Shown here in pieces: positions 1 through 64,000 of a stretch of 64,000 nucleotides of DNA (within the stretch, counting starts at the first letter, position 1; each line of letters begins with the position of its first letter). The stretch is from contig NZ_QUNO01000005.1 of NCBI RefSeq assembly GCF_003387475.1, positions 186,001 to 250,000 on the forward strand, in the 5' to 3' direction. A model generated the notes under the pieces. That model had not been told where the DNA came from. It saw only the letters and a program-made list of their open reading frames with translations, and ran no database searches. This DNA comes from Kutzneria buriramensis (lineage in GTDB: Bacteria; Actinomycetota; Actinomycetes; Mycobacteriales; Pseudonocardiaceae). The translations under genes and the position numbers were made by a program.

Positions 1-228
1 GGCCTGTGGCGGGTGGACGGCCTGTCGATGGCCGTCAACTACGGGCTGAACAAGGTGAGGTTCCCGCAGCCGGTGCGGGTCGGCAGGCGGATCCGGGGCC
101 ACGGCCAGCTGCTGGACGTCGCCGACGCGAAGATGGGCCTGCTGGCGACGGTGCTCGTCACCGTCGAGATCGAGGGCGAGGACCGGCCGGGATGCGTGGC
201 CGAGTCACTGGCGTTGCTGGTGCCCTGA
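1..228 (+). CDS. MaoC-like dehydratase, C-terminal fragment
   Basis: The frame is open from the first base and stops at TGA 226-228, so the 5' part lies outside the window. The 75 visible residues resemble the end of a hot-dog fold MaoC/enoyl-CoA hydratase domain: a NYGLNKVRF stretch followed by beta strands with GHGQLLDV and VTVEIEGEDRPG. Such proteins hydrate 2-enoyl-CoA thioesters. The catalytic Asp/His motif would be upstream and cannot be checked. An enoyl-CoA hydratase gene follows at 758, which fits an acyl-CoA context. Confidence 0.7.
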   Translation, partial: GLWRVDGLSMAVNYGLNKVRFPQPVRVGRRIRGHGQLLDVADAKMGLLATVLVTVEIEGEDRPGCVAESLALLVP

Positions 229-285
229 CCAGGTAGGTCACGGATCGGCAACTCCCGCGGCGGGTTCCCCGTCCGAATGGGACAG

Positions 286-320
286 TGCTCCGGCGACGGG
301 AGAGGCCCGTCGCCGGAGCA
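286..320 (+). terminator. 15-bp perfect hairpin before the 330 gene
   Basis: Bases 286-300 pair perfectly with 306-320 around the 5-nt loop AGAGG. The stem ends directly before the ribosome-binding stretch GGGGGA (321-326) of the gene starting at 330. There is no T-run. It may end transcription of the MaoC gene, or act as a leader structure for the next gene; I cannot separate the two. Confidence 0.5.
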
Positions 321-329
321 GGGGGAACA

Positions 330-716
330 GTGAACTACGACCAGACGGCGTCCGGCGGCCTCGGCCCCACCGCCGTCCTCATTTTCGCGCTCATCGGCGT
401 GGCCCTCTGGGTGTTCGAGGTCGCGGCGGTCTGGCGGGTGTTCACCAAGGCCGGCCGCCCCGGCTGGGGTGCGATCATCCCGATCTACAACCTCTATCTG
501 ATGATCAAGGTCGCGGGTCGCCCCGGCTGGTGGGTGATCCTCTACATCGTGCCGCTGGTGAACATCGTCATCCACCTGATCGTCTCGCTGGACGTCGCCC
601 GCAATTTCGGCAAGGGCAGCGGGTTCGGCGTCATCGGCCTGTGGCTGTTCAGCGCCATCGGCTTCCCGATCCTCGGCTTCGGCAGCGCGCGGTACCAGGG
701 TCCTCGCCCGGCGTGA
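330..716 (+). CDS. DUF5684-type small membrane protein
   Basis: This is a 128-residue protein when started at GTG 330, which has a GGGGGA Shine-Dalgarno about 4 nt upstream; a longer in-frame start at 285 would run through the hairpin. It has about four hydrophobic segments. The repeated GRPGW motif and the IPIYNLYLMIKVAGRPGWW block are typical of DUF5684, an uncharacterised family whose members are often annotated as signal-peptidase-I-like. No catalytic residues were recognised. Function unknown; location is the membrane. Confidence 0.75.
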   Translation: MNYDQTASGGLGPTAVLIFALIGVALWVFEVAAVWRVFTKAGRPGWGAIIPIYNLYLMIKVAGRPGWWVILYIVPLVNIVIHLIVSLDVARNFGKGSGFGVIGLWLFSAIGFPILGFGSARYQGPRPA

Positions 717-729
717 GAATCCTCGGTCG

Positions 730-758
730 TCGCCCGATTCCTTTGTAGGATCGGGCGA
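730..758 (+). promoter_or_regulatory. Leaderless promoter and palindrome before enoyl-CoA hydratase
   Basis: TCGCCCGAT (730-738) and ATCGGGCGA (750-758) form a 9-bp inverted repeat that ends at the A of the ATG start. It brackets an extended -10-like TTGTAGGAT (743-751). With that -10 the transcript would begin at or next to the start codon, so the mRNA is probably leaderless and the palindrome is more likely an operator than an RNA hairpin. Confidence 0.4.
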
Positions 759-1555
759 TGACCGATGTCGTGCTCGCGGAGAACACCGACGGGGTGCTGC
801 TGCTCACCCTGAACCGGCCGGAGAAGCTGAACGCGTGGACGCCGGCGATGGAGGAGCAGTTCTTCGGCGCGCTGGCCGCCGCGGACGCCGATCCCTCGGT
901 GCGGGTGATCGTGGTGACGGGAGCCGGCCGCGGCTTCTGCGCCGGCGCCGACCTGACCGCGCTGGGCGCCGTGGACCCGTCCTCCATCACCGAGGCCGAC
1001 ATCCATCCCAGCGGCAAGCCGATCAGCTACGCGCTGTCCCTGCGCAAGCCGGTGGTCGCCGCCATCAACGGCCCCACTGCCGGCATCGGCCTGGTGATCG
1101 CCCTCTACTGCGATGTGCGTTTCGCCGCTGCCGACGCCAAGTTCACCACTGCGTTCTCGCGTCGCGGCCTGATCGCTGAGCACGGCATCGCCTGGCAGCT
1201 GCCGAGGCTCGTCGGCACCAGCCGGGCCATGGACCTGTTGCTGTCCAGCCGAATCCTCCTCGGCGAGGAAGCCGCGCGCATCGGCCTCGTCGACCACGTG
1301 CTGCCCGTGGACGAGGTTCTGCCGGCCGCCTTGGCGTACTCGCGGGACCTGGCCATCAACTGTTCCCCGCAGTCCATGGCCATCATCAAGCGCCAGGTGT
1401 ACCAGGCCCTCGAGTCCGATTTGGACACTTCCCGCCGCGAGGCCGTGGATCTGATGCTGGCTTCCTTCACCCAGGACGACTTCCGCGAGGGCGTGTTGAG
1501 TCACTTGGAGCGGCGCGAGCCCCGATTCGCGCCGCTTGACCCTGACACCGTGTGA
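758..1555 (+). CDS. Enoyl-CoA hydratase/isomerase (crotonase family)
   Basis: The 265-residue protein has normal crotonase length. The two oxyanion-hole blocks are visible: CAGADL at residues 61-66 and NGPTAGIG at 104-111. Glu141 (in AEHG) is a candidate catalytic acid. The reaction would be hydration of a trans-2-enoyl-CoA, as in fatty-acid or aromatic side-chain degradation; the exact substrate cannot be read. ATG 758 follows a leaderless-type promoter. The gene is followed closely by a MerR regulator at 1577. Confidence 0.85.
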   Translation: MTDVVLAENTDGVLLLTLNRPEKLNAWTPAMEEQFFGALAAADADPSVRVIVVTGAGRGFCAGADLTALGAVDPSSITEADIHPSGKPISYALSLRKPVVAAINGPTAGIGLVIALYCDVRFAAADAKFTTAFSRRGLIAEHGIAWQLPRLVGTSRAMDLLLSSRILLGEEAARIGLVDHVLPVDEVLPAALAYSRDLAINCSPQSMAIIKRQVYQALESDLDTSRREAVDLMLASFTQDDFREGVLSHLERREPRFAPLDPDTV

Positions 1556-1576
1556 GGCCGTAGACCGGACGACGTC

Positions 1577-2392
1577 ATGTTCAGCATCGGAGACTTCGCC
1601 CGGCTGGGGCTCGTGTCGGTTCGCATGTTGCGGCACTACGACGGCATCGGGCTGCTGCCGCCCGCCCATGTCGACGGCGCCACCGGCTACCGGTGGTACG
1701 CCGCCGACCAGCTGCCCCGGCTCAACCGGATCGTCGCGCTGCGCAAGCTCGGCTTCACCCTCAACCAGGTGGCCGAGATGCTCGACGACACCGTCAGCGC
1801 CGAGCAGTTGCGCGGCATGCTGCGGCTGCGCCGCGCCGAGCTGGCTGCCCAGGTGGCCGCCGACAGCGCCCGGCTCGCCCAGGTCGAGGCCCGTCTCCGC
1901 AGCATCGAGAGGGAGGGCGCGATGCCGTCCATCGACGTCGTGGTCAAGGCCGTTCCCGCGGTCCGGATCGCCGAGCTGGCCGCCGTGGCCGCCAGCTACG
2001 AGCCGGAGGACATCGGGCCGGTGATCCAGCCCCTGTACGCCCGCGTGGAGGCCGAACTGGCCGAGTCGGGGCTGACCGTCTGCGGGCCGGGGGTCGCGTA
2101 CTACGAGGACGTTCCGGAGGGGGTGATGGTGCACGCCGCGGTGCAGGTGTCCGGCGAGTTGGCGGCTTCGTCCTCGCTGGCGCTGGTCGACCTGCCGGCC
2201 GTCGCCGAGGCGGCCACCGCCGTGCACCACGGGCCGATGTCGGAGTGCGGGGCGGTGTACGAGGCCATCGCCCACTGGCTGTCGGAGAACGGCCACCAGA
2301 GCGGGGCGTACGCGCGGGAGGTGTACCTGCACTGTCCGCCCGGCGTCGACCAGCAAGGGTGGGTGACCGAGCTCCAGATCCCCCTGCGGTAA
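1577..2392 (+). CDS. MerR-family regulator with GyrI-like ligand domain
   Basis: The 271-residue protein starts with a MerR winged helix (FSIGDFARLGLVSVRMLRHYD, then GYRWY, about residues 1-70). A helical linker at about 75-115 likely forms the dimer coiled coil. The C-terminal ~150 residues resemble a GyrI/SOUL-like effector domain as in BmrR- and TipA-type regulators that sense small, often drug-like, molecules. It lies 21 bp after the enoyl-CoA hydratase gene and could be co-transcribed with it. A strong hairpin directly follows the stop. Confidence 0.85.
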   Translation: MFSIGDFARLGLVSVRMLRHYDGIGLLPPAHVDGATGYRWYAADQLPRLNRIVALRKLGFTLNQVAEMLDDTVSAEQLRGMLRLRRAELAAQVAADSARLAQVEARLRSIEREGAMPSIDVVVKAVPAVRIAELAAVAASYEPEDIGPVIQPLYARVEAELAESGLTVCGPGVAYYEDVPEGVMVHAAVQVSGELAASSSLALVDLPAVAEAATAVHHGPMSECGAVYEAIAHWLSENGHQSGAYAREVYLHCPPGVDQQGWVTELQIPLR

Positions 2393-2395
2393 GGG

Positions 2396-2438
2396 GTGGC
2401 TGGTCGTGGCCCGCCGCCACGTGACCACGACCAGCCAC
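2396..2438 (+). terminator. Terminator hairpin after MerR gene
   Basis: A 14-bp perfect stem (2396-2409 with 2425-2438, built on GGTCGTGG/CCACGACC) and a 15-nt loop begin 4 bases after the MerR stop codon. There is no T-run, as is common for actinomycete terminators. Confidence 0.65.
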
Positions 2439-2552
2439 TGCCACAGAGTGTGTCCGTCCTGCCACCCGGCGGCAATGCTCCAGTTGGAAGCGCTCTCACC
2501 GGGCGGTTTAGGCCGAACGGCCGACGACATCTTTCACGAGATCCACTAATGC

Positions 2553-2588
2553 CGGCGGAGGCGCGGTACCGGTACCGCGCCTCCGCCG
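2553..2588. repeat. 36-bp perfect palindrome
   Basis: Bases 2553-2570 are exactly complementary to 2571-2588 with no spacer; the centre is GGTACCGGTACC. It lies in the 367-bp gap between the convergent MerR and EspG genes. As RNA it would be a hairpin on either strand, so a bidirectional terminator is the plain reading. A cruciform or protein site is also possible. Confidence 0.7.
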
Positions 2589-2617
2589 CTCGTGGGGTCA
2601 GCTGTCCGCGAGGCCCC

Positions 2618-2722
2618 GCCGACGCTTCGCACGGTTGCCGGATTTCGATCGGCCGCCACCCGACGTACCCACCAGGGCAGCCGACGTGGCCGGTCGAAAT
2701 CCAGCAAGGGCGAGGCGTCGGC
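2618..2722. repeat. Long imperfect inverted repeat in intergenic gap
   Basis: The left arm 2618-2654 (GCCGACGC..TCGC..TTGC.GGATTTCGA.CGGCC) matches the reverse complement of 2688-2722 at about nine positions in ten, with a 2-nt gap. About 33 nt separate the arms. The transcript would fold into one long rod. No ORF explains it. It could be a MITE remnant or a structured 3' element. Together with the neighbouring hairpins it fills most of the gap 2393-2759, where I see no gene. Confidence 0.55.
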
Positions 2723-2738
2723 CTGAAGGGGCCGAGCC

Positions 2739-2755
2739 CCGCGCGAGACGCGCGG
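2739..2755 (-). terminator. Hairpin just 3' of espG-like gene
   Basis: CCGCGCG (2739-2745) and CGCGCGG (2749-2755) pair around a 3-nt loop, 4 bases beyond the stop codon of the minus-strand EspG gene. A short, strong stem consistent with a terminator. Confidence 0.45.
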
Positions 2756-2759
2756 CAAA

Positions 2760-3533
2760 TCACCGCGCGGTCCGGATCATCTCTCCGAGCCGGTACACCA
2801 TCCGGGACGCGTCCCCCGGCGACACCGTCGCCCAGTCCTGTCCGTCCCGCCCCGGCGCCACCACGCTGAAGTACCGGCCGCCGGCGTTGTCGAACCAGCT
2901 CATCCCCGGCAGCCGCCGCACCCGCCCGCGCTCGTCGTACAGTCCGACGCCGATCTGCCCGAGCCGCAGCACCTCCGGCTCCAGCATGGTCGCCAGCGCC
3001 TTCTGCTGCTCCTTCGACGCCGACTCCGCGGTCCGCCGCGTGACCGCCACCGGCTGCGAGTGCCGGCCCGAGCCGCCGACCATGCTCGCCGGCAGCGAGA
3101 CCTCCTGCCCGGGCCCGGCCTTGGTCGGCGGCAGCAGGTTGACGATGCTGGCCGCCAACGCCGTGTCCCGGGTCCACTCCAGCCGGACCATCTGTCCTTC
3201 CTGGACCATCAGCACGGCGTCCCGCCCGCGCGCGGCGGCCGCGGCGCGCAGCATCGCCGACGACTCATGGACGTCCACGGTGGAGATGGTGTCGAGCTGG
3301 ATGTGCGGCCGGGCCACGAGGGCCATCGCGGCGGCGACGGGCTGCACCACCCGACCCCGCTCGGTCACGCCGCGTGCCTCGAGGTCGGCGTGCACGGCGG
3401 CGCGGATACGCGACCGTTCCTCATAGGTCTCCCCGTGGCTGGGGACCTGGAACGGATACGGCGGCGAGCCGAGCCGCAGTTCCTCCCACAGGAAGTCGAA
3501 CGCGGCCAGCGACACAGTGACGATCGGTGACAT
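2760..3533 (-). CDS. EspG-family ESX secretion-associated protein
   Basis: The 257-residue protein starts at ATG 3533. Its N-terminal SLAAFDFLWEELRLGSPPYPFQVPSHG, the central VARPHIQLDTIST region and the C-terminal WFDNAGGRYFSVV block fit the EspG family. In mycobacteria EspG is a cytosolic chaperone that binds PE-PPE substrates of type VII (ESX) secretion. No PPE, WXG100 or Ecc gene lies within this window, so it is an orphan copy. Many non-mycobacterial actinomycetes carry such isolated paralogs of unknown role. Confidence 0.8.
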   Translation of the reverse strand: MSPIVTVSLAAFDFLWEELRLGSPPYPFQVPSHGETYEERSRIRAAVHADLEARGVTERGRVVQPVAAAMALVARPHIQLDTISTVDVHESSAMLRAAAAARGRDAVLMVQEGQMVRLEWTRDTALAASIVNLLPPTKAGPGQEVSLPASMVGGSGRHSQPVAVTRRTAESASKEQQKALATMLEPEVLRLGQIGVGLYDERGRVRRLPGMSWFDNAGGRYFSVVAPGRDGQDWATVSPGDASRMVYRLGEMIRTAR

Positions 3534-3589
3534 CGCCCCTGAAGCTACCGCACCGCGCGCGCCCGTACGGGTGGAACGACGGAGTCACA

Positions 3590-3649
3590 TTGACGGCGCC
3601 GAACCCCGGCAGTATGTTCGTATGCAGAACGGACGTTCGCAATACGCAC
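3590..3649 (+). promoter_or_regulatory. pca operon promoter with PcaR-like boxes
   Basis: TTGACG (3590-3595) and TATGTT (3613-3618) are spaced by 17 bp, a good housekeeping-type promoter. Overlapping and following the -10 are GTTCGTATGCAGAAC (3616-3630) and GTTCGCAATACGCAC (3635-3649), with starts 19 bp apart. The second has the GTTCG-N5-CGCAC shape of the IclR-type PcaR site known from Pseudomonas pca promoters. PcaR itself is encoded at the end of this operon, so autogenous, inducer-responsive control is likely. Confidence 0.65.
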
Positions 3650-3665
3650 AGCCGGAGGCGCGGAG

Positions 3666-4463
3666 ATGGCGACGATCGGGACCCTCGCCGAGGGGGTGGC
3701 CGCAGTGGTGCACGACGGCGACACGGTGGCCTTCGAGGGATTCACCCACCTCATCCCGTTCGCGGCCGGGCACGAGGTGATCCGGCAGCGCCGCCGCGAC
3801 CTGACCCTGGTCCGCATGACCCCGGACGTGCTCTACGACCAGCTGATCGGCGCGGGCTGCGCGCGCAAGCTGGTGTTCTCCTGGGGCGGCAACCCCGGCG
3901 TGGGCTCGCTGCACCGGTTCCGGGACGCCGTCCAGCACGACTGGCCTGCGCCGCTCGAGCTCGAGGAGCACAGCCACGCCGGCATGGCCAACCGGTACGT
4001 CGCCGCCGCTTCCGGACTGCCGTTCGCGGTGCTGCGCGGCTACACCGGCACCGACCTGCCGGCCCAGACCGACAACATCAAGCCGATCACCTGCCCCTTC
4101 ACCGGCGAGGTGCTGACGGCGGTGCCGGCGCTCCGGCTCGACTCGGCCGTCATCCACGCGCAGCGCGCCGACCACGAGGGGAACGTGCAGCTGTGGGGCA
4201 TCACGGGCGTGCAGAAGGAGGCCGTGCTGGCGGCGAAGCGGTCGCTGGTCACAGTCGAGGAGATCGTGGACGAGCTGACGCCGTTGCCGGGCGCGGTGGT
4301 GCTGCCGTCGTGGGCAGTCGGCCACGTCGCCGCGGTGCCGGGCGGCGCGCATCCGTCCTATGCGGCGGGGTATTCCGTGCGGGACAACGACTATTACCGT
4401 GACTGGGACGAGATCAGCCGGGACCGGGACGAGTTCACGCGCTGGCTGGAGGATCTGAAGTGA
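3666..4463 (+). CDS. pcaI: 3-oxoadipate CoA-transferase subunit A
   Basis: The 265-residue protein matches the alpha subunit of class I CoA-transferases (N-terminal VHDGDTVAFEGFTHLIPFAAGHE, then LVFSWGGNPGVGS). With PcaJ it moves CoA from succinyl-CoA to 3-oxoadipate, the penultimate step of the protocatechuate branch of the beta-ketoadipate pathway. ATG 3666 follows GGAG. It opens a tightly packed operon, and its TGA overlaps the GTG of pcaJ. Position next to pcaJ-F-H-G makes the specific name secure. Confidence 0.9.
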   Translation: MATIGTLAEGVAAVVHDGDTVAFEGFTHLIPFAAGHEVIRQRRRDLTLVRMTPDVLYDQLIGAGCARKLVFSWGGNPGVGSLHRFRDAVQHDWPAPLELEEHSHAGMANRYVAAASGLPFAVLRGYTGTDLPAQTDNIKPITCPFTGEVLTAVPALRLDSAVIHAQRADHEGNVQLWGITGVQKEAVLAAKRSLVTVEEIVDELTPLPGAVVLPSWAVGHVAAVPGGAHPSYAAGYSVRDNDYYRDWDEISRDRDEFTRWLEDLK

Positions 4464-5209
4464 GCCACACGGCCGACGAGATGATGACGGTGGCCGCGGC
4501 GCGGACGCTGGCCGACGGCCAGGTGTGCTTCGTGGGCATCGGCCTGCCGAGCACCGCCGCCAACCTGGCCCGCCGCACCCACGCCCCGGGCCTGGTGCTG
4601 GTGTACGAGTCGGGCACGCTGGGGGCGAAGCCGGACCGGCTGCCGCTGTCCATCGGCGACGGCATCCTCGCCGAGACCGCGGACGCCGTGGTGAGCGTGC
4701 CCGAGGTGTTCAACTACTGGCTCCAGCCCGGCCGCATCGACGTCGGTTTCCTGGGTGCGGCCCAGATCGACCGGTACGGCAACATCAACACCACCGTCAT
4801 CGGCGGCGACTACCGCAACCCCAAGGTGCGGCTGCCCGGCGCGGGCGGCGCGCCCGAGATCGCGGCCTCCTGCAAGGAGGTCACCGTGATCGTGCGGCAG
4901 AGTCCGCGCGCCTTCGTGGACCGGGTCGACTTCGTCACCTCCGTCGGCTTCGGCCGCGGTCCCGGCGAGCGCGAGAAGCTGGGTCTGCGCGGCGGCGGCC
5001 CGCGCCGGATCATCACCGATCTCGGTGTGCTGCAACCGGATCCCGACACATGCGAGTTCGTGCTCACCCACCTGCACCCAGGCGTCGAACTGGCCGACGT
5101 GAAGGCCGCCACCGGCTGGGACCTGGCCGTCTCCCCCGACCTGAGCCGGACGCCCAACCCCACCGACGAGGAACTGTCCGTGCTGCGTGCCCTGAAGGCG
5201 GCGTCATGA
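4460..5209 (+). CDS. pcaJ: 3-oxoadipate CoA-transferase subunit B
   Basis: The 249-residue protein starts at GTG 4460 inside the pcaI stop (GTGA overlap). The YESGTLG block contains Glu50, the expected covalent CoA-ester glutamate of the beta subunit, and GRIDVGFLGAAQIDRYGNINTT is the family signature. It pairs with PcaI to form 3-oxoadipyl-CoA. Its stop overlaps the pcaF start, which argues for translational coupling through pcaI-J-F. Confidence 0.92.
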   Translation: MSHTADEMMTVAAARTLADGQVCFVGIGLPSTAANLARRTHAPGLVLVYESGTLGAKPDRLPLSIGDGILAETADAVVSVPEVFNYWLQPGRIDVGFLGAAQIDRYGNINTTVIGGDYRNPKVRLPGAGGAPEIAASCKEVTVIVRQSPRAFVDRVDFVTSVGFGRGPGEREKLGLRGGGPRRIITDLGVLQPDPDTCEFVLTHLHPGVELADVKAATGWDLAVSPDLSRTPNPTDEELSVLRALKAAS

Positions 5210-6387
5210 CCACCGACGTGTTCATCGCGGACGCGGTCCGCACCCCGATCGGCAAGTACGCCGGCGGCCTGGCCAACGTCCGCCCGGACGACCTGGCCGC
5301 CGGCACGCTGAAGTCCTTGCTGCACCGTCATTCCGACCTCGACCCGGCGCGCGTCGACGACGTGGTGCTCGGCGACGCCAACGGCGCCGGCGAGGACAAC
5401 CGGGACGTGGCGCGGATGGCGGCGCTGCTGGCCGGGCTGCCGGTCTCGGTGCCGGGCAGCACGGTCAACCGGCTGTGCGGCTCCGGCATGGAGGCGGTGA
5501 TCGGCGCGTCCCGGGCGGTCGCGGTCGGCGACGCCTCGATCGTCGTCGCCGGCGGCGTGGAGTCGATGACCAGGGCGCCGTGGGTGTTGCCCAAGCCCGA
5601 TCACGCCTTCGACCGCGCGCACGAGACGTTGCACTCCACCACGTTGGGCTGGCGCATGGTCAACCCGGCGATGCCCGCGCAGTGGACGGTCAGCCTGGGC
5701 GAGGCCACCGAGCAGCTCGCCGAGAAGTACGGCATCGGCCGCGAGGAGCAGGACGTCTTCGCCGAGGGCAGCCACCACAAGGCGGCCCGCGCCTGGGCCG
5801 ACGGCGTGTTCGCGGACGAGATCGTGCAGGTGCCGGGCGCCGAACTCGAGCGGGACGAGAACATCCGCCCCGACACCTCCGTCGAGAAGCTGGCCAGGCT
5901 GAAGCCCGCGTTCCGGCCCGACGGCACCATCACCGGCGGCAACGCCTCCCCACTCAACGACGGCGCGGCCGCGCTGATCATCGCCGACCGGGCCGGCATC
6001 GACTCGTTCGGCGGCCGCCCGCTGGCCCGCATCGCCGCCCGCGCCGTGCACGCCGTGGAGCCGCAGTACTTCGGCATCGGGCCCGTGGAGGCCGCGAACC
6101 GGGCGCTGGCCCGGGCCGGCATCGGCTGGTCCGACCTGAGCGTGGTCGAGCTGAACGAGGCGTTCGCCGCGCAGTCGCTGGCCTGCCTGTCGCTGTGGCC
6201 GGAACTGGACCCGAAGATCGTCAACCCGCACGGCGGCGCGATCGCCATCGGACACCCGCTGGGCTGCTCCGGGGCGCGCATCCTGGGCTCGCTGGCCTGG
6301 GAGCTGCACCGCCGCGGCGGCGGCTGGGGGCTGGCCGCCATCTGCATCGGCGTCGGCCAGGGGCTGGCCGTCGTCCTGGAAGCCTGA
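5206..6387 (+). CDS. pcaF: 3-oxoadipyl-CoA thiolase
   Basis: The 393-residue thiolase starts at ATG 5206, overlapping the pcaJ stop (ATGA). Cys91 in NRLCGSGMEA is the acylated nucleophile, His350 in AIGHPLGCSGAR and Cys380 in CIGVGQG complete the active site. It cleaves 3-oxoadipyl-CoA to succinyl-CoA and acetyl-CoA, the last pathway step. Generic acetyl-CoA acetyltransferase is the alternative from sequence alone, but the operon position supports PcaF. Confidence 0.92.
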   Translation: MTTDVFIADAVRTPIGKYAGGLANVRPDDLAAGTLKSLLHRHSDLDPARVDDVVLGDANGAGEDNRDVARMAALLAGLPVSVPGSTVNRLCGSGMEAVIGASRAVAVGDASIVVAGGVESMTRAPWVLPKPDHAFDRAHETLHSTTLGWRMVNPAMPAQWTVSLGEATEQLAEKYGIGREEQDVFAEGSHHKAARAWADGVFADEIVQVPGAELERDENIRPDTSVEKLARLKPAFRPDGTITGGNASPLNDGAAALIIADRAGIDSFGGRPLARIAARAVHAVEPQYFGIGPVEAANRALARAGIGWSDLSVVELNEAFAAQSLACLSLWPELDPKIVNPHGGAIAIGHPLGCSGARILGSLAWELHRRGGGWGLAAICIGVGQGLAVVLEA

Positions 6388-6397
6388 GGAGGAGCCG

Positions 6398-7108
6398 GTG
6401 AAACTTCCGCACTACGCGTCCGACGGCGAATCGCACCCGCCGAACTCGAGCCAGCACTACCGGTCCAGCGTCCTGCGCGCGCCCCACCGCCCGCTCCAGC
6501 TCATCCCGCAGCACCTCACCGAGATCACCGGCCCGCTGCTCGGCGCGGACCGGATCGGCGAGCTCGACCACGACCTGACCCGGCAGCACCCGGGCGAGCC
6601 CTTAGGCGAGCGGATCATCGTCAGCGGCCGGGTGCTGGACACCAACAACCGGCCGGTGCCGAACACGCTCGTCGAGGTGTGGCAGGCCAACTCGGCCGGC
6701 CGGTACGCGCACGACCGGGACCGGCACGACGCCCCGCTGGACCCCAACTTCAGCGGCGTGGGCCGCACCGTCACCGACGCGCAGGGCAACTACCGGTTCG
6801 TCACGATCAAGCCCGGCGCCTACCCGTGGCGCAACCACGACAACGCCTGGCGTCCCGCGCACATCCACTTCTCGCTGTTCGGCCGGGCCTTCACCCAACG
6901 GCTGATCACCCAGATGTACTTCCCGGGCGACCCGCTGTTCCCGTTCGACCCGATCTACAACTCGATCCGCGACGAGCGCGCCCGGCAGCGCCTGATCTCC
7001 CGCTTCGACCTGCCGACCACCCAGCCCGAGTGGGCGCTGTCGTACAAGTTCGACATCGTGCTGCGCGGCAGCGACGCCAGCGTGTTCGAGGACGAGGAGG
7101 ACGAGTGA
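6398..7108 (+). CDS. pcaH: Protocatechuate 3,4-dioxygenase beta subunit
   Basis: The 236-residue protein starts at GTG 6398 with GAGGAGG 6 nt upstream. The non-haem Fe(III) ligands are all present: Tyr103 (NSAGRY), Tyr142 (GAYPW), His155 and His157 (PAHIHF), with the same spacing as the Pseudomonas enzyme. With PcaG it performs intradiol cleavage of protocatechuate to 3-carboxy-cis,cis-muconate. Leu69 is encoded by the rare codon TTA (6602-6604). Its stop overlaps the pcaG start. Confidence 0.95.
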   Translation: MKLPHYASDGESHPPNSSQHYRSSVLRAPHRPLQLIPQHLTEITGPLLGADRIGELDHDLTRQHPGEPLGERIIVSGRVLDTNNRPVPNTLVEVWQANSAGRYAHDRDRHDAPLDPNFSGVGRTVTDAQGNYRFVTIKPGAYPWRNHDNAWRPAHIHFSLFGRAFTQRLITQMYFPGDPLFPFDPIYNSIRDERARQRLISRFDLPTTQPEWALSYKFDIVLRGSDASVFEDEEDE

Positions 7109-7659
7109 CAACCCCTTCCCAGACCGTCGGCCCGTTCTTCGCGCTGCCGGACGGCCTGCCCTGGCCCGACGGCCCCGACGTGGTGCCGGCCGGCACGCCC
7201 GGCGCGGTGGTCGTGCGCGGCACTGTCTACGACGGCGCCGGCGAGCCCGTGCCGGACGCGATCATCGAGACCTGGCAGGCCAGTCCCGCCGGCCGCTTCA
7301 ACCATCCCGACGACCCGCGCGGCGCCCTCGACGAGGGCTTCCGTGGCTTCGGCCGGTCCGCCACCGACGCCGAGGGCCGGTTCCGGATCCGCACCCTCAA
7401 GCCCGGCCCGCTGCCCACCCCGGACGGCGGCGCCGAGGCCCCGCACATCGACGTCACCGTGCTGGCGCGGGGATTGCTTCAGCGACTGGTGACCCGGATC
7501 TACTGGCCCGACGAGGAGCGGGCCAACGCCGCCGATCCCGTGCTGTCGGCGGTGCCGGCCGAGCTGCGGCACACTCTGGTCGCCAAGGCGGTCGGCGACG
7601 AGCTGCACTTCGACATCCGGCTCCAGGGCGACGGGGAAACGGTCTTCTTCGAGGTGTGA
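7105..7659 (+). CDS. pcaG: Protocatechuate 3,4-dioxygenase alpha subunit
   Basis: The 184-residue protein starts at GTG 7105, overlapping the pcaH TGA. TPSQTVGPFFALPDG at the N terminus and IIETWQASPAGRFNHPDD are typical of the alpha subunit, which has the intradiol fold but lacks the iron ligands. It forms the active heteromer with PcaH. In most actinomycete pca operons pcaB follows; here the next gene begins only 7 bp later and is pcaDC. Confidence 0.93.
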   Translation: MTTPSQTVGPFFALPDGLPWPDGPDVVPAGTPGAVVVRGTVYDGAGEPVPDAIIETWQASPAGRFNHPDDPRGALDEGFRGFGRSATDAEGRFRIRTLKPGPLPTPDGGAEAPHIDVTVLARGLLQRLVTRIYWPDEERANAADPVLSAVPAELRHTLVAKAVGDELHFDIRLQGDGETVFFEV

Positions 7660-7666
7660 GGGACGC

Positions 7667-8941
7667 GTGACGGACTACCGGTGGGCCGGCGCGGCGGCGG
7701 GCCCCGTGCTGGTCGTGGGCAACTCGCTCGGCACGACCTCGGCGATGTGGCGGGAACAGCTGCCGGCGCTCGGGCAGACGATGCGCCTGCTGCTGATCGA
7801 CCACCCCGGCCACGGCGACGCGGTCTCGACGAACGCAGCCGCCCAACCACCGCCCGACCACGCTGCCGGCGACCGATCCGGCGGCGAGGCGACCGCCAAC
7901 CAACACACCGACCAGCCACCGCCCGACGCCAGCGCCGACCAACCCAGCGGCGAGGCGGCCGCCAAGCGATCCGCCGCCCAGCCTCCACTCAACGGCAGCA
8001 CCGACCAACCCGGCGGCGAGCCGGGCTTCACCCCCCACTCCATCGATCAACTCGGTCGACGGGCCCTGGGCATCCTCGACGAGGCCGGCGTCGAGCGCGC
8101 CCACTTCCTGGGGCTGTCCCTGGGCGGCATGGTCGGCATGTGGCTGGCGGCCAACGCCCCGGAGCGCGTCGACCGGCTCGCGGTGTGCTGCACCACCGCC
8201 TACTTCGGCACGCCGGAGCCGTGGCGGCAGCGGGCGGCGGCGGTGCGGGCGGACGGCATGGCGTCGATCGCGGAGGCGGTGGTCGCGCGCTGGGTCCGGC
8301 CGGGCTACGACCGGTCCTGGCTGATCGACATGCTGTCGGCGATCGACGCCGAGGGATACGCGGCCTGCTGCGACGCGCTGGCGGAGCTGGACCTGCGGCC
8401 GGCGCTGCCGTCGATCACCGCGCCGACGCTGGTGGTGGCCGGCGACGCCGACGCGGCCACGCCGGTCGAGCACGCCCGGGCCATCGCCGACGGCATCCCG
8501 AACGCACGCCTGGCGACGGTGCCGGGCGCGCACCTCGCCCCGCTGGAGTCACCCGATGCGGTGACACCGCTGCTGGTGGAGCACTTCACCTCGGTGCGCC
8601 GCCAGGTGCTGGGCGACGCCCACGTGGACCGCGCGCAGGCCGCGACCACGCCGTTCACCGCCGACTTCCAGGACTTCATCGGCCGCTACGCGTGGGGCGA
8701 CATCTGGACCCGCCCCGGCCTGGACCGGCGCACCCGCAGCGCCATCACGCTGGCGATGTTGGCCACCCTCCAGCACGAGGACGAGCTCGCCATGCACGTC
8801 CGGGCCGCGCTGCGCAACGGCCTGACCGTCGAGGAGATCAAGGAGGTGCTGCTCCAGGTCGCCGTCTACGCCGGCGTGCCCACGGCGAACCGGGCGTTCC
8901 GGATCGCCGATCAGGTGCTGTCTACCCTGGACACATCATGA
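7667..8941 (+). CDS. pcaDC: Fused 3-oxoadipate enol-lactonase / 4-carboxymuconolactone decarboxylase
   Basis: The 424-residue fusion (also called PcaL) has an alpha/beta-hydrolase lactonase domain (about residues 10-310; Ser151 in GLSLGG, Asp262, His289) and a CMD-type decarboxylase domain (about 325-420; WTRPGLDRRTRSAITLAML and VAVYAGVPTANRAF). It turns 4-carboxymuconolactone into 3-oxoadipate. It is longer than usual: residues 53-121, between the HPGHGD loop and the helix before the nucleophile, are a Pro/Ala/Asp/Gln-rich insertion made of about 2.7 tandem units. GTG 7667 start. Confidence 0.92.
   Translation: MTDYRWAGAAAGPVLVVGNSLGTTSAMWREQLPALGQTMRLLLIDHPGHGDAVSTNAAAQPPPDHAAGDRSGGEATANQHTDQPPPDASADQPSGEAAAKRSAAQPPLNGSTDQPGGEPGFTPHSIDQLGRRALGILDEAGVERAHFLGLSLGGMVGMWLAANAPERVDRLAVCCTTAYFGTPEPWRQRAAAVRADGMASIAEAVVARWVRPGYDRSWLIDMLSAIDAEGYAACCDALAELDLRPALPSITAPTLVVAGDADAATPVEHARAIADGIPNARLATVPGAHLAPLESPDAVTPLLVEHFTSVRRQVLGDAHVDRAQAATTPFTADFQDFIGRYAWGDIWTRPGLDRRTRSAITLAMLATLQHEDELAMHVRAALRNGLTVEEIKEVLLQVAVYAGVPTANRAFRIADQVLSTLDTS
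7844..8026 (+). repeat. In-frame 66-69-bp tandem repeat inside pcaDC
   Basis: Three successive units begin with CAACCACCG, CAGCCACCG and CAGCCTCCA (7844, 7913, 7979) and share a later (G/A)GCGGCGAG core. They encode QPP(P/L)-rich, (S/G)GE-containing peptides of 23, 22 and 16 residues. All units are multiples of three, so the reading frame is kept. Imperfect identity shows that the array is not brand new. Confidence 0.75.
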
Positions 8942-9726
8942 CCGACATCGAGACCTCCAGCCGCGGCAACGCCTTCGTCCAGTCCCTGGAGCGGGGGCTG
9001 GCGGTGATCCGCGCGTTCGACGCCGAGCACGCCGAGCTGACGCTCAGCGACGTCGCCCGGCTCACCGGACTCACCCGGGCCGCCGCCCGCCGCTTCCTGC
9101 ACACCCTGGTCGAGCTGGGCTACATGCGCACCGACGGCCGGCTGTTCGCGCTGCGGCCGCGGATCCTGGAGCTGGGCTACGCCTACCTGTCCAGCATGGG
9201 CCTGCCCGAGGTGGCGCAGCCGCACCTGGAGACGCTGGTGTCGCAGGTGCACGAGTCCAGCTCCGTCTCGGTGCTGGACGGCACGGACGTGGTGTACGTG
9301 GCCCGCGTGCCGACGAAGCGGATCATGACCGTGAGCATCGCGGTCGGCACCCGGTTCCCGGCCTACGCCACCTCGATGGGCCGGGTGCTGCTGGCCGCGC
9401 AGTCCGAGGAGTGGCTGGACCGGTACTTCAAGGAGGTCGTGCTCCAGCCGCTGACCCGGTACACGGTCGTCGAGGCGCGGCTGCTGCGCCTGCTTCTCGA
9501 CCAGGCTCGGGAGCACGGTTGGGCGCTGGTGGACCAGGAACTGGAGGAGGGCCTGCGGTCCATCGCGGTGCCCATCCACGATCCGGACGGCAGCGTGGTG
9601 GCCGCGGTGAACGTGTCGGCGCACGCCAGTCGCGGCAGTTCCGAGGAGATCCGCGACGAACTGCTGCCGCTGCTGCGCACCGCCGCCGCCGCGATCGAAC
9701 ACGATCTGCGCGGCAGCCGCCGCTAA
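8938..9726 (+). CDS. pcaR: IclR-family regulator of the pca operon
   Basis: The 262-residue protein starts at ATG 8938, overlapping the pcaDC stop. Residues 13-70 form the IclR winged helix (FVQSLERGLAVIRAFDAEHAELTLSDVARLTGL), and the rest is the IclR effector domain with VARVPTKRIMTVSIAVGTRFPAYATSMGRVLLA. It probably binds the boxes at 3616-3649 and responds to a pathway intermediate such as beta-ketoadipate. PcaR and PobR are related; operon position favours PcaR. Confidence 0.88.
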   Translation: MTDIETSSRGNAFVQSLERGLAVIRAFDAEHAELTLSDVARLTGLTRAAARRFLHTLVELGYMRTDGRLFALRPRILELGYAYLSSMGLPEVAQPHLETLVSQVHESSSVSVLDGTDVVYVARVPTKRIMTVSIAVGTRFPAYATSMGRVLLAAQSEEWLDRYFKEVVLQPLTRYTVVEARLLRLLLDQAREHGWALVDQELEEGLRSIAVPIHDPDGSVVAAVNVSAHASRGSSEEIRDELLPLLRTAAAAIEHDLRGSRR

Positions 9727-9763
9727 CGGAAAGAAAACGTCAACCTCGGCGTTCCGCCGAACG

Positions 9764-9784
9764 CGAACGGGGTCCGGCCGTTCG
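9764..9784 (+). terminator. Hairpin after pcaR
   Basis: CGAACGG (9764-9770) pairs with CCGTTCG (9778-9784) around a 7-nt loop, 37 bp after the pcaR stop. Modest stem, no T-run. Confidence 0.4.
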
Positions 9785-9845
9785 TCGTACCGATCCGTGA
9801 ATATCGGCGTCCGATATGTCGGCTGAAACAGTCGGAACAAACGAA

Positions 9846-9872
9846 AGGCCCGCCACCGAAGGTGACGGGCCT
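9846..9872 (-). terminator. Rho-independent terminator of the cold-shock gene
   Basis: On the minus strand AGGCCCG.CACC and GGTG.CGGGCCT form a 12-position stem with one mismatch and a 3-nt loop, followed by TTTCGTTTGTT. It lies about 30 bp past the cold-shock gene stop and is one of the few hairpins here with a real T-rich tail. Confidence 0.75.
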
Positions 9873-9900
9873 CGCTCAGCCGAACTTCAGTCAGCCGATC

Positions 9901-10104
9901 TCAGATCGCGCGCACGCCCATGGCCTGCGGGCCCTTCTGGCCCTGCCCGACCTCGAACTCGACCTTCTGGTTCTCCTCCAGGGTACGGAAGCCGTTGCCC
10001 TGGATCTCCGAGTAGTGCACGAAAACGTCAGCGCCACCATCGGAAGGGGCGATGAAGCCGAAGCCCTTCTCCGAGTTGAACCACTTGACGGTGCCCTGAG
10101 CCAC
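9901..10104 (-). CDS. CspA-type cold-shock protein
   Basis: The 67-residue single cold-shock domain has RNP1 KGFGFI (residues 13-18) and RNP2 VFVHY (27-31). It binds single-stranded RNA/DNA and acts as an RNA chaperone. The start is GTG 10104 with GAGGAG about 10 nt upstream. It is monocistronic, ends at a good terminator and has a long gene-free upstream region, typical of these genes. Confidence 0.95.
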
Positions 10105-10336
10105 TTGATCTATCTCCTCAAACAGGTACTACGTCTCGCCGCAACCACGACGCTACGGGTCTGATCGCGGACGGGGGACTTCACCCGGTTCCCTGCGAGG
10201 AGGACCACCGCCCGCGACTTCTTCCGCGAGCGTGGATACGACACGAACACAGAATGCGACCGGACACAGTCAACCACACCGGACACGGCGCGTGGAAGCC
10301 CGCCACCCGTACAGGTGTGACCGCCGGCACCGCGCC
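10105..10336 (-). other. Probable long leader of the cold-shock gene
   Basis: No ORF is credible here. A minus-strand TTGACT (10268-10273) could be a -35, with only a weak TGTGTT 16 bp further on. This would give a leader of roughly 140 nt, the length usual for cold-shock mRNAs. The assignment rests on position more than on motif quality. Confidence 0.35.
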
Positions 10337-10368
10337 CTCTTGACGCGCCAAGAGTTCATCTCTTAAAT
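10337..10368 (+). promoter_or_regulatory. Promoter and operator of the GH30 gene
   Basis: TTGACG (10340-10345) and TTAAAT (10363-10368) are spaced by 17 bp. The 18-bp inverted repeat CTCTTG-N6-CAAGAG (10337-10354) covers the -35, as expected for a repressor site. The resulting leader is about 85 nt. The regulator is unknown. Confidence 0.6.
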
Positions 10369-10459
10369 CATGACTCGAAATAAGGTGTGACGCGCGCACC
10401 GCCATCGAGCCTCACACACCGACGGACCCTGCGAACCCTGTCGAACCCGAGGTGCTGCC

Positions 10460-12298
10460 GTGCGATCAACGCTGCTCGTCGTGCCCCTGTTACTCGTCGC
10501 GGGATTGATGGCCGCCCCGGCCGCCAACGCCGCGAACGAGTCCGTCAACATCTGGCTGACCACAACGAACGACTCCTCCGGCCGCAACGTCACCCGCGGG
10601 CTGCAACAGCAGAGCCCGATCAGCTTCGCGGCCGGCACCGGGACCGGCCAGCAGACCATCACGGTCGACGAGAACACCAGGTACCAGCAGTTCGAGGGCG
10701 CCGGCGCGTCGTTCACCGACACCGCCGCCTACCTGATGAACTCCAGCGGCGCGTTGTCCGCCGCCACCCGCAACGCGACCATGAGCAACCTGTTCGACCC
10801 GAACAGCGGCATCGGACTGAGCTTCCTGCGCAACCCCATGGGCGCCTCGGACCTGGCCCGCTACAGCTACACCTACGACGACGGCGGCGCCGACCCGAAC
10901 CTGAACAACTTCACCCTGTCGCACGACATGGTGGACGTCATCCCGCTGACCAAGCAGGCCAAGCAGCTCAACCCGGCGATGAAGATCATGGGCTCGCCGT
11001 GGACCGCGCCGCCGTGGATGAAGGACAACAACTCCTACATCCAGGGCTGGCTCCAGTCCCAGTACTACCAGGCCTACGCCAACTACTTCGTCAAGTACGT
11101 CCAGGGCTACCAGGCGCAGGGCGTCCCGATCGACTACGTCTCCGAGCAGAACGAGCCGACGGTCGGCGGCAACTACCCGGGCATGAACTGGAACGGCTCG
11201 GGGCTGGCCTTCTTCGCCAAGAACAACCTGCTGCCGGCGCTGCACAACGCGGGGCTGTCGACCAAGGTGCTGGCGCTGGACTGGAACTGGGACAGCTACG
11301 ACAGCTTCGCGTCCCCGACGGTCAACGACGCGTCCATCCGCAACGACCCGAACTTCGGCGGCGTGGCGTGGCACGGCTACGAGGGCAACGTCTCGGAGCA
11401 GACGACGATCCACAACCAGTTCCCGTCGATGAACGCCTACGACACCGAGCACTCCGGCGGCAACTGGATCGCCAACCAGCAGAACGAGGACATGAACAAC
11501 ATCATCGACTACACCCGCAACTGGGGTCGTAGCGTGGTGAAGTGGAGCCTCGCGGTGAACGAGACGCAGGGGCCGAACAACGGCGGCTGCAACACCTGCA
11601 CGGGCCTGATCACCGTGCACCAGAACGACGCCCAGCGCGGCCAGGTCACGTACAACATCGAGTACTACGACATGGGCCAGCTGACGAAGTTCGTCAAGCC
11701 GGGCGCCACCCGCATCGCCTCCAACGACGGCACCGTGCGCAACGTGGCGTGGATGAACCCGGACGGCTCCAAGGCCCTGGTCGCCTACAACCCGACCGGC
11801 AGCGCGCAGAGCGTGCGGGTCAACTGGGGCAACGAGTCCTTCACGTACTCGATCCCGGCGGCCACCAGCGCCACGTTCACCTGGAACGGCACGCAGGGCA
11901 CCGGCGGCACCCCGCCGCCGAACGGCCACACCATCACCGGCATCGGCGGCAAGTGCGTCGACGTCGCCGGGGCCAACAGCGCCAACGGCACCCAGATCCA
12001 GATCTACACCTGCAACGGCTCCGCCGCGCAGACCTGGACGCAGTCCGGCAGCGCGCTACAGGCGTTGGGCAAGTGCATGGACGTGGCCAGCGCCGGCACC
12101 GCCAACGGCACCAAGGTCCAGTTGTACGACTGCAACGGCACCGGGGCCCAGCAATGGACCCAGAACGCCCAGCACGAACTGGTGAACACCAACTCCGGCA
12201 AATGCCTGGACGCCACCAACCAGAGCTCCGCCGACGGCACGCCGCTGCAGATCTGGGACTGCGCCGGCGGCGCCAACCAACAGTGGACGCTGAACTGA
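10460..12298 (+). CDS. Secreted GH30 glycosidase with ricin-type (CBM13) domain
   Basis: The 612-residue protein starts at GTG 10460. A Sec signal peptide (residues 1-24, ending ANA) precedes a GH30 (beta/alpha)8 catalytic domain with Glu232 in SEQNEP as acid/base and Glu330 in YDTEHSGG as nucleophile. A beta-sandwich follows, then a Gly/Pro linker at about 478-488 and a ricin B trefoil at about 490-612. Likely activity is endo-beta-1,6-glucanase or glucosylceramidase-type; the exact glycan is not readable. Leu11 is a TTA codon. The trefoil is nearly identical to that of the next gene. Confidence 0.88.
   Translation: MRSTLLVVPLLLVAGLMAAPAANAANESVNIWLTTTNDSSGRNVTRGLQQQSPISFAAGTGTGQQTITVDENTRYQQFEGAGASFTDTAAYLMNSSGALSAATRNATMSNLFDPNSGIGLSFLRNPMGASDLARYSYTYDDGGADPNLNNFTLSHDMVDVIPLTKQAKQLNPAMKIMGSPWTAPPWMKDNNSYIQGWLQSQYYQAYANYFVKYVQGYQAQGVPIDYVSEQNEPTVGGNYPGMNWNGSGLAFFAKNNLLPALHNAGLSTKVLALDWNWDSYDSFASPTVNDASIRNDPNFGGVAWHGYEGNVSEQTTIHNQFPSMNAYDTEHSGGNWIANQQNEDMNNIIDYTRNWGRSVVKWSLAVNETQGPNNGGCNTCTGLITVHQNDAQRGQVTYNIEYYDMGQLTKFVKPGATRIASNDGTVRNVAWMNPDGSKALVAYNPTGSAQSVRVNWGNESFTYSIPAATSATFTWNGTQGTGGTPPPNGHTITGIGGKCVDVAGANSANGTQIQIYTCNGSAAQTWTQSGSALQALGKCMDVASAGTANGTKVQLYDCNGTGAQQWTQNAQHELVNTNSGKCLDATNQSSADGTPLQIWDCAGGANQQWTLN
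11912..12295 (+). repeat. Ricin-domain repeat, copy 1
   Basis: This stretch encodes the ricin trefoil of the GH30 protein and recurs at 13573-13956 with a constant offset of 1661 bp and no indels. Most differences are single silent changes; the start (about 11912-12030) is almost unchanged. Confidence 0.9.
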
Positions 12299-12323
12299 CG
12301 CACTGATCCGTCACCGACTCCGT

Positions 12324-12360
12324 CCCGACTCGTCGCGCGTTCCGCCCGCGACGAGCCGGG
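12324..12360 (+). terminator. Terminator hairpin after GH30 gene
   Basis: CCCG.CTCGTCGCG (12324-12336) pairs with CGCGACGAG.CGGG (12348-12360), one internal mismatch, 26 bp after the stop. The remainder of the 302-bp gap (12299-12600) holds the promoter and leader of the GH18 gene; I see no further gene in it. Confidence 0.6.
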
Positions 12361-12418
12361 ACGGTTCCAGCGTTCCCAAAAATGCCCCTGACCTGCGGTG
12401 ATGCGCCCGAACGCGCTA

Positions 12419-12447
12419 TTGATCGGTGCCCGATCGGTCGCTATAAA
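12419..12447 (+). promoter_or_regulatory. Promoter of the GH18 chitinase gene
   Basis: TTGATC (12419-12424) and TATAAA (12442-12447) are exactly 17 bp apart, the best sigma70-like match in the window. The spacer contains the direct repeat GATCGGTGCC/GATCGGTCGC (from 12421 and 12432), a possible operator. The leader to ATG 12601 would be about 145 nt. Confidence 0.65.
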
Positions 12448-12600
12448 TACCGCACACGGACCCGTCCGATCGACGGGATCCGTTTCGGGAAGATCCGCGT
12501 TCTCCACCGCCGTCGCCGCTCGCGGGCCTTTTCGGAAATGCCGGTCTCCACCCCTGCCTGCACGATCCGGCGCGTGCGAAACCCGTAGGAGATATCGACG

Positions 12601-13962
12601 ATGCGCATCACCAGAACGAGAGCCGCGCTGGCGGCGGCGTTGCCGATGGCGGTGACCGCGGCAATGCTGGCGTCGATGCCCGCCGCGACGGCGGCCCCGG
12701 CCGCGGGCGGCGCCTTCCCGGCCCACTACGCGGCGCCGTACCTCCAGATCGCCGGCAACACCGTCGGCGACATGCAGGCGGACATGAACGCCACCGGCAC
12801 CAAGTTCTTCACGCTGGCGTTTCTGACACCCAACGGCGGCGGCTGCAACCAGGCCTGGGAGGCCGACGCGGGCAACGGCGTCGGCGGCTTCAAGAGCCAG
12901 ATCACCGCGATCCAGAACGCCGGCGGCAACGTGATCCCGTCCTTCGGCGGCGCCGAGGGCGGCGAGATCGCCCAGACCTGCACCAACGTGTCCAACCTGA
13001 CCGCGGCCTACGCCAACGTGGTCAACACCTACGGCACGCCGCGGCTGGACTTCGACATCGAGGGCGGCGTCATCAAGGACACCGCCTCCAACGCCCGGCG
13101 CGACCAGGCGCTGGCCGCGTTGCAGGCGCAGAACCCGAACGTGCAGGTCGACTTCACGCTCGGCGTCGGCCCGGACGGCCTGGAGGGCGACCAGAACACG
13201 CTGCTGGCCGACGTGAAGGCCAAGGGCGTCAAGGTCAACATGATCAACCTGATGGTCATGGACTTCTACGACGGCCAGCCGGTCATCAACGACGCGCTGT
13301 CCGCGGCGCGCAACGCGGCCAACCAGATCGCGTCGCTGTTCGGCATCTCCACCTCGGCGGCGTACGCCAAGATGGGCCTGACGCCGATCGCCGGCCGCAA
13401 CGACGACGGCGCCATGTTCAGCCAGGGCGACGCCCAGACGCTGGAGAGCTTCGCCGCCCAGAACGGCGTGCAGGAACTGGCGTTCTGGGAGGTCGACGGC
13501 TACGACAAGGGCACCGGCTACGCGTACTCGCGAATCTTCAACCAGATCACCGGCGGCACCACGCCGCCCCCGCCGCCGCCGAACGGCCACACCATCACCG
13601 GCATCGGCGGCAAGTGCGTCGACGTCGCCGGGGCCAACAGCGCCAACGGCACCCAGATCCAGATCTACACCTGCAACGGCACCGCGGCTCAGACCTGGAC
13701 GCAGTCCGGCAGCGCGCTACAGGCGTTGGGCAAGTGCATGGACGTGGCCAGCGCCGGCACCGCCAACGGCACCAAGGTGCAGCTGTACGACTGCAACGGC
13801 ACCGGGGCCCAGCAGTGGACGCTGAACGCGCAGCACGAGCTGGTGAACACCAACTCCGGCAAGTGCCTGGACGCCACCAACCAGAGCTCCGCCGACGGCA
13901 CGCCGTTGCAGATCTGGTCCTGCGCCGGTTCGGCCAACCAGCTGTGGACGATCAACTCCTGA
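12601..13962 (+). CDS. Secreted GH18 chitinase-like enzyme with ricin-type domain
   Basis: The 453-residue protein starts at ATG 12601 after GGAG. Residues 1-32 are a Sec signal peptide. The GH18 barrel carries the LDFDIEG motif with Glu154 as proton donor and Asp152 as partner. A Pro-rich linker (about 321-328) leads to a ricin B trefoil of about 125 residues. The domain resembles bacterial chitinases in which the catalytic part is fused to a CBM, so chitin or a related beta-1,4-GlcNAc polymer is the likely substrate. It may also be an endo-beta-N-acetylglucosaminidase. Confidence 0.85.
   Translation: MRITRTRAALAAALPMAVTAAMLASMPAATAAPAAGGAFPAHYAAPYLQIAGNTVGDMQADMNATGTKFFTLAFLTPNGGGCNQAWEADAGNGVGGFKSQITAIQNAGGNVIPSFGGAEGGEIAQTCTNVSNLTAAYANVVNTYGTPRLDFDIEGGVIKDTASNARRDQALAALQAQNPNVQVDFTLGVGPDGLEGDQNTLLADVKAKGVKVNMINLMVMDFYDGQPVINDALSAARNAANQIASLFGISTSAAYAKMGLTPIAGRNDDGAMFSQGDAQTLESFAAQNGVQELAFWEVDGYDKGTGYAYSRIFNQITGGTTPPPPPPNGHTITGIGGKCVDVAGANSANGTQIQIYTCNGTAAQTWTQSGSALQALGKCMDVASAGTANGTKVQLYDCNGTGAQQWTLNAQHELVNTNSGKCLDATNQSSADGTPLQIWSCAGSANQLWTINS
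13573..13956 (+). repeat. Ricin-domain repeat, copy 2
   Basis: Second copy of the ricin trefoil DNA (see 11912-12295), fused here to the GH18 enzyme. The long runs of exact identity in a direct repeat 1.66 kb apart imply recent duplication or gene conversion. Confidence 0.9.
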
Positions 13963-13977
13963 GGTGATCAACTGATG

Positions 13978-14009
13978 AGGGGCCCGCCCACGCGCCTGGG
14001 CGGGCCCCT
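13978..14009. terminator. Bidirectional terminator between GH18 and GH27 genes
   Basis: A 13-bp perfect stem (13978-13990 with 13997-14009) and 6-nt loop CGCGCC, with T-rich sequence on the plus-strand side, lie between the convergent stops at 13962 and 14016. Confidence 0.8.
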
Positions 14010-14015
14010 TCCTCT

Positions 14016-15341
14016 TCACCCCACCTTGATCAGCCGCGAGCCGTGCGCCGGCACCCCGGTGGCCGTCCAGCTTCCGTTGAAGGAGCCCAGATCCGTCCGC
14101 GACGCCAGGTCGCGCACCGGATGGCTGCCGCCGATGCCCAGGTCGCCCCAGTTCACGGTGATGTTCGCGCTCGACGAGCCGAGGTTGTACACCGCCACCG
14201 CCCAGCTGCCGTCCGGCAGCTGCTTGCGCCACTTCTGCAGGGTGCCGCCGGTGATCCGGGTCGGGAAGCGCGCGGACTGGTCCACCGCCACGACTTCCGG
14301 GTTGGTGAGGATGGAAACCGCTCCGCTGTCGAGGAAGTAGACGTCACCGCCGACGTAGAGCGGGGCCGAGGCCATCGACCAGAAGGTCATCACGCTCTGC
14401 CGCTCGGTGCTGCTGATGCCGTCCTGGATGGCGCTGCCGGAGTTGTTGGAGATCGGCATCGAATCCAGGTCCGGGAAGTAGCCCGGGCTCAGGCCGGCCA
14501 GCCAGTTCGGCAGGTCGTTCCAGCGGGCGCTGACCGAGCTGGACCAGGTGGCCAGCGTGCCGCAGTAGCACTCGACGTCGGTGTCGATCCGAACATCGTT
14601 GGTGTAGCCGGACAGTTGCGACTCGATCGACTGCGGCACCGGCCAGGCGCTGGTCGTCAGCCACATGTTCCGGCCCGACCGGTCGATCGCCCGCGACCAC
14701 GCCTGGATGTCGGCGACGTTGTCCGCGGTCGTGCCGTCCACCTTGATCAGGTCCACGCCCCAGGACGCGAACCGGTTCACGATCGAGTCGATATACGCCT
14801 GGGCGCAGGAATTCCCGTAATCGATCTTCCACGAGCTGCCCCAGCCGTTGGTCGCGGTCAGCGGCTGCTGCGCGATGTCCTGAGTGTGGCAACCGGTTCC
14901 GAGGATCGGCGCGTTCTTGTCGTACACGCCCTTGTCCAGGCCGACCGTCGTGTACAGGCCGAGCAGCAGGCCCTCGTCGTGCACGTAGGTCGCGACGGCC
15001 GCCATGCCGTCCGGGAACCGGGTCGAGTCGGCGTCCGGAATGCCGTTTCCATCCGTGTGGCCGTGGAACGACATGTCCGCGTTCCACCCCGAGTCGATGT
15101 CGATGTACCGGTAGCCGGCCGAGCGCAGCTTCGACGCCACCGCGTCCGCCGCACCCTCCACATGGGACTCCGTGAGCCAGCTCGTGCCGTAGGTGGCCCG
15201 GGTGGACGCCTCGACGCTCCAGCTGCTCCACCCCATCGCCGGGGTCGCGAAGCCGGTCTTGGCGTAGGCCGGGCTCGCGCCCGGCAGCAGGACGGCAACG
15301 GCCACGGACACCGCCGCGACCACCGTGAGACGACTGGGCAT
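14016..15341 (-). CDS. Secreted GH27 alpha-galactosidase
   Basis: The 441-residue protein has a signal peptide (1-27, ending AYA) and the GH27 opening FATPAMGWSSW. YRYIDIDSGW is the substrate-loop motif; Asp202 in LIKVDGTT is the predicted nucleophile, and Asp253 or Asp255 (VRIDTDV) the acid/base. The C-terminal ~80 residues form the usual antiparallel beta domain. It would remove terminal alpha-galactosyl (or beta-arabinopyranosyl) residues outside the cell. It has no carbohydrate-binding module, unlike its two neighbours. Confidence 0.88.
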   Translation of the reverse strand: MPSRLTVVAAVSVAVAVLLPGASPAYAKTGFATPAMGWSSWSVEASTRATYGTSWLTESHVEGAADAVASKLRSAGYRYIDIDSGWNADMSFHGHTDGNGIPDADSTRFPDGMAAVATYVHDEGLLLGLYTTVGLDKGVYDKNAPILGTGCHTQDIAQQPLTATNGWGSSWKIDYGNSCAQAYIDSIVNRFASWGVDLIKVDGTTADNVADIQAWSRAIDRSGRNMWLTTSAWPVPQSIESQLSGYTNDVRIDTDVECYCGTLATWSSSVSARWNDLPNWLAGLSPGYFPDLDSMPISNNSGSAIQDGISSTERQSVMTFWSMASAPLYVGGDVYFLDSGAVSILTNPEVVAVDQSARFPTRITGGTLQKWRKQLPDGSWAVAVYNLGSSSANITVNWGDLGIGGSHPVRDLASRTDLGSFNGSWTATGVPAHGSRLIKVG

Positions 15342-15385
15342 GGGCAGTCTCTTTTCTCCTGATCCACGCTGAACAGGGAGGACTC

Positions 15386-15415
15386 ACGGTAGCCGTCGTT
15401 TCTTTCCAACGTCAA
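15386..15415 (-). promoter_or_regulatory. Promoter of the GH27 gene
   Basis: Read on the minus strand, TTGACG (15415-15410) and TACCGT (15391-15386) are spaced by 18 bp, about 45 bp before the GH27 start. Confidence 0.5.
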
Positions 15416-15419
15416 CTAT

Positions 15420-16361
15420 CTATGCGGGGCCGCCGCAGGCGGTGCGGGCGAGCACGCCGCGGCCCACGACCTCGGTGCCTGGGCCGATCTTGCCGGGCAG
15501 CACGGACCGCAACCCGGCGATGGTGTAGGCATCGCAGGTGTCGGGCAGGTTGTGTTCAGCCTTCAACTGGCGACACCGCTCGAAGAACTTCTCGGCGTAT
15601 TCGTGCGTGCCCGACAGATGCTCGATGTCCGCGAAGGCGTCGTGGGACCAGGGCGGCGGCTCGTGCGGCAGCCGATACCCCGCCTCGGGCTCGCCGATCT
15701 GCTCCTGCGGCAGTTCGATCTCGTACGCTCGAACCACTTCCCCGTTCTCCGCGATGTACCAGGACGTCTGCGAGTCGCCGTGATTCAAGAAGTAGTGATG
15801 CGCCGCGCCGAACCGGCGACTGAACTCGGTGCACCGCTCGTGGATCAACGCCCGATGGACGGCCTCGTCGGCGAACATCTGCTTGGTGCGCCAGGGATCC
15901 TCCTCCCCCTCAGCGAGGGCGCCCGTACGGTGGTAGTCCGCCGACGGTATGCCGAGCACCAGCGTCCACCCGTTCAGCGCCGGGCTCACGTACACCCGCT
16001 CGTGGTCGAGGCAGCCGCCGTACCGGCCTCCGTCGTACCGCCACGCCAGGTGCCCCATCAGCATCGTGACGGGGATCGGCGACGAGTATCCGAACGCTTC
16101 CAGCACCGCCTCCTGGTCGGTGGTGCGCACCGCGTACCAGGACTCGCAGCACACCATCTGCCGTGGGGTTTCCGCCGGCACCAGGCCGTGGTCGAAGGGC
16201 TCGCCGAGGGCGGCGAGCACCGCCAGCGCCGCCTCCCGCAACGCCGGCGCCGACAACGCCCGCCGTACCTCGGCGATCTGCGCCGGCCCCAAGTTCTTCA
16301 AGCCGTACGGGCTGTACTCGACGTCGGTCGCGACCTGGCTCAACAGAGCCGTGATGTCCAC
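15420..16361 (-). CDS. Protein of unknown function paired with a TIM-barrel-like protein
   Basis: The 313-residue protein starts at GTG 16361, 8 bp after the stop of the upstream gene. I do not recognise a named family. Visible blocks are MVCCESWYAVRTTDQEAVLEAFG, VYVSPALNGWTLVLG, FSRRFGAAHHYFLNHGDSQTSWY and GEVVRAYEIELPQEQIGEPE. The last three resemble a motif order I associate with uncharacterised bacterial proteins (NGWTLV / LS.RFG / Y.A...G.LVRAY.Y). There is no signal peptide or membrane segment, so it is probably cytosolic. Co-transcribed with 16370-17392. Confidence 0.7.
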   Translation of the reverse strand: MDITALLSQVATDVEYSPYGLKNLGPAQIAEVRRALSAPALREAALAVLAALGEPFDHGLVPAETPRQMVCCESWYAVRTTDQEAVLEAFGYSSPIPVTMLMGHLAWRYDGGRYGGCLDHERVYVSPALNGWTLVLGIPSADYHRTGALAEGEEDPWRTKQMFADEAVHRALIHERCTEFSRRFGAAHHYFLNHGDSQTSWYIAENGEVVRAYEIELPQEQIGEPEAGYRLPHEPPPWSHDAFADIEHLSGTHEYAEKFFERCRQLKAEHNLPDTCDAYTIAGLRSVLPGKIGPGTEVVGRGVLARTACGGPA

Positions 16362-16369
16362 ACGATCAA

Positions 16370-17392
16370 CTACAAGTACTTCCGCGCCAAGGCGGCGAAG
16401 GCGGCCTTGGGCTCCCACCTCATGTCCGGGTACGTCTCGCCGAACCGATCCTCGAACGCCGTCACCACGCCGTAGCTCGCGAGATCCAGGTCCTTGCGCG
16501 GGCCGGGCCGGTGCGGCAGGTGGTAGTTGGCGAAGGTGTAGGCGAACGCCGTGTCGACGCCGGCCTCCTCGAAGATGTCGAGCATCTCCATGAGGTGGGC
16601 GGCCTGCCCGTCCTCGTCGCGCTCGTAGTCGCCGTCGAGGCCGACCGCGATCACGCCATCCCGCACGACGATGCCGCCGGCATGAGCGCCCTTGTCGGCC
16701 GCACCACGGAAGGTGGCGGCGCCGAATTCGGTGATGGCCACCGGCTTTCCCTGCGCGACAAGGGAACGAATCGCGTCGACGTAGATGCCGGCAACCTCCG
16801 CGGACCGGTAGAGATCCACGCCGACGAAGTCGAACGGCGTCCAGTCGACGCCCTCGAAGGACGGGATCGCGGCGTAGCTGACCGGCCCGCCGAACCGGTC
16901 CCGCACGACCTTCACCGCCCGGCCGAGGAATTCGTTGAGCAGGGCGGGAACTCCCGCCATCGCCTCGCGCAGCTGGGCAAGGTCGGCCAGCACGGCCATG
17001 CGCTCCTCGATGGTGTCGCCGGGCAGGAAGCCGACGGTGAACATGCTCAGCTCCGCACCGGTGAGCAGCACGACCTTCGCGCCGCCACGCCGTAACCGCT
17101 CGGCCCGGTCGGCGCAGTCGGCCAGCACCGCCAACAGTTCGTCCTGGGTCAGGTCGCACGTGAACGGCGAGAACCACACCTCCAGCCCCAGCTCGGCCGC
17201 CGTGGTGGCCGCGATGTCGAGGCGCTCGGGATCCCCGCCGGTGACACGGACGGCCGTGCAGTGCAGGTCGTCGCGGATGATCCGCATCTCGCGCCGGACG
17301 ACGTCGGGATCGAAGGGCTCGTGGGTGCTGGTCCCGCCGGCGAGGAAGCCGGTGTCGTAGCTGATGCCGTTGGCTCGCATGCGACGGACCAT
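16370..17392 (-). CDS. Glycosidase-like (beta/alpha)-barrel protein, function unknown
   Basis: The protein is 340 residues from ATG 17392, or 336 from ATG 17380. The order of motifs (GISYDTGFLAG, IIRDDLHCTAVRVTGG, PALLNEF, DWTPFDFVGVDLYRSAE, KPVAITEFGAATFRGA, FAYTFANYHLPHRPG) looks like a TIM-barrel glycoside-hydrolase fold with a strand-end Glu in the ITEFG block. Related actinomycete proteins are often annotated abortive infection protein, a name I would not trust. No signal peptide. It is divergent from a TetR gene and separated from it by two operator-like repeats. Confidence 0.7.
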   Translation of the reverse strand: MVRRMRANGISYDTGFLAGGTSTHEPFDPDVVRREMRIIRDDLHCTAVRVTGGDPERLDIAATTAAELGLEVWFSPFTCDLTQDELLAVLADCADRAERLRRGGAKVVLLTGAELSMFTVGFLPGDTIEERMAVLADLAQLREAMAGVPALLNEFLGRAVKVVRDRFGGPVSYAAIPSFEGVDWTPFDFVGVDLYRSAEVAGIYVDAIRSLVAQGKPVAITEFGAATFRGAADKGAHAGGIVVRDGVIAVGLDGDYERDEDGQAAHLMEMLDIFEEAGVDTAFAYTFANYHLPHRPGPRKDLDLASYGVVTAFEDRFGETYPDMRWEPKAAFAALARKYL

Positions 17393-17394
17393 AA

Positions 17395-17439
17395 GGTACC
17401 TTGAGTACCGTATCAACCGAATAAGGTACGGTGAGTACC
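17395..17439. promoter_or_regulatory. Twin TetR operators between divergent genes
   Basis: GGTACCTTGAGTACC (17395-17409) and GGTACGGTGAGTACC (17425-17439) are two copies of GGTAC-N5-GTACC with starts exactly 30 bp apart, close to three helical turns. Each is flanked by AA on the left. A -10-like TAAGGT (17422-17427) lies between. They occupy the whole divergent promoter region, so the adjacent TetR protein very likely controls both directions. Confidence 0.75.
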
Positions 17440-18018
17440 ATGGCAAAGGTGAGGCGCCGTGGCGCGGTGCTGGAGCAGGCGATCCTGCGCGCCGCGGCCG
17501 ACGAGCTCACCGAGTCCGGCTACGCCGGGCTGACCATGGACCGGGTCGCGCGCCGCGCCGGCACCAACAAGAACGCCCTCTACCGCCGCTGGCCCAACCG
17601 CGCCGCGCTCGGCGTCGCCGCGTACAAGCAGCTCGTCGAGATCCGGCTCGGGCCGCCCGACACCGGCTCGCTGCGCGAGGACGTGCTCGCCGTGCTGCGG
17701 CAGATGAACGAGGACGTGGCCACGCCCCGCGCCGACCTCGTGCGCGGCCTGATGGCCAGCGCCGCCGAGGATCCGGAACTGTTCGCCGAGCTCCAGAAGA
17801 TGGTCGGCGACGGCGGCAGCTCGATGTGGCTGACCATCCTCGGCCGCGCCGTCGACCGCGGCGAGGCGTCCCCGGCCAGCCTGCACCCGCGGCTGGCCAC
17901 CGTCGCCGTCACCTTGCTGCGCAACGAATACCTGACCGGGCTGACCCCGGTCCCGGACGACGTGATCGTCGAGATCGTGGACCGGGTCTACCTGCCACTG
18001 GTCCGCAGCCGGCCCTAG
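17440..18018 (+). CDS. TetR-family repressor
   Basis: The protein is 192 residues from ATG 17440, which suits a leaderless transcript from the -10 at 17422-17427; GTG 17431 is in frame but probably lies before the transcript start. The N-terminal helix-turn-helix reads ELTESGYAGLTMDRVARRAGTNKNALYRRW. The C-terminal domain with MNEDVATPRADLVRGLMASAAEDPEL resembles the group often labelled TetR_C_16/AcrR-like. The ligand is unknown. It is the natural regulator of 16370-17392 and 15420-16361. Confidence 0.85.
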   Translation: MAKVRRRGAVLEQAILRAAADELTESGYAGLTMDRVARRAGTNKNALYRRWPNRAALGVAAYKQLVEIRLGPPDTGSLREDVLAVLRQMNEDVATPRADLVRGLMASAAEDPELFAELQKMVGDGGSSMWLTILGRAVDRGEASPASLHPRLATVAVTLLRNEYLTGLTPVPDDVIVEIVDRVYLPLVRSRP

Positions 18019-18062
18019 CCGCGCAGGAAACCTGCTTCACCGGGCCCTCAGGAGGCAGCGCA

Positions 18063-18088
18063 GGAGGGCGGCCTCCGAGCCGCCCTCC
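18063..18088. terminator. Bidirectional terminator
   Basis: GGAGGGCGGC (18063-18072) and GCCGCCCTCC (18079-18088) form a 10-bp stem with a 6-nt loop between the convergent TetR and permease genes. Confidence 0.65.
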
Positions 18089-18102
18089 CGTCAAACCACT
18101 GC

Positions 18103-19617
18103 CTAGATCTCCACGGTGTGCTTGGGCCCGGTGAACCACCGCCGAGCCGAGGCGTACCACCAGATGGCGATCAGCAGCACCAATCCGCCGACCGCCAGCG
18201 GCGCATAGTTCACGGCGGTCCAGCTGAACGACGAGTCACCCGGCACACCGGCCGGCACGGTCGGCAGGATGAAGTAGACCGAAATCACCACGATCTCGAT
18301 GATGGCGGTCCAGCACATCCACTTGTAGTTGCGACCCAACGTCCACGGCCCGGGCACGAACGAGTCGCCGGCACGCAGCCGCAACGCGATGGGGATCAGG
18401 AACGCGAGATACAACCCGATCACCGCCACGGACACCACCGCGTAGAACGCCGTCGGCACGCCGGCGGAGCTCTTGTACAGGGCGGGAAGCGTCAGCACGA
18501 GACCGGCCACGCACGAGCCGATCACGGCGTTCACGGGCACACGGTTGGAGTTCAGCCGGGACCACAACCGGTGCCCGGGAACCGCGCCGTCACGGCTGAA
18601 CGCGTAGCTCATCCGCGACGTGCTGGTCACGCAGCTCATGCCGCAGAAGAACTGGCCGATCGCCGAGATCCCGACGACCACCAGAGCCAGATTCGAGTTC
18701 AACGCCGTGGTGATGATCGAGCCGATGAAGCCGGCCTGCTTGTTGATCTCGTCGACGTGCGTCGCGGCGAACAGGAAGGCCAGCAACAGGATCCAGCCGC
18801 CGATGGCGGAGTAGAGAATGGACTGCCAGATGCCGCGGGCGGCGGTCCGGGCCGCCCCCTTGGTCTCCTCGGAGATGTGCGCGCACGCGTCGAAGCCGGT
18901 GATCGTGTACTGGGTGAGCAGGAAGCCCAGCGGCAGGATGTAGAACCAGTAGGTGCCGTCGGAGAAGCCGGAGTTGTTGATCCGCTCGGTGAACACGAAC
19001 GAGAAGCTCTGGTGCGACACGGGCGCGAACGCCAGGATCGCGACCACCACGACGACTCCGATGACATGCCAGTACACCGAAACATTGTTCAGCATGGCGA
19101 CCAGGTGGCTGCCGAAGATGTTGATCAACGCGTGCAGCACCAGCACCACCACGAAGATGATGAAGATCTCGGTGAGGGTGCCCTCCCAGTTCGAGTCCAC
19201 AAGGGACCAGAAGAACGAGATGAACGTGGCACAGCCGTAGTCCACGGACGCGGTCACGGCGACCAGCCCGACCAGGTTGAGCCAGCCGGTGAACCACCCG
19301 TGCACGGGCTTGCCCAGCTTCGACGCCCACCAGTAGATGCCGCCGGCGGTGGGGAACGCGGACACCAGCTCCGACATGCACAGCCCGATGATCAGGATGA
19401 ACGCGGAGATCACCGGCCAGCCCCAGCTGATCGCCACCGGACCGCCGTTGTTCCACGCCTGCCCGAAGGTGGTGAAGCAGCCGGACAGGATCGAGATGAT
19501 GGAGAAGGAGATGGCGAAGTTGGAGAAGCCGCTCCACGTCCGGCGCAACTCCTGCCGGTAGCCCAGTCGTGCCAGTGTTCTGGCGTCGTCGTCAATATTT
19601 TCGACCTGCTCGCTCAC
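18103..19617 (-). CDS. APC-superfamily amino acid/amine permease
   Basis: The 504-residue protein starts at GTG 19617 with GGAGGT 4 nt upstream. It has about 12 membrane segments and the APC opening LARLGYRQELRRTWSGFSNFAISFSIISILSG, with AFPTAGGIYWWASKLGKP. It belongs to the amino acid/choline-type transporter group that imports amino acids, polyamines or choline-like amines by cation symport. The two neighbours (choline-kinase-like phosphotransferase, DMGDH-type oxidoreductase) favour an amine or methylated amino acid as cargo. That is inference. Confidence 0.85.
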   Translation of the reverse strand: MSEQVENIDDDARTLARLGYRQELRRTWSGFSNFAISFSIISILSGCFTTFGQAWNNGGPVAISWGWPVISAFILIIGLCMSELVSAFPTAGGIYWWASKLGKPVHGWFTGWLNLVGLVAVTASVDYGCATFISFFWSLVDSNWEGTLTEIFIIFVVVLVLHALINIFGSHLVAMLNNVSVYWHVIGVVVVVAILAFAPVSHQSFSFVFTERINNSGFSDGTYWFYILPLGFLLTQYTITGFDACAHISEETKGAARTAARGIWQSILYSAIGGWILLLAFLFAATHVDEINKQAGFIGSIITTALNSNLALVVVGISAIGQFFCGMSCVTSTSRMSYAFSRDGAVPGHRLWSRLNSNRVPVNAVIGSCVAGLVLTLPALYKSSAGVPTAFYAVVSVAVIGLYLAFLIPIALRLRAGDSFVPGPWTLGRNYKWMCWTAIIEIVVISVYFILPTVPAGVPGDSSFSWTAVNYAPLAVGGLVLLIAIWWYASARRWFTGPKHTVEI

Positions 19618-19619
19618 GG

Positions 19620-20585
19620 CTACCTCCGAACGGTGTCCAGCAACACTCCCAACCCGGGGTCGCCGAGATCTCTCAGCGCCCTCCCCCACTTCGCCGCGGC
19701 CTCGGCCGCGTAATCGAAGTCGGCAGCCGCTCGGCCACCCAGCAATCCACTGTGGACCCGGAACCAGAGCGTCCAGGTCACATTGGACATCATCAGGTAC
19801 AGCCGCACGCGCGCCAACAACCGCTCGGTCAGCGCGACGCCGAAGTACGCGGCGGCCAGCCGCGCCACGCCGTCGGGGTCCAGCAGCGCCTCGGCCGCGA
19901 TGTCCCCCAGCTCGAAGCACGGGTCGTTCTGCCCGGACAGCTGGTAGTCGACGATGCGCACCCGGTCGCCGTCGGCGATGAAGTTCTCGGCCAGCAGGTC
20001 GTTGTGGCACGGCACGCGCGGCAGCGGCGCGGCCGCAAGCGCTTGCCGGATCCGCTCGACCAGCGGCAGCTGGTCGGCGTAGCCGTCGGGCAGCCCCAGG
20101 CCGTGCCGGTCGCACAGCGCGAGGAACTCCGCCAGCTTGTCGAAGATGTCGAACTCGTTGCCGAACGGCCGTCCGGAGTGCAGCCGCCGGCACGCGGCGG
20201 CGATGCCGTCCAGCCGGTCGGGCACGTCGGCGGCCGACAGCGTCACGCCGTCGACGAACTCCAGCACCAGGGCGTGCTGCTCGGGCAGCACCCGCAGCAC
20301 CCGCGGCCCGGCGCCGGTCTCGGCGGCCTGCACGGTGTTGGCGATCTCCTGGTCCATCGACACGCCGAGGCCCGCCTCGGTGACCGCCGGGTCGAGCACC
20401 CGCAGCACGAACCGCCGCCCGCCGGCGTCCACCCGCACCACCCGGTGGCTGAGCCCGCCCTTGATGACGGTCAGCTCGACCGGGCCCGCGAACTCGGGCA
20501 CCTCGGCGACGATCTCGTCCAGCAAGCGCGCCTCCCGGGAGTCGACGTGATCAGCAAGTGTCGGTCCGTGGCTGGCCAGCGTCAA
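19620..20585 (-). CDS. Choline/ethanolamine-kinase-like phosphotransferase
   Basis: The kinase-like fold shows a Brenner motif HNDLLAENF and the DYQLSGQNDPCFELGDIA metal-binding motif, the pattern of LicA/choline kinases more than of aminoglycoside kinases. It would phosphorylate a small amine or alcohol with ATP. The start is uncertain: TTG 20585 (321 residues) avoids overlap with the divergent gene at 20609, while GTG 20627 would overlap it by 19 bp. It is 2 bp from the permease start, so the two are one operon. Confidence 0.75.
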   Translation of the reverse strand: MTLASHGPTLADHVDSREARLLDEIVAEVPEFAGPVELTVIKGGLSHRVVRVDAGGRRFVLRVLDPAVTEAGLGVSMDQEIANTVQAAETGAGPRVLRVLPEQHALVLEFVDGVTLSAADVPDRLDGIAAACRRLHSGRPFGNEFDIFDKLAEFLALCDRHGLGLPDGYADQLPLVERIRQALAAAPLPRVPCHNDLLAENFIADGDRVRIVDYQLSGQNDPCFELGDIAAEALLDPDGVARLAAAYFGVALTERLLARVRLYLMMSNVTWTLWFRVHSGLLGGRAAADFDYAAEAAAKWGRALRDLGDPGLGVLLDTVRR

Positions 20586-20608
20586 CCCGATGCGGTAACA
20601 AGGGCGTC

Positions 20609-23065
20609 GTGGCAGCTGACAGGGCACTCCCCGACCGGGCCAGGATCGTGATCATCGGCGGCGGCGTGGGCGGCGCCAGCGTCGCCTACCACCTCGCCGG
20701 GCTGGGCGAACGCGACGTCGTCCTGCTCGACCGGAACGAGCTGACCAGCGGCTCGACCTTCCACTCGGCCGGGCTGGTCGGGCAGCTGCGCTCCGATCCG
20801 ACGCTGACGCGGATGAACCAGTACTCGGCGCAGTTGTACGCCGAGTTGCAGACAGGTGAAAATCCGCCCGGGTGGGTGCCCTGCGGCGGCATCCGGCTGG
20901 CCTGCACGCCGGACCGGATGGCCGAGGTCCGCCGGCAGATCGGCTGGGCCCGCGCGTTCGACGTGCCGCTGGAGGAGATCAGCGCCGACCAGGCCCGCGA
21001 GCTGTTCCCGCTGATGAGCACCGACGGCGTGCTCGGCGGCTCGTACCTGCCGACCGACGGCTACGTGGACCCCTCACAGCTGGCGTACTCGCTCGCCGCC
21101 GGCGCGCGCAGGGGCGGCGTGCGGATCCACCAGCACACCCGCGTCACCGGCATCGACGTCGTCCGCGGCCGGGTCACGAAGGTCCGCACCGACAAGGGCG
21201 ACATCGAGGCGGAGATCGTCGTCAACTGCGGCGGCATGTACGCGGCGGAGATCGGCCGGCTGGCCGGCGTCCGGATCCCGGTCGTCCCGATGTCCCACCA
21301 GTACGTGGTGACCGAGCCCGTACGGGAACGCGACGGCACGCACCTGCCGACGCTGCGCGACCCCGACAACCTCGTGTACTGGCGCGAGGAGGTCGACGGG
21401 CTGCTCATGGGCGGCTACGAGCGGAACTCGCGTGCGTGGGCGCTGGACGACACCGGCCTGGACCGGATTCCCGCCGACTTCAACGGAAAGCTGCTCGCCG
21501 CCGACTGGGAGCGGTTCGTCGAGATCAGCGAGAACGCGGCCAAGCGGGTGCCGGCGATGGCCGACCTGGGCGTCCGCAAGCTGATCAACGGGCCGGAGGC
21601 CTTCACCCCGGACAACGAGTTCTGCCTCGGCGAGACGGAGATCGGCGGCTTCTTCGTGGCCGCCGGGTTCTGCGCGCACGGCATCGCCGGCGCCGGCGGC
21701 ATCGGCAAGGTCGTGGCCGAGTGGATCGTCGCCGGCGAGGCGCAGCTGGACGTGTCCCATATGGACATTCGCCGCTTCGGCCGGCAGTACCAGTCGCCGT
21801 CGTACACGCTGGCCCGGGTCACCGAGAACTACGAGACGTACTACGACATCCCGTTCCCGCACCGGCAGCGCTCGGCCGGCCGGCCGCTGCGGGTGTCGCC
21901 CGTGTACGCCTGGCACGCCCAGCAGCAGGCCCACTTCAGCGAGAAGTCCGGCTGGGAGCGGGTCGACTACTACCAGAACAACATGTACGGCGGCGACGAC
22001 TTCATGCAGCCGCGCGGCTGGGCCGGCATGGGCTGGTCGCCGGCGATCGTCGCCGAGCACCGCGGCACCCGGGCGGCGGCCGGCCTGTTCGACGAGTCCT
22101 CGTTCGCCAAGATCGAGGTGTCCGGACCGGGGGCGGCGCAGCTGCTGAGTTGGCTGTGCGACAACGACGTGGACCGCGAGGTCGGAGCGGTCACGTACAC
22201 GCAGGCGCTGAACTCCCGCGGCGGCATCGAGTGCGACTTCACCGTGACGCGGCTGGAGGAGCAGGTCTTCATGATCGTCACGGGCACCGCCTACGGCTCG
22301 CGGGACCTGACCTGGCTGCGCCGGCACGCCCCCGACGACGGCTCGGTGCGCATCACCGACATCACCGGCCAGTTCACGTGTTTCGCCCTGTGGGGACCGA
22401 ATTCCCGCAAGATCCTCAAGCAGCTGACGCCGGCCCCGCTGGACAACGAGTCGTTCCCGTACATGACCGCGCGGCGGATCACCGTCGGCGACGTGCCGCT
22501 GGTCGCGCAGCGGGTGACGTTCGTCGGCGAGCTGGGTTGGGAGTTCTACGCCTCCGCCGAGTACGGCGCCGCGCTGTGGTCGGCGCTGTGGGAGTACGGC
22601 CAGGACCACGGGCTGATCGCCGCCGGCTACAAGGCGATCGACAGCATGCGGCTGGAGAAGGGTTACCGGCTCTGGGGTTCCGACCTCACGCCGGACCACA
22701 ACCCGTACGAGGCGGGCCTGGGCTTCTGCGTCAAGAAGGACAAGCCGTTCCTCGGCCGGGAGGCCCTGTTCAAGACCAAGGAGCAGGGGCTCACCCGACG
22801 GCTGCGCTGCCTGACGCTGAACGAGCAGCACGCCGTGCCGCTGGGCGGCGAGCCGGTGCGGATCGGCGGCGAGGTCGTCGGCCGCGTCACCTCAGGCGGT
22901 TTCGGCTACACCGTCGACAAGCCCATCGCGTTCGCCTACCTGCCGGCGGGCACGCCGATCGGCGCGGAGTTGTCGGTGGAGCTGTTCGGCGAATGGATCA
23001 ATGGCGTGGTGGTACGGGATCCGCTCTTCGATCCGACCGGAGAACGAGTGCGGAGTCAGACCTGA
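20609..23065 (+). CDS. FAD-dependent oxidoreductase with GcvT domain (dimethylglycine/sarcosine dehydrogenase type)
   Basis: The 818-residue protein starts at GTG 20609. Residues 8-40 are a Rossmann FAD-binding motif (ARIVIIGGGVGGASVAYHL). A DAO-type domain runs to about 380, followed by an FAO linker (SPVYAWHAQQQAHF) and a C-terminal aminomethyltransferase (GcvT) domain from about 440. This is the layout of dimethylglycine and sarcosine dehydrogenases that demethylate N-methylglycines and pass one-carbon units to tetrahydrofolate. It is divergent from the permease and kinase genes, suggesting a methylated-amine pathway. Confidence 0.85.
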   Translation: MAADRALPDRARIVIIGGGVGGASVAYHLAGLGERDVVLLDRNELTSGSTFHSAGLVGQLRSDPTLTRMNQYSAQLYAELQTGENPPGWVPCGGIRLACTPDRMAEVRRQIGWARAFDVPLEEISADQARELFPLMSTDGVLGGSYLPTDGYVDPSQLAYSLAAGARRGGVRIHQHTRVTGIDVVRGRVTKVRTDKGDIEAEIVVNCGGMYAAEIGRLAGVRIPVVPMSHQYVVTEPVRERDGTHLPTLRDPDNLVYWREEVDGLLMGGYERNSRAWALDDTGLDRIPADFNGKLLAADWERFVEISENAAKRVPAMADLGVRKLINGPEAFTPDNEFCLGETEIGGFFVAAGFCAHGIAGAGGIGKVVAEWIVAGEAQLDVSHMDIRRFGRQYQSPSYTLARVTENYETYYDIPFPHRQRSAGRPLRVSPVYAWHAQQQAHFSEKSGWERVDYYQNNMYGGDDFMQPRGWAGMGWSPAIVAEHRGTRAAAGLFDESSFAKIEVSGPGAAQLLSWLCDNDVDREVGAVTYTQALNSRGGIECDFTVTRLEEQVFMIVTGTAYGSRDLTWLRRHAPDDGSVRITDITGQFTCFALWGPNSRKILKQLTPAPLDNESFPYMTARRITVGDVPLVAQRVTFVGELGWEFYASAEYGAALWSALWEYGQDHGLIAAGYKAIDSMRLEKGYRLWGSDLTPDHNPYEAGLGFCVKKDKPFLGREALFKTKEQGLTRRLRCLTLNEQHAVPLGGEPVRIGGEVVGRVTSGGFGYTVDKPIAFAYLPAGTPIGAELSVELFGEWINGVVVRDPLFDPTGERVRSQT

Positions 23066-23085
23066 GTCGTAGCCGCACCCGAAGA

Positions 23086-23104
23086 TCGGGGGGTTATCCC
23101 CCGA
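23086..23104 (+). terminator. Small hairpin after the GcvT-domain oxidoreductase
   Basis: TCGGGGG (23086-23092) and CCCCCGA (23098-23104) pair around GTTAT, 21 bp after the stop. Short but GC-strong. Confidence 0.45.
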
Positions 23105-23109
23105 ATTCC

Positions 23110-23162
23110 TTGACCGGGCTGCGGGCCCTCAGTAGGTCTGGTGACGCCACACCTACTGAGGG
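23110..23162 (+). promoter_or_regulatory. Promoter and 12-bp-arm palindrome before the aminopeptidase gene
   Basis: TTGACC (23110-23115) and TAGGTC (23133-23138) are 17 bp apart. The inverted repeat CCCTCAGTAGGT (23126-23137) / ACCTACTGAGGG (23151-23162), with a 13-nt centre, covers the -10 and ends at the Shine-Dalgarno GAGGGGA. If transcription starts near 23145 the palindrome acts as DNA (operator); if a start lies further upstream, the RNA hairpin would mask the ribosome-binding site. Confidence 0.6.
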
Positions 23163-23171
23163 GAAACACAA

Positions 23172-24650
23172 GTGAAGAACTTACGAGCAGCGCTCGCGCT
23201 GCCGGTGGCGGCGCTCGCCGTCCTGTCGACGGCGTCGCCCGCCCTGGCCGCACCGGAACAGGCGAGGAGCATCGCGTGGGCGCCGTGCGCCCAGGACGCC
23301 ACCGCGGACTGCGGCAAACTCGTGCTGCCGATCGACTGGGACAACCCGAACGGCGGCACGTTCACGCTGGCTTTGGCCCGCCGCAAGGCGAAGGTGCCCG
23401 GCGAGCGCATCGGCTCGCTGGTGTTCGACCCGGGCGGCCCCGGCGGCCCGGGCGTGCCGCTGGTGATCGGCGACCCGAACCTGTTCTCCCAGCAGCTCCA
23501 GGACCACTTCGACATCATCGGCTTCGACCCGCGCGGCGTCGGCGACAGCCAGGCGATCAAGTGCGACACATCGGTGCTGGCCACCGCGCCGACCGGCACC
23601 GCCGATACCCCTCAGGGGTATGCGGCCTTTGTGGCGTACAACAAGAAACTGCTCGACGACTGCCGGCAGGTCAGCGGGCCGCTGATCGACCACGTCGATG
23701 ATCTGAGCGTGGTCAAGGACATCGACGCGATCCGCGCCGCCCTCGGCGAGCAGAAGCTGACCTACTACGGCGTCTCCTACGGCACGCTGATGGGCCAGCA
23801 GTACGCGGAGCTGTTCCCGAACCACGTCCGCGCGCTGGCGCTGGACAGCAACATGGACCACAGCCAGGACACCACCGGCTTCCTGGCCACCGAGGCGCAG
23901 ACGGACGAGGACGCGTTCCACGAGTTCGTGAAGTGGTGCGACAGCGACGCCAAGTGCGCGCTGCACGGCCAGGACGTGAACGCGCTGTTCAACCAGCTCT
24001 ACGCCAAGGCGCAGGCCGGCACGCTCGTCGACCCGGACAGCCAGCGCACGGTGACGCCGGACATGTTGTCCGATCTCCCGGTCGGCTACCTGTACGGGCC
24101 GGACTGGGCGCCGCTCGCGCAGGAGCTGAGCAAGCTCGCTGGCGCGAAGTCCTTCGGCCCCAAGGCCGACACCCAGGTGCAGGTGTACTTCCCGTTCGCG
24201 TTCTGCTCCGACTGGAAGTTCAACCTCCCTGACGCGGCGTCCGTGGCGGCGCAGCGGCGTATCGACAACAAGATCGCGCCGATGCTGCGCATCTCCGGGA
24301 TCGGTTGGGGCGCCGCGATGAACTGCCTCGGCGTCACCAAGGTGGCCAACCCGCAGCATCGCTACCACGTGCACGGCACGCCGCCGATCCTGATCGTCGG
24401 CGGGCAGCACGACCCCGCCACCCCGTACGCGTGGTCAGTCGACGCGGCGCGCCAGATCCCCGCCGCCACGCTGCTCACCTACGACGGTTGGGGCCACGGC
24501 CAGTACGACAAGAGCCCCTGCGTGGGCAACGCGGTCGACAGCTACCTGATCTCGCAGAAGATGCCGGCGAAGGGCACGCACTGCCCGGCTGTACCGCCGG
24601 CTTCTGGATTCGGGCCGCAGCATTCGATGGTGTCGCACAGCGGGTTCTGA
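23172..24650 (+). CDS. Secreted tripeptidyl-aminopeptidase-like alpha/beta hydrolase
   Basis: The 492-residue protein starts at GTG 23172 with a signal peptide ending ALA at residue 27. The catalytic triad is Ser202 (GVSYGT), Asp414 (GGQHDPATP) and His442 (WGHGQY), and the oxyanion motif is DPGGPGGPG (86-94). This is the Streptomyces Tap/SlpD-E type that removes N-terminal tripeptides or di-residues outside the cell (MEROPS S33). Leu4 is a TTA codon (23181-23183). The enzyme class is secure, the peptide preference is not. Confidence 0.88.
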   Translation: MKNLRAALALPVAALAVLSTASPALAAPEQARSIAWAPCAQDATADCGKLVLPIDWDNPNGGTFTLALARRKAKVPGERIGSLVFDPGGPGGPGVPLVIGDPNLFSQQLQDHFDIIGFDPRGVGDSQAIKCDTSVLATAPTGTADTPQGYAAFVAYNKKLLDDCRQVSGPLIDHVDDLSVVKDIDAIRAALGEQKLTYYGVSYGTLMGQQYAELFPNHVRALALDSNMDHSQDTTGFLATEAQTDEDAFHEFVKWCDSDAKCALHGQDVNALFNQLYAKAQAGTLVDPDSQRTVTPDMLSDLPVGYLYGPDWAPLAQELSKLAGAKSFGPKADTQVQVYFPFAFCSDWKFNLPDAASVAAQRRIDNKIAPMLRISGIGWGAAMNCLGVTKVANPQHRYHVHGTPPILIVGGQHDPATPYAWSVDAARQIPAATLLTYDGWGHGQYDKSPCVGNAVDSYLISQKMPAKGTHCPAVPPASGFGPQHSMVSHSGF

Positions 24651-24657
24651 TCGTGGC

Positions 24658-24688
24658 GAGAGGCTCCCGTCCCCGCCGGGAGCCTCTC
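24658..24688. terminator. 12-bp terminator hairpin
   Basis: GAGAGGCTCCCG (24658-24669) pairs perfectly with CGGGAGCCTCTC (24677-24688). It lies 8 bases after the aminopeptidase stop on the plus strand, and 5 bases past the end of the small minus-strand ORF at 24694-24726, so it could serve both. Confidence 0.75.
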
Positions 24689-24693
24689 CGCGG

Positions 24694-24726
24694 TCACGCG
24701 ACGATGCCGAACTCCGGTACGTCCAT
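24694..24726 (-). CDS. Possible 10-residue peptide gene
   Basis: An ATG at 24726 is preceded, at 4 nt, by GGGGGAGGGA (24740-24731), one of the best Shine-Dalgarno sequences in the window. It opens a 10-codon frame encoding MDVPEFGIVA, then TGA, then a strong terminator 5 bases later. Placed downstream of an orphan LuxR-type gene on the same strand. I know no family for this peptide. It could be a signal or leader peptide, a peptide precursor, or chance. Confidence 0.35.
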   Translation of the reverse strand: MDVPEFGIVA

Positions 24727-24858
24727 CGGATCCCTCCCCCGGATCACACTGCGTCGGGAAGAAGTATCGCGGCCGGCGGGCAACCGCCGGCAGACCCGGT
24801 ATTGCCCATTCGGCATGGGTAAGTTCACCCACGGCGCGTGGCGGAGAACCGCCACCGT

Positions 24859-25503
24859 TCAGTCCGGCTGACTTCCGTGCGCCGGGCCGAGGCCCTGGCG
24901 CTTCGCGTACTCCACGGCCTCGGCCCGGTTCTGCAGGCCGACCTTGGTGTACGCGTGGTTGAGGTGGGTCTTCACGGTCGCCTCGCTGACGCTGAGCCGG
25001 CGGGCGATCTCCGCGTTGGTCAGCCCGGCGGCGACCAGGCCGAGCACGTCGGCCTCGCGGGCGGTCAACTCGTTGCGGTGGTCGCGGCTGGACGGCCGCC
25101 TCGTCGGGGCCGCGCCGGCGGCGACCACCGTGCGCAGCGCGCGGATCACGGTGTCGCGGTCGGCCGCCGGCGGCAGCCATCCGGCCGCGCCGGCCTGTAA
25201 CACCGGCAGCACCTGTTCGTTGGTCGCGGGCGGCACCGCGATCACGATCACCGCGGTCGCCGGGTGCTCGGTCCGCACCGCGCGGGTGAGTTCGATGGGG
25301 TCACCGCCGGGTAGCGCCAGGCCGAGCAGCAGCACTTCCGGTCGGTGTCGGTCTAGTAGGGGAGGCACCTGGGCGTGATGCGTCGCCGTGCCGACCACGG
25401 CGACGCCGGGTAAGTGCCCGAGGGCGGCGTCCAGGCCGGATCTGACCGGAGCGCGGTCCTCGGCGACCACGATTCGGACGATCGGGGTGTCCAAAGCCGT
25501 CAT
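24859..25503 (-). CDS. LuxR/NarL-type regulator with degenerate receiver domain
   Basis: The protein is 214 residues from ATG 25503. The C-terminal LuxR helix-turn-helix is intact (LTAREADVLGLVAAGLTNAEIARRLSVSEATVKTHLNHAYTKVGL). The N-terminal receiver fold keeps the acidic pair (AED, residues 14-16). The phospho-acceptor position in LLLGLALPGGD is Gly61 instead of Asp, and the usual Lys of the KP/KDA motif is Pro (WLPPAAD). It therefore cannot be switched by normal phosphorylation. No histidine kinase gene is near. Confidence 0.85.
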   Translation of the reverse strand: MTALDTPIVRIVVAEDRAPVRSGLDAALGHLPGVAVVGTATHHAQVPPLLDRHRPEVLLLGLALPGGDPIELTRAVRTEHPATAVIVIAVPPATNEQVLPVLQAGAAGWLPPAADRDTVIRALRTVVAAGAAPTRRPSSRDHRNELTAREADVLGLVAAGLTNAEIARRLSVSEATVKTHLNHAYTKVGLQNRAEAVEYAKRQGLGPAHGSQPD

Positions 25504-25548
25504 GGGCAAATGATGGTATGCCCACCCCGGACAGCGCAGTCGCTCTGG

Positions 25549-26148
25549 TCAGTTGGCGAGCCCCGCCAAGACGAAATCGGCGATCTCGGCCCCCAGTTGC
25601 TCGGGTGACTTGGGGCCATCCGGGCGATACCACGTCGGCAATTGGTTCACCACGCCCAGCGCGATCAGCACGGCGGTGTCGGCCGGCACTGCCGAGCTGA
25701 ACTCGCCGGCCGCCTGCGCCTTGGCGATCACGTCCCGGAAGGTCTTCTGGTACCGGCGGCGGTCGGCGCGGAACGCCGCCATCCGCTCGGAGTCCAGTTT
25801 GTGCATCTCCCGGACGAACACGGCCGTCTCGTCGATGCGGGCCGCGGTGGTGACCACGAGGTTGATCAGGATGGCCCGGACCGTCTCCTTAGCGCCCAGG
25901 TCCTGGGCGATGATGCCGTCCAGGTCGGCGGTCTGGATCCCGATCAGCGAGTGGTAGATCTCGTAGAGCAGGTCGTCCTTGGAGTCGAAGTAGTGGTAGA
26001 GCGCGCCCTTGGTCACCTCGGCGGCGGCCACCACCTCCTGCACGGTGGTGGCGTCGAAGCCCTTCTCCGCGAACAGCTTCACCGCCGCGCGCAGGATGCG
26101 GCCCTCCATCGGGGTCAGCTCGCCGCGCCCCTGGGATGCCTTGGTCAC
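25549..26148 (-). CDS. TetR-family regulator
   Basis: The 199-residue protein starts at GTG 26148, 13 bp after the stop of the LLM gene, with GAGGTGGGAG upstream. The helix-turn-helix is KLFAEKGFDATTVQEVVAAAEVTKGALYHYFDSKDDLL. The C-terminal domain resembles the KstR2/fatty-acid-type regulators that sense acyl-CoA. It is the last gene of the SDR-LLM-TetR group and is a good candidate to bind the palindrome at 27915-27932. Confidence 0.85.
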   Translation of the reverse strand: MTKASQGRGELTPMEGRILRAAVKLFAEKGFDATTVQEVVAAAEVTKGALYHYFDSKDDLLYEIYHSLIGIQTADLDGIIAQDLGAKETVRAILINLVVTTAARIDETAVFVREMHKLDSERMAAFRADRRRYQKTFRDVIAKAQAAGEFSSAVPADTAVLIALGVVNQLPTWYRPDGPKSPEQLGAEIADFVLAGLAN

Positions 26149-26161
26149 GCTCCCACCTCAC

Positions 26162-27112
26162 TCACTTCTGTCCTAGCGCCCTGACCACGTCGAACTGGTC
26201 AGCACCGGTCGGCAACACCATGATCGCCGGAGTGTCCAGGCCGTTCGCGACGTACTCCTCCACCCGTTCACGGCAGCGGTCCAGGCTGCCATGGACGACC
26301 AGGTCGTCCACCACGTGGTCCGGGATGGCCGCGTTGGCGCCCTTGCGGTCGCCGGCGGCCCACAGCCGGTGCATCTCGGCGAGGTCCTCGCCGCGGCCCA
26401 GCCAGTCGTGGAACGCCGCGTACGCCGGCACCGTAAGGTAGCTGCTGATCAGCATCCGGCCGAAGGCCCGGGCCGCGGCGGCGTCCTCGGTCGGGCACAC
26501 GAACACCCGCGCCACGAGCTCCTTGTCGGCGCCCAACTCGGCCCGCACCTTCGGCACGTCGGTCGGCGCGAGCCAGTTCGTGATCGCGCCGTCGGCCTCC
26601 TTGGCGGCCAGCCGCAGCATGCCCGGCCGCAGCGCCGCCAGCATGATCTGCGGCGGCTGCTCGGGGACCCGCTCCAGCTTGAACCGGCTCACCGTGAACG
26701 AGCCGAAGTCGCCGTCCACCTTCTCGCCGGCCAGCGCCGGCCGCAGGAACCGGAGCGTGTCGCGGACGTGCGCGAACGGCTCCGTGAACGCGCGGGCGTT
26801 CCAGCCCTGCACGATCACCGGCGAGCTGGAGCCGATGCCCAGCGCGAACCGGCCGGGCGCGAGCTCGGCGATGGTCGCCGCCTGCATCGCCAGCAGGCCG
26901 GGGCCGCGGGTGTAGACCGGGGCGATCGCGGTGCCCAGGCGCAGCGTCGGCGCCCACTCCGCGGCCAGCGCCAGCGGCGTGAACGCGTCCGTGCCGGCCG
27001 TCTCGGCCGACCAGACGTCGGTGTAGCCCAGGTCGGGCAGGGACTTGACCAGGTCCCGCTGCGCCGGCAGCGGGATGCCAGCCAGCGGCAAGGTGATACC
27101 CCAGCGGCTCAT
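26162..27112 (-). CDS. LLM-class F420-dependent oxidoreductase
   Basis: The 316-residue protein starts at ATG 27112, overlapping the stop of the SDR gene (ATGA). The luciferase-like fold is recognised from WGITLPLAGIPLPAQRDLVKSLPDLGYTDVWSAE and the ALGIGSSSPVIVQGWNAR block. Members use F420H2 or FMNH2; the mycobacterial-style N terminus suggests F420. Substrate unknown; the SDR and TetR partners point to acyl-CoA or steroid/terpenoid-like catabolism. Confidence 0.82.
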   Translation of the reverse strand: MSRWGITLPLAGIPLPAQRDLVKSLPDLGYTDVWSAETAGTDAFTPLALAAEWAPTLRLGTAIAPVYTRGPGLLAMQAATIAELAPGRFALGIGSSSPVIVQGWNARAFTEPFAHVRDTLRFLRPALAGEKVDGDFGSFTVSRFKLERVPEQPPQIMLAALRPGMLRLAAKEADGAITNWLAPTDVPKVRAELGADKELVARVFVCPTEDAAAARAFGRMLISSYLTVPAYAAFHDWLGRGEDLAEMHRLWAAGDRKGANAAIPDHVVDDLVVHGSLDRCRERVEEYVANGLDTPAIMVLPTGADQFDVVRALGQK

Positions 27113-27876
27113 CAGATCACCATCGGCCGGACGGTCGCGCCGCCGTCGATGACCAGCGTCTGACCGGTCATCCAGGACGAGGCGTCGGTGGCCAGGAACA
27201 CGGCGGCGTTGGCGATGTCCTCCGGCTCGCCGATCCGGCCGAGCGGCAGCGCCTTGTTCAGGCGCTCCTCGTTGTTCTCCCACAGGCCGCGGGCCAGGTG
27301 GGTGCGCACCACGCCCGGCGCGATCCCGTTGACACGGGTGGTCGGCGCGAGCTCCATGGCGAACTGGCGGGTCAGGTGGATGACCGCCGCCTTGGTGGCG
27401 TTGTAGTAGCCGATGCCGATCTCCGGCGCGAGGCCGCCGATCGAGGCGATGTTGATGACCGCGCCGCCGGTGGCCGCCATCGACGCCTTCCAGACCAGGC
27501 CCGTCCACAGCACGATCGAGGTCTGGTTGACCTGCACGGTCTTGTCCGCGCGGGCCACGTCGAGGTCCACCATGGGGCCGAAGTACGGGTTGGTGCCGGC
27601 GTTGTTGACCAGGATGTCGATGCTGCCGAACTCGGCGACCGCCGCCTCCACGCAGGCCTGCGCCTGTTCCTGGCTGCCCACGTGGGCAGCCTTGGCCAGC
27701 ACCTTCGCGCCCGGCTGCGCGGCGCGCAGCTCCGCGGCGACCTCGTCCAGCGCCTCCTGCTTGCGTGAGGAGAGCACCACGTTCGCGCCCTGGGCCGCGT
27801 ACGCGAAGGCGATCGCCTTGCCGATGCCGCGGGACGCGCCGGTGATCAGCGCGGTCTTGCCGGTCAGACCTGACAT
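27112..27876 (-). CDS. Short-chain dehydrogenase/reductase
   Basis: A 254-residue classical SDR with the NAD(P) motif TGASRGIG (13-20), NNAG and the catalytic YNATK block (IGYYNATKAA). The closing PEDIANAAVFLATDASSWMTGQTLVIDGG is of the 3-oxoacyl-ACP reductase (FabG) group. ATG 27876 is preceded by GGAGCG. First gene of the minus-strand operon that continues into the LLM and TetR genes, divergent from a second SDR. Confidence 0.85.
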   Translation of the reverse strand: MSGLTGKTALITGASRGIGKAIAFAYAAQGANVVLSSRKQEALDEVAAELRAAQPGAKVLAKAAHVGSQEQAQACVEAAVAEFGSIDILVNNAGTNPYFGPMVDLDVARADKTVQVNQTSIVLWTGLVWKASMAATGGAVINIASIGGLAPEIGIGYYNATKAAVIHLTRQFAMELAPTTRVNGIAPGVVRTHLARGLWENNEERLNKALPLGRIGEPEDIANAAVFLATDASSWMTGQTLVIDGGATVRPMVI

Positions 27877-27914
27877 CTTCGTCGCTCCTGTGGTCGGGTG
27901 GCCCCCACGCTACA

Positions 27915-27932
27915 ATACCGACTAGTCGGTAT
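27915..27932. promoter_or_regulatory. 18-bp perfect palindromic operator
   Basis: ATACCGACTAGTCGGTAT is a perfect 18-bp palindrome centred between the divergent SDR genes (starts at 27876 and 27965). Its form is typical of TetR-family sites. The TetR gene at 25549-26148 in the same operon is the obvious binder. Confidence 0.8.
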
Positions 27933-27964
27933 GCAGTCTTGTCGGAGTCGAAGGAGGTCGTCGG

Positions 27965-28915
27965 GTGGAGGTTCGCGACAAGGTGGTCGTGGTGACCGGG
28001 GCCGGCCGCGGCATCGGGGCGGCGCTCGCCCGCCGGTTCGCCGCCGAGGGCGCCGCCGGCATCGTCGTCTCCGACGTCAACGGCTCCGCTGCCACGGAGG
28101 TGGCCGCGTCGTTGGACCGTGCGATCGCCGTCGCCGCCGACGTCACCGACGCCGCACAGGTCGCGGCCCTGGTGACCGCCGCCGAGGAGGCCTTCGGCCC
28201 CGTCGACCTGTTCTGCTCCAACGCCGGCGTCGCCTTCGGGCGCGGCATGGACGCGTCGCCGACGGACTGGGCCACCAACCTGAACGTGAACGTGATGGCC
28301 CACGTGCACGCCGCCAACGCCGTGCTGCCGTCGATGCTGGCGCGGGGGCGGGGGTACTTCCTGAACACCGCGTCCGCCGCCGGGCTGCTGATGGCCCCCG
28401 GCGACGCCCCGTACACCGTGTCCAAGCACGCCGCGGTGGCGTTCGCTGAGTGGCTTTCGGTGACCTACGGCGACCGGGGCATCGGCGTCAGCGTCCTGTG
28501 CCCGATGGGCGTGCGGACCGACATGCTCATGCCCGGCATCGAGCAGGGCGACCTGTCCGCGCTGGCCGTCGCGGCCTTCGGCGACATCCTCGAGCCCGAC
28601 CAGGTCGCCGGCATCGTCGTCGAGGGGCTGGCGGCGGAGAAGTTCCACATCCTCCCCCACCCCGAGGTCGCCACCTTCGTCCAGCGCAAGGCCACCGACG
28701 TCGACCGCTGGCTGTCCGGCATGCGCCGCGCCGCCACCCAACTCCCCACCCCCCCAGGCCTGACCCCTCACCCCGGCGAGTCGCGCTCTCAAGCACACCG
28801 AATGCAGGTTTCGGGCAGATCCGAGCGTGGAGTCTCGTTTCTGCCCGAAACCGCATTTCGGTGTGTCTGTGAGCGCGACTCGCGGGGGTTGGAGGTCAGC
28901 CCAGCGACCGCTTGA
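27965..28915 (+). CDS. SDR-family oxidoreductase with repeat-derived C-terminal tail
   Basis: The 316-residue protein starts at GTG 27965 with AAGGAGG 7 nt upstream. TGAGRGIG, NAG and YTVSK are the SDR cofactor and catalytic motifs. A typical SDR would end near residue 265. Residues about 269-308 here are encoded by the hairpin repeat at 28771-28888, and the ORF even overlaps the end of the convergent peptidase gene. A 7-C run at 28749-28755 just before the repeat is a likely site of a past frameshift; in the shifted frame TGA 28761-28763 would end the protein. Confidence 0.8.
   Translation: MEVRDKVVVVTGAGRGIGAALARRFAAEGAAGIVVSDVNGSAATEVAASLDRAIAVAADVTDAAQVAALVTAAEEAFGPVDLFCSNAGVAFGRGMDASPTDWATNLNVNVMAHVHAANAVLPSMLARGRGYFLNTASAAGLLMAPGDAPYTVSKHAAVAFAEWLSVTYGDRGIGVSVLCPMGVRTDMLMPGIEQGDLSALAVAAFGDILEPDQVAGIVVEGLAAEKFHILPHPEVATFVQRKATDVDRWLSGMRRAATQLPTPPGLTPHPGESRSQAHRMQVSGRSERGVSFLPETAFRCVCERDSRGLEVSPATA
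28771..28888. repeat. Dispersed hairpin repeat, copy A (complete)
   Basis: The outer arms CGAGTCGCGCTC (from 28777) and GAGCGCGACTCG (to 28882) pair. Inner arms CACACCGAA..GTTTCGGGCAGA and TCTGCCCGAAAC..TTCGGTGTG pair with small offsets, leaving a central loop of about 20 nt. Total about 118 bp. It lies in the 3' end of the SDR gene and abuts the stop of the convergent S9 peptidase. See copies at 37761, 45801 and 63873. Confidence 0.85.
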
Positions 28916-30965
28916 GGAAGTCCACCTGCAGCAGCAGGAGGTTTTCGGCGACCTGTTCCTGCGGGGTCATGTGGGTGACGCCGGACAGCGGCAGCACGGT
29001 GTGCGGGCGACCGGCGGCGAGCAGCGCGGAGCTGAGGCGGAGGGTGTGCGCGGCGACCACGTTGTCGTCGGCCAGACCGTGAATGATCATCAGGTCCCGG
29101 CTGAGCTTGGACGCGTCCTCGATGAGCGAGTTGGCGTCGTACACCTCGGGCCGCTCGTCGGGATGCCCGAGGTACCGCTCGGTGTAGTGGGTGTCGTAGA
29201 GCCGCCAGTCCGTCACCGGCGCCCCGGCGATGCCGGCTCGGAAGACGTCGGGACGCCGGAGCACGGCCAGCGCGGACAGGTAGCCACCGTACGACCAGCC
29301 CCGGATGGCGACGCGCGACAGGTCCAGGAACGGGAACTGCTCCGCCGCAGCGTGCAGGCCGTCGACCTGGTCCTCCAGGGTCGCCCCGGCGAAGTCGAAG
29401 TGGATGGCCCGCTCCCACGCCGGCCCCCGCCCGGGCGTGCCCCGGCCGTCCACGACCAGCACGGCGAAGCCCTGATCGGCCAGCCACTGCGAAGCGGTGA
29501 AGCCGTTGCGGGTCTGCATCACCCGCTGGGCATGCGGCCCGCCGTACGGGTCCAGCAGCACCGGCAGCTTGCCGTCCACGTACCCGGTGGGCAGCAACAG
29601 CGCCCCGCGCAGGCCCCGCTCCCCCAGCGCCAGCAGCGTGACATTGGGCGTGATCGACGGCGTCTCGGCGAGCGACGCGATCTCGCACACCTTGCTGTCG
29701 CCACGGAAAACCTCAGTCACGGCCCCGAAGTGGCCCAGGCCGCTGCCGACCCGCACGGTCACGTCGCCGCCCCGCGCGATGGCGTGCACGCCGTCGCCGA
29801 CGGACAGCCGCTCCACGCCGTCCTTGCGAACCCGGAACACGTGGATCTGCGTCGAGTCGGCGTCGTGCCCCCGAACCAGAATATCTTCGGTCGTCACTGA
29901 AGTCACAGTGTGCACGTTGAACGAGTCATCGGTACGGATCTCGTCGCCGACCACGAGCCGCCAGAAGCCGTCGATGGCGGCGATCCGGACCAGGGCGCCG
30001 TCCGAGGTCCACGCCGGCCAGCCCGGCTTGATGTCGACCCAGTCCTGGTCGGTCTCCTCGTGCAGCACGGACGTCGCGCCGGTGTCAGGGTCGACGGTCA
30101 GCACCCGCTGCGTCCGCTGGTCCCGCGTCTGCACGAGCAGCAGCGGCGGACCGCCGGCCGACCAGTGCGCGGTCGCAAGGTACGGGAAGGCGGCTCGATC
30201 CCAGTCCACGTCCACCCGGCTGCCGTCGACGCCCAGCACCGACACGCTCACGTCCGCGTTGGCGGTGCCGGCCGCCGGGTAGGCGATCTCCGCCGGCGTC
30301 CGGCCGGGATTGGCCGGGTCGGCGATGTGCCAGCGCTGCACCGGGCTGTTGTCGACCCGCGCCGCCAGCAGCCGCTCGCCGTCGGGCGCCCACCAGTAGC
30401 CGCGGAACCGGTCCATCTCCTCGGCGGCGATGAACTCCGCGACGCCCCAGGTCACCTCGTCGCCGTCCGGCACGGCCAACGCCCGGTCGCCCGAGCCGTC
30501 GACGCCGACCACCCGCAGCTCCCCGGCCGTCACGGCGTACGCGACGTGCCGGCCGGTCGGGTCGGGGCGGGGGTCGATCACCGGGCCGGGCGTGGGCAGC
30601 TCCGCGGTCGCGCCGGTGGCCAGGTCGGTCACGTGCACCTTGCCGGACAGCGCGAACGCCGCCACGGTCATCGCCCGGTCGGTGGCGTACCCGACGACAC
30701 CGGCGGCCTGCTCCCGGCTGCGCTCGCGGCGCGCCCGCTCCTCCGGCGACAGCTCCTCGCTGTCGGCGAACGGGTCGAACAGCGGGGACTCCTGCCCCGT
30801 CTCGACGTCCAGGCTCCACAGGCCGGTGCGACGGTCGGTGCCCGACGCGGAGCGGAGGAACAACACCCGGGATCCGTCCGGTGCGACGGTGAACGCCCTG
30901 GGCACGCCCAACGAGAAGCGCTGGGTGCGGGCCTGCTGGCGCGGAAAGGACAGTTCAGCGGTCAC
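28896..30965 (-). CDS. S9 family dipeptidyl-peptidase IV-like serine peptidase
   Basis: The 689-residue protein starts at GTG 30965. An N-terminal beta-propeller carries EFIAAEEMDRFRGYWW, the double-Glu motif that anchors the substrate N terminus in DPP4. The C-terminal hydrolase domain has Ser558 (GWSYGGY), Asp633 (HGLADDNV) and His665 (GVTHMT). It probably removes X-Pro or similar dipeptides. No signal peptide is seen, so it is likely cytosolic. Monocistronic; its stop is 8 bp beyond the hairpin repeat. Confidence 0.9.
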   Translation of the reverse strand: MTAELSFPRQQARTQRFSLGVPRAFTVAPDGSRVLFLRSASGTDRRTGLWSLDVETGQESPLFDPFADSEELSPEERARRERSREQAAGVVGYATDRAMTVAAFALSGKVHVTDLATGATAELPTPGPVIDPRPDPTGRHVAYAVTAGELRVVGVDGSGDRALAVPDGDEVTWGVAEFIAAEEMDRFRGYWWAPDGERLLAARVDNSPVQRWHIADPANPGRTPAEIAYPAAGTANADVSVSVLGVDGSRVDVDWDRAAFPYLATAHWSAGGPPLLLVQTRDQRTQRVLTVDPDTGATSVLHEETDQDWVDIKPGWPAWTSDGALVRIAAIDGFWRLVVGDEIRTDDSFNVHTVTSVTTEDILVRGHDADSTQIHVFRVRKDGVERLSVGDGVHAIARGGDVTVRVGSGLGHFGAVTEVFRGDSKVCEIASLAETPSITPNVTLLALGERGLRGALLLPTGYVDGKLPVLLDPYGGPHAQRVMQTRNGFTASQWLADQGFAVLVVDGRGTPGRGPAWERAIHFDFAGATLEDQVDGLHAAAEQFPFLDLSRVAIRGWSYGGYLSALAVLRRPDVFRAGIAGAPVTDWRLYDTHYTERYLGHPDERPEVYDANSLIEDASKLSRDLMIIHGLADDNVVAAHTLRLSSALLAAGRPHTVLPLSGVTHMTPQEQVAENLLLLQVDFLKRSLG

Positions 30966-30993
30966 CGGCTGACCCTATCCGGCCAGCCGCCGG

Positions 30994-31452
30994 TCACGCC
31001 GCCGCTATCTCGGCGTAGCCGCGCAGGATGCCGGCCCAGCCGCCGTCGCCGCCGACGCCGCGGGCGACCGCCTCCCAGTCGCCGCCGTGCCGCTCCAGGT
31101 GCCGGTGCTCCAGCTCGACGCGGGTCACGTCCGGGCCCTCGGCGACGAACCGGATCTCCACCTCGCTGGCCTTGGCCGGGTCGGGGTCGTACGCCCACTC
31201 GCCGTTGAGGTGCCAGCTCACCACCACGCGGTTCGGCGGGTCGTAGACCAGCACGGTGCCCCAGTCGCACTGGCTGCCGTCCACGCCGCGCTCGTACCAG
31301 CGGCCGCCCTCCCGCTGCTCCAGGATCGCCTCGGCCATGTCGGCCTTGCCGATGTGGTGGGTGGACGGCCACCAGGTGGTGAAGCCCGCGGTGAAGACCT
31401 TGAACGCGTGCTGCTGTCCGGCCTTGACGGTGACGCTCTTGGTCACGCTCAT
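30994..31452 (-). CDS. SRPBCC (AHSA1-type) domain protein
   Basis: The 152-residue protein has the START/Bet v1-like pattern of Activator-of-Hsp90-homologue-1-like proteins: VTVKAGQQHAFKVFTAGFTTWWP at the start and EGPDVTRVELEHRHLERHGGDW near the end. These form a hydrophobic cavity, with unknown ligand. It overlaps the ArsR gene by ATGA; ArsR-SRPBCC pairs are a common actinomycete unit in which the regulator controls the partner. Confidence 0.82.
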   Translation of the reverse strand: MSVTKSVTVKAGQQHAFKVFTAGFTTWWPSTHHIGKADMAEAILEQREGGRWYERGVDGSQCDWGTVLVYDPPNRVVVSWHLNGEWAYDPDPAKASEVEIRFVAEGPDVTRVELEHRHLERHGGDWEAVARGVGGDGGWAGILRGYAEIAAA

Positions 31453-31769
31453 GACGGCTCCTCAGGTGTGTTCTCGACGGCGGCCGCGAAGGCCGCCAGT
31501 GCTCGGTCCCACACCAGGTCCAGGTAGGCGCGCAGGGCCGCGACCCCGTTCGGGTCGACCCGGTACAGCCGCCTGGTGCCGACCGCCTCGTCGACCACCA
31601 GCCCGGCGTCCTTGAGCACCTTGAGGTGTTGGGACACGGCCGGACGGCTGATCGGCAGCTCGCGGGCGAGCTCGCCGACCGCCTTCGGCCCGGTGGCCAC
31701 CAGCTCGAAGATCGCCCGTCTGGTGGGATCGCCGAGCGCCCCGAGCCCGTCGGTTCGGTAAGTCGCCAC
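31449..31769 (-). CDS. ArsR-family regulator
   Basis: The protein is 106 residues from GTG 31769. The winged helix LGDPTRRAIFELVATGPKAVGELARELPISRPAVSQHLKVLKDAGLV is typical. No metal-binding cysteine motif is present, so it belongs to the non-metal group found with AHSA1 proteins. An upstream in-frame start at 31805 would read through its own operator, so GTG 31769, probably leaderless, is preferred. Confidence 0.85.
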   Translation of the reverse strand: MATYRTDGLGALGDPTRRAIFELVATGPKAVGELARELPISRPAVSQHLKVLKDAGLVVDEAVGTRRLYRVDPNGVAALRAYLDLVWDRALAAFAAAVENTPEEPS

Positions 31770-31774
31770 GAACC

Positions 31775-31790
31775 GTAAGCTACGACTTAC
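31775..31790 (-). promoter_or_regulatory. ArsR operator
   Basis: GTAAG-N6-CTTAC is an inverted repeat 5 bases upstream of the ArsR start codon. Its size and place fit autoregulation by the ArsR protein. Confidence 0.55.
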
Positions 31791-31832
31791 CAAGCCGGCC
31801 GTCAAGTCCCGAACGCAGTGAAACCATCAAGC

Positions 31833-32444
31833 TCAGCGGTGGGGGTTCGAGATGGTGATGTCGAAGCCGCCGGCGATGGTGATGGACGGGCCGAGGCCGG
31901 TGTGGCCGGTGTCCCAGAGCTTCTGGAGGGCCTGGGCGCGGCCGACCGCGTCGGGCCAGTCGTCCTGGCGACCCGGGGTGCACGGTTTCTTCATGTGCTT
32001 GATCCGGATCGTGTTGTACTGCTTGAAGAACGTCGCCTCGCTGACGTCGGTCGCGGGCGTGCCGCCGACGGCCTTGGTCGTCTCCTTGACGATGGTGGGC
32101 ATGCCGTCGCAGTCGGTGGTGGCCGGGCCCATCATCAGCGCGGTGTCGAACAGGTTCTCCACGCCCAGGTTGGTCTTGGCGCCGATCTGGCCGGCCATGG
32201 TCAGCGCCGGCGTGAGGTAGTCGTCGTGCCAGAACGTCAGCTGGATCGCACGGGCCAGCGGGATCCGTCCAGTCTTCACAACACGCCACCTGGTCGGAAA
32301 GGGGGTTGCAACGACTCCCTGAACCCGAGCCGCGGTGATGTCGTCCATCATGAAGATCGTCTTCTGGTCGAGCCTCGACGCGGCGCCGGCCGTTGTCAGC
32401 GCGACACCGGCGGTGGCCGCGAGCCACGCGGCACACCCGGTCAA
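31833..32444 (-). CDS. Unknown, probably exported protein
   Basis: I do not recognise the family. From TTG 32444 the protein has 203 residues with a hydrophobic, Ala-rich N terminus (CAAWLAATAGVALTTAGAAS) like a signal peptide but without a basic start; ATG 32351 would give a shorter cytosolic form. Visible blocks are FMMDDITAARVQGVVATPF, LTFWHDDYLTPALTMAGQIG and FKQYNTIRIKHMKKPC. The gene lies downstream of the semialdehyde dehydrogenase on the same strand. Start and localisation are uncertain. Confidence 0.55.
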   Translation of the reverse strand: MTGCAAWLAATAGVALTTAGAASRLDQKTIFMMDDITAARVQGVVATPFPTRWRVVKTGRIPLARAIQLTFWHDDYLTPALTMAGQIGAKTNLGVENLFDTALMMGPATTDCDGMPTIVKETTKAVGGTPATDVSEATFFKQYNTIRIKHMKKPCTPGRQDDWPDAVGRAQALQKLWDTGHTGLGPSITIAGGFDITISNPHR

Positions 32445-32472
32445 CGGGTGCGCCGCGTGCGGCAGAACAGGT

Positions 32473-33960
32473 TCAGTCGTTCTGGGGGAAGCCCAGGTTG
32501 ATGCCGCCGTGCGACGGGTCGAGCCAGCGGCCGGTGACGACCTTGGTCCGGGTGTAGAAGTGCACACCCTCGGGCCCGTACGCGTGCGAGTCGCCGAACA
32601 GCGACTGCTTCCAGCCGCCGAACGAGTAGTACGCCACCGGCACCGGGATCGGCACGTTCACGCCGACCATGCCGACCTCGATCTCGTGCTGGAACCGCCG
32701 CGCGGCCCCGCCGTCGTTGGTGAAGATGGCCACGCCGTTGCCGTACGGGTTGGCGTTCACCACCTCGACCGCCTCCTCGTACGACGGCCGCCGCACCACC
32801 GACAGCACCGGGCCGAAGATCTCGTCCCGGTAGATCGACATACCGGGCTCCACGCCGTCGAACAGGGTCGGCCCCAGCCAGAAGCCGGCGGTGTCACCGT
32901 CAATCGCGTGCTCGCGGCCATCCACCACCAGCCGGGCGCCCTCGGCCACACCGGCGTCCACATAGGACGTCACCTTGTCCCGGTGCGCGGCGGTCACCAG
33001 CGGCCCCATCTCGCTGTCGGGCTTGCGCCCGTCGCCGACCGACAACCCCGGGAGCCGCTCGGCGATCTTGGCGACGAGCTCGTCGCCGATGGGATCCACT
33101 GCCACCACGACGGAAACGGCCATGCACCGCTCCCCCGCCGAGCCGAAGCCGGCGTTCACGGCGGCGTCGGCGGCCAGGTCCAGGTCGGCGTCGGGCAGCA
33201 CCACCATGTGGTTCTTGGCACCACCCAGGGCTTGCACCCGCTTGCCGGCGGCGGTGCCGGTCTCGTAGACGTAGCGGGCGATCGGCGTGGAGCCGACGAA
33301 CGAGATCGCCTTGACGTCACGGTGTTCCAACAGCCGGTCCACCGCGACCTTGTCGCCGTGGACGACGTTGAGCACGCCGGCCGGCAGCCCCGCCTGCGCC
33401 CACAGGTCGGCCAGGAACATCGACGCCGACGGGTCCTTCTCGCTGGGCTTGAGCACGACCGTGTTGCCGCAGGCGATCGCGTTCGGCACGAACCACAGCG
33501 GCACCATGGCCGGGAAGTTGAACGGCGAGATCACGCCGACCACGCCGAGGGACTGCTGGATGGAGTACACGTCCACGCGGGTGGAGGCGTTCTCGCTGAA
33601 GCCGCCCTTGAGCAGCTGCGGGATGCCGCACGCGTACTCGACGTTCTCCAGGGCCCGCTGCACCTCGCCGGCGGCGTCGGATGCCACCTTGCCGTGCTCG
33701 GCGGTGATCAGCGCGGCCAGCTCGGTCTTGTTGGCGTTCAACAGTTCCCGGAACCGGAACAGCACCGTCGACCGCGCCGCGAGTGAGGCGTCGCGCCAGG
33801 TCTGCCAGGCCCGCGACGCCGCCGCGACCGCCTCGTCGACCACGTCGGCCGACGCGAAGTCCACAGTGGACGCGACGGAACCCGTTGCCGGGTCGTACAC
33901 GTCGCCGCGACGCTCGGCGGTGCCCTCCCAGAGCTTGCCGTCGATCCAGTGTGTGGTCAT
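32473..33960 (-). CDS. mmsA: CoA-acylating (methyl)malonate-semialdehyde dehydrogenase
   Basis: The 495-residue aldehyde dehydrogenase has the MMSDH hallmarks: SPFNFPAMVPLWFVP, ALGGAKNHMVVLPDADLD where most ALDHs carry the general-base Glu, and Cys279 in GERCMAVS. It converts malonate or methylmalonate semialdehyde plus CoA and NAD+ to acetyl-CoA or propionyl-CoA. It starts at ATG 33960 inside the stop of the aminotransferase gene. That partner and the pyrimidine genes at 41-46 kb favour malonate semialdehyde from beta-alanine. Confidence 0.88.
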   Translation of the reverse strand: MTTHWIDGKLWEGTAERRGDVYDPATGSVASTVDFASADVVDEAVAAASRAWQTWRDASLAARSTVLFRFRELLNANKTELAALITAEHGKVASDAAGEVQRALENVEYACGIPQLLKGGFSENASTRVDVYSIQQSLGVVGVISPFNFPAMVPLWFVPNAIACGNTVVLKPSEKDPSASMFLADLWAQAGLPAGVLNVVHGDKVAVDRLLEHRDVKAISFVGSTPIARYVYETGTAAGKRVQALGGAKNHMVVLPDADLDLAADAAVNAGFGSAGERCMAVSVVVAVDPIGDELVAKIAERLPGLSVGDGRKPDSEMGPLVTAAHRDKVTSYVDAGVAEGARLVVDGREHAIDGDTAGFWLGPTLFDGVEPGMSIYRDEIFGPVLSVVRRPSYEEAVEVVNANPYGNGVAIFTNDGGAARRFQHEIEVGMVGVNVPIPVPVAYYSFGGWKQSLFGDSHAYGPEGVHFYTRTKVVTGRWLDPSHGGINLGFPQND

Positions 33961-35264
33961 CGGGTCAGCTCCTCGTTCGTCACGGCAATGGACTCCGCCA
34001 GAATCTCCAGCGCCTCGTCGGCTTCCGACTCGGTCAGCGTCATCGGCGGGGCCAATCGCAGCACGTTGCCGTTCAGGCCGCCCTTGCCGATCAGCAGGCC
34101 GCGCTTTCGGGTCTCCTCCAGCATCTTCGTCGCCGCGCGAGCGCTGGGCGTGTCGCCGCCGGGCTCGACCAGCTCGACGCCGATCATCAGGCCCTTGCCG
34201 CGCACGTCGCCGATCACCGGGTTCTCGTCGCCGACGTGGCGCAGCCCGTTCATCAGCTTGTTGCCCAGCTTCAGGGCGTTGGCCTGGAGGTCGTGCTCCA
34301 GCACGTAGTCCAGGGTGGCGTTGGCGGCCGCGGTGGAGATCGGGTTGCCGCCGAAGGTGGAGATCGAGTTCGCGGTCAGGCTGTCCATCACGTCGCCGCG
34401 CGCGACCACGCCGCCGATCGCGAACCCGTTGCCCAGCCCCTTGGCGAAGGTCATCATGTCCGGCGTCACCCCGTGCGCCTGGATGCCCCAGAAGTGCTCG
34501 CCGGTGCGGCCCCAGCCGGTCTGCACCTCGTCCGCGATGAGCAGGATGCCGGTCTCGTCGAGCACGTCCTTGAACGCCTTGAACAGGCCGTCCGGCGGGG
34601 TGGCGAAGCCGCCGACGCCCTGGATCGGCTCGGCGATCATGCACGCCACGTCGCCGGCGGTGGCGGTGGCCAGCACCTCGCGCAGGTCGGCCACGCACGC
34701 CGCGATGTAGTCGGCGTCGTTGAAGTCCCTGAACGGGCCGCGGTTGCGGTTGCCGCCGTGCACGTAGCTGACGTTGACCGGGCTCAGCGAGGACGCCGAC
34801 CAGCCGCGGTTGCCGGTGACGGCGATCGTGCCGAAGCCGCGCCCGTGGTAGGAGTTGCGCAGCGCCAGCACCTGGTTGCTGCGGCGGAACTGGGTGGCCA
34901 GCATCATCGCGGTCTCGTTGGCCTCGGTGCCCGAGTTGGTGAAGAACACCTTGGCGTCGGGGATGCCCGAGAGCTTCGCGATCTTCTCCGCCAGCTCCAC
35001 CTGCTGGCGGATCAGGTACAGCGTCGAGGTGTGCACGATGCCGCCGGCCAGCTGCGACCGCACCGCGTCGGAGATCTCGGCGATGTCGTAGCCGATCGCG
35101 TTGGTCAGGATGCCGGCGAAGAAGTCCAGGTAGGTGTGGCCCTCGGCGTCGGTGACGCGGCGGCCCTCGCCGTGCGTGATCTCGATCGGCTCGTCGTAGT
35201 AGAGGGCGAGCCACCCGGGCAGCACGGCCTTGTGCCTGGCCAGGAGATCGGCGTGCACGGACAT
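33957..35264 (-). CDS. Class III omega-aminotransferase (probable beta-alanine aminotransferase)
   Basis: The protein is 435 residues from ATG 35264, preceded by AGGAGGAGC. PLP-binding residues are Asp245 (IADEVQ) and Lys275 (FAKGLGNG); TFGGNPIS follows. It belongs to the beta-alanine/GABA:pyruvate or 2-oxoglutarate transaminase group. Its product would be malonate semialdehyde, substrate of the overlapping mmsA. A GABA or 2-aminoadipate role cannot be excluded from sequence. Confidence 0.85.
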   Translation of the reverse strand: MSVHADLLARHKAVLPGWLALYYDEPIEITHGEGRRVTDAEGHTYLDFFAGILTNAIGYDIAEISDAVRSQLAGGIVHTSTLYLIRQQVELAEKIAKLSGIPDAKVFFTNSGTEANETAMMLATQFRRSNQVLALRNSYHGRGFGTIAVTGNRGWSASSLSPVNVSYVHGGNRNRGPFRDFNDADYIAACVADLREVLATATAGDVACMIAEPIQGVGGFATPPDGLFKAFKDVLDETGILLIADEVQTGWGRTGEHFWGIQAHGVTPDMMTFAKGLGNGFAIGGVVARGDVMDSLTANSISTFGGNPISTAAANATLDYVLEHDLQANALKLGNKLMNGLRHVGDENPVIGDVRGKGLMIGVELVEPGGDTPSARAATKMLEETRKRGLLIGKGGLNGNVLRLAPPMTLTESEADEALEILAESIAVTNEELTR

Positions 35265-35331
35265 CTTGCTCCTCCTGTCGTGGAACCGGACCCGCAAGCG
35301 AGTGTGGGGCCGGGCGGCACGCCGCCACCAT

Positions 35332-35364
35332 GGACAACCTGTAGCGGGTTGACCGGCCTAGACT
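35332..35364. promoter_or_regulatory. PucR operator and leaderless promoter
   Basis: GGACAACC (35332-35339) and GGGTTGACC (35346-35354) form a near-perfect inverted repeat in the divergent region between the aminotransferase and PucR genes. A -10-like TAGACT (35359-35364) sits 6 bp before the PucR GTG start, so that mRNA is probably leaderless. Confidence 0.5.
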
Positions 35365-35370
35365 GACACT

Positions 35371-36984
35371 GTGTCCAAGGTGGCCAAGAGCTCGGTGTTC
35401 CCGTCGGTGTCGGACGTGCTGACGATGCCGCTCATCCGGCGCGCCCGGCCCCGGCTGGCCGCCGGGTCGGCGGGTCTGGAGGGCCGGGTGCGCTGGGTGC
35501 ACGCCGCCGAGGTGGCCGACATCGGGCCGCTGCTGCGCGGCGGTGAGCTGGTGCTGACCACCGGCATCGCGCTCAGCGACGACGAGACCGCCCTGACCGC
35601 GTACATCGACGGCCTGGCCGACGCCGGCGCCAGCGGGCTGGTGATCGAGCTGGTCCGGCGCTGGACCGACGCGCTGCCGGCGGCGCTGCTCGCGGCGGCC
35701 GAGCGGCGGTCGCTGCCGGTGATCACACTGGCCCAGGAGACCCGGTTCGTGGCGGTCACCGAGGCCGTCGTGGCGATGATCGTCGACGCCCAGCTGGCCG
35801 AGCTGCGGGCCGCCGAGCAGGTGCACGAGACGTTCACGGCGCTGACCGTGTCCGGGGCGGAGCCGTCGGAGGTGCTGCGGGAGGTGGCGCGGATGACCGG
35901 CGCGCCGGTGGTGCTGGAGACGCTCGGGCACGACGTGCTGGCCTACGACCCGGCCGGCGGCGAGGTGGCCGAGCTGCTGGCGAACTGGGCCGAGCGGTCA
36001 CGGGCGGTCACCGTCGCCGAGCGCACGGCGTACCACCCGGGCGCGGGCTGGCTGGTGACGATCGTCGGCGCGCGCGGCAACGACTGGGGACGGTTGGTGC
36101 TGGTCAGCCCGGACGAGCCGCCGCACCGGCTGGTCGTGGTGGCCGAGCGGGCGGCGTCGGCGCTGGCCGTGAACCGGCTCGTCGCCCGCGACCGGGAGAG
36201 CCTGGAGCGGCACACGCACCGCACGCTGCTCACCGAGCTGCTGGCGACCGGGGCCCCGCCGGTGGATCTGGCCACCCGGGCCGGCGCGCTCGGGGTTCCG
36301 TTGGAGGGCCGGCAACTCGTCGGCATGGCGATCCGGCCGGAGACCACCCCGGCGGCGACGCAGGAGGCGCTGCGGGACCTCGCCGAGGCGACCGCGACGG
36401 CCGCCCGGCGTACGAAGATCCCGGCGCTGGTCGGTGGGGTGGACGACATCTCGGTGCGGGCGCTGCTGTCGCTGCCGGCGCAGTCCAACGTGGACTCGGC
36501 GTTGCGGCGACTGGCCTCGCAGATCAGGAGTTCGCCGACGGCGATCGCGGTAGTGGTGGGCGTCGGCACGACCGTGCGGTCGATCACCGACGGCCGGCGG
36601 AGCATGATCGAGGCGGCACACGTGGCCAACGCCGCCCTGCGGTCGCCGGGCGGGCGCAGCTATCACCGGCTCGACGACGTGCGGCTGCGAGGTCTGCTGC
36701 ACCTGCTTCGCGAGGACGAGCGCCTGACCGCCTTCGCCGAACGGGAACTCGGGCCGTTGCTGGCTCGGGATTCCGCGCAGGGCAGCCGGTTGGTGGACCT
36801 GCTCCGGGTGTTCTGCGAACACGGCGGCAACAAGTCGGCCGCGGCCGCCGCGGCGCACATGTCGCGGACGGCGTACTACCAGCAGCTCAGCCGAATCGAG
36901 ACGGTTCTCGGTGTGTCGCTTGAGGATCCGGAGTCCATGCTGTCGCTCTACGTTGCCCTGCTCGCGATGGATCTCGGCTGCTAG
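35371..36984 (+). CDS. PucR-family transcriptional regulator
   Basis: The 537-residue protein has a PucR N-terminal domain (about 10-130, GRVRWVHAAEVADIGPLLRGGELVLTTG), a central GGDEF-like/CdaR region and a C-terminal HTH_30 (HGGNKSAAAAAAHMSRTAYYQQLSRIETVLG). PucR-type proteins control purine and pyrimidine catabolism. Divergent from the aminotransferase-mmsA operon, so it most likely governs the reductive pyrimidine/beta-alanine route here. Confidence 0.88.
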   Translation: MSKVAKSSVFPSVSDVLTMPLIRRARPRLAAGSAGLEGRVRWVHAAEVADIGPLLRGGELVLTTGIALSDDETALTAYIDGLADAGASGLVIELVRRWTDALPAALLAAAERRSLPVITLAQETRFVAVTEAVVAMIVDAQLAELRAAEQVHETFTALTVSGAEPSEVLREVARMTGAPVVLETLGHDVLAYDPAGGEVAELLANWAERSRAVTVAERTAYHPGAGWLVTIVGARGNDWGRLVLVSPDEPPHRLVVVAERAASALAVNRLVARDRESLERHTHRTLLTELLATGAPPVDLATRAGALGVPLEGRQLVGMAIRPETTPAATQEALRDLAEATATAARRTKIPALVGGVDDISVRALLSLPAQSNVDSALRRLASQIRSSPTAIAVVVGVGTTVRSITDGRRSMIEAAHVANAALRSPGGRSYHRLDDVRLRGLLHLLREDERLTAFAERELGPLLARDSAQGSRLVDLLRVFCEHGGNKSAAAAAAHMSRTAYYQQLSRIETVLGVSLEDPESMLSLYVALLAMDLGC

Positions 36985-36994
36985 GTTCTCGGTC

Positions 36995-37765
36995 GTGGCG
37001 GAAACCTATGCGAGCGGGCCGTTCGCGGCGACGATTCCCACCGAGCAGGAGCGGCTCCGGATGCTGGAGCGCTTCCGCGATCCGGACACGGCGGCGCTGC
37101 TCGAGTCGTTGCCGGTGCAAGAATCCTGGCGGTGCCTGGAGATCGGGGCCGGCACCGGCTCGGTGACCCGCTGGCTCGCATCCCGGTGCGCGCACGTCAC
37201 CGCCGCCGATCTGGACGTCCGGCACCTGAAGCCGACGGCGAACGTCGAGGCGCTGGAAACCGACGTCACCACACATTCCTTCGCGCCGGGTTCCTTCGAC
37301 CTGATCCACGCCCGGGCGGTGATGTGCCATCTGCCCTCACGGGACGAGGTCGTCGAGCGGGCGTTGCAGTGGCTGACGCCCGGCGGCTGGTTCGTGGTCG
37401 AGGACGTCTACACCCTGCCGGTCGGCTCCAGCCCGTATCCGGCGATGAACGTCTACGCCCGCGCCGCCGCCGACTCCGCCCGGGCCCGCGGCGCCGACAT
37501 GCAGTGGGGCACCCGCCTGCCCGGCATCATGGCCCAGCTCGGCTACGTGGACGTCCACGTCGAGACCAAGCCCCGCATGATCGGCCTCGGCGGCCTCGCC
37601 GACGACCTGTGGCGGCTGAACCTCCGGCAGGCCGGCCCGCACCTGATCGCCAAGGGCCTGTTCACCGAGGCGGCGCTGACCGAGTGCCTGGACCTGATCG
37701 ACGACCCGACCTTCGTGGACGTCCGCTACATCGGCATCTCCGTCCGGGCCCGCAAGCCTGCCTGA
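36995..37765 (+). CDS. SAM-dependent class I methyltransferase
   Basis: The 256-residue protein starts at GTG 36995, 10 bp after the PucR stop. The SAM motif is CLEIGAGTGSVTRWLA (about 46-61), with the acidic AADLD at about 69-73. A methyltransferase-25/UbiE-like fold with LTPGGWFVVED follows. Substrate unknown. The stop codon lies at the edge of the hairpin repeat 37761-37800. Confidence 0.82.
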   Translation: MAETYASGPFAATIPTEQERLRMLERFRDPDTAALLESLPVQESWRCLEIGAGTGSVTRWLASRCAHVTAADLDVRHLKPTANVEALETDVTTHSFAPGSFDLIHARAVMCHLPSRDEVVERALQWLTPGGWFVVEDVYTLPVGSSPYPAMNVYARAAADSARARGADMQWGTRLPGIMAQLGYVDVHVETKPRMIGLGGLADDLWRLNLRQAGPHLIAKGLFTEAALTECLDLIDDPTFVDVRYIGISVRARKPA

Positions 37766-37800
37766 AACCTACATTCGGTGTGCCGCTGAGCGCGACTCGC
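37761..37800. repeat. Dispersed hairpin repeat, copy B (one arm only)
   Basis: CTGAAACCTACATTCGGTGTG..CTGAGCGCGACTCGC matches the right half of copies A and C; the left half is absent. It forms the junction between the convergent methyltransferase and membrane-protein genes, and the last nine codons of the latter (ESRSAAHRM) are written by it. Confidence 0.8.
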
Positions 37801-38935
37801 CGACGATGGCGGCGAAGCCGACGGTGCGGGGGTCGGACCAGACGGCGGTGACGGGACGGAGCCAGAGCAGCTCGGACGGGGCGTCGGTGCCGCCCTGGCG
37901 CACCAGGTCGAGGGGATCGGTGGCCATCGGGACGCCGGCGGCGTGCACGGCCAGCGCGACGCGCAGCCAGCAGGCGGTGGTCATCGGCCCCATCACCTCG
38001 GGCGGCACGTCGGACACGAGGATCTCGAGCTGGGCAAGGTCGGACGGCTGAATCCAGTCGTTCAGGATGAGCATGCCGTCGCGGATCTCGACCAGCCTCC
38101 GGTGCAGGCGCAGCTGGCTGTTCTGCGGCAGCACGGCGTCGACGAACCGCGAACGCGGCGGGTGGAGGGCGATGTGCGGCACGGCGGTGACGAGCGCCTT
38201 CCACATGGGGTACAAGGCATTGGCGCTGCGCCACGCCGACAGGCCCAGGAAGAACGGCACGAAGGCGGCGATGGAGCAGCCCAGCGACACGCCGATGGTG
38301 TGCGGCGACGAGACGTACGTGCCGAAGGTGACCGCATACGCGGAACCGCCGAACGCCGCGAAGAACCGGCTCACCACGAAGACGAAGAACCCCAGCGATC
38401 CCACGATCAGCAGCACCAGCGGAGTCCGCACCAGCCAGGACCGCACGCGACGGAACGCCCGCAGCAGCAGGAAGAACGTGGCGGCGGTCGCAATCCCCTG
38501 ATACGAAAGGTAGACGACCCAGTACAGGTCCAGCACCGACAAGGTCCCCGGCACCGGGAAGAAGTGCGGGCGGGCCACCCCGCCGCCGGCCTGGAACACC
38601 ACGAACGACACGATCATCACGAAAACCGTGACACCGCAGGACATCCAGCGCAACCACGGGGAGATCCGCACCTCGGCGGCGCGGGCGGCGAACGTCAGCA
38701 GGGTGGCGGCGACGCCGACGGCGGCCACGCTGGAGATCAGGTTCTCCACGTCCGGGTTGCCGGTCAGCCCCTGGAGAAACGCGTTGGTGTCCTTCTGGAG
38801 CATGGTGATCCCGAGCGCCAACAGCAGCAGCGCGAACCACAGCGGCCGCTGGCTGCGCGACCGCAGCGCCGACACGCGCACCACCACGACGATCCAGCAC
38901 AGGTAGAGCAGAACCGTCTGGATGACGTCAGTCAC
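37769..38935 (-). CDS. Multi-pass membrane protein of the MAB_1171c type
   Basis: The protein is 388 residues from GTG 38935, overlapping the ImmA gene by 8 bp. About seven hydrophobic segments fill residues 1-245, followed by a cytosolic C-terminal domain with LHRRLVEIRDGMLILNDWI. This resembles the MAB_1171c family (called putative transporter; function not established), which I know as a frequent neighbour of ImmA/IrrE and XRE genes in actinomycetes. Its C-terminal tail comes from repeat copy B. Confidence 0.75.
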   Translation of the reverse strand: MTDVIQTVLLYLCWIVVVVRVSALRSRSQRPLWFALLLLALGITMLQKDTNAFLQGLTGNPDVENLISSVAAVGVAATLLTFAARAAEVRISPWLRWMSCGVTVFVMIVSFVVFQAGGGVARPHFFPVPGTLSVLDLYWVVYLSYQGIATAATFFLLLRAFRRVRSWLVRTPLVLLIVGSLGFFVFVVSRFFAAFGGSAYAVTFGTYVSSPHTIGVSLGCSIAAFVPFFLGLSAWRSANALYPMWKALVTAVPHIALHPPRSRFVDAVLPQNSQLRLHRRLVEIRDGMLILNDWIQPSDLAQLEILVSDVPPEVMGPMTTACWLRVALAVHAAGVPMATDPLDLVRQGGTDAPSELLWLRPVTAVWSDPRTVGFAAIVGESRSAAHRM

Positions 38936-39491
38936 CGTCGTTGATCCCCAGCATCCGACCGAGCGGCCCGGCATCGGCCCGCGCCCGCCGCCGCGCCACC
39001 CGCTCCAGGATCAGGCTGGCCACCATCTCCGCGTCCCGCTCCTGCCCGGTGGTGTAACTGGTCCGGGCCAGCACCTGCCGCGCCAGCCCCGGATCGACCT
39101 GCCCGTCGCGCAGCGCGTCGGTCAGCGCGGGCGGCAGGTCGTCGGTGACGTGGTCGCACAGCATGTGCCCGATCTCGTGCAGGATGATGTGCTCCTGGTG
39201 GAAGCGGCTGGTGCGGTGCTCGACGAACACGTGGTCGGCGACATCGGTGGCGATCCACATGCCGCACGCGTTCAGCCCGGCCGACGCCGGCACGGCCAGC
39301 GGGTGCACGTGCAGCGGCCGGCCGCGCTGGGCGGAGATCACCTCGCACAGCCCGGCGACGGAGAACCGCCGCATGGTCGCGTACCGGTCGGCGATCTCGC
39401 GCAGCCAGCGCTGTCTTCTCACGGTGTCCGCCTCTGCGGTCGGCGCCGGCGGGCACCGGTGGAACGGCGCCCACGCGGCGGCCTCAGTCAT
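38928..39491 (-). CDS. ImmA/IrrE-family metallo-endopeptidase
   Basis: The 187-residue protein has the zinc motif HEIGHMLCDH with His105, Glu106 and His109, and upstream FSVAGLCEVISAQRGRPLHVHPL typical of the COG2856/ImmA group. Such proteases cleave a partner repressor of XRE type, as ImmA does with ImmR. It overlaps both neighbours by 8 bp, so the three products are made together. Whether it acts as an anti-repressor, a toxin or a sensor is unknown. Confidence 0.88.
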   Translation of the reverse strand: MTEAAAWAPFHRCPPAPTAEADTVRRQRWLREIADRYATMRRFSVAGLCEVISAQRGRPLHVHPLAVPASAGLNACGMWIATDVADHVFVEHRTSRFHQEHIILHEIGHMLCDHVTDDLPPALTDALRDGQVDPGLARQVLARTSYTTGQERDAEMVASLILERVARRRARADAGPLGRMLGINDGD

Positions 39492-39888
39492 CGACCTCGT
39501 CGAGCTTCTCGATCTGCCGGGCGCGTTCCACCAGCTCCAGGATGGCCCGCTGGCTCCGCTCGGACAGCCCGTCGGCGCGCATCGCGATCATCCGCACGCC
39601 GCTCTGGCGCAGGCAGGCCGCCAGCTCCATGTCCGCGCTGGTCACCTCGTGGTCGAAGAAGTACGCCGGCGGGCGGCCGAAGAACCGGGCCAGCGCCTGG
39701 AGCCGGTCGCCGGTGGGGTTGCCGCGCTGCCCGGTGCGCAGCATCCACAGGTAGCCGGTCGAGATGGACAGTCCCGTCTCGCGGCGGATCTCCCGCGCGA
39801 TGGCGGCGTTGCCGGGCGCGCGGCCCGGCCAGCGCTCCGCCACCAGCGCGTTGATCTTGTCGGCCACCGACTCGACAGTGTCGTCCAC
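39484..39888 (-). CDS. XRE-family helix-turn-helix protein
   Basis: The 134-residue protein starts at GTG 39888. An N-terminal HTH_3-like domain (APGNAAIAREIRRETGLSISTGYLWMLRTGQRGNPTGDRLQALARFFG) contacts DNA; the helical remainder to residue 134 probably dimerises or contacts the ImmA partner. First gene of the XRE-ImmA-membrane-protein unit and the likely autoregulator of the promoter at 39932-39961. Confidence 0.88.
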   Translation of the reverse strand: MDDTVESVADKINALVAERWPGRAPGNAAIAREIRRETGLSISTGYLWMLRTGQRGNPTGDRLQALARFFGRPPAYFFDHEVTSADMELAACLRQSGVRMIAMRADGLSERSQRAILELVERARQIEKLDEVDD

Positions 39889-39931
39889 CAGTGACTTTCC
39901 CCCAGGTCACACCCCAGAAAACCCACTTTCG

Positions 39932-39961
39932 ACGGTAGTGAACACGCAACGCGCATGTCAA
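39932..39961 (-). promoter_or_regulatory. Promoter of the XRE-ImmA-membrane module
   Basis: On the minus strand TTGACA (39961-39956) and TACCGT (39937-39932) are 18 bp apart. The inverted pair AACACGC (39941-39947) / GCGTGTT (39969-39975) spans the -35 region and is a candidate XRE operator. Confidence 0.5.
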
Positions 39962-40095
39962 GGAACGCAGCGTGTTGACAGGGCCGTCGGCGGCTGACAG
40001 GCTGGCCGAGGCGTCCACCGGTTTGAACAAGCGTGAACCCGAGGGGTGTTCACGTCGGTGGCCGCCTACAGGACGCGGCCAGGGGGCGCGTCCTG

Positions 40096-40875
40096 CTACG
40101 CGAGCCACCTCAGGGCGTCCGGCAGCACGCGCCGCCAGTAGCCGTCCGTGTGCTCGCCATGGTCGAAGTCCGCCACCTCGGCGTGCGCCGCCACCTCTCG
40201 CGCCGAGTCGTAGAACGGGTCCTCGTACCCGCACCAGACGCCCAGCCGCGCCGGCAGCGGGTGCCGCAGCGGCTCGTACGACTCCCACTGCGCCTCGTCG
40301 GCGAACGCGTTCACGGTCCGGGCGTCGTCCCATGACCGGAACAGCGCCGGGCTGAGCACCGCCGCCGGCAGGCCGGCCTGCCGGGCGTACACGAGCCCGC
40401 CGAAGCAGCCCATGGAAATGCCGAGGACCGCTCGCGGCTCTCCCAGCCCGGCCGCCCGCAGCCAGCCCGGCAGCTCCGCGGTCAGCATCTTCTGCGGGTC
40501 GTCGGCGCCGCGCGGTACCCAATAGGAATCGCCGCCGTCAACCGCCACCACCGTGAACTTAGCTCGGGCGGCCGCCAGGAACTGCGGCAGCCCGAGCGTG
40601 ACCATGCCTCGGGCGCTGCTGCCGCGCCCGTGCAGGACGACACACACCTGTAACCCCGGCGCGGCATTCATCGTCACGAATTCGACGTCGCAGCCCCGCG
40701 CCGCCGACTTCTGCCGGGTCACGGACACCGCCACCGGCGGCACGTCCGGCACCGTGCCATCAGGCCCGGTCCACCCCAACAGCCGCCGCAACCGGGTCTG
40801 TTCGACCGCCGCCGCCGCGACCAGTCCCGCTGTCCCCACCCCGCCGCCTACCAGCAGCGCCCGCCGAGAGATCAC
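40096..40875 (-). CDS. Exported alpha/beta-hydrolase (esterase-like)
   Basis: The 259-residue protein starts at GTG 40875. The N terminus VISRRALLVGGGVGTAGLVAAAAV is a Tat-like signal (twin Arg, hydrophobic core). The hydrolase part has VVLHGRGSSARGM as oxyanion region, Ser in LGISMGCFGG, Asp in GYEDPFYD and His in DHGEHTDGYW. It resembles esterase D/antigen-85-like folds. Substrate unknown. It stands alone between the XRE module and the pyrimidine operon. Confidence 0.75.
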   Translation of the reverse strand: MISRRALLVGGGVGTAGLVAAAAVEQTRLRRLLGWTGPDGTVPDVPPVAVSVTRQKSAARGCDVEFVTMNAAPGLQVCVVLHGRGSSARGMVTLGLPQFLAAARAKFTVVAVDGGDSYWVPRGADDPQKMLTAELPGWLRAAGLGEPRAVLGISMGCFGGLVYARQAGLPAAVLSPALFRSWDDARTVNAFADEAQWESYEPLRHPLPARLGVWCGYEDPFYDSAREVAAHAEVADFDHGEHTDGYWRRVLPDALRWLA

Positions 40876-41024
40876 GATCAAGTGACGCCCGAACGGGCAG
40901 GGAGGTTCCGTTCTGGACACACTGTGCACGGTGGCGGCCAACCATGGACAGTGTGACACTGCCCTTTCCGGCAGCCGGCACACACGATACTGACTTCTCG
41001 CTCAGGTGGCGTCAGGAGCTAGCC

Positions 41025-42554
41025 ATGGCACACTCCCCGGTCCCAGTCACCCAATCGGACGGCCGTATCGAGCTCGCGGACGACTCGGCGGTGGTCGGCA
41101 GCAGGTTCTACAACCCCGAGTTGGCCCCGGTGCCGCTGGAGCGCCGGACCTGGTCCACGTACAACTTCTTCGCGCTGTGGATGGGCATGGCCCACAACAT
41201 CCCCAGCTACACCCTGGCCGCCTCGCTGATCGCGCTGGGCATGGACTGGGTGCAGGCGTTCGTGACGATCACCCTGGGCAACCTGATCGTGCTGGTGCCG
41301 ATGCTGCTCAACAGCCACGCCGGCACCAAGTACGGCATCCCGTTCCCGGTGTTCGCCCGCAGCTTCTACGGCGTGCGCGGGGCCAACCTGCCGGCGCTGC
41401 TGCGGGCGTTCATCGCCTGCGGCTGGTTCGGCATCCAGACCTGGGTCGGCGGCGAGGCGCTGTACGTGATCGTCGGCAAGCTGTTCGGCAGCGGCTGGAC
41501 CAACGCCGGCCAGGTCGGCGGCCAGCCGTGGACGCTGTGGCTGTGCTTCGCCCTGTTCTGGGTGGCGCAGATGCTGATCATCTGGCGCGGCATGGACGCG
41601 ATCCGCCGGTTCGAGAACTGGACGGCGCCGCTGGTGTCGGTCGGCTTCCTCATCCTGCTGGGCTACGTGCTGGTCAAGGCGGGCGGCTTCGGCCCGATCC
41701 TGTCCGAGCCGTCCAAGCTGGGCTGGGGGCCGGGCTTCTGGGCGGTGTTCTGGCCGTCGCTGATGGCGATGATCGCGTTCTGGTCCACGCTGTCGTTGAA
41801 CATGCCGGACTTCACCCGGTTCGGCGGCAGCCAGCGCAAGCAGTTCTGGGGCCAGATCCTGGGCCTGCCGACCACCATGTCGTTCATCGCGATCGTGGCC
41901 ATCCTGACCACCTCAGGCGCGGTCTCCCTGTACGGCCAGGCGATCTGGGACCCGGCCCAGCTGGCCAGCCACTTCGACAGCCCGCTGCTGGTGGTCGTCG
42001 CGCTGGTCGCGCTGGTGCTGGCGACGGTGTCGGCCAACCTGGCGGCCAACGTCGTGTCGCCGTCCTACGACTTCTCCAACGCGGTGCCCAAGCGCATCAC
42101 CTTCGCCACCGGCGGCCTGATCACCGGCATCCTCGGCGTGGTGATCCAGCCGTGGCGGCTGATCTCCGACCCGCACATCTACATCTTCACCTGGCTCGGT
42201 TTCTACGGCGGCGTGCTGGCCTCGGTGGCCGGCGTGCTGATCGCCGGCTACTGGCTGGTCAACCGCACCCAGCTCGACCTCGTCGACCTGTACCGGGACA
42301 GCGGCCGGTACTGGTTCTCGGGCGGCTGGAACTGGCGGGCGCTGGTGGCCACCCTGGTCGGCTCCCTGCTCGCCGTCGGCGGCGCCTACTCCGCCCCCGG
42401 CACCGGGCCGTTCCCCGCCGACGGCCTGATCCCGTTCCTCAAGCCCCTCTACGACTACAGCTGGGTGGCCGGCCTGATCGCCGCCTTCGTGCTGTACCTG
42501 GTGCTGGCACCGAGGCCCTCGGCCTCGCCGGCAGTGACCGTCGCGACGAACTAG
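41025..42554 (+). CDS. NCS1-family nucleobase/hydantoin permease
   Basis: The protein is 509 residues from ATG 41025 with CAGGAGC upstream. About 12 membrane segments and the NCS1 blocks WSTYNFFALWMGMAHNIPSYTLAA and NMPDFTRFG are visible. NCS1 proteins import uracil, cytosine, allantoin or hydantoins. The following beta-ureidopropionase and dihydropyrimidinase genes point to uracil/thymine or a 5-substituted hydantoin. First gene of the operon. Confidence 0.88.
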   Translation: MAHSPVPVTQSDGRIELADDSAVVGSRFYNPELAPVPLERRTWSTYNFFALWMGMAHNIPSYTLAASLIALGMDWVQAFVTITLGNLIVLVPMLLNSHAGTKYGIPFPVFARSFYGVRGANLPALLRAFIACGWFGIQTWVGGEALYVIVGKLFGSGWTNAGQVGGQPWTLWLCFALFWVAQMLIIWRGMDAIRRFENWTAPLVSVGFLILLGYVLVKAGGFGPILSEPSKLGWGPGFWAVFWPSLMAMIAFWSTLSLNMPDFTRFGGSQRKQFWGQILGLPTTMSFIAIVAILTTSGAVSLYGQAIWDPAQLASHFDSPLLVVVALVALVLATVSANLAANVVSPSYDFSNAVPKRITFATGGLITGILGVVIQPWRLISDPHIYIFTWLGFYGGVLASVAGVLIAGYWLVNRTQLDLVDLYRDSGRYWFSGGWNWRALVATLVGSLLAVGGAYSAPGTGPFPADGLIPFLKPLYDYSWVAGLIAAFVLYLVLAPRPSASPAVTVATN

Positions 42555-42568
42555 AAGGAGCGCTAATC

Positions 42569-43414
42569 GTGGCACCACAGATCGTCCGGGCCGGGCTGGT
42601 CCAGCAGCGCTGGACCGGCGACAAGGAATCGATGATCGCGAACGCGGTGGCCGCCGTCGCGACCGCCGCCTCGCAGGGCGCGCAGGTCGTCTGCCTCCAG
42701 GAGCTGTTCTACGGGCCGTACTTCTGCCAGGTGCAGGACGCGGACTACTACTCCTACACCGAGCAGATCCCGGACGGGCCGACCACGCAGCTGCTGTGCG
42801 AGGTGGCCAAGCAGCACGGCGTGGTGCTGGTCGCGCCGATGTACGAGGAGGAGCAGCCCGGCGTCTACTACAACACCGCGGCGGTGATCGACGCCGACGG
42901 CAAGTATCTGGGCAAGCACCGCAAGAACCACATCCCGCAGGTGAAGGGGTTCTGGGAGAAGTTCTACTTCCGGCCCGGCAACCTGGGCTACCCGGTGTTC
43001 GACACCGCTGTCGGCCGGATCGGCGTGTACATCTGCTACGAGCGGCACTTCCCGGAGGGCTGGCGGGCACTGGGCCTGGCCGGCGCGCAGATCGTGTTCA
43101 ACCCGTCGGCGACCAGCCGCGGCCTGTCGGAGTACCTGTGGCGGCTGGAGCAGCCGGCGGCCGCGGTGGCCAACGAGTACTACGTCGGCACCATCAACCG
43201 GGTCGGCGTGGAACCGTTGGGCGAGAACGACTTCTACGGCCAGTCGTACTTCGTGGACCCGCGCGGGCAGCTGGTCGGCGAGGCCGCGTCGGACACCGAG
43301 GAGGAGGTCGTCGTCCGCGACCTGGACATGGGCAGGCTGGCCGAGGTCCGGGACCTGTGGGCGTTCTACCGCGACCGTCGGCCCGACAGCTACGAATCGC
43401 TGGTGAAGCCGTGA
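42569..43414 (+). CDS. Beta-ureidopropionase-like carbon-nitrogen hydrolase
   Basis: The protein is 281 residues from GTG 42569 after GAAGGAGC. The nitrilase-superfamily triad is Glu45 (LQELFYGPYF), Lys119 (KHRKNHIP) and Cys156 (ICYERHFPEGWR). The HFPEGWR variant is characteristic of N-carbamoyl-beta-alanine amidohydrolases. It would release beta-alanine, CO2 and NH3. N-carbamoyl amino acid hydrolysis from hydantoins is the alternative. Confidence 0.87.
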   Translation: MAPQIVRAGLVQQRWTGDKESMIANAVAAVATAASQGAQVVCLQELFYGPYFCQVQDADYYSYTEQIPDGPTTQLLCEVAKQHGVVLVAPMYEEEQPGVYYNTAAVIDADGKYLGKHRKNHIPQVKGFWEKFYFRPGNLGYPVFDTAVGRIGVYICYERHFPEGWRALGLAGAQIVFNPSATSRGLSEYLWRLEQPAAAVANEYYVGTINRVGVEPLGENDFYGQSYFVDPRGQLVGEAASDTEEEVVVRDLDMGRLAEVRDLWAFYRDRRPDSYESLVKP

Positions 43415-44799
43415 GCATTCTGATCAGGGGCGGCACCGTGCTCAGCTCGACGGGCTCGGTGACCGCGGACGTGGTCGTGGACGGCGAGACGATCACGGCG
43501 GTGGTGGCGCCCGGCTCGTGGCCGGGCAACGCCGACACGGTCGTCGACGCGACCGGCAAGTACGTGCTGCCGGGCGGCATCGACGGCCACACGCACATGG
43601 AGATGCCGTTCGGCGGCACCTTCTCGGCCGACACGTTCGAGACCGGCACCACGGCGGCGGCGTGGGGCGGCACCACCACCATCGTCGACTTCGCCGTGCA
43701 GGCCAAGGGGTCCTCACTGCTGTCCACTTTGGACAAGTGGCACGAGAAGGCCGACGGCAACTGCGCGATCGACTACGGCTTCCACATGATCGTGTCCGAC
43801 GTCAATGACGGCACGCTCAAGGAGATGGACGCCTGCGTGGACGCCGGCGTGAACACGTTCAAGATGTTCATGGCCTATCCGGGCGTGTTCTACTCCACCG
43901 ACGGCGAGATTCTCCTGGCCATGCAGCGGGCCCGGGCCAACGGCGGCACGATCATGATGCACGCGGAGAACGGCATCGCGATCGACCAGCTGGTGGCGCA
44001 GGCACTCGCGGCCGGCCGCACCGATCCCGTGCAGCACGGCCTGACCCGGCCGCCGGAGCTGGAGGGTGAGGCCACCCACCGCGCGATCCAGCTGGCCAAG
44101 GTCACCGGCGCGCCGCTGTACATCGTGCACCTGTCAGCGGCGCAGGCGTTGGAAGCCGTTGCCGAGGCGCGGAACGACGGACAGAACGTGTTCGCCGAGA
44201 CGTGTCCGCAGTACCTGTTCCTGTCCATCGAGGACCTCGCCCGCCCGGACTTCGAGGGCGCCAAGTTCGTGGCGTCGCCGCCGTTGCGGGAGAAGTCGCA
44301 CCAGGGCGCGTTGTGGCAGGGTTTGCGCACCAACGACCTGTCGGTGGTGTCGACGGATCACTGCCCGTTCTGCTTCGTGGAGCAGAAGGACCTGGGGCGC
44401 GGCGACTTCTCCAAGATTCCCAACGGGATGCCCGGCGTCGAGCACCGGATGGACCTGATCTACCAGGGTGTGGTCGGCGGCGAGCTGACGTTGCAGCGCT
44501 GGGTCGAGGTCACCTCGACGACCCCGGCACGGATGTTCGGCCTGTACCCGCGCAAGGGCGTGATAGCGCCGGGTTCGGACGCCGACATCGTGGTGTACGA
44601 CCCGAACGCGCGGCAGACGCTGTCGGCCAGCACGCACCACATGAACGTGGACTACTCGGCGTACGAGGGCATGGAGCTCACCGGTCGGGTGGACACCGTG
44701 CTGTCGCGGGGCCGGGTCGTGGTCGACGGCGCCGGCTGGCACGGCGGCAAGGGGCACGGCAAGTTCCTGGCCCGTGAACTCAACCAGTACCTGAACTGA
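43411..44799 (+). CDS. hydA: Dihydropyrimidinase / hydantoinase
   Basis: The 462-residue protein starts at GTG 43411, overlapping the previous stop. All binuclear-zinc ligands are present: His60 and His62 (DGHTHMEMPFGG), Lys151 (carbamylated, NTFKMFMAY), His184, His240 and Asp316 (STDHCPF). It opens dihydrouracil/dihydrothymine (or hydantoin) to the N-carbamoyl-beta-amino acid used by the preceding enzyme. Confidence 0.92.
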   Translation: MSILIRGGTVLSSTGSVTADVVVDGETITAVVAPGSWPGNADTVVDATGKYVLPGGIDGHTHMEMPFGGTFSADTFETGTTAAAWGGTTTIVDFAVQAKGSSLLSTLDKWHEKADGNCAIDYGFHMIVSDVNDGTLKEMDACVDAGVNTFKMFMAYPGVFYSTDGEILLAMQRARANGGTIMMHAENGIAIDQLVAQALAAGRTDPVQHGLTRPPELEGEATHRAIQLAKVTGAPLYIVHLSAAQALEAVAEARNDGQNVFAETCPQYLFLSIEDLARPDFEGAKFVASPPLREKSHQGALWQGLRTNDLSVVSTDHCPFCFVEQKDLGRGDFSKIPNGMPGVEHRMDLIYQGVVGGELTLQRWVEVTSTTPARMFGLYPRKGVIAPGSDADIVVYDPNARQTLSASTHHMNVDYSAYEGMELTGRVDTVLSRGRVVVDGAGWHGGKGHGKFLARELNQYLN

Positions 44800-44811
44800 G
44801 AGGGCGCAGCG

Positions 44812-45801
44812 ATGGATTTCGGCGTTGTGCTGCAAACGGATCCGCCGGCTCGGGACGTGGTGGAGATGATGAAGGCCGCCGAGGCCGGCGGCTTCGCGTA
44901 CGGCTGGACGTTCGACTCGGTCGTGCTGTGGCAGGAGCCGTTCGTCATCTACTCGCAGATCCTGGCCGCGACCTCGTCGCTCGTGGTCGGGCCGATGGTC
45001 ACTAACCCGAGCACCCGGGACTGGTCGGTGACCGCGTCGCTGTTCGCCACGCTGAACGACATGTTCGGCAACCGGACCGTGTGCGGCATCGGCCGCGGCG
45101 ACTCCGCGCGGCGGGTGATCGGCCAGAAGCCGGCGACGCTGGCGACGCTGGGCGAGGCGATGCACGTGATCAAGGAGCTGGCCGAGGGGCGGGAGGTCGA
45201 CCACCACGGGGTGCCCGTGCGGATCCCGTGGGTGCGCGACGGCAAGCTGGAGATGTGGATGGCCGCGTACGGGCCGAAGGCGCTGAAGCTGGTCGGCGAG
45301 CAGGCCGACGGCTTCATCCTCCAGACCGCCGACCCCGACATCGCCCGCTGGACCATCGGCTCCGTGCGGGAGGCGGCCGCCGCCGTCGGCCGTGACCCGT
45401 CGGCCGTGAAGATCTGCGTCGCCGCGCCGGCGTACGTCGGGTCGGATCTCGCACACCAGCGGGACCAGCTGCGGTGGTTCGGCGGCATGGTCGGCAACCA
45501 CGTCGCCGACCTCGTCTCCCGGTACGGCGAGGGCGGCGGGGTGCCGAAGGCGTTGACCGACTACATCAAGGGTCGGGAGGGCTACGACTACTCCCACCAC
45601 GGGCGCGCCGGCAACCCGTCGACGGACTTCGTCCCCGACGCCATCGTCGACCGCTTCTGCCTGGTGGGCCCCGAATCCGCCCACCTGGACCGCCTCCAGG
45701 AACTCGCCGCCCTGGGCGTCGACCAGTTCGCCCTCTACCTCATGCACGACGACCGCGACAAAACCCTGGCCGCCTACTCCACCCTCATCCCCTCCGTCTG
45801 A
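44812..45801 (+). CDS. F420-type LLM oxidoreductase (TIGR03842-like)
   Basis: The 329-residue protein begins MDFGVVLQTDPPARDVVEMMKAAEAGGF and has VGPMVTNPSTRDWSVTASLFATLNDMFGNRTVCGIGRGDSARRV, the pattern of the TIGR03842 group. It lies 12 bp after hydA in the same operon. No dihydropyrimidine dehydrogenase (PreA/PreT or DPYD) gene is in the window, so it may supply the reductive first step or act on a related heterocycle. That is inference. Confidence 0.8.
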   Translation: MDFGVVLQTDPPARDVVEMMKAAEAGGFAYGWTFDSVVLWQEPFVIYSQILAATSSLVVGPMVTNPSTRDWSVTASLFATLNDMFGNRTVCGIGRGDSARRVIGQKPATLATLGEAMHVIKELAEGREVDHHGVPVRIPWVRDGKLEMWMAAYGPKALKLVGEQADGFILQTADPDIARWTIGSVREAAAAVGRDPSAVKICVAAPAYVGSDLAHQRDQLRWFGGMVGNHVADLVSRYGEGGGVPKALTDYIKGREGYDYSHHGRAGNPSTDFVPDAIVDRFCLVGPESAHLDRLQELAALGVDQFALYLMHDDRDKTLAAYSTLIPSV

Positions 45802-45922
45802 ACCCCCGCGAGTCGCGCTCGGCACCAGACCGAACGTAGGTTTCGCGCAGATCCGAGACTCCAGGCTCATTTCTGCCGGAAACCTACATTCGCTCTGCCC
45901 GTGAGCGCGACTCGCGGGGGTT
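45801..45922. repeat. Dispersed hairpin repeat, copy C (complete)
   Basis: The outer arms are perfect over 20 bp: AACCCCCGCGAGTCGCGCTC (45801-45820) against 45903-45922. The inner arms GTAGGTTTC and GAAACCTAC (45836-45844 and 45879-45887) also pair. It starts at the last base of the stop codon of the LLM gene. The element is about 122 bp and would fold as one long hairpin on either strand. Confidence 0.9.
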
Positions 45923-45942
45923 GCGGGGCTACCGGCCTCGGC

Positions 45943-45968
45943 TTACTGTTACCTCAAGTAACAGGTAA
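45943..45968. promoter_or_regulatory. Operator-like palindrome before the 45983 operon
   Basis: TGTTAC (45947-45952) and GTAACA (45958-45963) with a 5-nt spacer form the core of a longer imperfect palindrome TTAC.TGTTAC..GTAACAGGTAA. It ends 14 bp before the start codon of the first gene and overlaps where a promoter should be. A TetR- or GntR-type site is likely; the regulator is not adjacent. Confidence 0.6.
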
Positions 45969-45982
45969 CCGGGAGGTCGGCG

Positions 45983-46849
45983 ATGACGGAGCCCGACAAG
46001 CTGGTGCTGCAACCCCGTGACGTCCGGTTCGACTGGTCCGAACTGCCCATGCACTGGGTGCCGCGGGAGCCGTTCGCCACCCACATGCTCAACGTCCTGC
46101 ACCTGCTGCTGCCGGAGGGCGAGCGCTGGTTCTGCCGCGCGTTCCAGCAGGCCCTGCCGCTGATCGACGACGACCGGCTGGCCGAGGACGTCCGCGGCTT
46201 CATCGGCCAGGAGGCGGTGCACGCCGAGGCCCACCAGGGCGTGCTCGCCCATCTGCCGGCCAACGGCCTCGACCCGGAGCCGTTCGTCGAGCAGGTGTCC
46301 TGGATCTTCCGGCGCATCCTCGGCGAGCGCCCGGCGCTGACGGTGCGCGGCCGCCAGGAGTACCTGATCGAGCAGCTGGCCCTGGTCGCGGCCATCGAGC
46401 ACGTCACGGCGCTGCTCGGCGACTGGATCCTCAACTCCCCCGGCCTGGACGCCGCCGACGCCGACCGCACCATGCTGGACCTGCTGCGCTGGCACGGCGC
46501 GGAGGAGGTCGAGCACCGCTGCGTCGCGTTCGACGTGATGCGCCACTTCGACGGCCGCTACCTGCGCCGCGTGCGGGCCATGTTCATCGCCGGCCCGACG
46601 TTGTGGATCATGTGGGTCAAGGGCGTGAAGTTCCTGATGGCCCACGACCCCGAGCTGCCCAACGGCACGAAGCCGACCTGGGGCGACTACCGGCGCGCGG
46701 TCGGAAAGGGCCTGCTGCCCGGACCGTGGCGGATCGCCCGCTCGATGTCCCGGTACTTCAAGCCCGGCTACTACCCCACCCAGGAGGGCTCCACCGCCCA
46801 GGCGGTCGCCTACCTGGCGCAGTCCCCGGCAGCGCAGGCAGCGCACTGA
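45983..46849 (+). CDS. PF10118-like predicted metal-dependent (diiron) protein
   Basis: The 288-residue protein has two carboxylate-histidine motifs, GFIGQEAVHAEAH and WHGAEEVEHRCVAFDV (Glu-x2-His spacing), typical of a ferritin-like diiron site in the family named predicted metal-dependent hydrolase. The C-terminal half is partly hydrophobic. The adjacent ferredoxin reductase suggests an oxygenase or desaturase type redox reaction more than hydrolysis. GGGAGGTCGGCG precedes ATG 45983. Confidence 0.82.
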   Translation: MTEPDKLVLQPRDVRFDWSELPMHWVPREPFATHMLNVLHLLLPEGERWFCRAFQQALPLIDDDRLAEDVRGFIGQEAVHAEAHQGVLAHLPANGLDPEPFVEQVSWIFRRILGERPALTVRGRQEYLIEQLALVAAIEHVTALLGDWILNSPGLDAADADRTMLDLLRWHGAEEVEHRCVAFDVMRHFDGRYLRRVRAMFIAGPTLWIMWVKGVKFLMAHDPELPNGTKPTWGDYRRAVGKGLLPGPWRIARSMSRYFKPGYYPTQEGSTAQAVAYLAQSPAAQAAH

Positions 46850-47766
46850 TGCAGGACCGATTCCTCCGCGGCCTGACCCGGTTCACGGACGTCTACACAC
46901 AGACCCTGCCGTACTGGGGGCGCAGCCGCGGAAACCCCGCGCCCCTCGAACGCCCGCTGAACCTCGTGGTGGGCGAACGAAAACTGGTCGCCGACGACGT
47001 CGTCAGCATCCGGCTGGCCGGCGAGGACCTGCCGACCTGGCACCCGGGCGCCCACCTCGACCTGCACCTGCCGTCCGGACTGCGCCGGCAGTACTCCCTG
47101 TGCGGGGACCCGGGCGACCACAGCTACCGGATCGCCGCCCGGCTGATCGGCCCCGGCTCGGCCGAGGTGCACTCGCTGCGCCCCGGCGACCGGGTCACGG
47201 TCCGCGGCCCGCGCAACGCGTTTCCCTTCGTGGCCCGGGGAAAGGCGCTGTTCATCGCCGGCGGCATCGGCATCACGCCGATCCTGCCGATGGTCCGGAC
47301 GGCCGCCAGAACGGGAATGGACTGGCGACTCGTCTACAAAGGACGGTCACTGCCGTTCCTGGACGAGCTGCCGCGAGGAAACGTCACCATCAACCCCGAC
47401 CGCGGCGACCTGCTCAAGCACGCCCCCGAGGGCGGCGCGGTCTACGTCTGCGGCCCCACGCCGATGCTGGACGCCGTGAAGAACAACTTCAGGGACTGCC
47501 CGGCGACCGGCCTGCACTACGAGCGGTTCGGACCGCCGCCGGTGGTCGACGGCAAGCCGTTCGAGCTCCAGGTGGGCACAACCGTCCTGCACGTGCCGGC
47601 GGACCGGTCCGCCCTGGCCGTGCTGCGGGACTTCCGGCCCAGTGTGCCGTACTCGTGCCAGCAGGGGTTCTGCGGCACCTGCCGGCAACGCACGGTCGAC
47701 GGCAATGACATCCTGGTGTGCGTCGAGCGCACCGACGGCGAGCGCTTGGTGCTGGAGGAGCGATGA
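46849..47766 (+). CDS. Flavin oxidoreductase with C-terminal 2Fe-2S ferredoxin domain
   Basis: The 305-residue protein overlaps the previous gene by one base (TGATG). FAD domain RQYSLCGDPGDH, NAD domain FIAGGIGITPILPM, and a plant-type 2Fe-2S cluster with Cys270, Cys275, Cys278 and Cys291. This is the phthalate-dioxygenase-reductase/VanB layout that passes electrons from NAD(P)H to an oxygenase or desaturase. The diiron protein next to it is the obvious acceptor. Confidence 0.9.
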   Translation: MQDRFLRGLTRFTDVYTQTLPYWGRSRGNPAPLERPLNLVVGERKLVADDVVSIRLAGEDLPTWHPGAHLDLHLPSGLRRQYSLCGDPGDHSYRIAARLIGPGSAEVHSLRPGDRVTVRGPRNAFPFVARGKALFIAGGIGITPILPMVRTAARTGMDWRLVYKGRSLPFLDELPRGNVTINPDRGDLLKHAPEGGAVYVCGPTPMLDAVKNNFRDCPATGLHYERFGPPPVVDGKPFELQVGTTVLHVPADRSALAVLRDFRPSVPYSCQQGFCGTCRQRTVDGNDILVCVERTDGERLVLEER

Positions 47767-49466
47767 AGAGCAGGACGGTTACCTCCGACGGCGTGAAGCT
47801 GGCCGTCTACGAGCAGGGCGACCCGGCCAAGCCGACCGTGCTGCTGGTACACGGCTACCCCGACACCCACCTGATGTGGAACGACGTGGCCGCCCGCCTG
47901 GTCGAGGACTTCCACGTGGTCAGCTACGACACCCGCGGCGCCGGCAAGACCGGCAAGCCGTCCACTGTGGATGGTTACCGGCTGGAGCACCTGGCCCACG
48001 ACCTGATCGCCGTCGCCGACGCGGTCAGCCCGGACCGCCCGGTGCACGTGGTCGCACACGACTGGGGCTCGATCCAGGCCTGGGAGGCCGTCACCGAGCC
48101 GGCCAACGCCGACCGCATCGCCTCGTACACCTCCATCTCCGGCCCGTGCCTGGACCACATCGCGCACTGGATGCGCCGCCCCAGCCCCAAGGTCGTCCGG
48201 CAACTGCTGCACTCCTGGTACATCGGCTTCTTCCACCTGCCGGTGCTGCCCGCGCTGGCCTGGCGCCTCTGGTTGGGCCGCAACTGGAGCCGCGTGCTGC
48301 GCATCGCCGACGGCGTGCCGCGCCGGGCCGGGCATCCCGCGCCGACCATCACCAAGGACGGCATCAACGGCATGTCCTTGTACAAAGCCAACTTCCGACC
48401 GGTGATGCGCAACCCGCGGGAGCGCCGCACGACCGTTCCGGTGCAGGTCATCCACCCCGAGCGGGATCGGTACGCGACCGCGCCGCTGACCGAGAACCTC
48501 CAGCGCTGGGCGCCGAAACTGTGGCGGCGCACGGTTCCCGCCAGCCACTGGGTCGCGCTCACGCACCCGGAGGTGGTGGCGCGCATGGCCACCGAGTTCA
48601 TCCGGCACGTCGACGGCGCGCCGGCCACCCGGTCGCTGCGCCGCGCCGAGGTCGGCCGGCACCGGCCGCCGTTCGCGGACAAGCTGGTGGTGATCACCGG
48701 CGGCGGCAGCGGCATCGGCCGGGCGACGGCGCTGGCGTTCGCCAAGCAGGGCGCGGAGGTCGTGGTCTGTGACGTCAACCACGACACCGCCGCCGAGACC
48801 GCCGTCCTGGCCGGCGGGAAGACGCACGCGTACCAGGTGAACGTCGCCGACGAGGGCGCGGTGGCCAAGTTCGCCGCCGATGTCACCGCCGCGCACGGAA
48901 TCCCGGACGTGGTGGTGAACAACGCCGGCATCGGCCACGCCGGCGCGCTGATGGACGCCACCACCGAGGAGTGGCAGCGGGTGCTGGACGTCAACCTGTG
49001 GGGCGTGATCCACGGCAGCAAGGTGTTCGGGGAGCTGATGATCGCCGGGGGTGAGGGTGGTCACATCGTCAACGTCGCCTCCGCCGCCGCGTACCTGCCG
49101 TCCAAGCTGCTCGGCGTGTACTCGACGTCCAAGGCCGCCGTGTTCATGCTGTCCGACTGCCTGCGGGCCGAGCTGGCTTCGGCCGGCATCGGCGTGTCGA
49201 CCATCTGCCCCGGCATCGTGAACACGAACATCGCCGGCACCACCACGTTCTCCGGGGCGTCGGCGGCCGAGCAGGCGCAGAAGCAGGCGGCCAGCACCAA
49301 GGCCTACCGGCGGCGCAACTTCCCGCCGGAGCGGGTCGCCGCCGAGATCGTGCGGGCGGTGCGGCAGCGGCGGACGATCGTGCCCGTGACCGCCGAGGCC
49401 AAGGCCGCTCGGGTGATGAGCCTGCTTTTCCCGAACGTGCTGCGAGGGCTTGCCGCTAGATTCTGA
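47763..49466 (+). CDS. Alpha/beta-hydrolase and SDR fusion (EphD-like)
   Basis: The 567-residue protein starts at ATG 47763 inside the previous stop. Residues 1-285 are an epoxide-hydrolase-type domain (HGYP 30-33, nucleophile Asp100 in AHDWGS, His262); residues 305-560 are an SDR (TGGGSGIG 312-319, NNAG 386-389, Ser440, Tyr453, Lys457). The same order is found in mycobacterial EphD, linked to mycolic acid modification. Together the halves could open an epoxide and oxidise the diol, or remodel a lipid. Confidence 0.88.
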   Translation: MKSRTVTSDGVKLAVYEQGDPAKPTVLLVHGYPDTHLMWNDVAARLVEDFHVVSYDTRGAGKTGKPSTVDGYRLEHLAHDLIAVADAVSPDRPVHVVAHDWGSIQAWEAVTEPANADRIASYTSISGPCLDHIAHWMRRPSPKVVRQLLHSWYIGFFHLPVLPALAWRLWLGRNWSRVLRIADGVPRRAGHPAPTITKDGINGMSLYKANFRPVMRNPRERRTTVPVQVIHPERDRYATAPLTENLQRWAPKLWRRTVPASHWVALTHPEVVARMATEFIRHVDGAPATRSLRRAEVGRHRPPFADKLVVITGGGSGIGRATALAFAKQGAEVVVCDVNHDTAAETAVLAGGKTHAYQVNVADEGAVAKFAADVTAAHGIPDVVVNNAGIGHAGALMDATTEEWQRVLDVNLWGVIHGSKVFGELMIAGGEGGHIVNVASAAAYLPSKLLGVYSTSKAAVFMLSDCLRAELASAGIGVSTICPGIVNTNIAGTTTFSGASAAEQAQKQAASTKAYRRRNFPPERVAAEIVRAVRQRRTIVPVTAEAKAARVMSLLFPNVLRGLAARF

Positions 49467-49468
49467 CC

Positions 49469-50251
49469 ATGACTTCGCGCCCGTTCCAGGTCGTCTGCGA
49501 GATCGAGCCGCCGACCAGGCCCGACCTGATGCACGTCCGGCATCAGATCGGCACGCTGTCCAAGGTCGCCGACCGCTTTCTCATCCCCGACAACCACATC
49601 GGGCGGGCCACGGTGTCCAGCGTGGCCGTCGCGCACGAGGTGCAGGCCATGGGCGGGCACAGCATCGCCTGCCTGAACTCGCGTGACCGCAACATGTTGG
49701 GCTTCCGGCGGGACCTGCTCACCGCCGCCGCGTACGGCGTCGAGGAGTTCCTGTTCGTCTACGGCGACGACCCCAAGTCGGGCAGCCGGACCGGGCAGCT
49801 CACCGTGCGGTCGATGATCGACGAGGTGCGGTCGCTGTCCGAGGACAAGGCGTTCGCCGGCGTCGCCCCGTTCCGCATCGGCACCGCCGCCGGCCTGCGG
49901 CCGCTGCCGAAGTGGAAGCACGCCGCCGACTTCATGTTCGTGCAGGTCAGCTTCTCGATCGACGCGCTGCTGCGGTGGCGCGACGCCAACCCGGTCGACA
50001 TGCCCGTCTACGCCGGCGTGATGGTGATCGCCAGCGCCGGCCACGCGCAGCGGCTGTCCGCCGCCATCCCCGACATCGACATCCCCTCCGACCTGGTCGA
50101 CCGTCTCGACGGCGATCGCCTGGCCGGCGTCGAGTCCACCTGCGAGCAGGTGCTCAAGATCCGCGAGTCCGGCGCGTTCGACGGCGTGCACCTGGTGCCG
50201 GTGGCCCGCTACCGCGAGGTCGCCGCACGCCTGGAGCAGGCCCTGAAGTGA
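49469..50251 (+). CDS. Methylenetetrahydrofolate-reductase-family protein
   Basis: The 260-residue protein starts at ATG 49469. FQVVCEIEPPTRPDL is the MTHFR opening with the catalytic-type Glu (residue 12), DNHIGRATVSSVAVAHEVQAMG and FLFVYGDDPKSG follow. It is shorter than MetF and may use another cofactor or substrate; similar short MTHFR proteins occur in mycobacteria. It closes a string of overlapping genes and is followed by a GTGA-overlapping gene. Confidence 0.75.
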   Translation: MTSRPFQVVCEIEPPTRPDLMHVRHQIGTLSKVADRFLIPDNHIGRATVSSVAVAHEVQAMGGHSIACLNSRDRNMLGFRRDLLTAAAYGVEEFLFVYGDDPKSGSRTGQLTVRSMIDEVRSLSEDKAFAGVAPFRIGTAAGLRPLPKWKHAADFMFVQVSFSIDALLRWRDANPVDMPVYAGVMVIASAGHAQRLSAAIPDIDIPSDLVDRLDGDRLAGVESTCEQVLKIRESGAFDGVHLVPVARYREVAARLEQALK

Positions 50252-50871
50252 TCGCCGCATTCCTGTCGGCCGCCCGGTCGGCGGCCCCGCTGCTGCACGC
50301 GCCCGAGCTGGCGGAGTCGTGGGTCAAGCCCAGCGCCCTGGCCGAGTTCCGGATCTCCGGCCTCGCCGGTCACCTGCACGGCCAGGTGGGCAACATCCCC
50401 CGCTACCTCGACGCGCCGGTTCCGTCGGACGCGCCGGTGATGGACGCCGTCCACTACTACGCCCGGCACCCCGACCTCGACGTCGACTCCCCCATCGCGT
50501 CCGGCATCCGCGAGCGGAGCGAACAGAACGCCGGCGCTTCCGCCGCCGAGCTCGCCGCCCGCTACGACGCGGCCATCGTCGAGGTCGCGGCGCGGCTCGA
50601 GGGCCTGGACGAGGACCGTCCGATCCTGGTGTTCGACCGCTGGATGCTGCCGCTCGGCCAGTGCCTGCTCACCCGGCTGCTGGAGATCGTCGTGCACGCC
50701 GACGACCTGGCGGTGAGCCTGGACGTCCCCACACCCCAGTTCGACGACGAGGTGGTCGACGCCGCCGTCACCACGCTGGCCCGCATCGCGGTGCGCAAGC
50801 GCGGAGCGCTCCCCGTGCTCCGCGCCCTGTCCCGCCGCGAACGCGCCGACGCCCTGGCCACCGCCTTCTGA
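50248..50871 (+). CDS. Mycothiol-dependent maleylpyruvate-isomerase-like (DinB-fold) protein
   Basis: The 207-residue protein starts at GTG 50248 overlapping the MTHFR-like stop. SALAEFRISGLAGHLHGQVGNIPRYLD near the N terminus and LLEIVVHADDLAVSLD in the C-terminal half fit the MDMPI/DinB four-helix fold, where a His triad binds metal (candidates His of GHLHGQ and VVHADD). Such proteins are thiol transferases or isomerases using mycothiol. Specific reaction unknown. Confidence 0.7.
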   Translation: MIAAFLSAARSAAPLLHAPELAESWVKPSALAEFRISGLAGHLHGQVGNIPRYLDAPVPSDAPVMDAVHYYARHPDLDVDSPIASGIRERSEQNAGASAAELAARYDAAIVEVAARLEGLDEDRPILVFDRWMLPLGQCLLTRLLEIVVHADDLAVSLDVPTPQFDDEVVDAAVTTLARIAVRKRGALPVLRALSRRERADALATAF

Positions 50872-50913
50872 CGAACGGCGTCACAGGTTCGGGACGTGTC
50901 CGGTCTTCCTGGC

Positions 50914-51267
50914 ATGAGCCACGCACTGGAGTCGAAGACCGGCGTCGACGGGCCGGTCACCCTGATCAAGAACTACGCGGTGCCGGCGGCCGAAGCCGAG
51001 CACTTCGTCGAGGTGTACCGGGAGAACGCCCGGATCATGTCGACCCAGCCCGGCTTCGTGCGGTCCCGCCTGCACCGGGCGCTCGCCGACGCGCCCGAGG
51101 CGCGGTTCGTGCACGTCGCCGACTGGAGCTCGGGCACCGCGCTCGACCGGGCCACCGCCAATCCCGAGTGGCTCGCCTCGCTGCGACGCATGTTCGACGA
51201 TCCCGGCCTGCACATCACCTCGGAGCCGGCCGCCTACCGCGTCGCCGTCGAACTCCACCCCTTCTGA
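50914..51267 (+). CDS. Antibiotic-biosynthesis-monooxygenase (ABM) domain protein
   Basis: The protein is 117 residues from ATG 50914; GTG 50896 would add six. It has one ferredoxin-like ABM domain: VTLIKNYAVPAAEAEHFVEVYRENARIMSTQPGFVRSRLHRAL, then FVHVADWSSGTALDRA. ABM proteins include cofactor-free monooxygenases and IsdG-type haem enzymes; the catalytic residues are not diagnostic. It is followed by a 14-bp-stem hairpin. Confidence 0.7.
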   Translation: MSHALESKTGVDGPVTLIKNYAVPAAEAEHFVEVYRENARIMSTQPGFVRSRLHRALADAPEARFVHVADWSSGTALDRATANPEWLASLRRMFDDPGLHITSEPAAYRVAVELHPF

Positions 51268-51272
51268 CCAGA

Positions 51273-51333
51273 GTTGCCACATGCGCGCTCTTCGCGTGGC
51301 GTCAGGACGCAAATGGGAAGCGCATGTGGCAAC
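51273..51333. repeat. 61-bp hairpin element between convergent genes
   Basis: GTTGCCACATGCGC (51273-51286) pairs perfectly with GCGCATGTGGCAAC (51320-51333). The 33-nt centre contains a weaker GCGT/ACGC pair. On the plus strand AAAAGC follows. It sits between the stops at 51267 and 51342, so it may terminate both, but the stem is longer and looser than the other terminators here and looks like a mobile palindromic element. Confidence 0.6.
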
Positions 51334-51341
51334 AAAAGCGG

Positions 51342-52496
51342 TTAGAGCGGGAGGGTCATCACCGGCTGCGGGGTCTTGAGCGCGGTGCCGACGGCCGTCA
51401 GCAGGCCCGTCGCCCGGTCCACCCGGTAGCTGGTGGCCGTGCCCGAGTCCTGGTTGGACGAGAACAGGAACGCACCGGTCGGGTCGAGGCCGATGTGCCG
51501 CGGGTTCTTGCCCACGGGCGTGTTGGCCAGCAGCTTCAGCGACGCGCCGCCGTCGCCCACGGCGAACACCGCCGCGTTGTCGGCGCCGCGGTTGGAGACG
51601 TACACGAACCGCCCGTCCGCCGACACGACGATCTCGCCGGGATAGTTGCGCACCCCGGCCGGCGGCGCGGCGGTCAGCGTGGTCTGCGGCTTGCCGGGCG
51701 TCAGCACGCCGGTGGCCTCGTTGTACGTCGCGACGATCACCGAGTTGCCGAGCTCGTTGGCGATGTACGCGAACTTGCCGTTCGGATGGAACGCCAGGTG
51801 CCGCGGGCCCTGCCCGGCCGGCACCTTGGCCTGGTGCACCAGCCTGAGCTTGCCGGCGCTCGACACCGTGTAGGCGTAGACGGTGTCGGTGCCGAGGTCG
51901 ACGGAGTGCACGTACGCGCCGGTGCGGTCGGGCAGCACCTGGTGCGCGTGCGGGCCCTCCTGCCGGTCGGGGTCGGGCCCGGAACCGGTGTGCTGCGCGA
52001 GGTCGGTGGCGGCGCCGAGCCCGCCGTCGGCGCGCACGGGCAGGATCACGACGCTGCCGGAGTCGTAGTTGGCGGCCAGCACGTACTTGCCGTCGGGCGT
52101 CACGCACAGGTGCGTGGGCCCGTCGCCCTTGCTGGACTGACTGTTGATCACCTTCAGGCCGCCGTTGGACACGGTCAAGGCGGTGACCTTGCCGCCGGAC
52201 TGTTCGTTCACGGCGTACAGGAAGCGCTGCGACGGTGCGAGCGCGAGGAACGACGGGTTGGACACGGTGACCACGGACTTGGCGGTCAGCTGCCCGCCGG
52301 CCGGGTCCCAGGTGCCGACGCCGATGCCCTTGCCGGCCCCGGCGCCATCGGTGTACGTGCCGATGAACAGCGGCCGGGTGGCGACCTTCGCGTCCGGCGC
52401 CGCGCCGGCCTCTGCCACGCCACTGCTCATGAGCACCGCTCCTCCGACCCCGGCCCCGAGCACCCCCAGGAACCGCCGACGATCCAGATCCGTCAC
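51342..52496 (-). CDS. Tat-exported lactonase-type beta-propeller protein
   Basis: The protein is 384 residues from GTG 52496. The N terminus VTDLDRRRFLGVLGAGVGGAVLMSSG is a twin-arginine signal peptide. Seven propeller blades repeat the pattern PR.L...P.G.F.Y..N (for example GPRHLAFHPNGKFAYIANE). This is the Pgl/3-carboxymuconate-cyclase-like lactonase family. It is exported, so a 6-phosphogluconolactonase role in central metabolism is unlikely; the substrate is unknown. Confidence 0.85.
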   Translation of the reverse strand: MTDLDRRRFLGVLGAGVGGAVLMSSGVAEAGAAPDAKVATRPLFIGTYTDGAGAGKGIGVGTWDPAGGQLTAKSVVTVSNPSFLALAPSQRFLYAVNEQSGGKVTALTVSNGGLKVINSQSSKGDGPTHLCVTPDGKYVLAANYDSGSVVILPVRADGGLGAATDLAQHTGSGPDPDRQEGPHAHQVLPDRTGAYVHSVDLGTDTVYAYTVSSAGKLRLVHQAKVPAGQGPRHLAFHPNGKFAYIANELGNSVIVATYNEATGVLTPGKPQTTLTAAPPAGVRNYPGEIVVSADGRFVYVSNRGADNAAVFAVGDGGASLKLLANTPVGKNPRHIGLDPTGAFLFSSNQDSGTATSYRVDRATGLLTAVGTALKTPQPVMTLPL

Positions 52497-52563
52497 AGCG
52501 CACGTCCTTCCAGGAAACAACGGCGGCGTGCGGTCACTTTGGCCTAGACCATAGACCGAGGAC

Positions 52564-52628
52564 AAGGTGCGCAACCAAGGTTGCACCTTGCGCAATGCGA
52601 CGTGAATGCAACGAATCGCCGGTAGAAT
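52564..52628 (+). promoter_or_regulatory. Lrp-type repeats and -10 before rocD
   Basis: AAGGTGC..AACCAAGGTT.GCACCTT (52564-52589) is an imperfect palindrome, and the words GCAAC or GCAAT recur at 52571, 52592, 52608 and again at 52638 and 52655. A -10-like TAGAAT is at 52623-52628. Phased weak repeats of this kind suit an Lrp/AsnC regulator, common for ornithine/arginine catabolism. Confidence 0.45.
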
Positions 52629-52708
52629 GTCGAACAGCGCAACAAACTGGTGTCAGACGCAACGTCGGCCGGATGAAATCTCCGCCTGAGGCCATCTAGC
52701 CTTGCTAC

Positions 52709-53932
52709 ATGACCGCCACCATCGACACGCCCTCCACGGCCGCCGGCTACGTCGAACTCGACGAGAGGTGGAGCACGCACAACTACCACCCGCTGCCGGT
52801 CGTCATCGCCGAGGGCGACGGCGCCTGGGTGACGGACGTCGACGGCAACCGGTACCTGGACTTCCTGTCCGGGTACTCGGCGCTGAACTTCGGCCACCGC
52901 CACCCCGCCCTGGTCGCCGCCGCCGTCGAGCAGCTCGGCCGGGTCACACTGACCAGCCGCGCCTTCCACCACGACCAGTTCGGCCTGTTCTGCCGCGAGC
53001 TGGCCGAGCTCACCGGCACCGACCTGGTGCTGCCGATGAACTCCGGCGCCGAGGCCGTCGAGTCCGCGATCAAGGTCGCCCGCAAGTGGGCGTACCAGGT
53101 CAAGGGCGTGCCGGCCGGCGCCGCGCAGATCGTGGTGGCCGGGTCCAACTTCCACGGCCGCACCACCACGATCGTGTCGTTCTCCACCGACGACACCGCC
53201 CGCGCCGACTTCGGCCCCTTCACCCCGGGCTTCACCGTCGTCAAGTACGGCGACCTGGACGCGATGGCCGACGCGATCACCGACACCACCGCCGCCGTGC
53301 TGATCGAGCCGATCCAGGGCGAGGCCGGCGTGGTCGTGCCGCCGGCCGGCTACCTGGCCGGCATCCGCCGGCTGTGCGACGAGCGCGGCGTGCTGATGAT
53401 CGCCGACGAGATCCAGTCCGGCCTGGCCCGCACCGGCGAGCTGCTCGCGCTGGACCACGAGGGCGTGCGCGCCGACCTGTACACGCTGGGCAAGGCGCTG
53501 GGCGGCGGCATCATGCCGGTGTCCGCGGTGGTCGGCCGGGCCGACGTGCTGGGCGTGCTGCGTCCCGGCGAGCACGGCTCCACCTTCGGCGGCAACCCGC
53601 TGGCCTGCGCGGTCGGCCGCGCGGTGGTCAAGCTGCTGGCCACGGGCGAGTTCCAGCAGCGCTCCCGCGAGATGGGCGCGTATCTGCACGGGCGGCTGAA
53701 CGAGCTGGTCGGGCGCGGCGTCGCCGAGGTGCGCGGCCGCGGCCTGTGGGCCGGCGTGGAGATCGCGCCCGGCGGCCCGGCCGGCCGCGCGGCCTCCGAG
53801 GCGCTGGCCAAGCAGGGCGTGCTGTGCAAGGAGACCCACGACACCACGCTGCGGATCGCGCCGCCGCTGGTGATCACCCGGGAGGAGATCGACCGGGGCG
53901 TGGCGGCGATTTCCAACGTTATAGGTAGGTAA
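52709..53932 (+). CDS. rocD: Ornithine--oxo-acid aminotransferase
   Basis: The 407-residue class III aminotransferase has the RocD blocks STHNYHPLPVVI, LPMNSGAEAVESAIKVARKW, IADEIQSGLARTG and Lys262 (TLGKALGGG). It converts ornithine plus 2-oxoglutarate to glutamate-5-semialdehyde and glutamate. ATG 52709 is about 80 bp after the -10. No rocA or arginase gene is adjacent. Confidence 0.92.
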   Translation: MTATIDTPSTAAGYVELDERWSTHNYHPLPVVIAEGDGAWVTDVDGNRYLDFLSGYSALNFGHRHPALVAAAVEQLGRVTLTSRAFHHDQFGLFCRELAELTGTDLVLPMNSGAEAVESAIKVARKWAYQVKGVPAGAAQIVVAGSNFHGRTTTIVSFSTDDTARADFGPFTPGFTVVKYGDLDAMADAITDTTAAVLIEPIQGEAGVVVPPAGYLAGIRRLCDERGVLMIADEIQSGLARTGELLALDHEGVRADLYTLGKALGGGIMPVSAVVGRADVLGVLRPGEHGSTFGGNPLACAVGRAVVKLLATGEFQQRSREMGAYLHGRLNELVGRGVAEVRGRGLWAGVEIAPGGPAGRAASEALAKQGVLCKETHDTTLRIAPPLVITREEIDRGVAAISNVIGR

Positions 53933-53975
53933 AATGCCGTACCGCATGTGACCCACGTCATGAGACGTTGACGGC

Positions 53976-54800
53976 ATGGACACGGCTGCAATCGCGCGGC
54001 TGGGCATCGACGACCTGGCCGCGTGTCTCGATCTCGCAGCGGACCGGGGCTGGCCCCGGGACCACCGCAAGTGGACCTTCCTGTTGACCCACGGGGAGGC
54101 CTACGGCCTGCACGACCGCGAGGACCTCGTCGGCTCGGCGATCCTGAGCCGCTTCGGTCCCCGCCTGGCCTGGATCGGCATGGTGCTGGTGGCGCAGCGG
54201 TGCGACCGCCGCGGCCTGGGCGGCGCCCTGATGCGGCACGCGCTGGACGCCGCCGACGCCCGCACCGTCGCCGTGCACGCCACCGACGCCGGCGTGCCGC
54301 TCTACCGCCGACTGGGTTTCCGTGCCACCGGCACGATCTTCACCCACCGCGGCCGGTTCGCCGGGCACGGCGCCCGCACCGGCCGCACCCGCCCCTTCAC
54401 CGGCGCCGACCTGGACGCCGTGCGCCGCCTGGACGCCGACGCCACCGGCGCGGACCGCGGTCGGCTGCTCACCGAGTTCGTCCGCTTCGCCGGCCAGATG
54501 CGGGTGATCGAGTCCGACGGCGTGATCACCGGCTATGCCGGCTCGTGGCGGGACGGCGAGACCGTGGTGATCGGCCCGGTGATCGCCGCTTCCGACCGCG
54601 ACGCCAAGGACCTGATCGCCGACGTCGCGTCCACTGTGGACGGCTACGTCCGACTGGACGTGGATCGCTCGGATCTGGCCGACTGGGCCGCCGCGAGAGG
54701 GCTGCCGCGCTGGTTGGAGGCGACCGAGATGGTGCGCGGCGAGGACATGCCCGGCGACCGGACGCGGCTGTACACGCCGATCATGCAGGCGCTGGGCTGA
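53976..54800 (+). CDS. Tandem GNAT-fold N-acetyltransferase
   Basis: The 274-residue protein has an N-terminal GNAT domain (residues 5-130; acetyl-CoA loop VAQRCDRRGLGGALMRHAL) and a second, degenerate C-terminal half (about 140-270; IESDGVITGYAGSWRDGETVVIGPVIA) like PF18014. Only the first half has a good acetyl-CoA loop. Substrate unknown. ATG 53976. Confidence 0.8.
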   Translation: MDTAAIARLGIDDLAACLDLAADRGWPRDHRKWTFLLTHGEAYGLHDREDLVGSAILSRFGPRLAWIGMVLVAQRCDRRGLGGALMRHALDAADARTVAVHATDAGVPLYRRLGFRATGTIFTHRGRFAGHGARTGRTRPFTGADLDAVRRLDADATGADRGRLLTEFVRFAGQMRVIESDGVITGYAGSWRDGETVVIGPVIAASDRDAKDLIADVASTVDGYVRLDVDRSDLADWAAARGLPRWLEATEMVRGEDMPGDRTRLYTPIMQALG

Positions 54801-54968
54801 TGGTCACCGGGATGAGCTGAATGCCTGATCACGGGCGGTGAGCGGCACTGCTCCACCCCGGTCTTTTTCACCTTGAACCTTGTGTCGAACGAAGTTCCTT
54901 GGTTGTGTCTGGCCGGTTGACACCAAAGCCGCCGCCGTTCATCACCGTGAACAAAGGAAGTTCGTGTG

Positions 54969-56453
54969 ATGCGCCCTCGCCTGTTGTTGACGATCGCCGT
55001 CGCGGCGGCCGCGATCGCGGTCCCCGCCACCGGCCGAGCCACCACGGCCCCGGCCGTCGGATCCGCCCCACCGCCCAATCCCACCAGCGTGCACGAGTGG
55101 CTGACGATGCCGGACGTGACGACGCCGACGGACACTCAGCTGCCGCTCAACGACACCGTCACCAAGGCGCCCGTGACCGTGCACGTCGACGGAGGCGTCA
55201 GGTACCAGTCGGTGTCCGGGTTCGGCGCCGCGATCACCGACTCGTCCGCGCACGTGCTCTACGGCCTCACGCCGGACGCCCGCGACCAGGTGATGCGGAA
55301 CCTGTTCGACCCGAGAACCGGCGCCGGCCTCAGCTTCCTGCGCCAGCCCATCGGCGCCTCGGACTTCGCCGTCGGCCAGGACTACAGCTACGACGACATG
55401 CCGGCCGGCCAGACCGACTACCAGCTGCGGCACTTCTCCATCGCCCACGACGAGGCGCAGATCCTGCCGCTGGTGCGCCAGGCGCTGAAGCTCAACCCGC
55501 GCATCCAGATCGTGGCCAGCCCGTGGAGCATGCCGGGCTGGATGAAGACCTCCGGCTCCATGATCGACGGCAATCTCATCGACGACCCGAGGATCTACCG
55601 CGCCTACGCGCTGTACCTGGTGAAGTTCATCCAGGCCTACCAGCGGGCCGGCGTGCCGGTGGACTACATCACCGTGCAGAACGAGCCGCAGGCGTTGGAA
55701 CGCAAGAACTATCCCGGCACCGACCTGCCGTGGGAGCAGGAGGCCAAGGTCATCGAGGCGCTCGGGCCGGCGATCCGCGCGGCCGGGCTGCACACCAAGA
55801 TCCTCGCCTTCGACCACAACTGGACCGAGCATCCCGGCGACATCTCCTCGCACCAGCGCGCCAACGAGGACCCGGAGCCGAACTACCCGTACGACCTGCT
55901 CGGCACCGACGCCTACCGGTGGGTGGCCGGCACCGCGTACCACTGCTACTTCGGCGACCCGACCGCGCAGACCGGCCTGCGGGCGTCCTTCCCCGACAAG
56001 GACATCTTCATGACCGAGTGCGAGGGCGGCGACTCCTCGACGGTCATCGGCGTGATGCAGAACTGGGGCCGCAGCTCCATCGACTGGAACATCGCGCTGG
56101 ACGAGAACCACGGCCCGCACCTGGGCGGTTGCGGCAGCTGCAACGGCACGATCACCGTCAACTCGGTGACGCACGAGGTCACCTACAACGACCAGTACCG
56201 GGATCTCGGGCACTTCTCCCGGTTCGTGCCGGCCGGCGCCGTGCACATCGGCAGCACCGTGGACACCACGTCCAGCAAGGGCGCGCCGCTGACCACGGTC
56301 GCGTTCACGGACCCCGACCACTCCACGGTGCTGGTGGCCCTGAACACCGGCGCCACCACGCAGAACTTCACCGTCGTCTACGGAACCCACTCGTTCGACG
56401 CCACCCTGCCCGCCGGCGGGACCGTCACCTTCCAGTGGTCCGCGATCCACTGA
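54969..56453 (+). CDS. Secreted GH30 glucosylceramidase-like enzyme
   Basis: The protein is 494 residues from ATG 54969 with AAGGAAG 8 nt upstream. Signal peptide about 1-25. The GH30 barrel has Glu239 (TVQNEPQ) as acid/base and Glu350 (FMTECEGG) as nucleophile. It shares the family with the 10460 protein but lacks a ricin module and differs through most of the barrel, so it is an old paralog. A gapped inverted pair GTGTC/GACAC at 54905-54923 upstream may be an operator. Confidence 0.87.
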   Translation: MRPRLLLTIAVAAAAIAVPATGRATTAPAVGSAPPPNPTSVHEWLTMPDVTTPTDTQLPLNDTVTKAPVTVHVDGGVRYQSVSGFGAAITDSSAHVLYGLTPDARDQVMRNLFDPRTGAGLSFLRQPIGASDFAVGQDYSYDDMPAGQTDYQLRHFSIAHDEAQILPLVRQALKLNPRIQIVASPWSMPGWMKTSGSMIDGNLIDDPRIYRAYALYLVKFIQAYQRAGVPVDYITVQNEPQALERKNYPGTDLPWEQEAKVIEALGPAIRAAGLHTKILAFDHNWTEHPGDISSHQRANEDPEPNYPYDLLGTDAYRWVAGTAYHCYFGDPTAQTGLRASFPDKDIFMTECEGGDSSTVIGVMQNWGRSSIDWNIALDENHGPHLGGCGSCNGTITVNSVTHEVTYNDQYRDLGHFSRFVPAGAVHIGSTVDTTSSKGAPLTTVAFTDPDHSTVLVALNTGATTQNFTVVYGTHSFDATLPAGGTVTFQWSAIH

Positions 56454-56462
56454 CTTTTTGAC

Positions 56463-56515
56463 GCAGGGAAGGACGCCTTACCCTCGTTGAGCGAGGGTAA
56501 GGCGTCCTTCCCTGC
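56463..56515. terminator. 24-bp perfect hairpin between convergent genes
   Basis: Bases 56463-56486 pair without mismatch with 56492-56515 around the loop TTGAG; the stem includes GGAAGGACGCCTTACCCTC. It fills the space between the stops at 56453 and 56518. It works as a bidirectional terminator, though the stem is twice as long as needed. Confidence 0.8.
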
Positions 56516-56517
56516 AT

Positions 56518-57363
56518 TCAGCGCTCGGTGATCGCCGGTGGGGACGGGATCTTGTAGCCGGTGCCGGCGAAGTTGTGCTCCAGCGAGGACTTCCACGCGC
56601 CGGTGCTGACCATCTTGGTGAGCGCGTCGTCGATCTTGGCCACGGCGTCGGTGTCGCCCTTGCGCACGCCGATGCCGTACCGCTCCTGCGTGAACGGCTT
56701 GCCGACCACCCGCAGCAGCTCGGGGTTCTGCGAGGCGTAGCCGGCCAGGATCAGGTCGTCGGTGGTGACGGCGTCGACGATGTTGGCCAGCAGGGCGGTG
56801 ATGCACTCGGAGAAGTGCGCGTACTCCACCAGGCGCGTCTGGCTGGCGAACTTGTCCTTGACCTCCTGCGCGGAGGTGGTGCCGAGCACCGAGCACAGCC
56901 GCTTGCCGTTGAGCGACTCGGGGCCGGTGATCGTGTTGTCCGACAGCCGCACCAGCAGGTCCTGCCCGGCGACGAAGTACGGCCCGGCGAAGGAGATCAC
57001 CTGCTTGCGCTTGTCGGTGATCGAGTACGTCTCCACCACCAGGTCGGCGGATCCGTTCTCCAGCACGGTCTCCCGGTCGGCGCTGACCGTGGACCGCCAG
57101 GTGATGCCGCTGGGGTCGACCCCCAGCTCCTTGGCCACGAACTGGGCCACGTCGATGTCGAAGCCGGTGTAGTCGCCGTTGAGACCCTTCAGGCTGCTGC
57201 CCGGCTGGTCCTCGGCGATCGCGATGGTGAGATGCCCGCCGGAAGCCTTGCCGACCACGGAGTTCCCACTGCCGGAAGCGGTGCCGCAGGCGGCCGCGAC
57301 GAGCGCGACGGCGAGCACGGCCGAGCAGCGGCGGGTGAGACCCAACCACGCCTTGGTAGTCAT
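56518..57363 (-). CDS. Solute-binding lipoprotein of a glutamate-type ABC transporter
   Basis: The 281-residue protein starts at ATG 57363. The lipobox LVAAAC puts the lipidated Cys at 26. GFDIDVAQFVAKELGVD and LVVETYSITDKRKQVISFAGPYFVAGQDLLVR are the SBP_bac_3 signatures of the polar amino acid (glutamate-type) group. It would deliver an amino acid to a membrane ABC complex, but no permease or ATPase gene is adjacent, so it is an orphan or a receptor for a distant system. Confidence 0.87.
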   Translation of the reverse strand: MTTKAWLGLTRRCSAVLAVALVAAACGTASGSGNSVVGKASGGHLTIAIAEDQPGSSLKGLNGDYTGFDIDVAQFVAKELGVDPSGITWRSTVSADRETVLENGSADLVVETYSITDKRKQVISFAGPYFVAGQDLLVRLSDNTITGPESLNGKRLCSVLGTTSAQEVKDKFASQTRLVEYAHFSECITALLANIVDAVTTDDLILAGYASQNPELLRVVGKPFTQERYGIGVRKGDTDAVAKIDDALTKMVSTGAWKSSLEHNFAGTGYKIPSPPAITER

Positions 57364-57481
57364 CGTCCACCAAACAGTCGTCTGTTCGTCAGGAATCAGG
57401 CGAACCTAGGGGTTGACCGGGTAGACCGTCCAGACCAACCACGTGACGAATTGTTTCGGGACCGATTCTTGTGAACGAAAG

Positions 57482-59101
57482 TCACCTGGACCGTGCGACC
57501 CGGCCCTCGTCCCACACGGGTTCGTCCACCTCGTGGACTTTGCCGTTCGCCCCGAAGAGCAGGAACCGGTCGAACGATCGGGAGAACCAACGATCGTGCG
57601 TCACCGCGACCACGGTGCCGGTGAACTCCTCCAGCGCGTCCTGGAGCGCCTCGGCCGAGGTGAGGTCGAGGTTGTCGGTCGGCTCGTCCAACAGCAACAG
57701 GGTCGCGCCGGACAGTTCCAGTAGCAGGATCTGGAACCGCGCCTGCTGGCCGCCCGACAGCGTCTCGAACCGCTGATCACCGCTGGCCGCCAGCCCGTAC
57801 CGGCTCAGCACCGACATCGCGGCCCCGCGGTCGAGCCCCTTGCGGCCGTCCTCCCCGTGCCACAACACATCCACCAGCGTGCGGCCGACCCACTCCGGAT
57901 GCTCGTGCGTCTGCGCGAACAGCCCCGGCACCACGCGGGCGCCCAGCCGGCACGAGCCGGTGTGCGCGACGTCGCCGCCGCCGATCAGCCGCAGGAAGTG
58001 GCTCTTGCCGGAACCGTTGGAGCCCAGCACGGCCACCCGGTCGCCGAAGAAGATCTCGACGTCGAACGGCTTCATCAGGCCGGTCAGTTCCAGCTGCTCG
58101 CACGTGACGGCGCGGATGCCGGTGCGCGAGCCGCGCAGCCGCGGCTTGACCTCGTGCTCCTCCGGCAGCTCCGGCGGCCGCGGGCTCTCCTCGAACTTGC
58201 GCAGCCGGGTCTGCATGGCGCGGTACTTCGGCGCCATGGCCGGGCTGCTCGCGGCCTGCCACTGCAATTCCTTCACGAGCTCAATGAGCCGCTCGTGCTC
58301 CTCGTCCCACCGCTTGTGCAGCTCGGCGACCCGGGCCCACCGCGCGGCGCGGGCCTCGTGCCAGGTGCCGAACCCGCCGCCGTGCACCCAGGTCGTGCGG
58401 GCCTCCAGCGCGATGATGTGGGTGGCGGCGTTGGCCAGCAGCTCGCGGTCGTGGCTGACCAGCAGCACGGCCTTGTTGGTCTCGCGCAGCCGCTCCTCCA
58501 GCCAGCGCTTGCCCGGCACGTCGAGGTAGTTGTCCGGCTCGTCGAGCATCAGCACCTGGTCGCTGCCGCGCAGCAACGCCTCCAGCACCAGCCGCTTCTG
58601 CTCGCCGCCGGACAGCGTCCGCACGCCGCGAAAACGCGCCCGGTCGAACGGGATGCCAAGCGCCGCAACGGTGACGACGTCCCAGAGCACTTCGAGGTCG
58701 TAGCCGCCGAGCTCACCCCACGCCGCCAGCGCGTCCGCGTAGCGCATCTGGGTGGGCTCGTCGTCGGTCTCCATCAGCGCGAGCTCGACCTCGTCGAGTT
58801 CCTTCGCCGCGGCCCGCAGCCCCGGCGCGGCGACGGCGAGCAGCAGGTCGCGGACCGTCGAGTCGTCGCGCACCGAGCCGATGAACTGCGGCATCACGCC
58901 CAGCCCGCCCTGCACGACCACGCCGCCCTCGGCCGGCGACAGCTCGCCGGACAGGATGCGCAGCAGCGTCGTCTTGCCGGCGCCGTTCTCCCCGACGACC
59001 GCGGCGACGTTGCCCGGCGACACGCGGAACGTGACGTCGGTGAACAGCTGCCGGCCGTCGGAGAGCTGATAGGCGAGCCCGCCGGCCTCTAGGAACCCCA
59101 T
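57482..59101 (-). CDS. ABC-F family ATP-binding protein
   Basis: The 539-residue soluble protein starts at ATG 59101 and has two ABC domains: Walker A GENGAGKTT (37-45) and GSNGSGKSH (360-368), signatures LSGGEQKR and LSGGQQAR, Walker B LMLDEPDNYLD and LLLDEPTDNLD. The linker at about 245-335 is the charged interdomain region that contacts the ribosome in ABC-F factors. No membrane domain. A role in translation or ribosome protection is likely; resistance to a given drug cannot be inferred. Confidence 0.88.
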   Translation of the reverse strand: MGFLEAGGLAYQLSDGRQLFTDVTFRVSPGNVAAVVGENGAGKTTLLRILSGELSPAEGGVVVQGGLGVMPQFIGSVRDDSTVRDLLLAVAAPGLRAAAKELDEVELALMETDDEPTQMRYADALAAWGELGGYDLEVLWDVVTVAALGIPFDRARFRGVRTLSGGEQKRLVLEALLRGSDQVLMLDEPDNYLDVPGKRWLEERLRETNKAVLLVSHDRELLANAATHIIALEARTTWVHGGGFGTWHEARAARWARVAELHKRWDEEHERLIELVKELQWQAASSPAMAPKYRAMQTRLRKFEESPRPPELPEEHEVKPRLRGSRTGIRAVTCEQLELTGLMKPFDVEIFFGDRVAVLGSNGSGKSHFLRLIGGGDVAHTGSCRLGARVVPGLFAQTHEHPEWVGRTLVDVLWHGEDGRKGLDRGAAMSVLSRYGLAASGDQRFETLSGGQQARFQILLLELSGATLLLLDEPTDNLDLTSAEALQDALEEFTGTVVAVTHDRWFSRSFDRFLLFGANGKVHEVDEPVWDEGRVARSR

Positions 59102-59142
59102 GCGCTCATAGTGACCCAGCGGGCCTCGCCGGTGAAAATCAG

Positions 59143-60099
59143 TTACTTGGCGGGGTCGAGCACCAGCTTGCCGGCGGTCTTGCGGGACCGGATGTCCAGG
59201 TGCGCCTGCTGCACGTCGGTGAGCGCGTAGTCGCCGCCGAGCAGCGGCTTGAGCTTGTTGGTGGCGACGAGCCCGAACAGCTCGTTCATGGCGTCGCGCA
59301 TCATCTCGGGGCGGCGGAAGCAGTCCTGGAGCCAGAAGCCGATCACCGACTTGGAGTGCGCCATCAGCTTGTTCACCGCGACCGGCGAGCCGGTCTCGCG
59401 CGACGCCGCGCCGTAGGCGACGAGCCGGCCGAAGCTGTCCAGGGCGCTCAGCGAGGCGTCGAACACGCCGCCGCCGGTCATCTCCAGCACGATGTCGACG
59501 CGCTTGCCGCCGTTGGCCTCGATCAGGCGCTCGGCCAGCGTGTCGGTCGGGTCGGCGTCGATCGCCACGTCCGCGCCGAGGTCGACGGCCAGGCCCCTTT
59601 TGCCGTCCGAAGAGGCAGTGCCGATGACGCGGCCGGCGCCCCACAGCTTGGCCAGCTGGACGGCGAGCGTGCCGACACCGCCGGCGGCGGAGATCACCAC
59701 GACCGACTCGCCGACCTGCATGTGCGAGGACGTGCGCAGCAGGTGCCAGGCGGTCGCGCCCTGCACGATCAGCGCGAGCGCCGCGGCGTCGGACACGCCG
59801 TCGGGCACGTCGAAGGCCAGCCGCTCGTGGGCCAGCGCGAACTCGGCGTAGCCACCGCCCGCGCTCAGGGCCACCACGCGGCGGCCGTCCTCGGTGCGTC
59901 CGACGATCTCGCCGCCCGGGATGAAGGGCAGCTTCTGCGCGGCCAGATAGGAGTTCTCCGCCTGGTGCGTGTCGGCGTAGTTGATGCCGGCCCGATCCAC
60001 CTTCACCAGCAGCTGACCGTCGCCGGGCACCGGCTTCGGCAGCTCCACCACCTTCAGCACCTCGGGGCCGCCGAACTCCGTGACCTGAACCGCTCGCAC
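59143..60099 (-). CDS. Quinone oxidoreductase-like MDR alcohol dehydrogenase
   Basis: The protein is 318 residues from GTG 60099 with GAAGGAG 8 nt upstream. MRAVQVTEFGGPEVLKVVELPKPVPGDGQLLVKV-type opening, NYADT, and VVISAAGGVGTLAVQLAKLWG as NADPH-binding site. There are no zinc-ligand cysteines, as in zeta-crystallin/QOR. It reduces quinones or enones. Divergent from a TetR gene, a common arrangement. Confidence 0.87.
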   Translation of the reverse strand: MRAVQVTEFGGPEVLKVVELPKPVPGDGQLLVKVDRAGINYADTHQAENSYLAAQKLPFIPGGEIVGRTEDGRRVVALSAGGGYAEFALAHERLAFDVPDGVSDAAALALIVQGATAWHLLRTSSHMQVGESVVVISAAGGVGTLAVQLAKLWGAGRVIGTASSDGKRGLAVDLGADVAIDADPTDTLAERLIEANGGKRVDIVLEMTGGGVFDASLSALDSFGRLVAYGAASRETGSPVAVNKLMAHSKSVIGFWLQDCFRRPEMMRDAMNELFGLVATNKLKPLLGGDYALTDVQQAHLDIRSRKTAGKLVLDPAK

Positions 60100-60121
60100 C
60101 GCGTTGACTCCTTCGTCGCCG

Positions 60122-60152
60122 TTCCGTACGGCGTACGGTACAGTGTACGGAA
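60122..60152. promoter_or_regulatory. TetR operator between divergent genes
   Basis: TTCCGTAC (60122-60129) and GTACGGAA (60145-60152) are a perfect 8-bp inverted pair with 15 bp between, and further GTAC words inside (60133, 60138). It overlaps the A of the TetR ATG. The product of 60152-60823 is the likely binder and would control the quinone oxidoreductase as well. Confidence 0.65.
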
Positions 60153-60823
60153 TGACGACGACAGCCCGGACGAGGGTGCCCCGCAACACACTGAGCGCGG
60201 AGCTCATCGTCACCGCCGCGCTGGGCCTGCTCGACCGGACCGGGATCGAGCAGTTCAGCGTGCGCGCGCTGGCCAAGGAGCTCGGGGTCGCGCCGATGAC
60301 GCTCTACACCTACTTCCGCGGCAAGGACGAGCTGCTCGACGCCGTGCGCGACCACGCGCTCGCGGCCGCCGCGCTGACCACCGCGTACGGCGGCTGGCAG
60401 CACCAGGTGCGCACCATCTGCCGGCGGCTGCGCGGCCAGATCCTGGAGCACCCGTGCCTGACCTCGCTGCTCCAGCAGCGGCCGCTGGCCGGGCACGAGT
60501 CCGCCGAATCGGCCGAGTCGCTGCTGCGGGCCCTGGTCGAGGCCGGTTTCGACGTGGAGAACGCGGCGCGGGCGTACACCACGCTGCTGGGCTTCGTGGT
60601 CGGCGTGACCACGCTGGAGGTCCGGCTGCTGGAGGAGAACCGCGACCCGGAGCGCCGCGAGAAGGTGCGGGAGATCATGTCCGGGCTGCCCGCCGACCGC
60701 TATCCCACGCTGGTCGAGCACACCGCCGCGCTGCGCCACACCGTCGGCGGGGACACCCAGTTCGAGTTCGGGTTGGACCTGGTGATCGCCGGCATGGAGC
60801 AGCGATTGATACTTGTCCCGTGA
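60152..60823 (+). CDS. TetR-family regulator
   Basis: The protein is 223 residues from ATG 60152. The helix-turn-helix reads LLDRTGIEQFSVRALAKELGVAPMTLYTYFRGKDELLDAV. The C-terminal domain with the long helix HTVGGDTQFEFGLDLVIAGMEQRL is like TetR_C_1 (TetR class). Probably leaderless, as the operator abuts the start. Its stop overlaps the thioesterase start. Confidence 0.86.
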   Translation: MTTTARTRVPRNTLSAELIVTAALGLLDRTGIEQFSVRALAKELGVAPMTLYTYFRGKDELLDAVRDHALAAAALTTAYGGWQHQVRTICRRLRGQILEHPCLTSLLQQRPLAGHESAESAESLLRALVEAGFDVENAARAYTTLLGFVVGVTTLEVRLLEENRDPERREKVREIMSGLPADRYPTLVEHTAALRHTVGGDTQFEFGLDLVIAGMEQRLILVP

Positions 60824-61350
60824 ACAAGGTGGAGCTTCCCGAGGGTGCGGTGCTGCCGACCCGGCACCCCGACGCGCCCGCGCCCGGCGAGGAACTGCCC
60901 GTGCACTACTCGCAGTGCTTCGCGTGCGGCGGCACGGAGAGCGGCCTGCACATGCGGGTCCGGGCCGGCGAGGGGCTGACCGTGCAGGGCCGGTTCCTGG
61001 TCACCGACCACCACCAGGGCGCGCCCGGGCTGGCCCATGGCGGGCTGCTGGCCTGCGCGTTCGACGAGGTGCTCGGCATGCTGGGGATGCTCACGCACAT
61101 CCCGGCCGTCACCGGCCGCCTTGAGACGGATTTCCGGCGCCCGGTGCCCGTCGACTCCACGCTGCACATCCACGCCCAGGTCGACGGCGTGGCCGGCCGC
61201 AAGATCTACACCAGCGCGGCGGGCCGGCTGAACGCCGAGGACGGCCCGGTCGCGCTGACCGCCCAGGGCCTGTTCATCGAGGTCGGGCTGGAGCACTTCC
61301 GCAAGCACGGCCGCGGCCTCGAGGGCCGCGACTTCGAGGTCAACCCCTAG
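60820..61350 (+). CDS. PaaI-type hot-dog thioesterase family protein
   Basis: The 176-residue protein starts at GTG 60820 overlapping the TetR stop. HYSQCFACGGTESGLHMRVRAGEG and APGLAHGGLLACAFDEVLGML are the hot-dog signature, with Asp/Glu of AFDEV as catalytic candidate. It would hydrolyse an acyl-CoA. The coupling to a TetR gene suggests induction with the quinone oxidoreductase. Confidence 0.8.
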   Translation: MNKVELPEGAVLPTRHPDAPAPGEELPVHYSQCFACGGTESGLHMRVRAGEGLTVQGRFLVTDHHQGAPGLAHGGLLACAFDEVLGMLGMLTHIPAVTGRLETDFRRPVPVDSTLHIHAQVDGVAGRKIYTSAAGRLNAEDGPVALTAQGLFIEVGLEHFRKHGRGLEGRDFEVNP

Positions 61351-61386
61351 GGCCTGCGACTTCGACGCAGCCCTCGACCTTCCCTC

Positions 61387-62412
61387 TCAACCCCTGACCC
61401 CGGCCTCGCGCGACAGGGCGATCAGCCGGGACACGGCCCGCAGGTACTTCTTGCGGTAGCCGCCGCGCAGCATCTCCTCGGTGAACAGCTCCGACAGCGG
61501 CTGCCCGGACACCGCGACCGGAACCGCCCGGTCGTACAGCCGGTCGGCGAACGCCACCAGCCGCAGCGCCACGTCCTGGTCCGGCGCGGGGTGCACTTGC
61601 TTGAGGTGCACCGCCGCCACGTCGGTGACGAGCCGCCCGTAGCGGGACGGGTGCAGCTTCGCGAGGTGGGCGCAGAGCGCGTCGAAGTCGTCCAGAGTGG
61701 ACCCGGGCGTGCGCTCGGCGCTGGCGTCGAGTTGGTCGTCGGACATCGGCTCCGGCGCGTCGGGCAGGCCGCGGTGCCGGTAGTCGGGACCGTCCACCCG
61801 CACCACGTCGAACCGCGCCGACAGGCTGCGGATCTCGCGCAGGAAGTCGTCGGCGGCGAACCGCCCCTCCCCCAGCTTCTCCGGCAGCGTGTTGGAGGTC
61901 GCCGCGACAAACGTGCCGGCGTCGGTCAGCTCCTGGAGCAGCCGGGTGACCAGCGTGGTGTCGCCGGGGTCGTCCAGCTCGAACTCGTCGATCGCGAGCA
62001 GCCGGTGCTCCGACAGCCGCTTGACCGCCTCCACGAACCCCAGCGCGCCGACCAGGTGCGTCAGCTCCACGAAGGTGCCGTACGCCTTCGGGCCGGGCAC
62101 CGCGTGCCACAGCGAGGCCAGCAGGTGCGTCTTGCCGACGCCGAAGCCACCGTCCAGGTACAGCCCGCGCTTACCGGCCGGCTCCTTGCCCGCGAACAGC
62201 GACTTCACCCACGACTTCGACTTCGCGGCGGCCGCGATCTTGTCGGCGAAGGTGCGGCCGGAGATCACGGCGGCGGCCTGGCTCGGCTCGTGCGGATTGG
62301 GCAGGTAGCTGTCGAAGCTGACGTCGCCGAAGCGCGGCGGCGGGACCATGGCCGCGACGATCTCGTCCCCGCTGATCGTGGGATGACGGTCGATCAGGCG
62401 CGGGGTGGTCAT
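61387..62412 (-). CDS. zapE: ZapE/AFG1-like AAA ATPase
   Basis: The protein is 341 residues from ATG 62412. Walker A GGFGVGKTH (88-96), the family motif YLDGGFGVGKTHLLASLWHAVP, Walker B LLAIDEFELDDPGDT and the C-terminal GGYRKKYLRAVSRLIAL are present. ZapE is a cell-division-associated ATPase in proteobacteria; in actinobacteria its role is not set. A GC-rich convergent space separates it from the thioesterase. Confidence 0.88.
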   Translation of the reverse strand: MTTPRLIDRHPTISGDEIVAAMVPPPRFGDVSFDSYLPNPHEPSQAAAVISGRTFADKIAAAAKSKSWVKSLFAGKEPAGKRGLYLDGGFGVGKTHLLASLWHAVPGPKAYGTFVELTHLVGALGFVEAVKRLSEHRLLAIDEFELDDPGDTTLVTRLLQELTDAGTFVAATSNTLPEKLGEGRFAADDFLREIRSLSARFDVVRVDGPDYRHRGLPDAPEPMSDDQLDASAERTPGSTLDDFDALCAHLAKLHPSRYGRLVTDVAAVHLKQVHPAPDQDVALRLVAFADRLYDRAVPVAVSGQPLSELFTEEMLRGGYRKKYLRAVSRLIALSREAGVRG

Positions 62413-62445
62413 GCCCGAATCGTAGTGTCGTGCTGGGATGGAGCC

Positions 62446-63192
62446 GTGCGGATGCTCCTGCCTCACGACGGTGAGATCGACGACACCGAGCTGGAACGGC
62501 TCTACGACTACCCGCCCGAGCTGGACCGGCCCTGGGTGCAGGTGAACTTCGTCTCCAGCCCGGACGGCGCGGTCACCGTCGGCGGCAAGTCGCAGGGCCT
62601 GTCCGGTCCCGCCGACAAGAAGGTGTTCATGCTCGGCCGGACCCTGGCCGACGTGGTGCTGGTCGGCGCGGGCACCGCCGCCATCGAGGGCTACGAGGGC
62701 GTCAAGGCCGGCGAGGTGCGGGCCGCCGCCCGCGCGCGGCTCGGCCTCAGCCCGGTGCCGCCGATCGCCGTGGTCACCCGACGGGCCACCATCGACCCGG
62801 AAGCGCCGCTGATCACCGACGCCGCCGTGCCGACGATCGTGCTGACGTGTCTGGCCGCCTCCGAGGAGCGCCGAACCGCGCTGGCCGACGCCGGCGCGGA
62901 CGTCGTCGTCACCGGGGACGCCGATGTGGATCTGCCGGTGGCGCTGGCCGAGCTGGACAAGCGCGGGCTGCGGCGGGTCAGTTGCGAGGGCGGGCCGCAT
63001 CTGTTCGGCGGGCTGATCGAGGCCGGGCTGGTCGACCAGCTGTGCCTGACCGTGTCGCCGGTGCTCGCCGGCGGCGACGCCAGCCGCATCGCCGTCGGGC
63101 CACCGCCCGTCGCACCGCGGGAGTTGGAGCTCGCCTCCGTGCTCACCGACGACGGCTTCCTCATGCTCCGGTACCGCTCACGGCGGTCGTGA
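62446..63192 (+). CDS. RibD C-terminal/pyrimidine-reductase-family protein
   Basis: The protein is 248 residues from GTG 62446, or 246 from ATG 62452 which has the better-spaced GGAG. VQVNFVSSPDGAVTVGGKSQGLSGPADKKVF and VSCEGGPHLFGGLIEAGLVDQLCLTVSPVLAGG are the DHFR-fold RibD_C signatures that bind NADPH. It lacks the deaminase half of RibD. It could act in riboflavin synthesis or reduce another substrate. Divergent from zapE with 33 bp between. Confidence 0.85.
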   Translation: MRMLLPHDGEIDDTELERLYDYPPELDRPWVQVNFVSSPDGAVTVGGKSQGLSGPADKKVFMLGRTLADVVLVGAGTAAIEGYEGVKAGEVRAAARARLGLSPVPPIAVVTRRATIDPEAPLITDAAVPTIVLTCLAASEERRTALADAGADVVVTGDADVDLPVALAELDKRGLRRVSCEGGPHLFGGLIEAGLVDQLCLTVSPVLAGGDASRIAVGPPPVAPRELELASVLTDDGFLMLRYRSRRS

Positions 63193-63339
63193 CGGGTTCT
63201 CTTGCACCAGCGGGTTCGTCCGTTCGCGGGCTGACCCCGGTGCCGGTTCCTGCCGATACGATCTGGTTGGGCGTCTGAACTCGTCGACGTGATCTAATGA
63301 TCTTGTTGTCGGCTGAAGCAGTTCGGTCGGGGGTGAGCA

Positions 63340-63870
63340 TTGCCGCGTCACGTCCAGCCGCGGGCCGGGTCCAGGGCCCGTACCGAGGCCTGTCTCGTGG
63401 ACTGTCTGGTCGCGCTCGCCTGGCTGCTGCTGCTCGGCGGCGTCGCGATCGGACTGCGTCGATTAGGCCTCGAACCGCACTGGTCCGCCACCAGCGAGCT
63501 GTCCGCCGACCTGGCCGCCCTCGCGCTCGGGCTGCTGCCCGTCGGCATCTACCTCGTGCTGTCCGAGAACGGCCGGCTCCAGGGCAGCCTCGGCAAACGC
63601 CGCGTCGGCCTGCGCGTGGTCCGTGCCGACGGCACCCGCGCCAACGCCTGGCAGCTCGCCATGCGCACCGCCATCAAGCTGTTCCCGTGGTTCCTCGCGC
63701 ACCTCGGCCTCAGCCGGGTGTGGATGCACCTGGGCACCCAGCAGACCGCCTGCCTCTGCCTCGCCTGCGTCTACGTCATCGTGCCCATCAGCATCGGCCT
63801 GGCCCTCGTCCACCCCCAGCGCCGCGCCCTCCACGACTGGCTGACCGGCACCCGCGTGATAGCCGACTGA
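63340..63870 (+). CDS. RDD-family membrane protein
   Basis: The 176-residue protein starts at TTG 63340 after GGGGTGAG. The RDD pattern is ARTEACLVDCLVALAWLLLLGG, then GSLGKRRVGLRVVRADG and LHDWLTGTRVI, with four hydrophobic segments. Role unknown; some family members have been linked to ion exchange. Leu42 is a TTA codon (63463-63465). The hairpin repeat copy D begins three bases after its stop. Confidence 0.82.
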   Translation: MPRHVQPRAGSRARTEACLVDCLVALAWLLLLGGVAIGLRRLGLEPHWSATSELSADLAALALGLLPVGIYLVLSENGRLQGSLGKRRVGLRVVRADGTRANAWQLAMRTAIKLFPWFLAHLGLSRVWMHLGTQQTACLCLACVYVIVPISIGLALVHPQRRALHDWLTGTRVIAD

Positions 63871-63872
63871 CC

Positions 63873-63941
63873 CACCCCCGCGAGTTCGCCCAGAAATCAA
63901 GCACAGCGGGACAGAGCGAATGTGGGTTTCAGGCAGAAGAT
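63873..63941. repeat. Dispersed hairpin repeat, copy D (rearranged)
   Basis: CACCCCCGCGAGT is the outer arm of copies A and C. After a divergent centre, GAGCGAATGTGGGTTTCAGGC then AGAA matches the reverse complement of the inner right arm of copy C at 22 of 25 positions. The second outer arm is missing. It begins directly after the RDD stop codon. Confidence 0.65.
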
Positions 63942-63947
63942 CAAGTG

Positions 63948-63972
63948 GTGGGCGGGCATGCACCCGCCCCAC
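63948..63972. terminator. Hairpin between RDD gene and the right-edge gene
   Basis: GGGCGGG-type stem: 63950-63956 pairs with 63963-63969, with a further bulged two pairs outside. It lies between the RDD gene and the end of a minus-strand frame at 63980. Confidence 0.5.
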
Positions 63973-63979
63973 ACTCCGA

Positions 63980-64000
63980 TCAGTACTCGGTCGCCGAGGC
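63980..64000 (-). CDS. Possible C-terminal end of a minus-strand gene
   Basis: Reading inward from the right edge on the minus strand gives ASATEY then TGA (63980-63982), right beside a hairpin. Seven codons are too few to name a product. Confidence 0.3.
   Translation of the reverse strand, partial: ASATEY

Follow-up and report, generated by a model that had tools for sequence, protein, structure and literature searches.

A polar 49-bp repeat at gene ends of Kutzneria with species-specific versions and a mobile appearance

Introduction

Several families of short bacterial repeats settle at the edges of genes. Repeats of the REP/BIME type (GTAG and CGTC families) are short, extragenic and palindromic, occur singly or as inverted pairs in high copy number, and often lie just behind genes. 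In excerpts of PMC3733652, pairing of the residues at the loop edge of a REP hairpin is described to abolish cleavage by the RAYT transposase, and excerpts of PMC12306157 state that REPs at most 15 nt from a stop codon can lower translation. The repeat family from the genus Kutzneria described here shares the general REP/BIME traits. It differs in that its 49-bp unit neither folds alone (two units tested) nor is itself a short palindrome tagged with GTAG or CGTC at one end. Moreover, its outer ends often adjoin stop codons without a gap and with constant orientation, its versions turn over species-wide at conserved places, and no RAYT was found in the genome analyzed.

According to excerpts of PMC12548453, the MIRUs, which are actinobacterial short repeats, are apparently mobile and enter gene boundaries almost without damage to the genes, with insertion at start codons and a coupled open reading frame. 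The Kutzneria repeat is likewise actinobacterial, short, mobile-looking and found at gene boundaries, but its units follow the ends of genes and are most frequent between two converging ones. With MITEs, it has in common that it is non-autonomous, palindromic and dispersed and carries terminal inverted repeats. In contrast to MITEs, its half-units also stand alone or stacked, no target duplication was seen at the one comparable junction, and no parent insertion sequence was seen in six genes scanned.

Integron attC sites, including the Vibrio VCRs, are imperfect hairpins of about 120 bp behind stop codons, with species-specific versions and unpaired bases that matter. The Kutzneria elements resemble them in all these respects; however, their copies are not arrayed and occur in both orientations, no integron integrase scored over cut-off, and the end motifs are different. 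DNA uptake sequences occur in hundreds of copies, with species-specific dialects and inverted pairs at gene ends. The Kutzneria repeat shares copy number, dialects and inverted pairs with them, but its unit is much longer.

Results

The repeat unit and its copies

The window, i.e., the whole stretch of 64,000 nucleotides that was analyzed, had been described in a first-pass annotation as holding four copies of a hairpin repeat of about 120 bp. All four copies are present, and their coordinates were refined (Table 1). The repeat consists of a polar 49-bp unit or half-element, ACCCCCGCGAGTCNCGCTC...GGGCAG, with the outer end ACCCCC and the inner end GGCAG; the motif GTAG is present internally only. 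Half-elements occur solo, in tandem or as inverted pairs, the latter usually with a 22-bp palindromic middle, which yields an imperfect hairpin of 120 bp. Terminal inverted repeats are present in full elements.

Table 1. Features of the four repeat copies in the window
Feature	Position	Strand	Basis
Copy A, full 120 bp: 49-bp unit, 22-bp middle, inverted 49-bp unit; position 14 is G (G000 type)	28770..28889	.	sequence, folding
Stop codon of minus-strand gene 28896-30965; 6 nt from right end of copy A	28896..28898	-	
Copy B, single truncated half-unit	37758..37802	-	sequence; relatives compared
TGA stop immediately before copy C	45799..45801	+	
Copy C, full 120 bp, flush with stop of gene 44812-45801	45802..45921	.	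sequence, folding
Copy C outer stem, 5' arm, unit positions 1-19; partner arm 45903-45921	45802..45820	+	
Copy C internal loop, 5' side, positions 20-24; opposite 45898-45902	45821..45825	+	
Copy C inner stem, 5' arm, positions 25-50; partner arm 45872-45897	45826..45851	+	
TGA stop 3 nt ahead of copy D	63868..63870	+	
Copy D, single variant half-unit (GCGAGTTCGCCC type), exceeds standard unit length	63874..63938	+	

The earlier view that complete copies fold as one rod was borne out for copies A and C, both as RNA (-96.8 kcal/mol, z -14.1, and -81.2 kcal/mol, z -11.4, respectively) and as DNA (z -13.7 and -9.5), and that they do so on either strand was borne out for copy C (reverse strand as RNA, -88.5 kcal/mol). 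Every copy had also been said to begin at or near a stop codon, or where two gene ends meet. This stands for copies C and D and for the right end of copy A, and is corrected in two places. To the left of copy A, the reading frame of the orthologs does not include the TGA at 28761-28763, and in G000 the open frame continues through the copy to 28915. In copy B, the repeat remnant itself contains both converging stops (37763-37765 and 37769-37771).

Many further copies had been predicted, and they were found. In the 12-Mb genome of the Kutzneria soil actinomycete from which the window comes (G000), the 13-mer GCGAGTCGCGCTC had 193 exact matches (97 + 96), as compared to 7 (4 + 3) for its reversed control, and a profile search yielded 84 half-units at E ≤ 0.01 in a 1.25-Mb sample. 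Thus, the repeat is not due to chance. Since the sample was picked with arm matches in view and is arm-rich (59 of the 193 exact arms), the total for G000 is estimated to be nearer 300 half-units, i.e., a few hundred. Only 10 of 130 half-units overlapped a called gene by more than 20 nt, with genes called by our own codon-model script, and 45 of 79 clusters in a 1.65-Mb sample were unpaired. Rfam 15 gave no matches in the window at gathering score. In one literature collection, the 11-bp arm core turned up in six papers on other subjects, and no description of this family was among the matches listed for the topic.

The terminal inverted repeats, the high copy number and the recurrent length of 120 bp (12 of 21 pairs in the 1.25-Mb sample) would suit a MITE of an ordinary DDE insertion sequence whose transposase recognizes the outer arms of about 19 bp. 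This origin is considered quite unlikely: tandem stacks and the existence of single 49-bp units whose inner ends are defined argue against it, as do the lack of a target duplication at an occupied/empty junction and of a transposase in six genes scanned between facing half-units (see below).

Placement at gene ends

The outermost outer ends were located at -2 to +8 nt of the facing stop codon in 40 of 75 cases, with 1.6 expected under uniform intergenic placement, a null that ignores purifying selection inside gaps. When clusters were instead slid within their own gaps (500 runs), which is the fair null, 39 observed cases compared to a mean of 27 and a maximum of 34. Convergent genes abut anyway, which accounts for much of the proximity to stop codons, but an excess beyond this effect remains.

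Clusters were found at convergent junctions in 28 of 54 cases and at tandem junctions in 21, while 226 of 1110 junctions overall are convergent (Fisher p 1e-7; Fisher p values overstate significance here, because related genomes have a common ancestry and a junction can enter the count with each of its two ends). Units frequently abut a stop codon directly, the ACCCCC end being turned toward the gene. In tandem gene contexts, the outer end pointed toward the 3' end of the upstream gene in 15 of 18 unpaired clusters (p 0.008); nine of these 15 were positioned at -1 to +8 of the upstream stop, with at least 21 nt left behind them. The copies are thus not placed at random relative to gene ends. 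The claim that they target gene ends is kept in a narrower form, as residual excess and polarity, instead of pure stop-codon targeting. Two further ideas, that the stop codon belongs to the element and that TGA is a target word in the DNA, were considered and rejected, as TGA or TAA does not in general precede the copies that lie elsewhere than at gene ends (judged by eye).

Stem structure and terminator features

Pairing was analyzed in 51 full elements; their lengths are not a sample, because the loci were partly fetched for resemblance to copy C. A mismatch at the fixed internal stem positions 21-22 is enforced: position 21 or 22 was mismatched in 48 of the 51 elements and in 18 of 18 pairs of other lengths, and positions 20-28 were paired at 0.582, as compared to 0.663 with right arms re-dealt within species (none of 2000 re-pairings was as low). 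Elsewhere in the stem, observed and re-dealt values within species were alike (0.927 and 0.927 for positions 1-19; 0.763 and 0.764 for positions 34-49). Compensatory base changes, which the first-pass annotation had looked to, were seen in part. Between species, 58 double-change cells compared to 37.7 in shuffles, although two of five covariation measures (pairs changed on both sides; further pair types) did not exceed shuffles; within species, there was no excess of pairing over re-dealt arms. One-sided elements read along the transcript had 36 G-U pairs and 22 A-C mismatches, a difference that is not significant by our reckoning and does not decide between RNA and DNA as the acting form.

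Full elements possess one trait of intrinsic terminators, a GC-rich hairpin behind a gene. A U-rich tail (at least 4 T in 8 nt) was present in only 3 of 51 full elements on each side, and two solo units folded worse than shuffles (z +2.0 and +1.5). Together with the many unpaired clusters, this speaks against classical intrinsic terminators.

Comparison across Kutzneria species

Orthologous gene ends carried an element in 26 of 44 comparisons where G000 has one (11 occupied ends of G000 in four relatives) and in 4 of 346 where it has none. Base 14 of the unit, tallied over 221 unique half-units, was mostly G in G000 (129/159), A in G109 (17/25) and G142 (19/21), and C in G126 (9/10) and G057 (6/6). 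Where the place is shared and G000 shows G, A or C was found in the relative in 23 of 23 comparisons. Judged by this sequence comparison, each species shows its own prevailing version at conserved gene-end places. Inner parts differ between species as well (G126 type). Where G000 has a single element at window site C, two are present in G126, separated by about 3 kb.

Single junctions are cited in the following, because a count of hairpins at orthologous convergent junctions had too many missing anchors for a clean tally. Block B site 1 holds this family in three species and unrelated hairpins in two; the slot is open to hairpins of other, unrelated families. Both there and at Block C site 1, units of different type are direct neighbors. 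Seven tandem stacks were present in the 1.25-Mb sample; in three, a G000-type unit lay between the stop and a C-type unit, the order was reversed in one, and three offered no contrast. At Block C site 1, G000 and G126 both have the piece of old type nearer the stop. With three stacks for it, one against it and this site against it in two genomes, the rule that a new unit always enters between stop and old unit was rejected. At Block B site 1, the C-type unit of G000 agrees at 42 of 49 positions with the unit that G057 has in this place. Since other G000 units match this G057 unit equally well, descent from it is argued from place and type only, and the view that it is recognizably the same unit was abandoned.

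Empty sites and target-site duplications had been proposed as a check on mobility; one empty site was found, and no duplication there. At this junction, 83 bp of hairpin stand between TGAC and GTCA in G126, while G109 is cleanly empty (TGA-CG-TCA) and G057 has overlapping stops (CTAG). The element is present in G000, G142 and G126 and absent from G109 and G057. The lack of a target-site duplication (TGAC|GTCA) refers to this one clean comparison, as most intergenic regions are not alignable. Precise loss instead of insertion is possible at this junction, because three genomes are occupied and two empty, which does not fix the direction of change.

The conserved places, the between-species double changes and the other hairpin families at orthologous junctions may also be explained by functional 3'-end elements (RNA hairpins in termination, mRNA protection or ribosome release) that were inherited, were homogenized within each genome by ectopic gene conversion or changed with a changing binding protein, and are not strongly mobile today. 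The surplus of G-U pairs, though not significant, points the same way. We regard this as possible, if somewhat unlikely, in view of the empty junction and the side-by-side types, which suggest an insertion step, of inner parts of the G126 type that have diverged beyond easy bridging by homology-dependent conversion, and of solo units that did not fold when tested.

Search for a mobilizing enzyme

Facing half-units bound seven intervals in the 1.25-Mb sample, some of them with a single gene. Six genes from five of these intervals were scanned by Pfam; no transposase was found among them, and they belonged to unrelated or no families, so that a gene-carrying transposon was rejected and the arrangement is retained as an observation.

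Movement by a RAYT (Y1 tyrosine transposase), as for a REP/BIME family, would account for the solo and inverted-pair organization, the gene-end habit and the unpaired stem residues, which are REP-like according to excerpts of PMC3733652 and PMC12306157. Seven genomes of the genus were searched for Y1_Tnp (PF01797). It was not found in G000 and five congeners, and G109 had one partial match of 34 aa, which at 23.8 bits is just over the cut-off of 23. RAYT mobilization was therefore rejected for G000, and this origin is very improbable.

Integron-like folded recombination sites of the attC/VCR type, with gene-plus-hairpin units gained or lost, would fit hairpins with unpaired bases directly after stop codons, the single genes between some facing half-units and the additional G126 element at window site C. 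The copies are, however, dispersed in both orientations, and the integron integrase (TIGR02249) was not found over cut-off in any of the seven genomes; sub-cut-off matches occurred in all seven, likewise in 14 of 14 controls. To our knowledge, attC end motifs do not fit the Kutzneria repeat either. Involvement of an integron integrase was rejected, and sites of this kind are hardly to be expected.

Discussion

The data suggest a Kutzneria repeat family built on a short, non-autonomous, polar 49-bp unit of mobile appearance. The first-pass annotation had offered two readings, and each stood in part. For a MITE- or REP-like mobile element speak the copy number, the species versions, the occupied/empty junction and the stacked types, and against it the missing target duplication, and the failure to find a Y1 transposase in G000 or any transposase in the six genes scanned between facing half-units. 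For a 3'-end element in termination or mRNA stability speak the favored convergent junctions, the conserved places and the other hairpin families in the slot; T-tails are rare, many units unpaired and the tested solo units unfolded. The best explanation, held tentatively at somewhat under even chances, combines both: a non-autonomous mobile hairpin that may be renewed in species-specific waves at gene ends, where it would be tolerated or used as 3'-end punctuation.

According to this explanation, successive waves of active subfamilies would re-invade or overwrite identical gene-end slots, because insertion between converging stops harms neither gene and a hairpin there would be tolerated or even useful. 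As two-way 3'-end punctuation, it might serve termination, protection of the mRNA end or a block to read-through. By analogy to the unpaired residues in REP hairpins, the enforced internal mismatch may be a shape read by a putative recombinase or binding protein.

A bolder proposal, unlikely in our view, is a self-renewing boundary system. A putative enzyme would read the mismatched hairpin together with a stop-codon edge or an existing copy and add a new polar unit beside or inside it. Competing selfish hairpins would then rewrite the gene ends of the genus species by species and might now serve as marks between convergent genes; the GCGAGTCG arrays of Pseudonocardia would be an older form. 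In Pseudonocardia, arrays of 21-22-bp GCGAGTCG repeats are found behind stop codons.

Across the five species, gene ends can be compared in old-type, mixed, new-type and empty states. With such alignable gene ends, it can be asked directly if selfish repeats supply 3'-end punctuation. The mismatch retained at two fixed stem positions is a testable rule, and we have not met such a rule before in repeat biology. As far as we know, few short palindromic repeats outside the RAYT group have a known enzyme. That this family is without a RAYT and is placed flush with stops points to an unrecognized mobilizer.

Genome-wide abundance and unit structure

The four repeat copies in the window were confirmed on re-reading: copies A and C are full 120-bp elements, copies B and D single half-units. 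As predicted from these four, further copies were found throughout the Kutzneria buriramensis genome (G000; 12.0 Mb; 71% GC in the stretches read), in which the window occupies C5:186001-250000, with 193 exact matches to a 13-bp arm compared to 7 for the reversed control. A 14-bp arm occurred 156 times in G000 and 0–4 times in each of 199 other genomes sampled from the family, its scarcity there reflecting a one-base difference in the relatives' version of the arm. A half-unit profile detected 84 half-units (E ≤ 0.01) in 1.25 Mb of G000. These stretches were picked with arm matches in view, and 59 of the 193 exact arms fall in them, so direct scaling would overestimate the genome total, which is better guessed at about 300 half-units. 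After re-estimation on relatives, the model (E ≤ 0.05) yielded 85 half-units in the same 1.25 Mb, grouped into 54 clusters: 29 were solo units, 16 were inverted pairs and the other 9 were stacks or mixtures.

The 49-bp unit begins with the outer end ACCCCCGCGAGTC-N-CGCTC, followed by a variable stretch, CCGAAT... and the inner end GGTTTCGGGCAG. Twelve of 21 inverted pairs in the 1.25 Mb were exactly 120 bp long, and three were 98 bp (2 × 49). The Kutzneria repeat is a real, large family. The first-pass annotation knew of no named family with these arms, and none was described in the literature searched.

Placement at gene ends

Genes were called with the author's own codon-model script, which miscalls a gene over copy A. 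Relative to the facing stop codon, 40 of 75 outermost outer ends lay at −2 to +8 (26 at −1 or 0), whereas uniform intergenic placement predicts a mean of 1.6. Sliding clusters inside their own gaps, a fairer null, gave a mean of 27 and a maximum of 34 in 500, compared to 39 observed. Convergent junctions were 226 of 1110 junctions, yet carried 28 of the 54 clusters. About half of the element-free convergent gaps (94/197) were 10 bp or shorter, and occupied gaps showed the same share after subtraction of the element (14/29). Thus, ends lie at stop codons, as proposed, more often than even the sliding null predicts, but much of this pattern is accounted for by insertion where two stop codons abut. 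Polarity is left unexplained by abutting stops: in tandem contexts, the outer end pointed towards the 3' end of the upstream gene in 15 of 18 unpaired clusters (1.65 Mb), nine of these 15 lying at −1 to +8 of the upstream stop with at least 21 nt left behind.

Pairing within full elements

An ungapped alignment was made of 51 full 120-bp elements (31 from G000, 9 from G109, 8 from G142, 2 from G057 and 1 from G126), part of which had been retrieved for their similarity to copy C. Pairing reached 94.6% in the 19-bp outer stem and 84.0% in the 26-bp inner stem. Double-change cells numbered 58 compared to 37.7 in shuffles (0/500 as high); neither pairs with double changes nor further pair types exceeded the shuffles. 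Position 14, in step with species, gave much of the double-change signal. Compensatory changes were seen between species, as an excess of double-change cells, but not as excess stem pairing over right arms re-dealt within species (positions 1–19, 29–33 and 34–49).

Positions 20–28 were paired less than re-dealt arms (0.582 vs. 0.663, sd 0.020; 0/2000 as low), driven by position 21 (0.24 vs. 0.52, z −4.2) and position 22 (0.12 vs. 0.39, z −4.3). Positions 50–60 were also under-paired (0.633 vs. 0.694; 0/2000), most strongly at 52, with weaker deficits at 6, 44, 53 and 59 (z about −2) and none at the other variable positions (14, 18, 27, 34–37, 40–41). A separate tool agreed, with 500 of 500 shuffles pairing at least as well. 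Of the 51 full elements, 48 had a mismatch at position 21 or 22, as did all 18 pairs of other lengths, for which 20/2000 re-dealings were as high. A general selection against perfect palindromes could account for the presence of mismatch, without explaining its fixed position; given that fixed position, an obligatory internal loop is the preferred interpretation. An excerpt of PMC3733652 offers a precedent for required unpaired residues in REP hairpins. Two solo units tested did not fold.

Conserved places and species-specific versions

G000 was compared with six Kutzneria relatives (G057, G109, G126, G142, G019, G087). In five syntenic blocks, picked for the G000 elements there, the motif was kept at the orthologous end in 26 of 44 comparisons (four relatives at each of 11 G000 gene ends whose stop has the motif no further than 32 nt away); where G000 lacked it, the orthologous end had it in 4 of 346. 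Two gene ends of Block A were occupied in G000, G109, G142, G126 and G057 and without element in G019 and G087. In G019, GCGAGTCCCG follows the stop codon at one of the two, and a weak hairpin of the repeat's kind occurs elsewhere.

Position 14 was mostly G in G000 (129 of 159 units), mostly A in G109 (17/25) and G142 (19/21), and C in G126 (9/10) and G057 (6/6). In all 23 shared comparisons with G in G000, the relative had A or C. The nearest neighbour came from the same species more often than the shuffled mean in G000 (0.90 vs. 0.71), G109 (0.51 vs. 0.11) and G142 (0.59 vs. 0.09); G126 (0.40 vs. 0.05) was only just above the shuffled range, and G057 (0.17 vs. 0.02; six units) inside it. Repeat sequences follow the species although their places at gene ends are conserved.

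Turnover at single junctions

At Block B site 1, G057 had a C-type 120-bp element, while G000 had, after the stop, a G-type unit, a C-type unit, a glyoxalase-like gene and remnants; G126 had its own hairpin, G142 a GGAAGGACGCC-family hairpin and G109 a third kind. The G-type G000 unit matched the G057 unit at 31/49 positions and the C-type G000 unit at 42/49, but further units of G000 matched the G057 unit to the same degree as the C-type one. At Block C site 1, C-type elements of 86–87 bp occurred in G109 and G057; in G000, a 13-nt C-type stub adjoined the stop, followed by a G-type 120-bp element, and in G126 an old-type unit at the stop preceded one of G126's own type. Block C site 2 was empty in G109 (TGA-CG-TCA) and G057 (CTAG), held 83 bp between TGAC and GTCA in G126, and an element plus a gene in G000 and G142. 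An occupied/empty junction was thus found, but without target duplication; the difference may be a gain or a precise loss. Among seven tandem stacks in 1.25 Mb, G lay outside C in three, the reverse held in one and three were without contrast; therefore, no firm rule places new units next to the stop.

Coordinates of individual features
Feature	Location	Observation
Decayed half-unit, outer end	G000:C5:128354	
Large serine recombinase gene (Resolvase, Recombinase domains)	L124:8426-9955 = G000:C5:128426-129955	Starts about 70 nt beyond the decayed half-unit's outer end
DUF559 gene	G000 C1:774076-775145 (L086)	Single gene between facing half-units
Glyoxalase-like gene	L112:1484-2047	Single gene separating half-units in G000; halves together in G126 and G057
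Frame through copy A, + strand	window 27965-28915	Runs through the whole element, apparently after a C-run change before the ancestral stop codon
C run, G109	L230 near 7205-7220	Long, between stop codon and half-unit, as if the half-unit's CCCCC end slipped
Other-family hairpins	window 56453-56517, 51267-51341	
Small gene, − strand	G000:C5:249979-250345	Spans window end, about 40 nt behind copy D; tandem repeats around peptide EYGLVQPDAT
GCGAGTCG arrays, Pseudonocardia	L032, L037, L040, L041, L042, L044, L050, L055, L056, L065	Several begin 3–33 nt from a stop codon; spacing about two helical turns

Distribution and other repeats

Under strict filters, model R2 scored at least 30 candidates in each of five Kutzneria species, none in G019 and G087, and, outside the genus, one or two weak matches in each of 3 genomes out of 193. 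In Pseudonocardia, the core GCGAGTCG formed 21–22-bp tandem arrays; in 18 loci, retrieved via the arm itself and hence no survey, 107 of 119 sites were non-coding and 28 followed a same-strand stop by no more than 60 nt. The reversed motif occurred there 16 times in all. Other hairpin families, of the GCAGGGAAGGACGCCTTACCC, GCCACATGCGCTTCC and TTGCTGGATTTCGATCGCCGC types, stood behind stop codons in the G000 sample, many beginning 0–20 nt after the stop.

Possible mechanism and meaning

The initial MITE/REP-like guess is partly supported: REP/BIME and MITE elements are the closest kinds, but the repeat fails one of the tests by which each class is defined. The G000 genome yielded no Y1 transposase, and there was no integron integrase over the cut-off in the seven Kutzneria genomes, and no transposase among six genes scanned between facing half-units. 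The serine recombinase, a single case, is at most a lead for a putative mobilising enzyme. T-tails were rare at full elements. An excerpt of PMC12306157 describes effects of REP hairpins that lie no more than 15 nt from a stop codon. Sequence comparison suggests waves of mobile subfamilies, whose looped hairpin would be read by a putative enzyme or protein, and the elements may serve as two-way 3'-end punctuation. What is surprising in this Kutzneria repeat is its anti-pairing rule and its slot-by-slot turnover.
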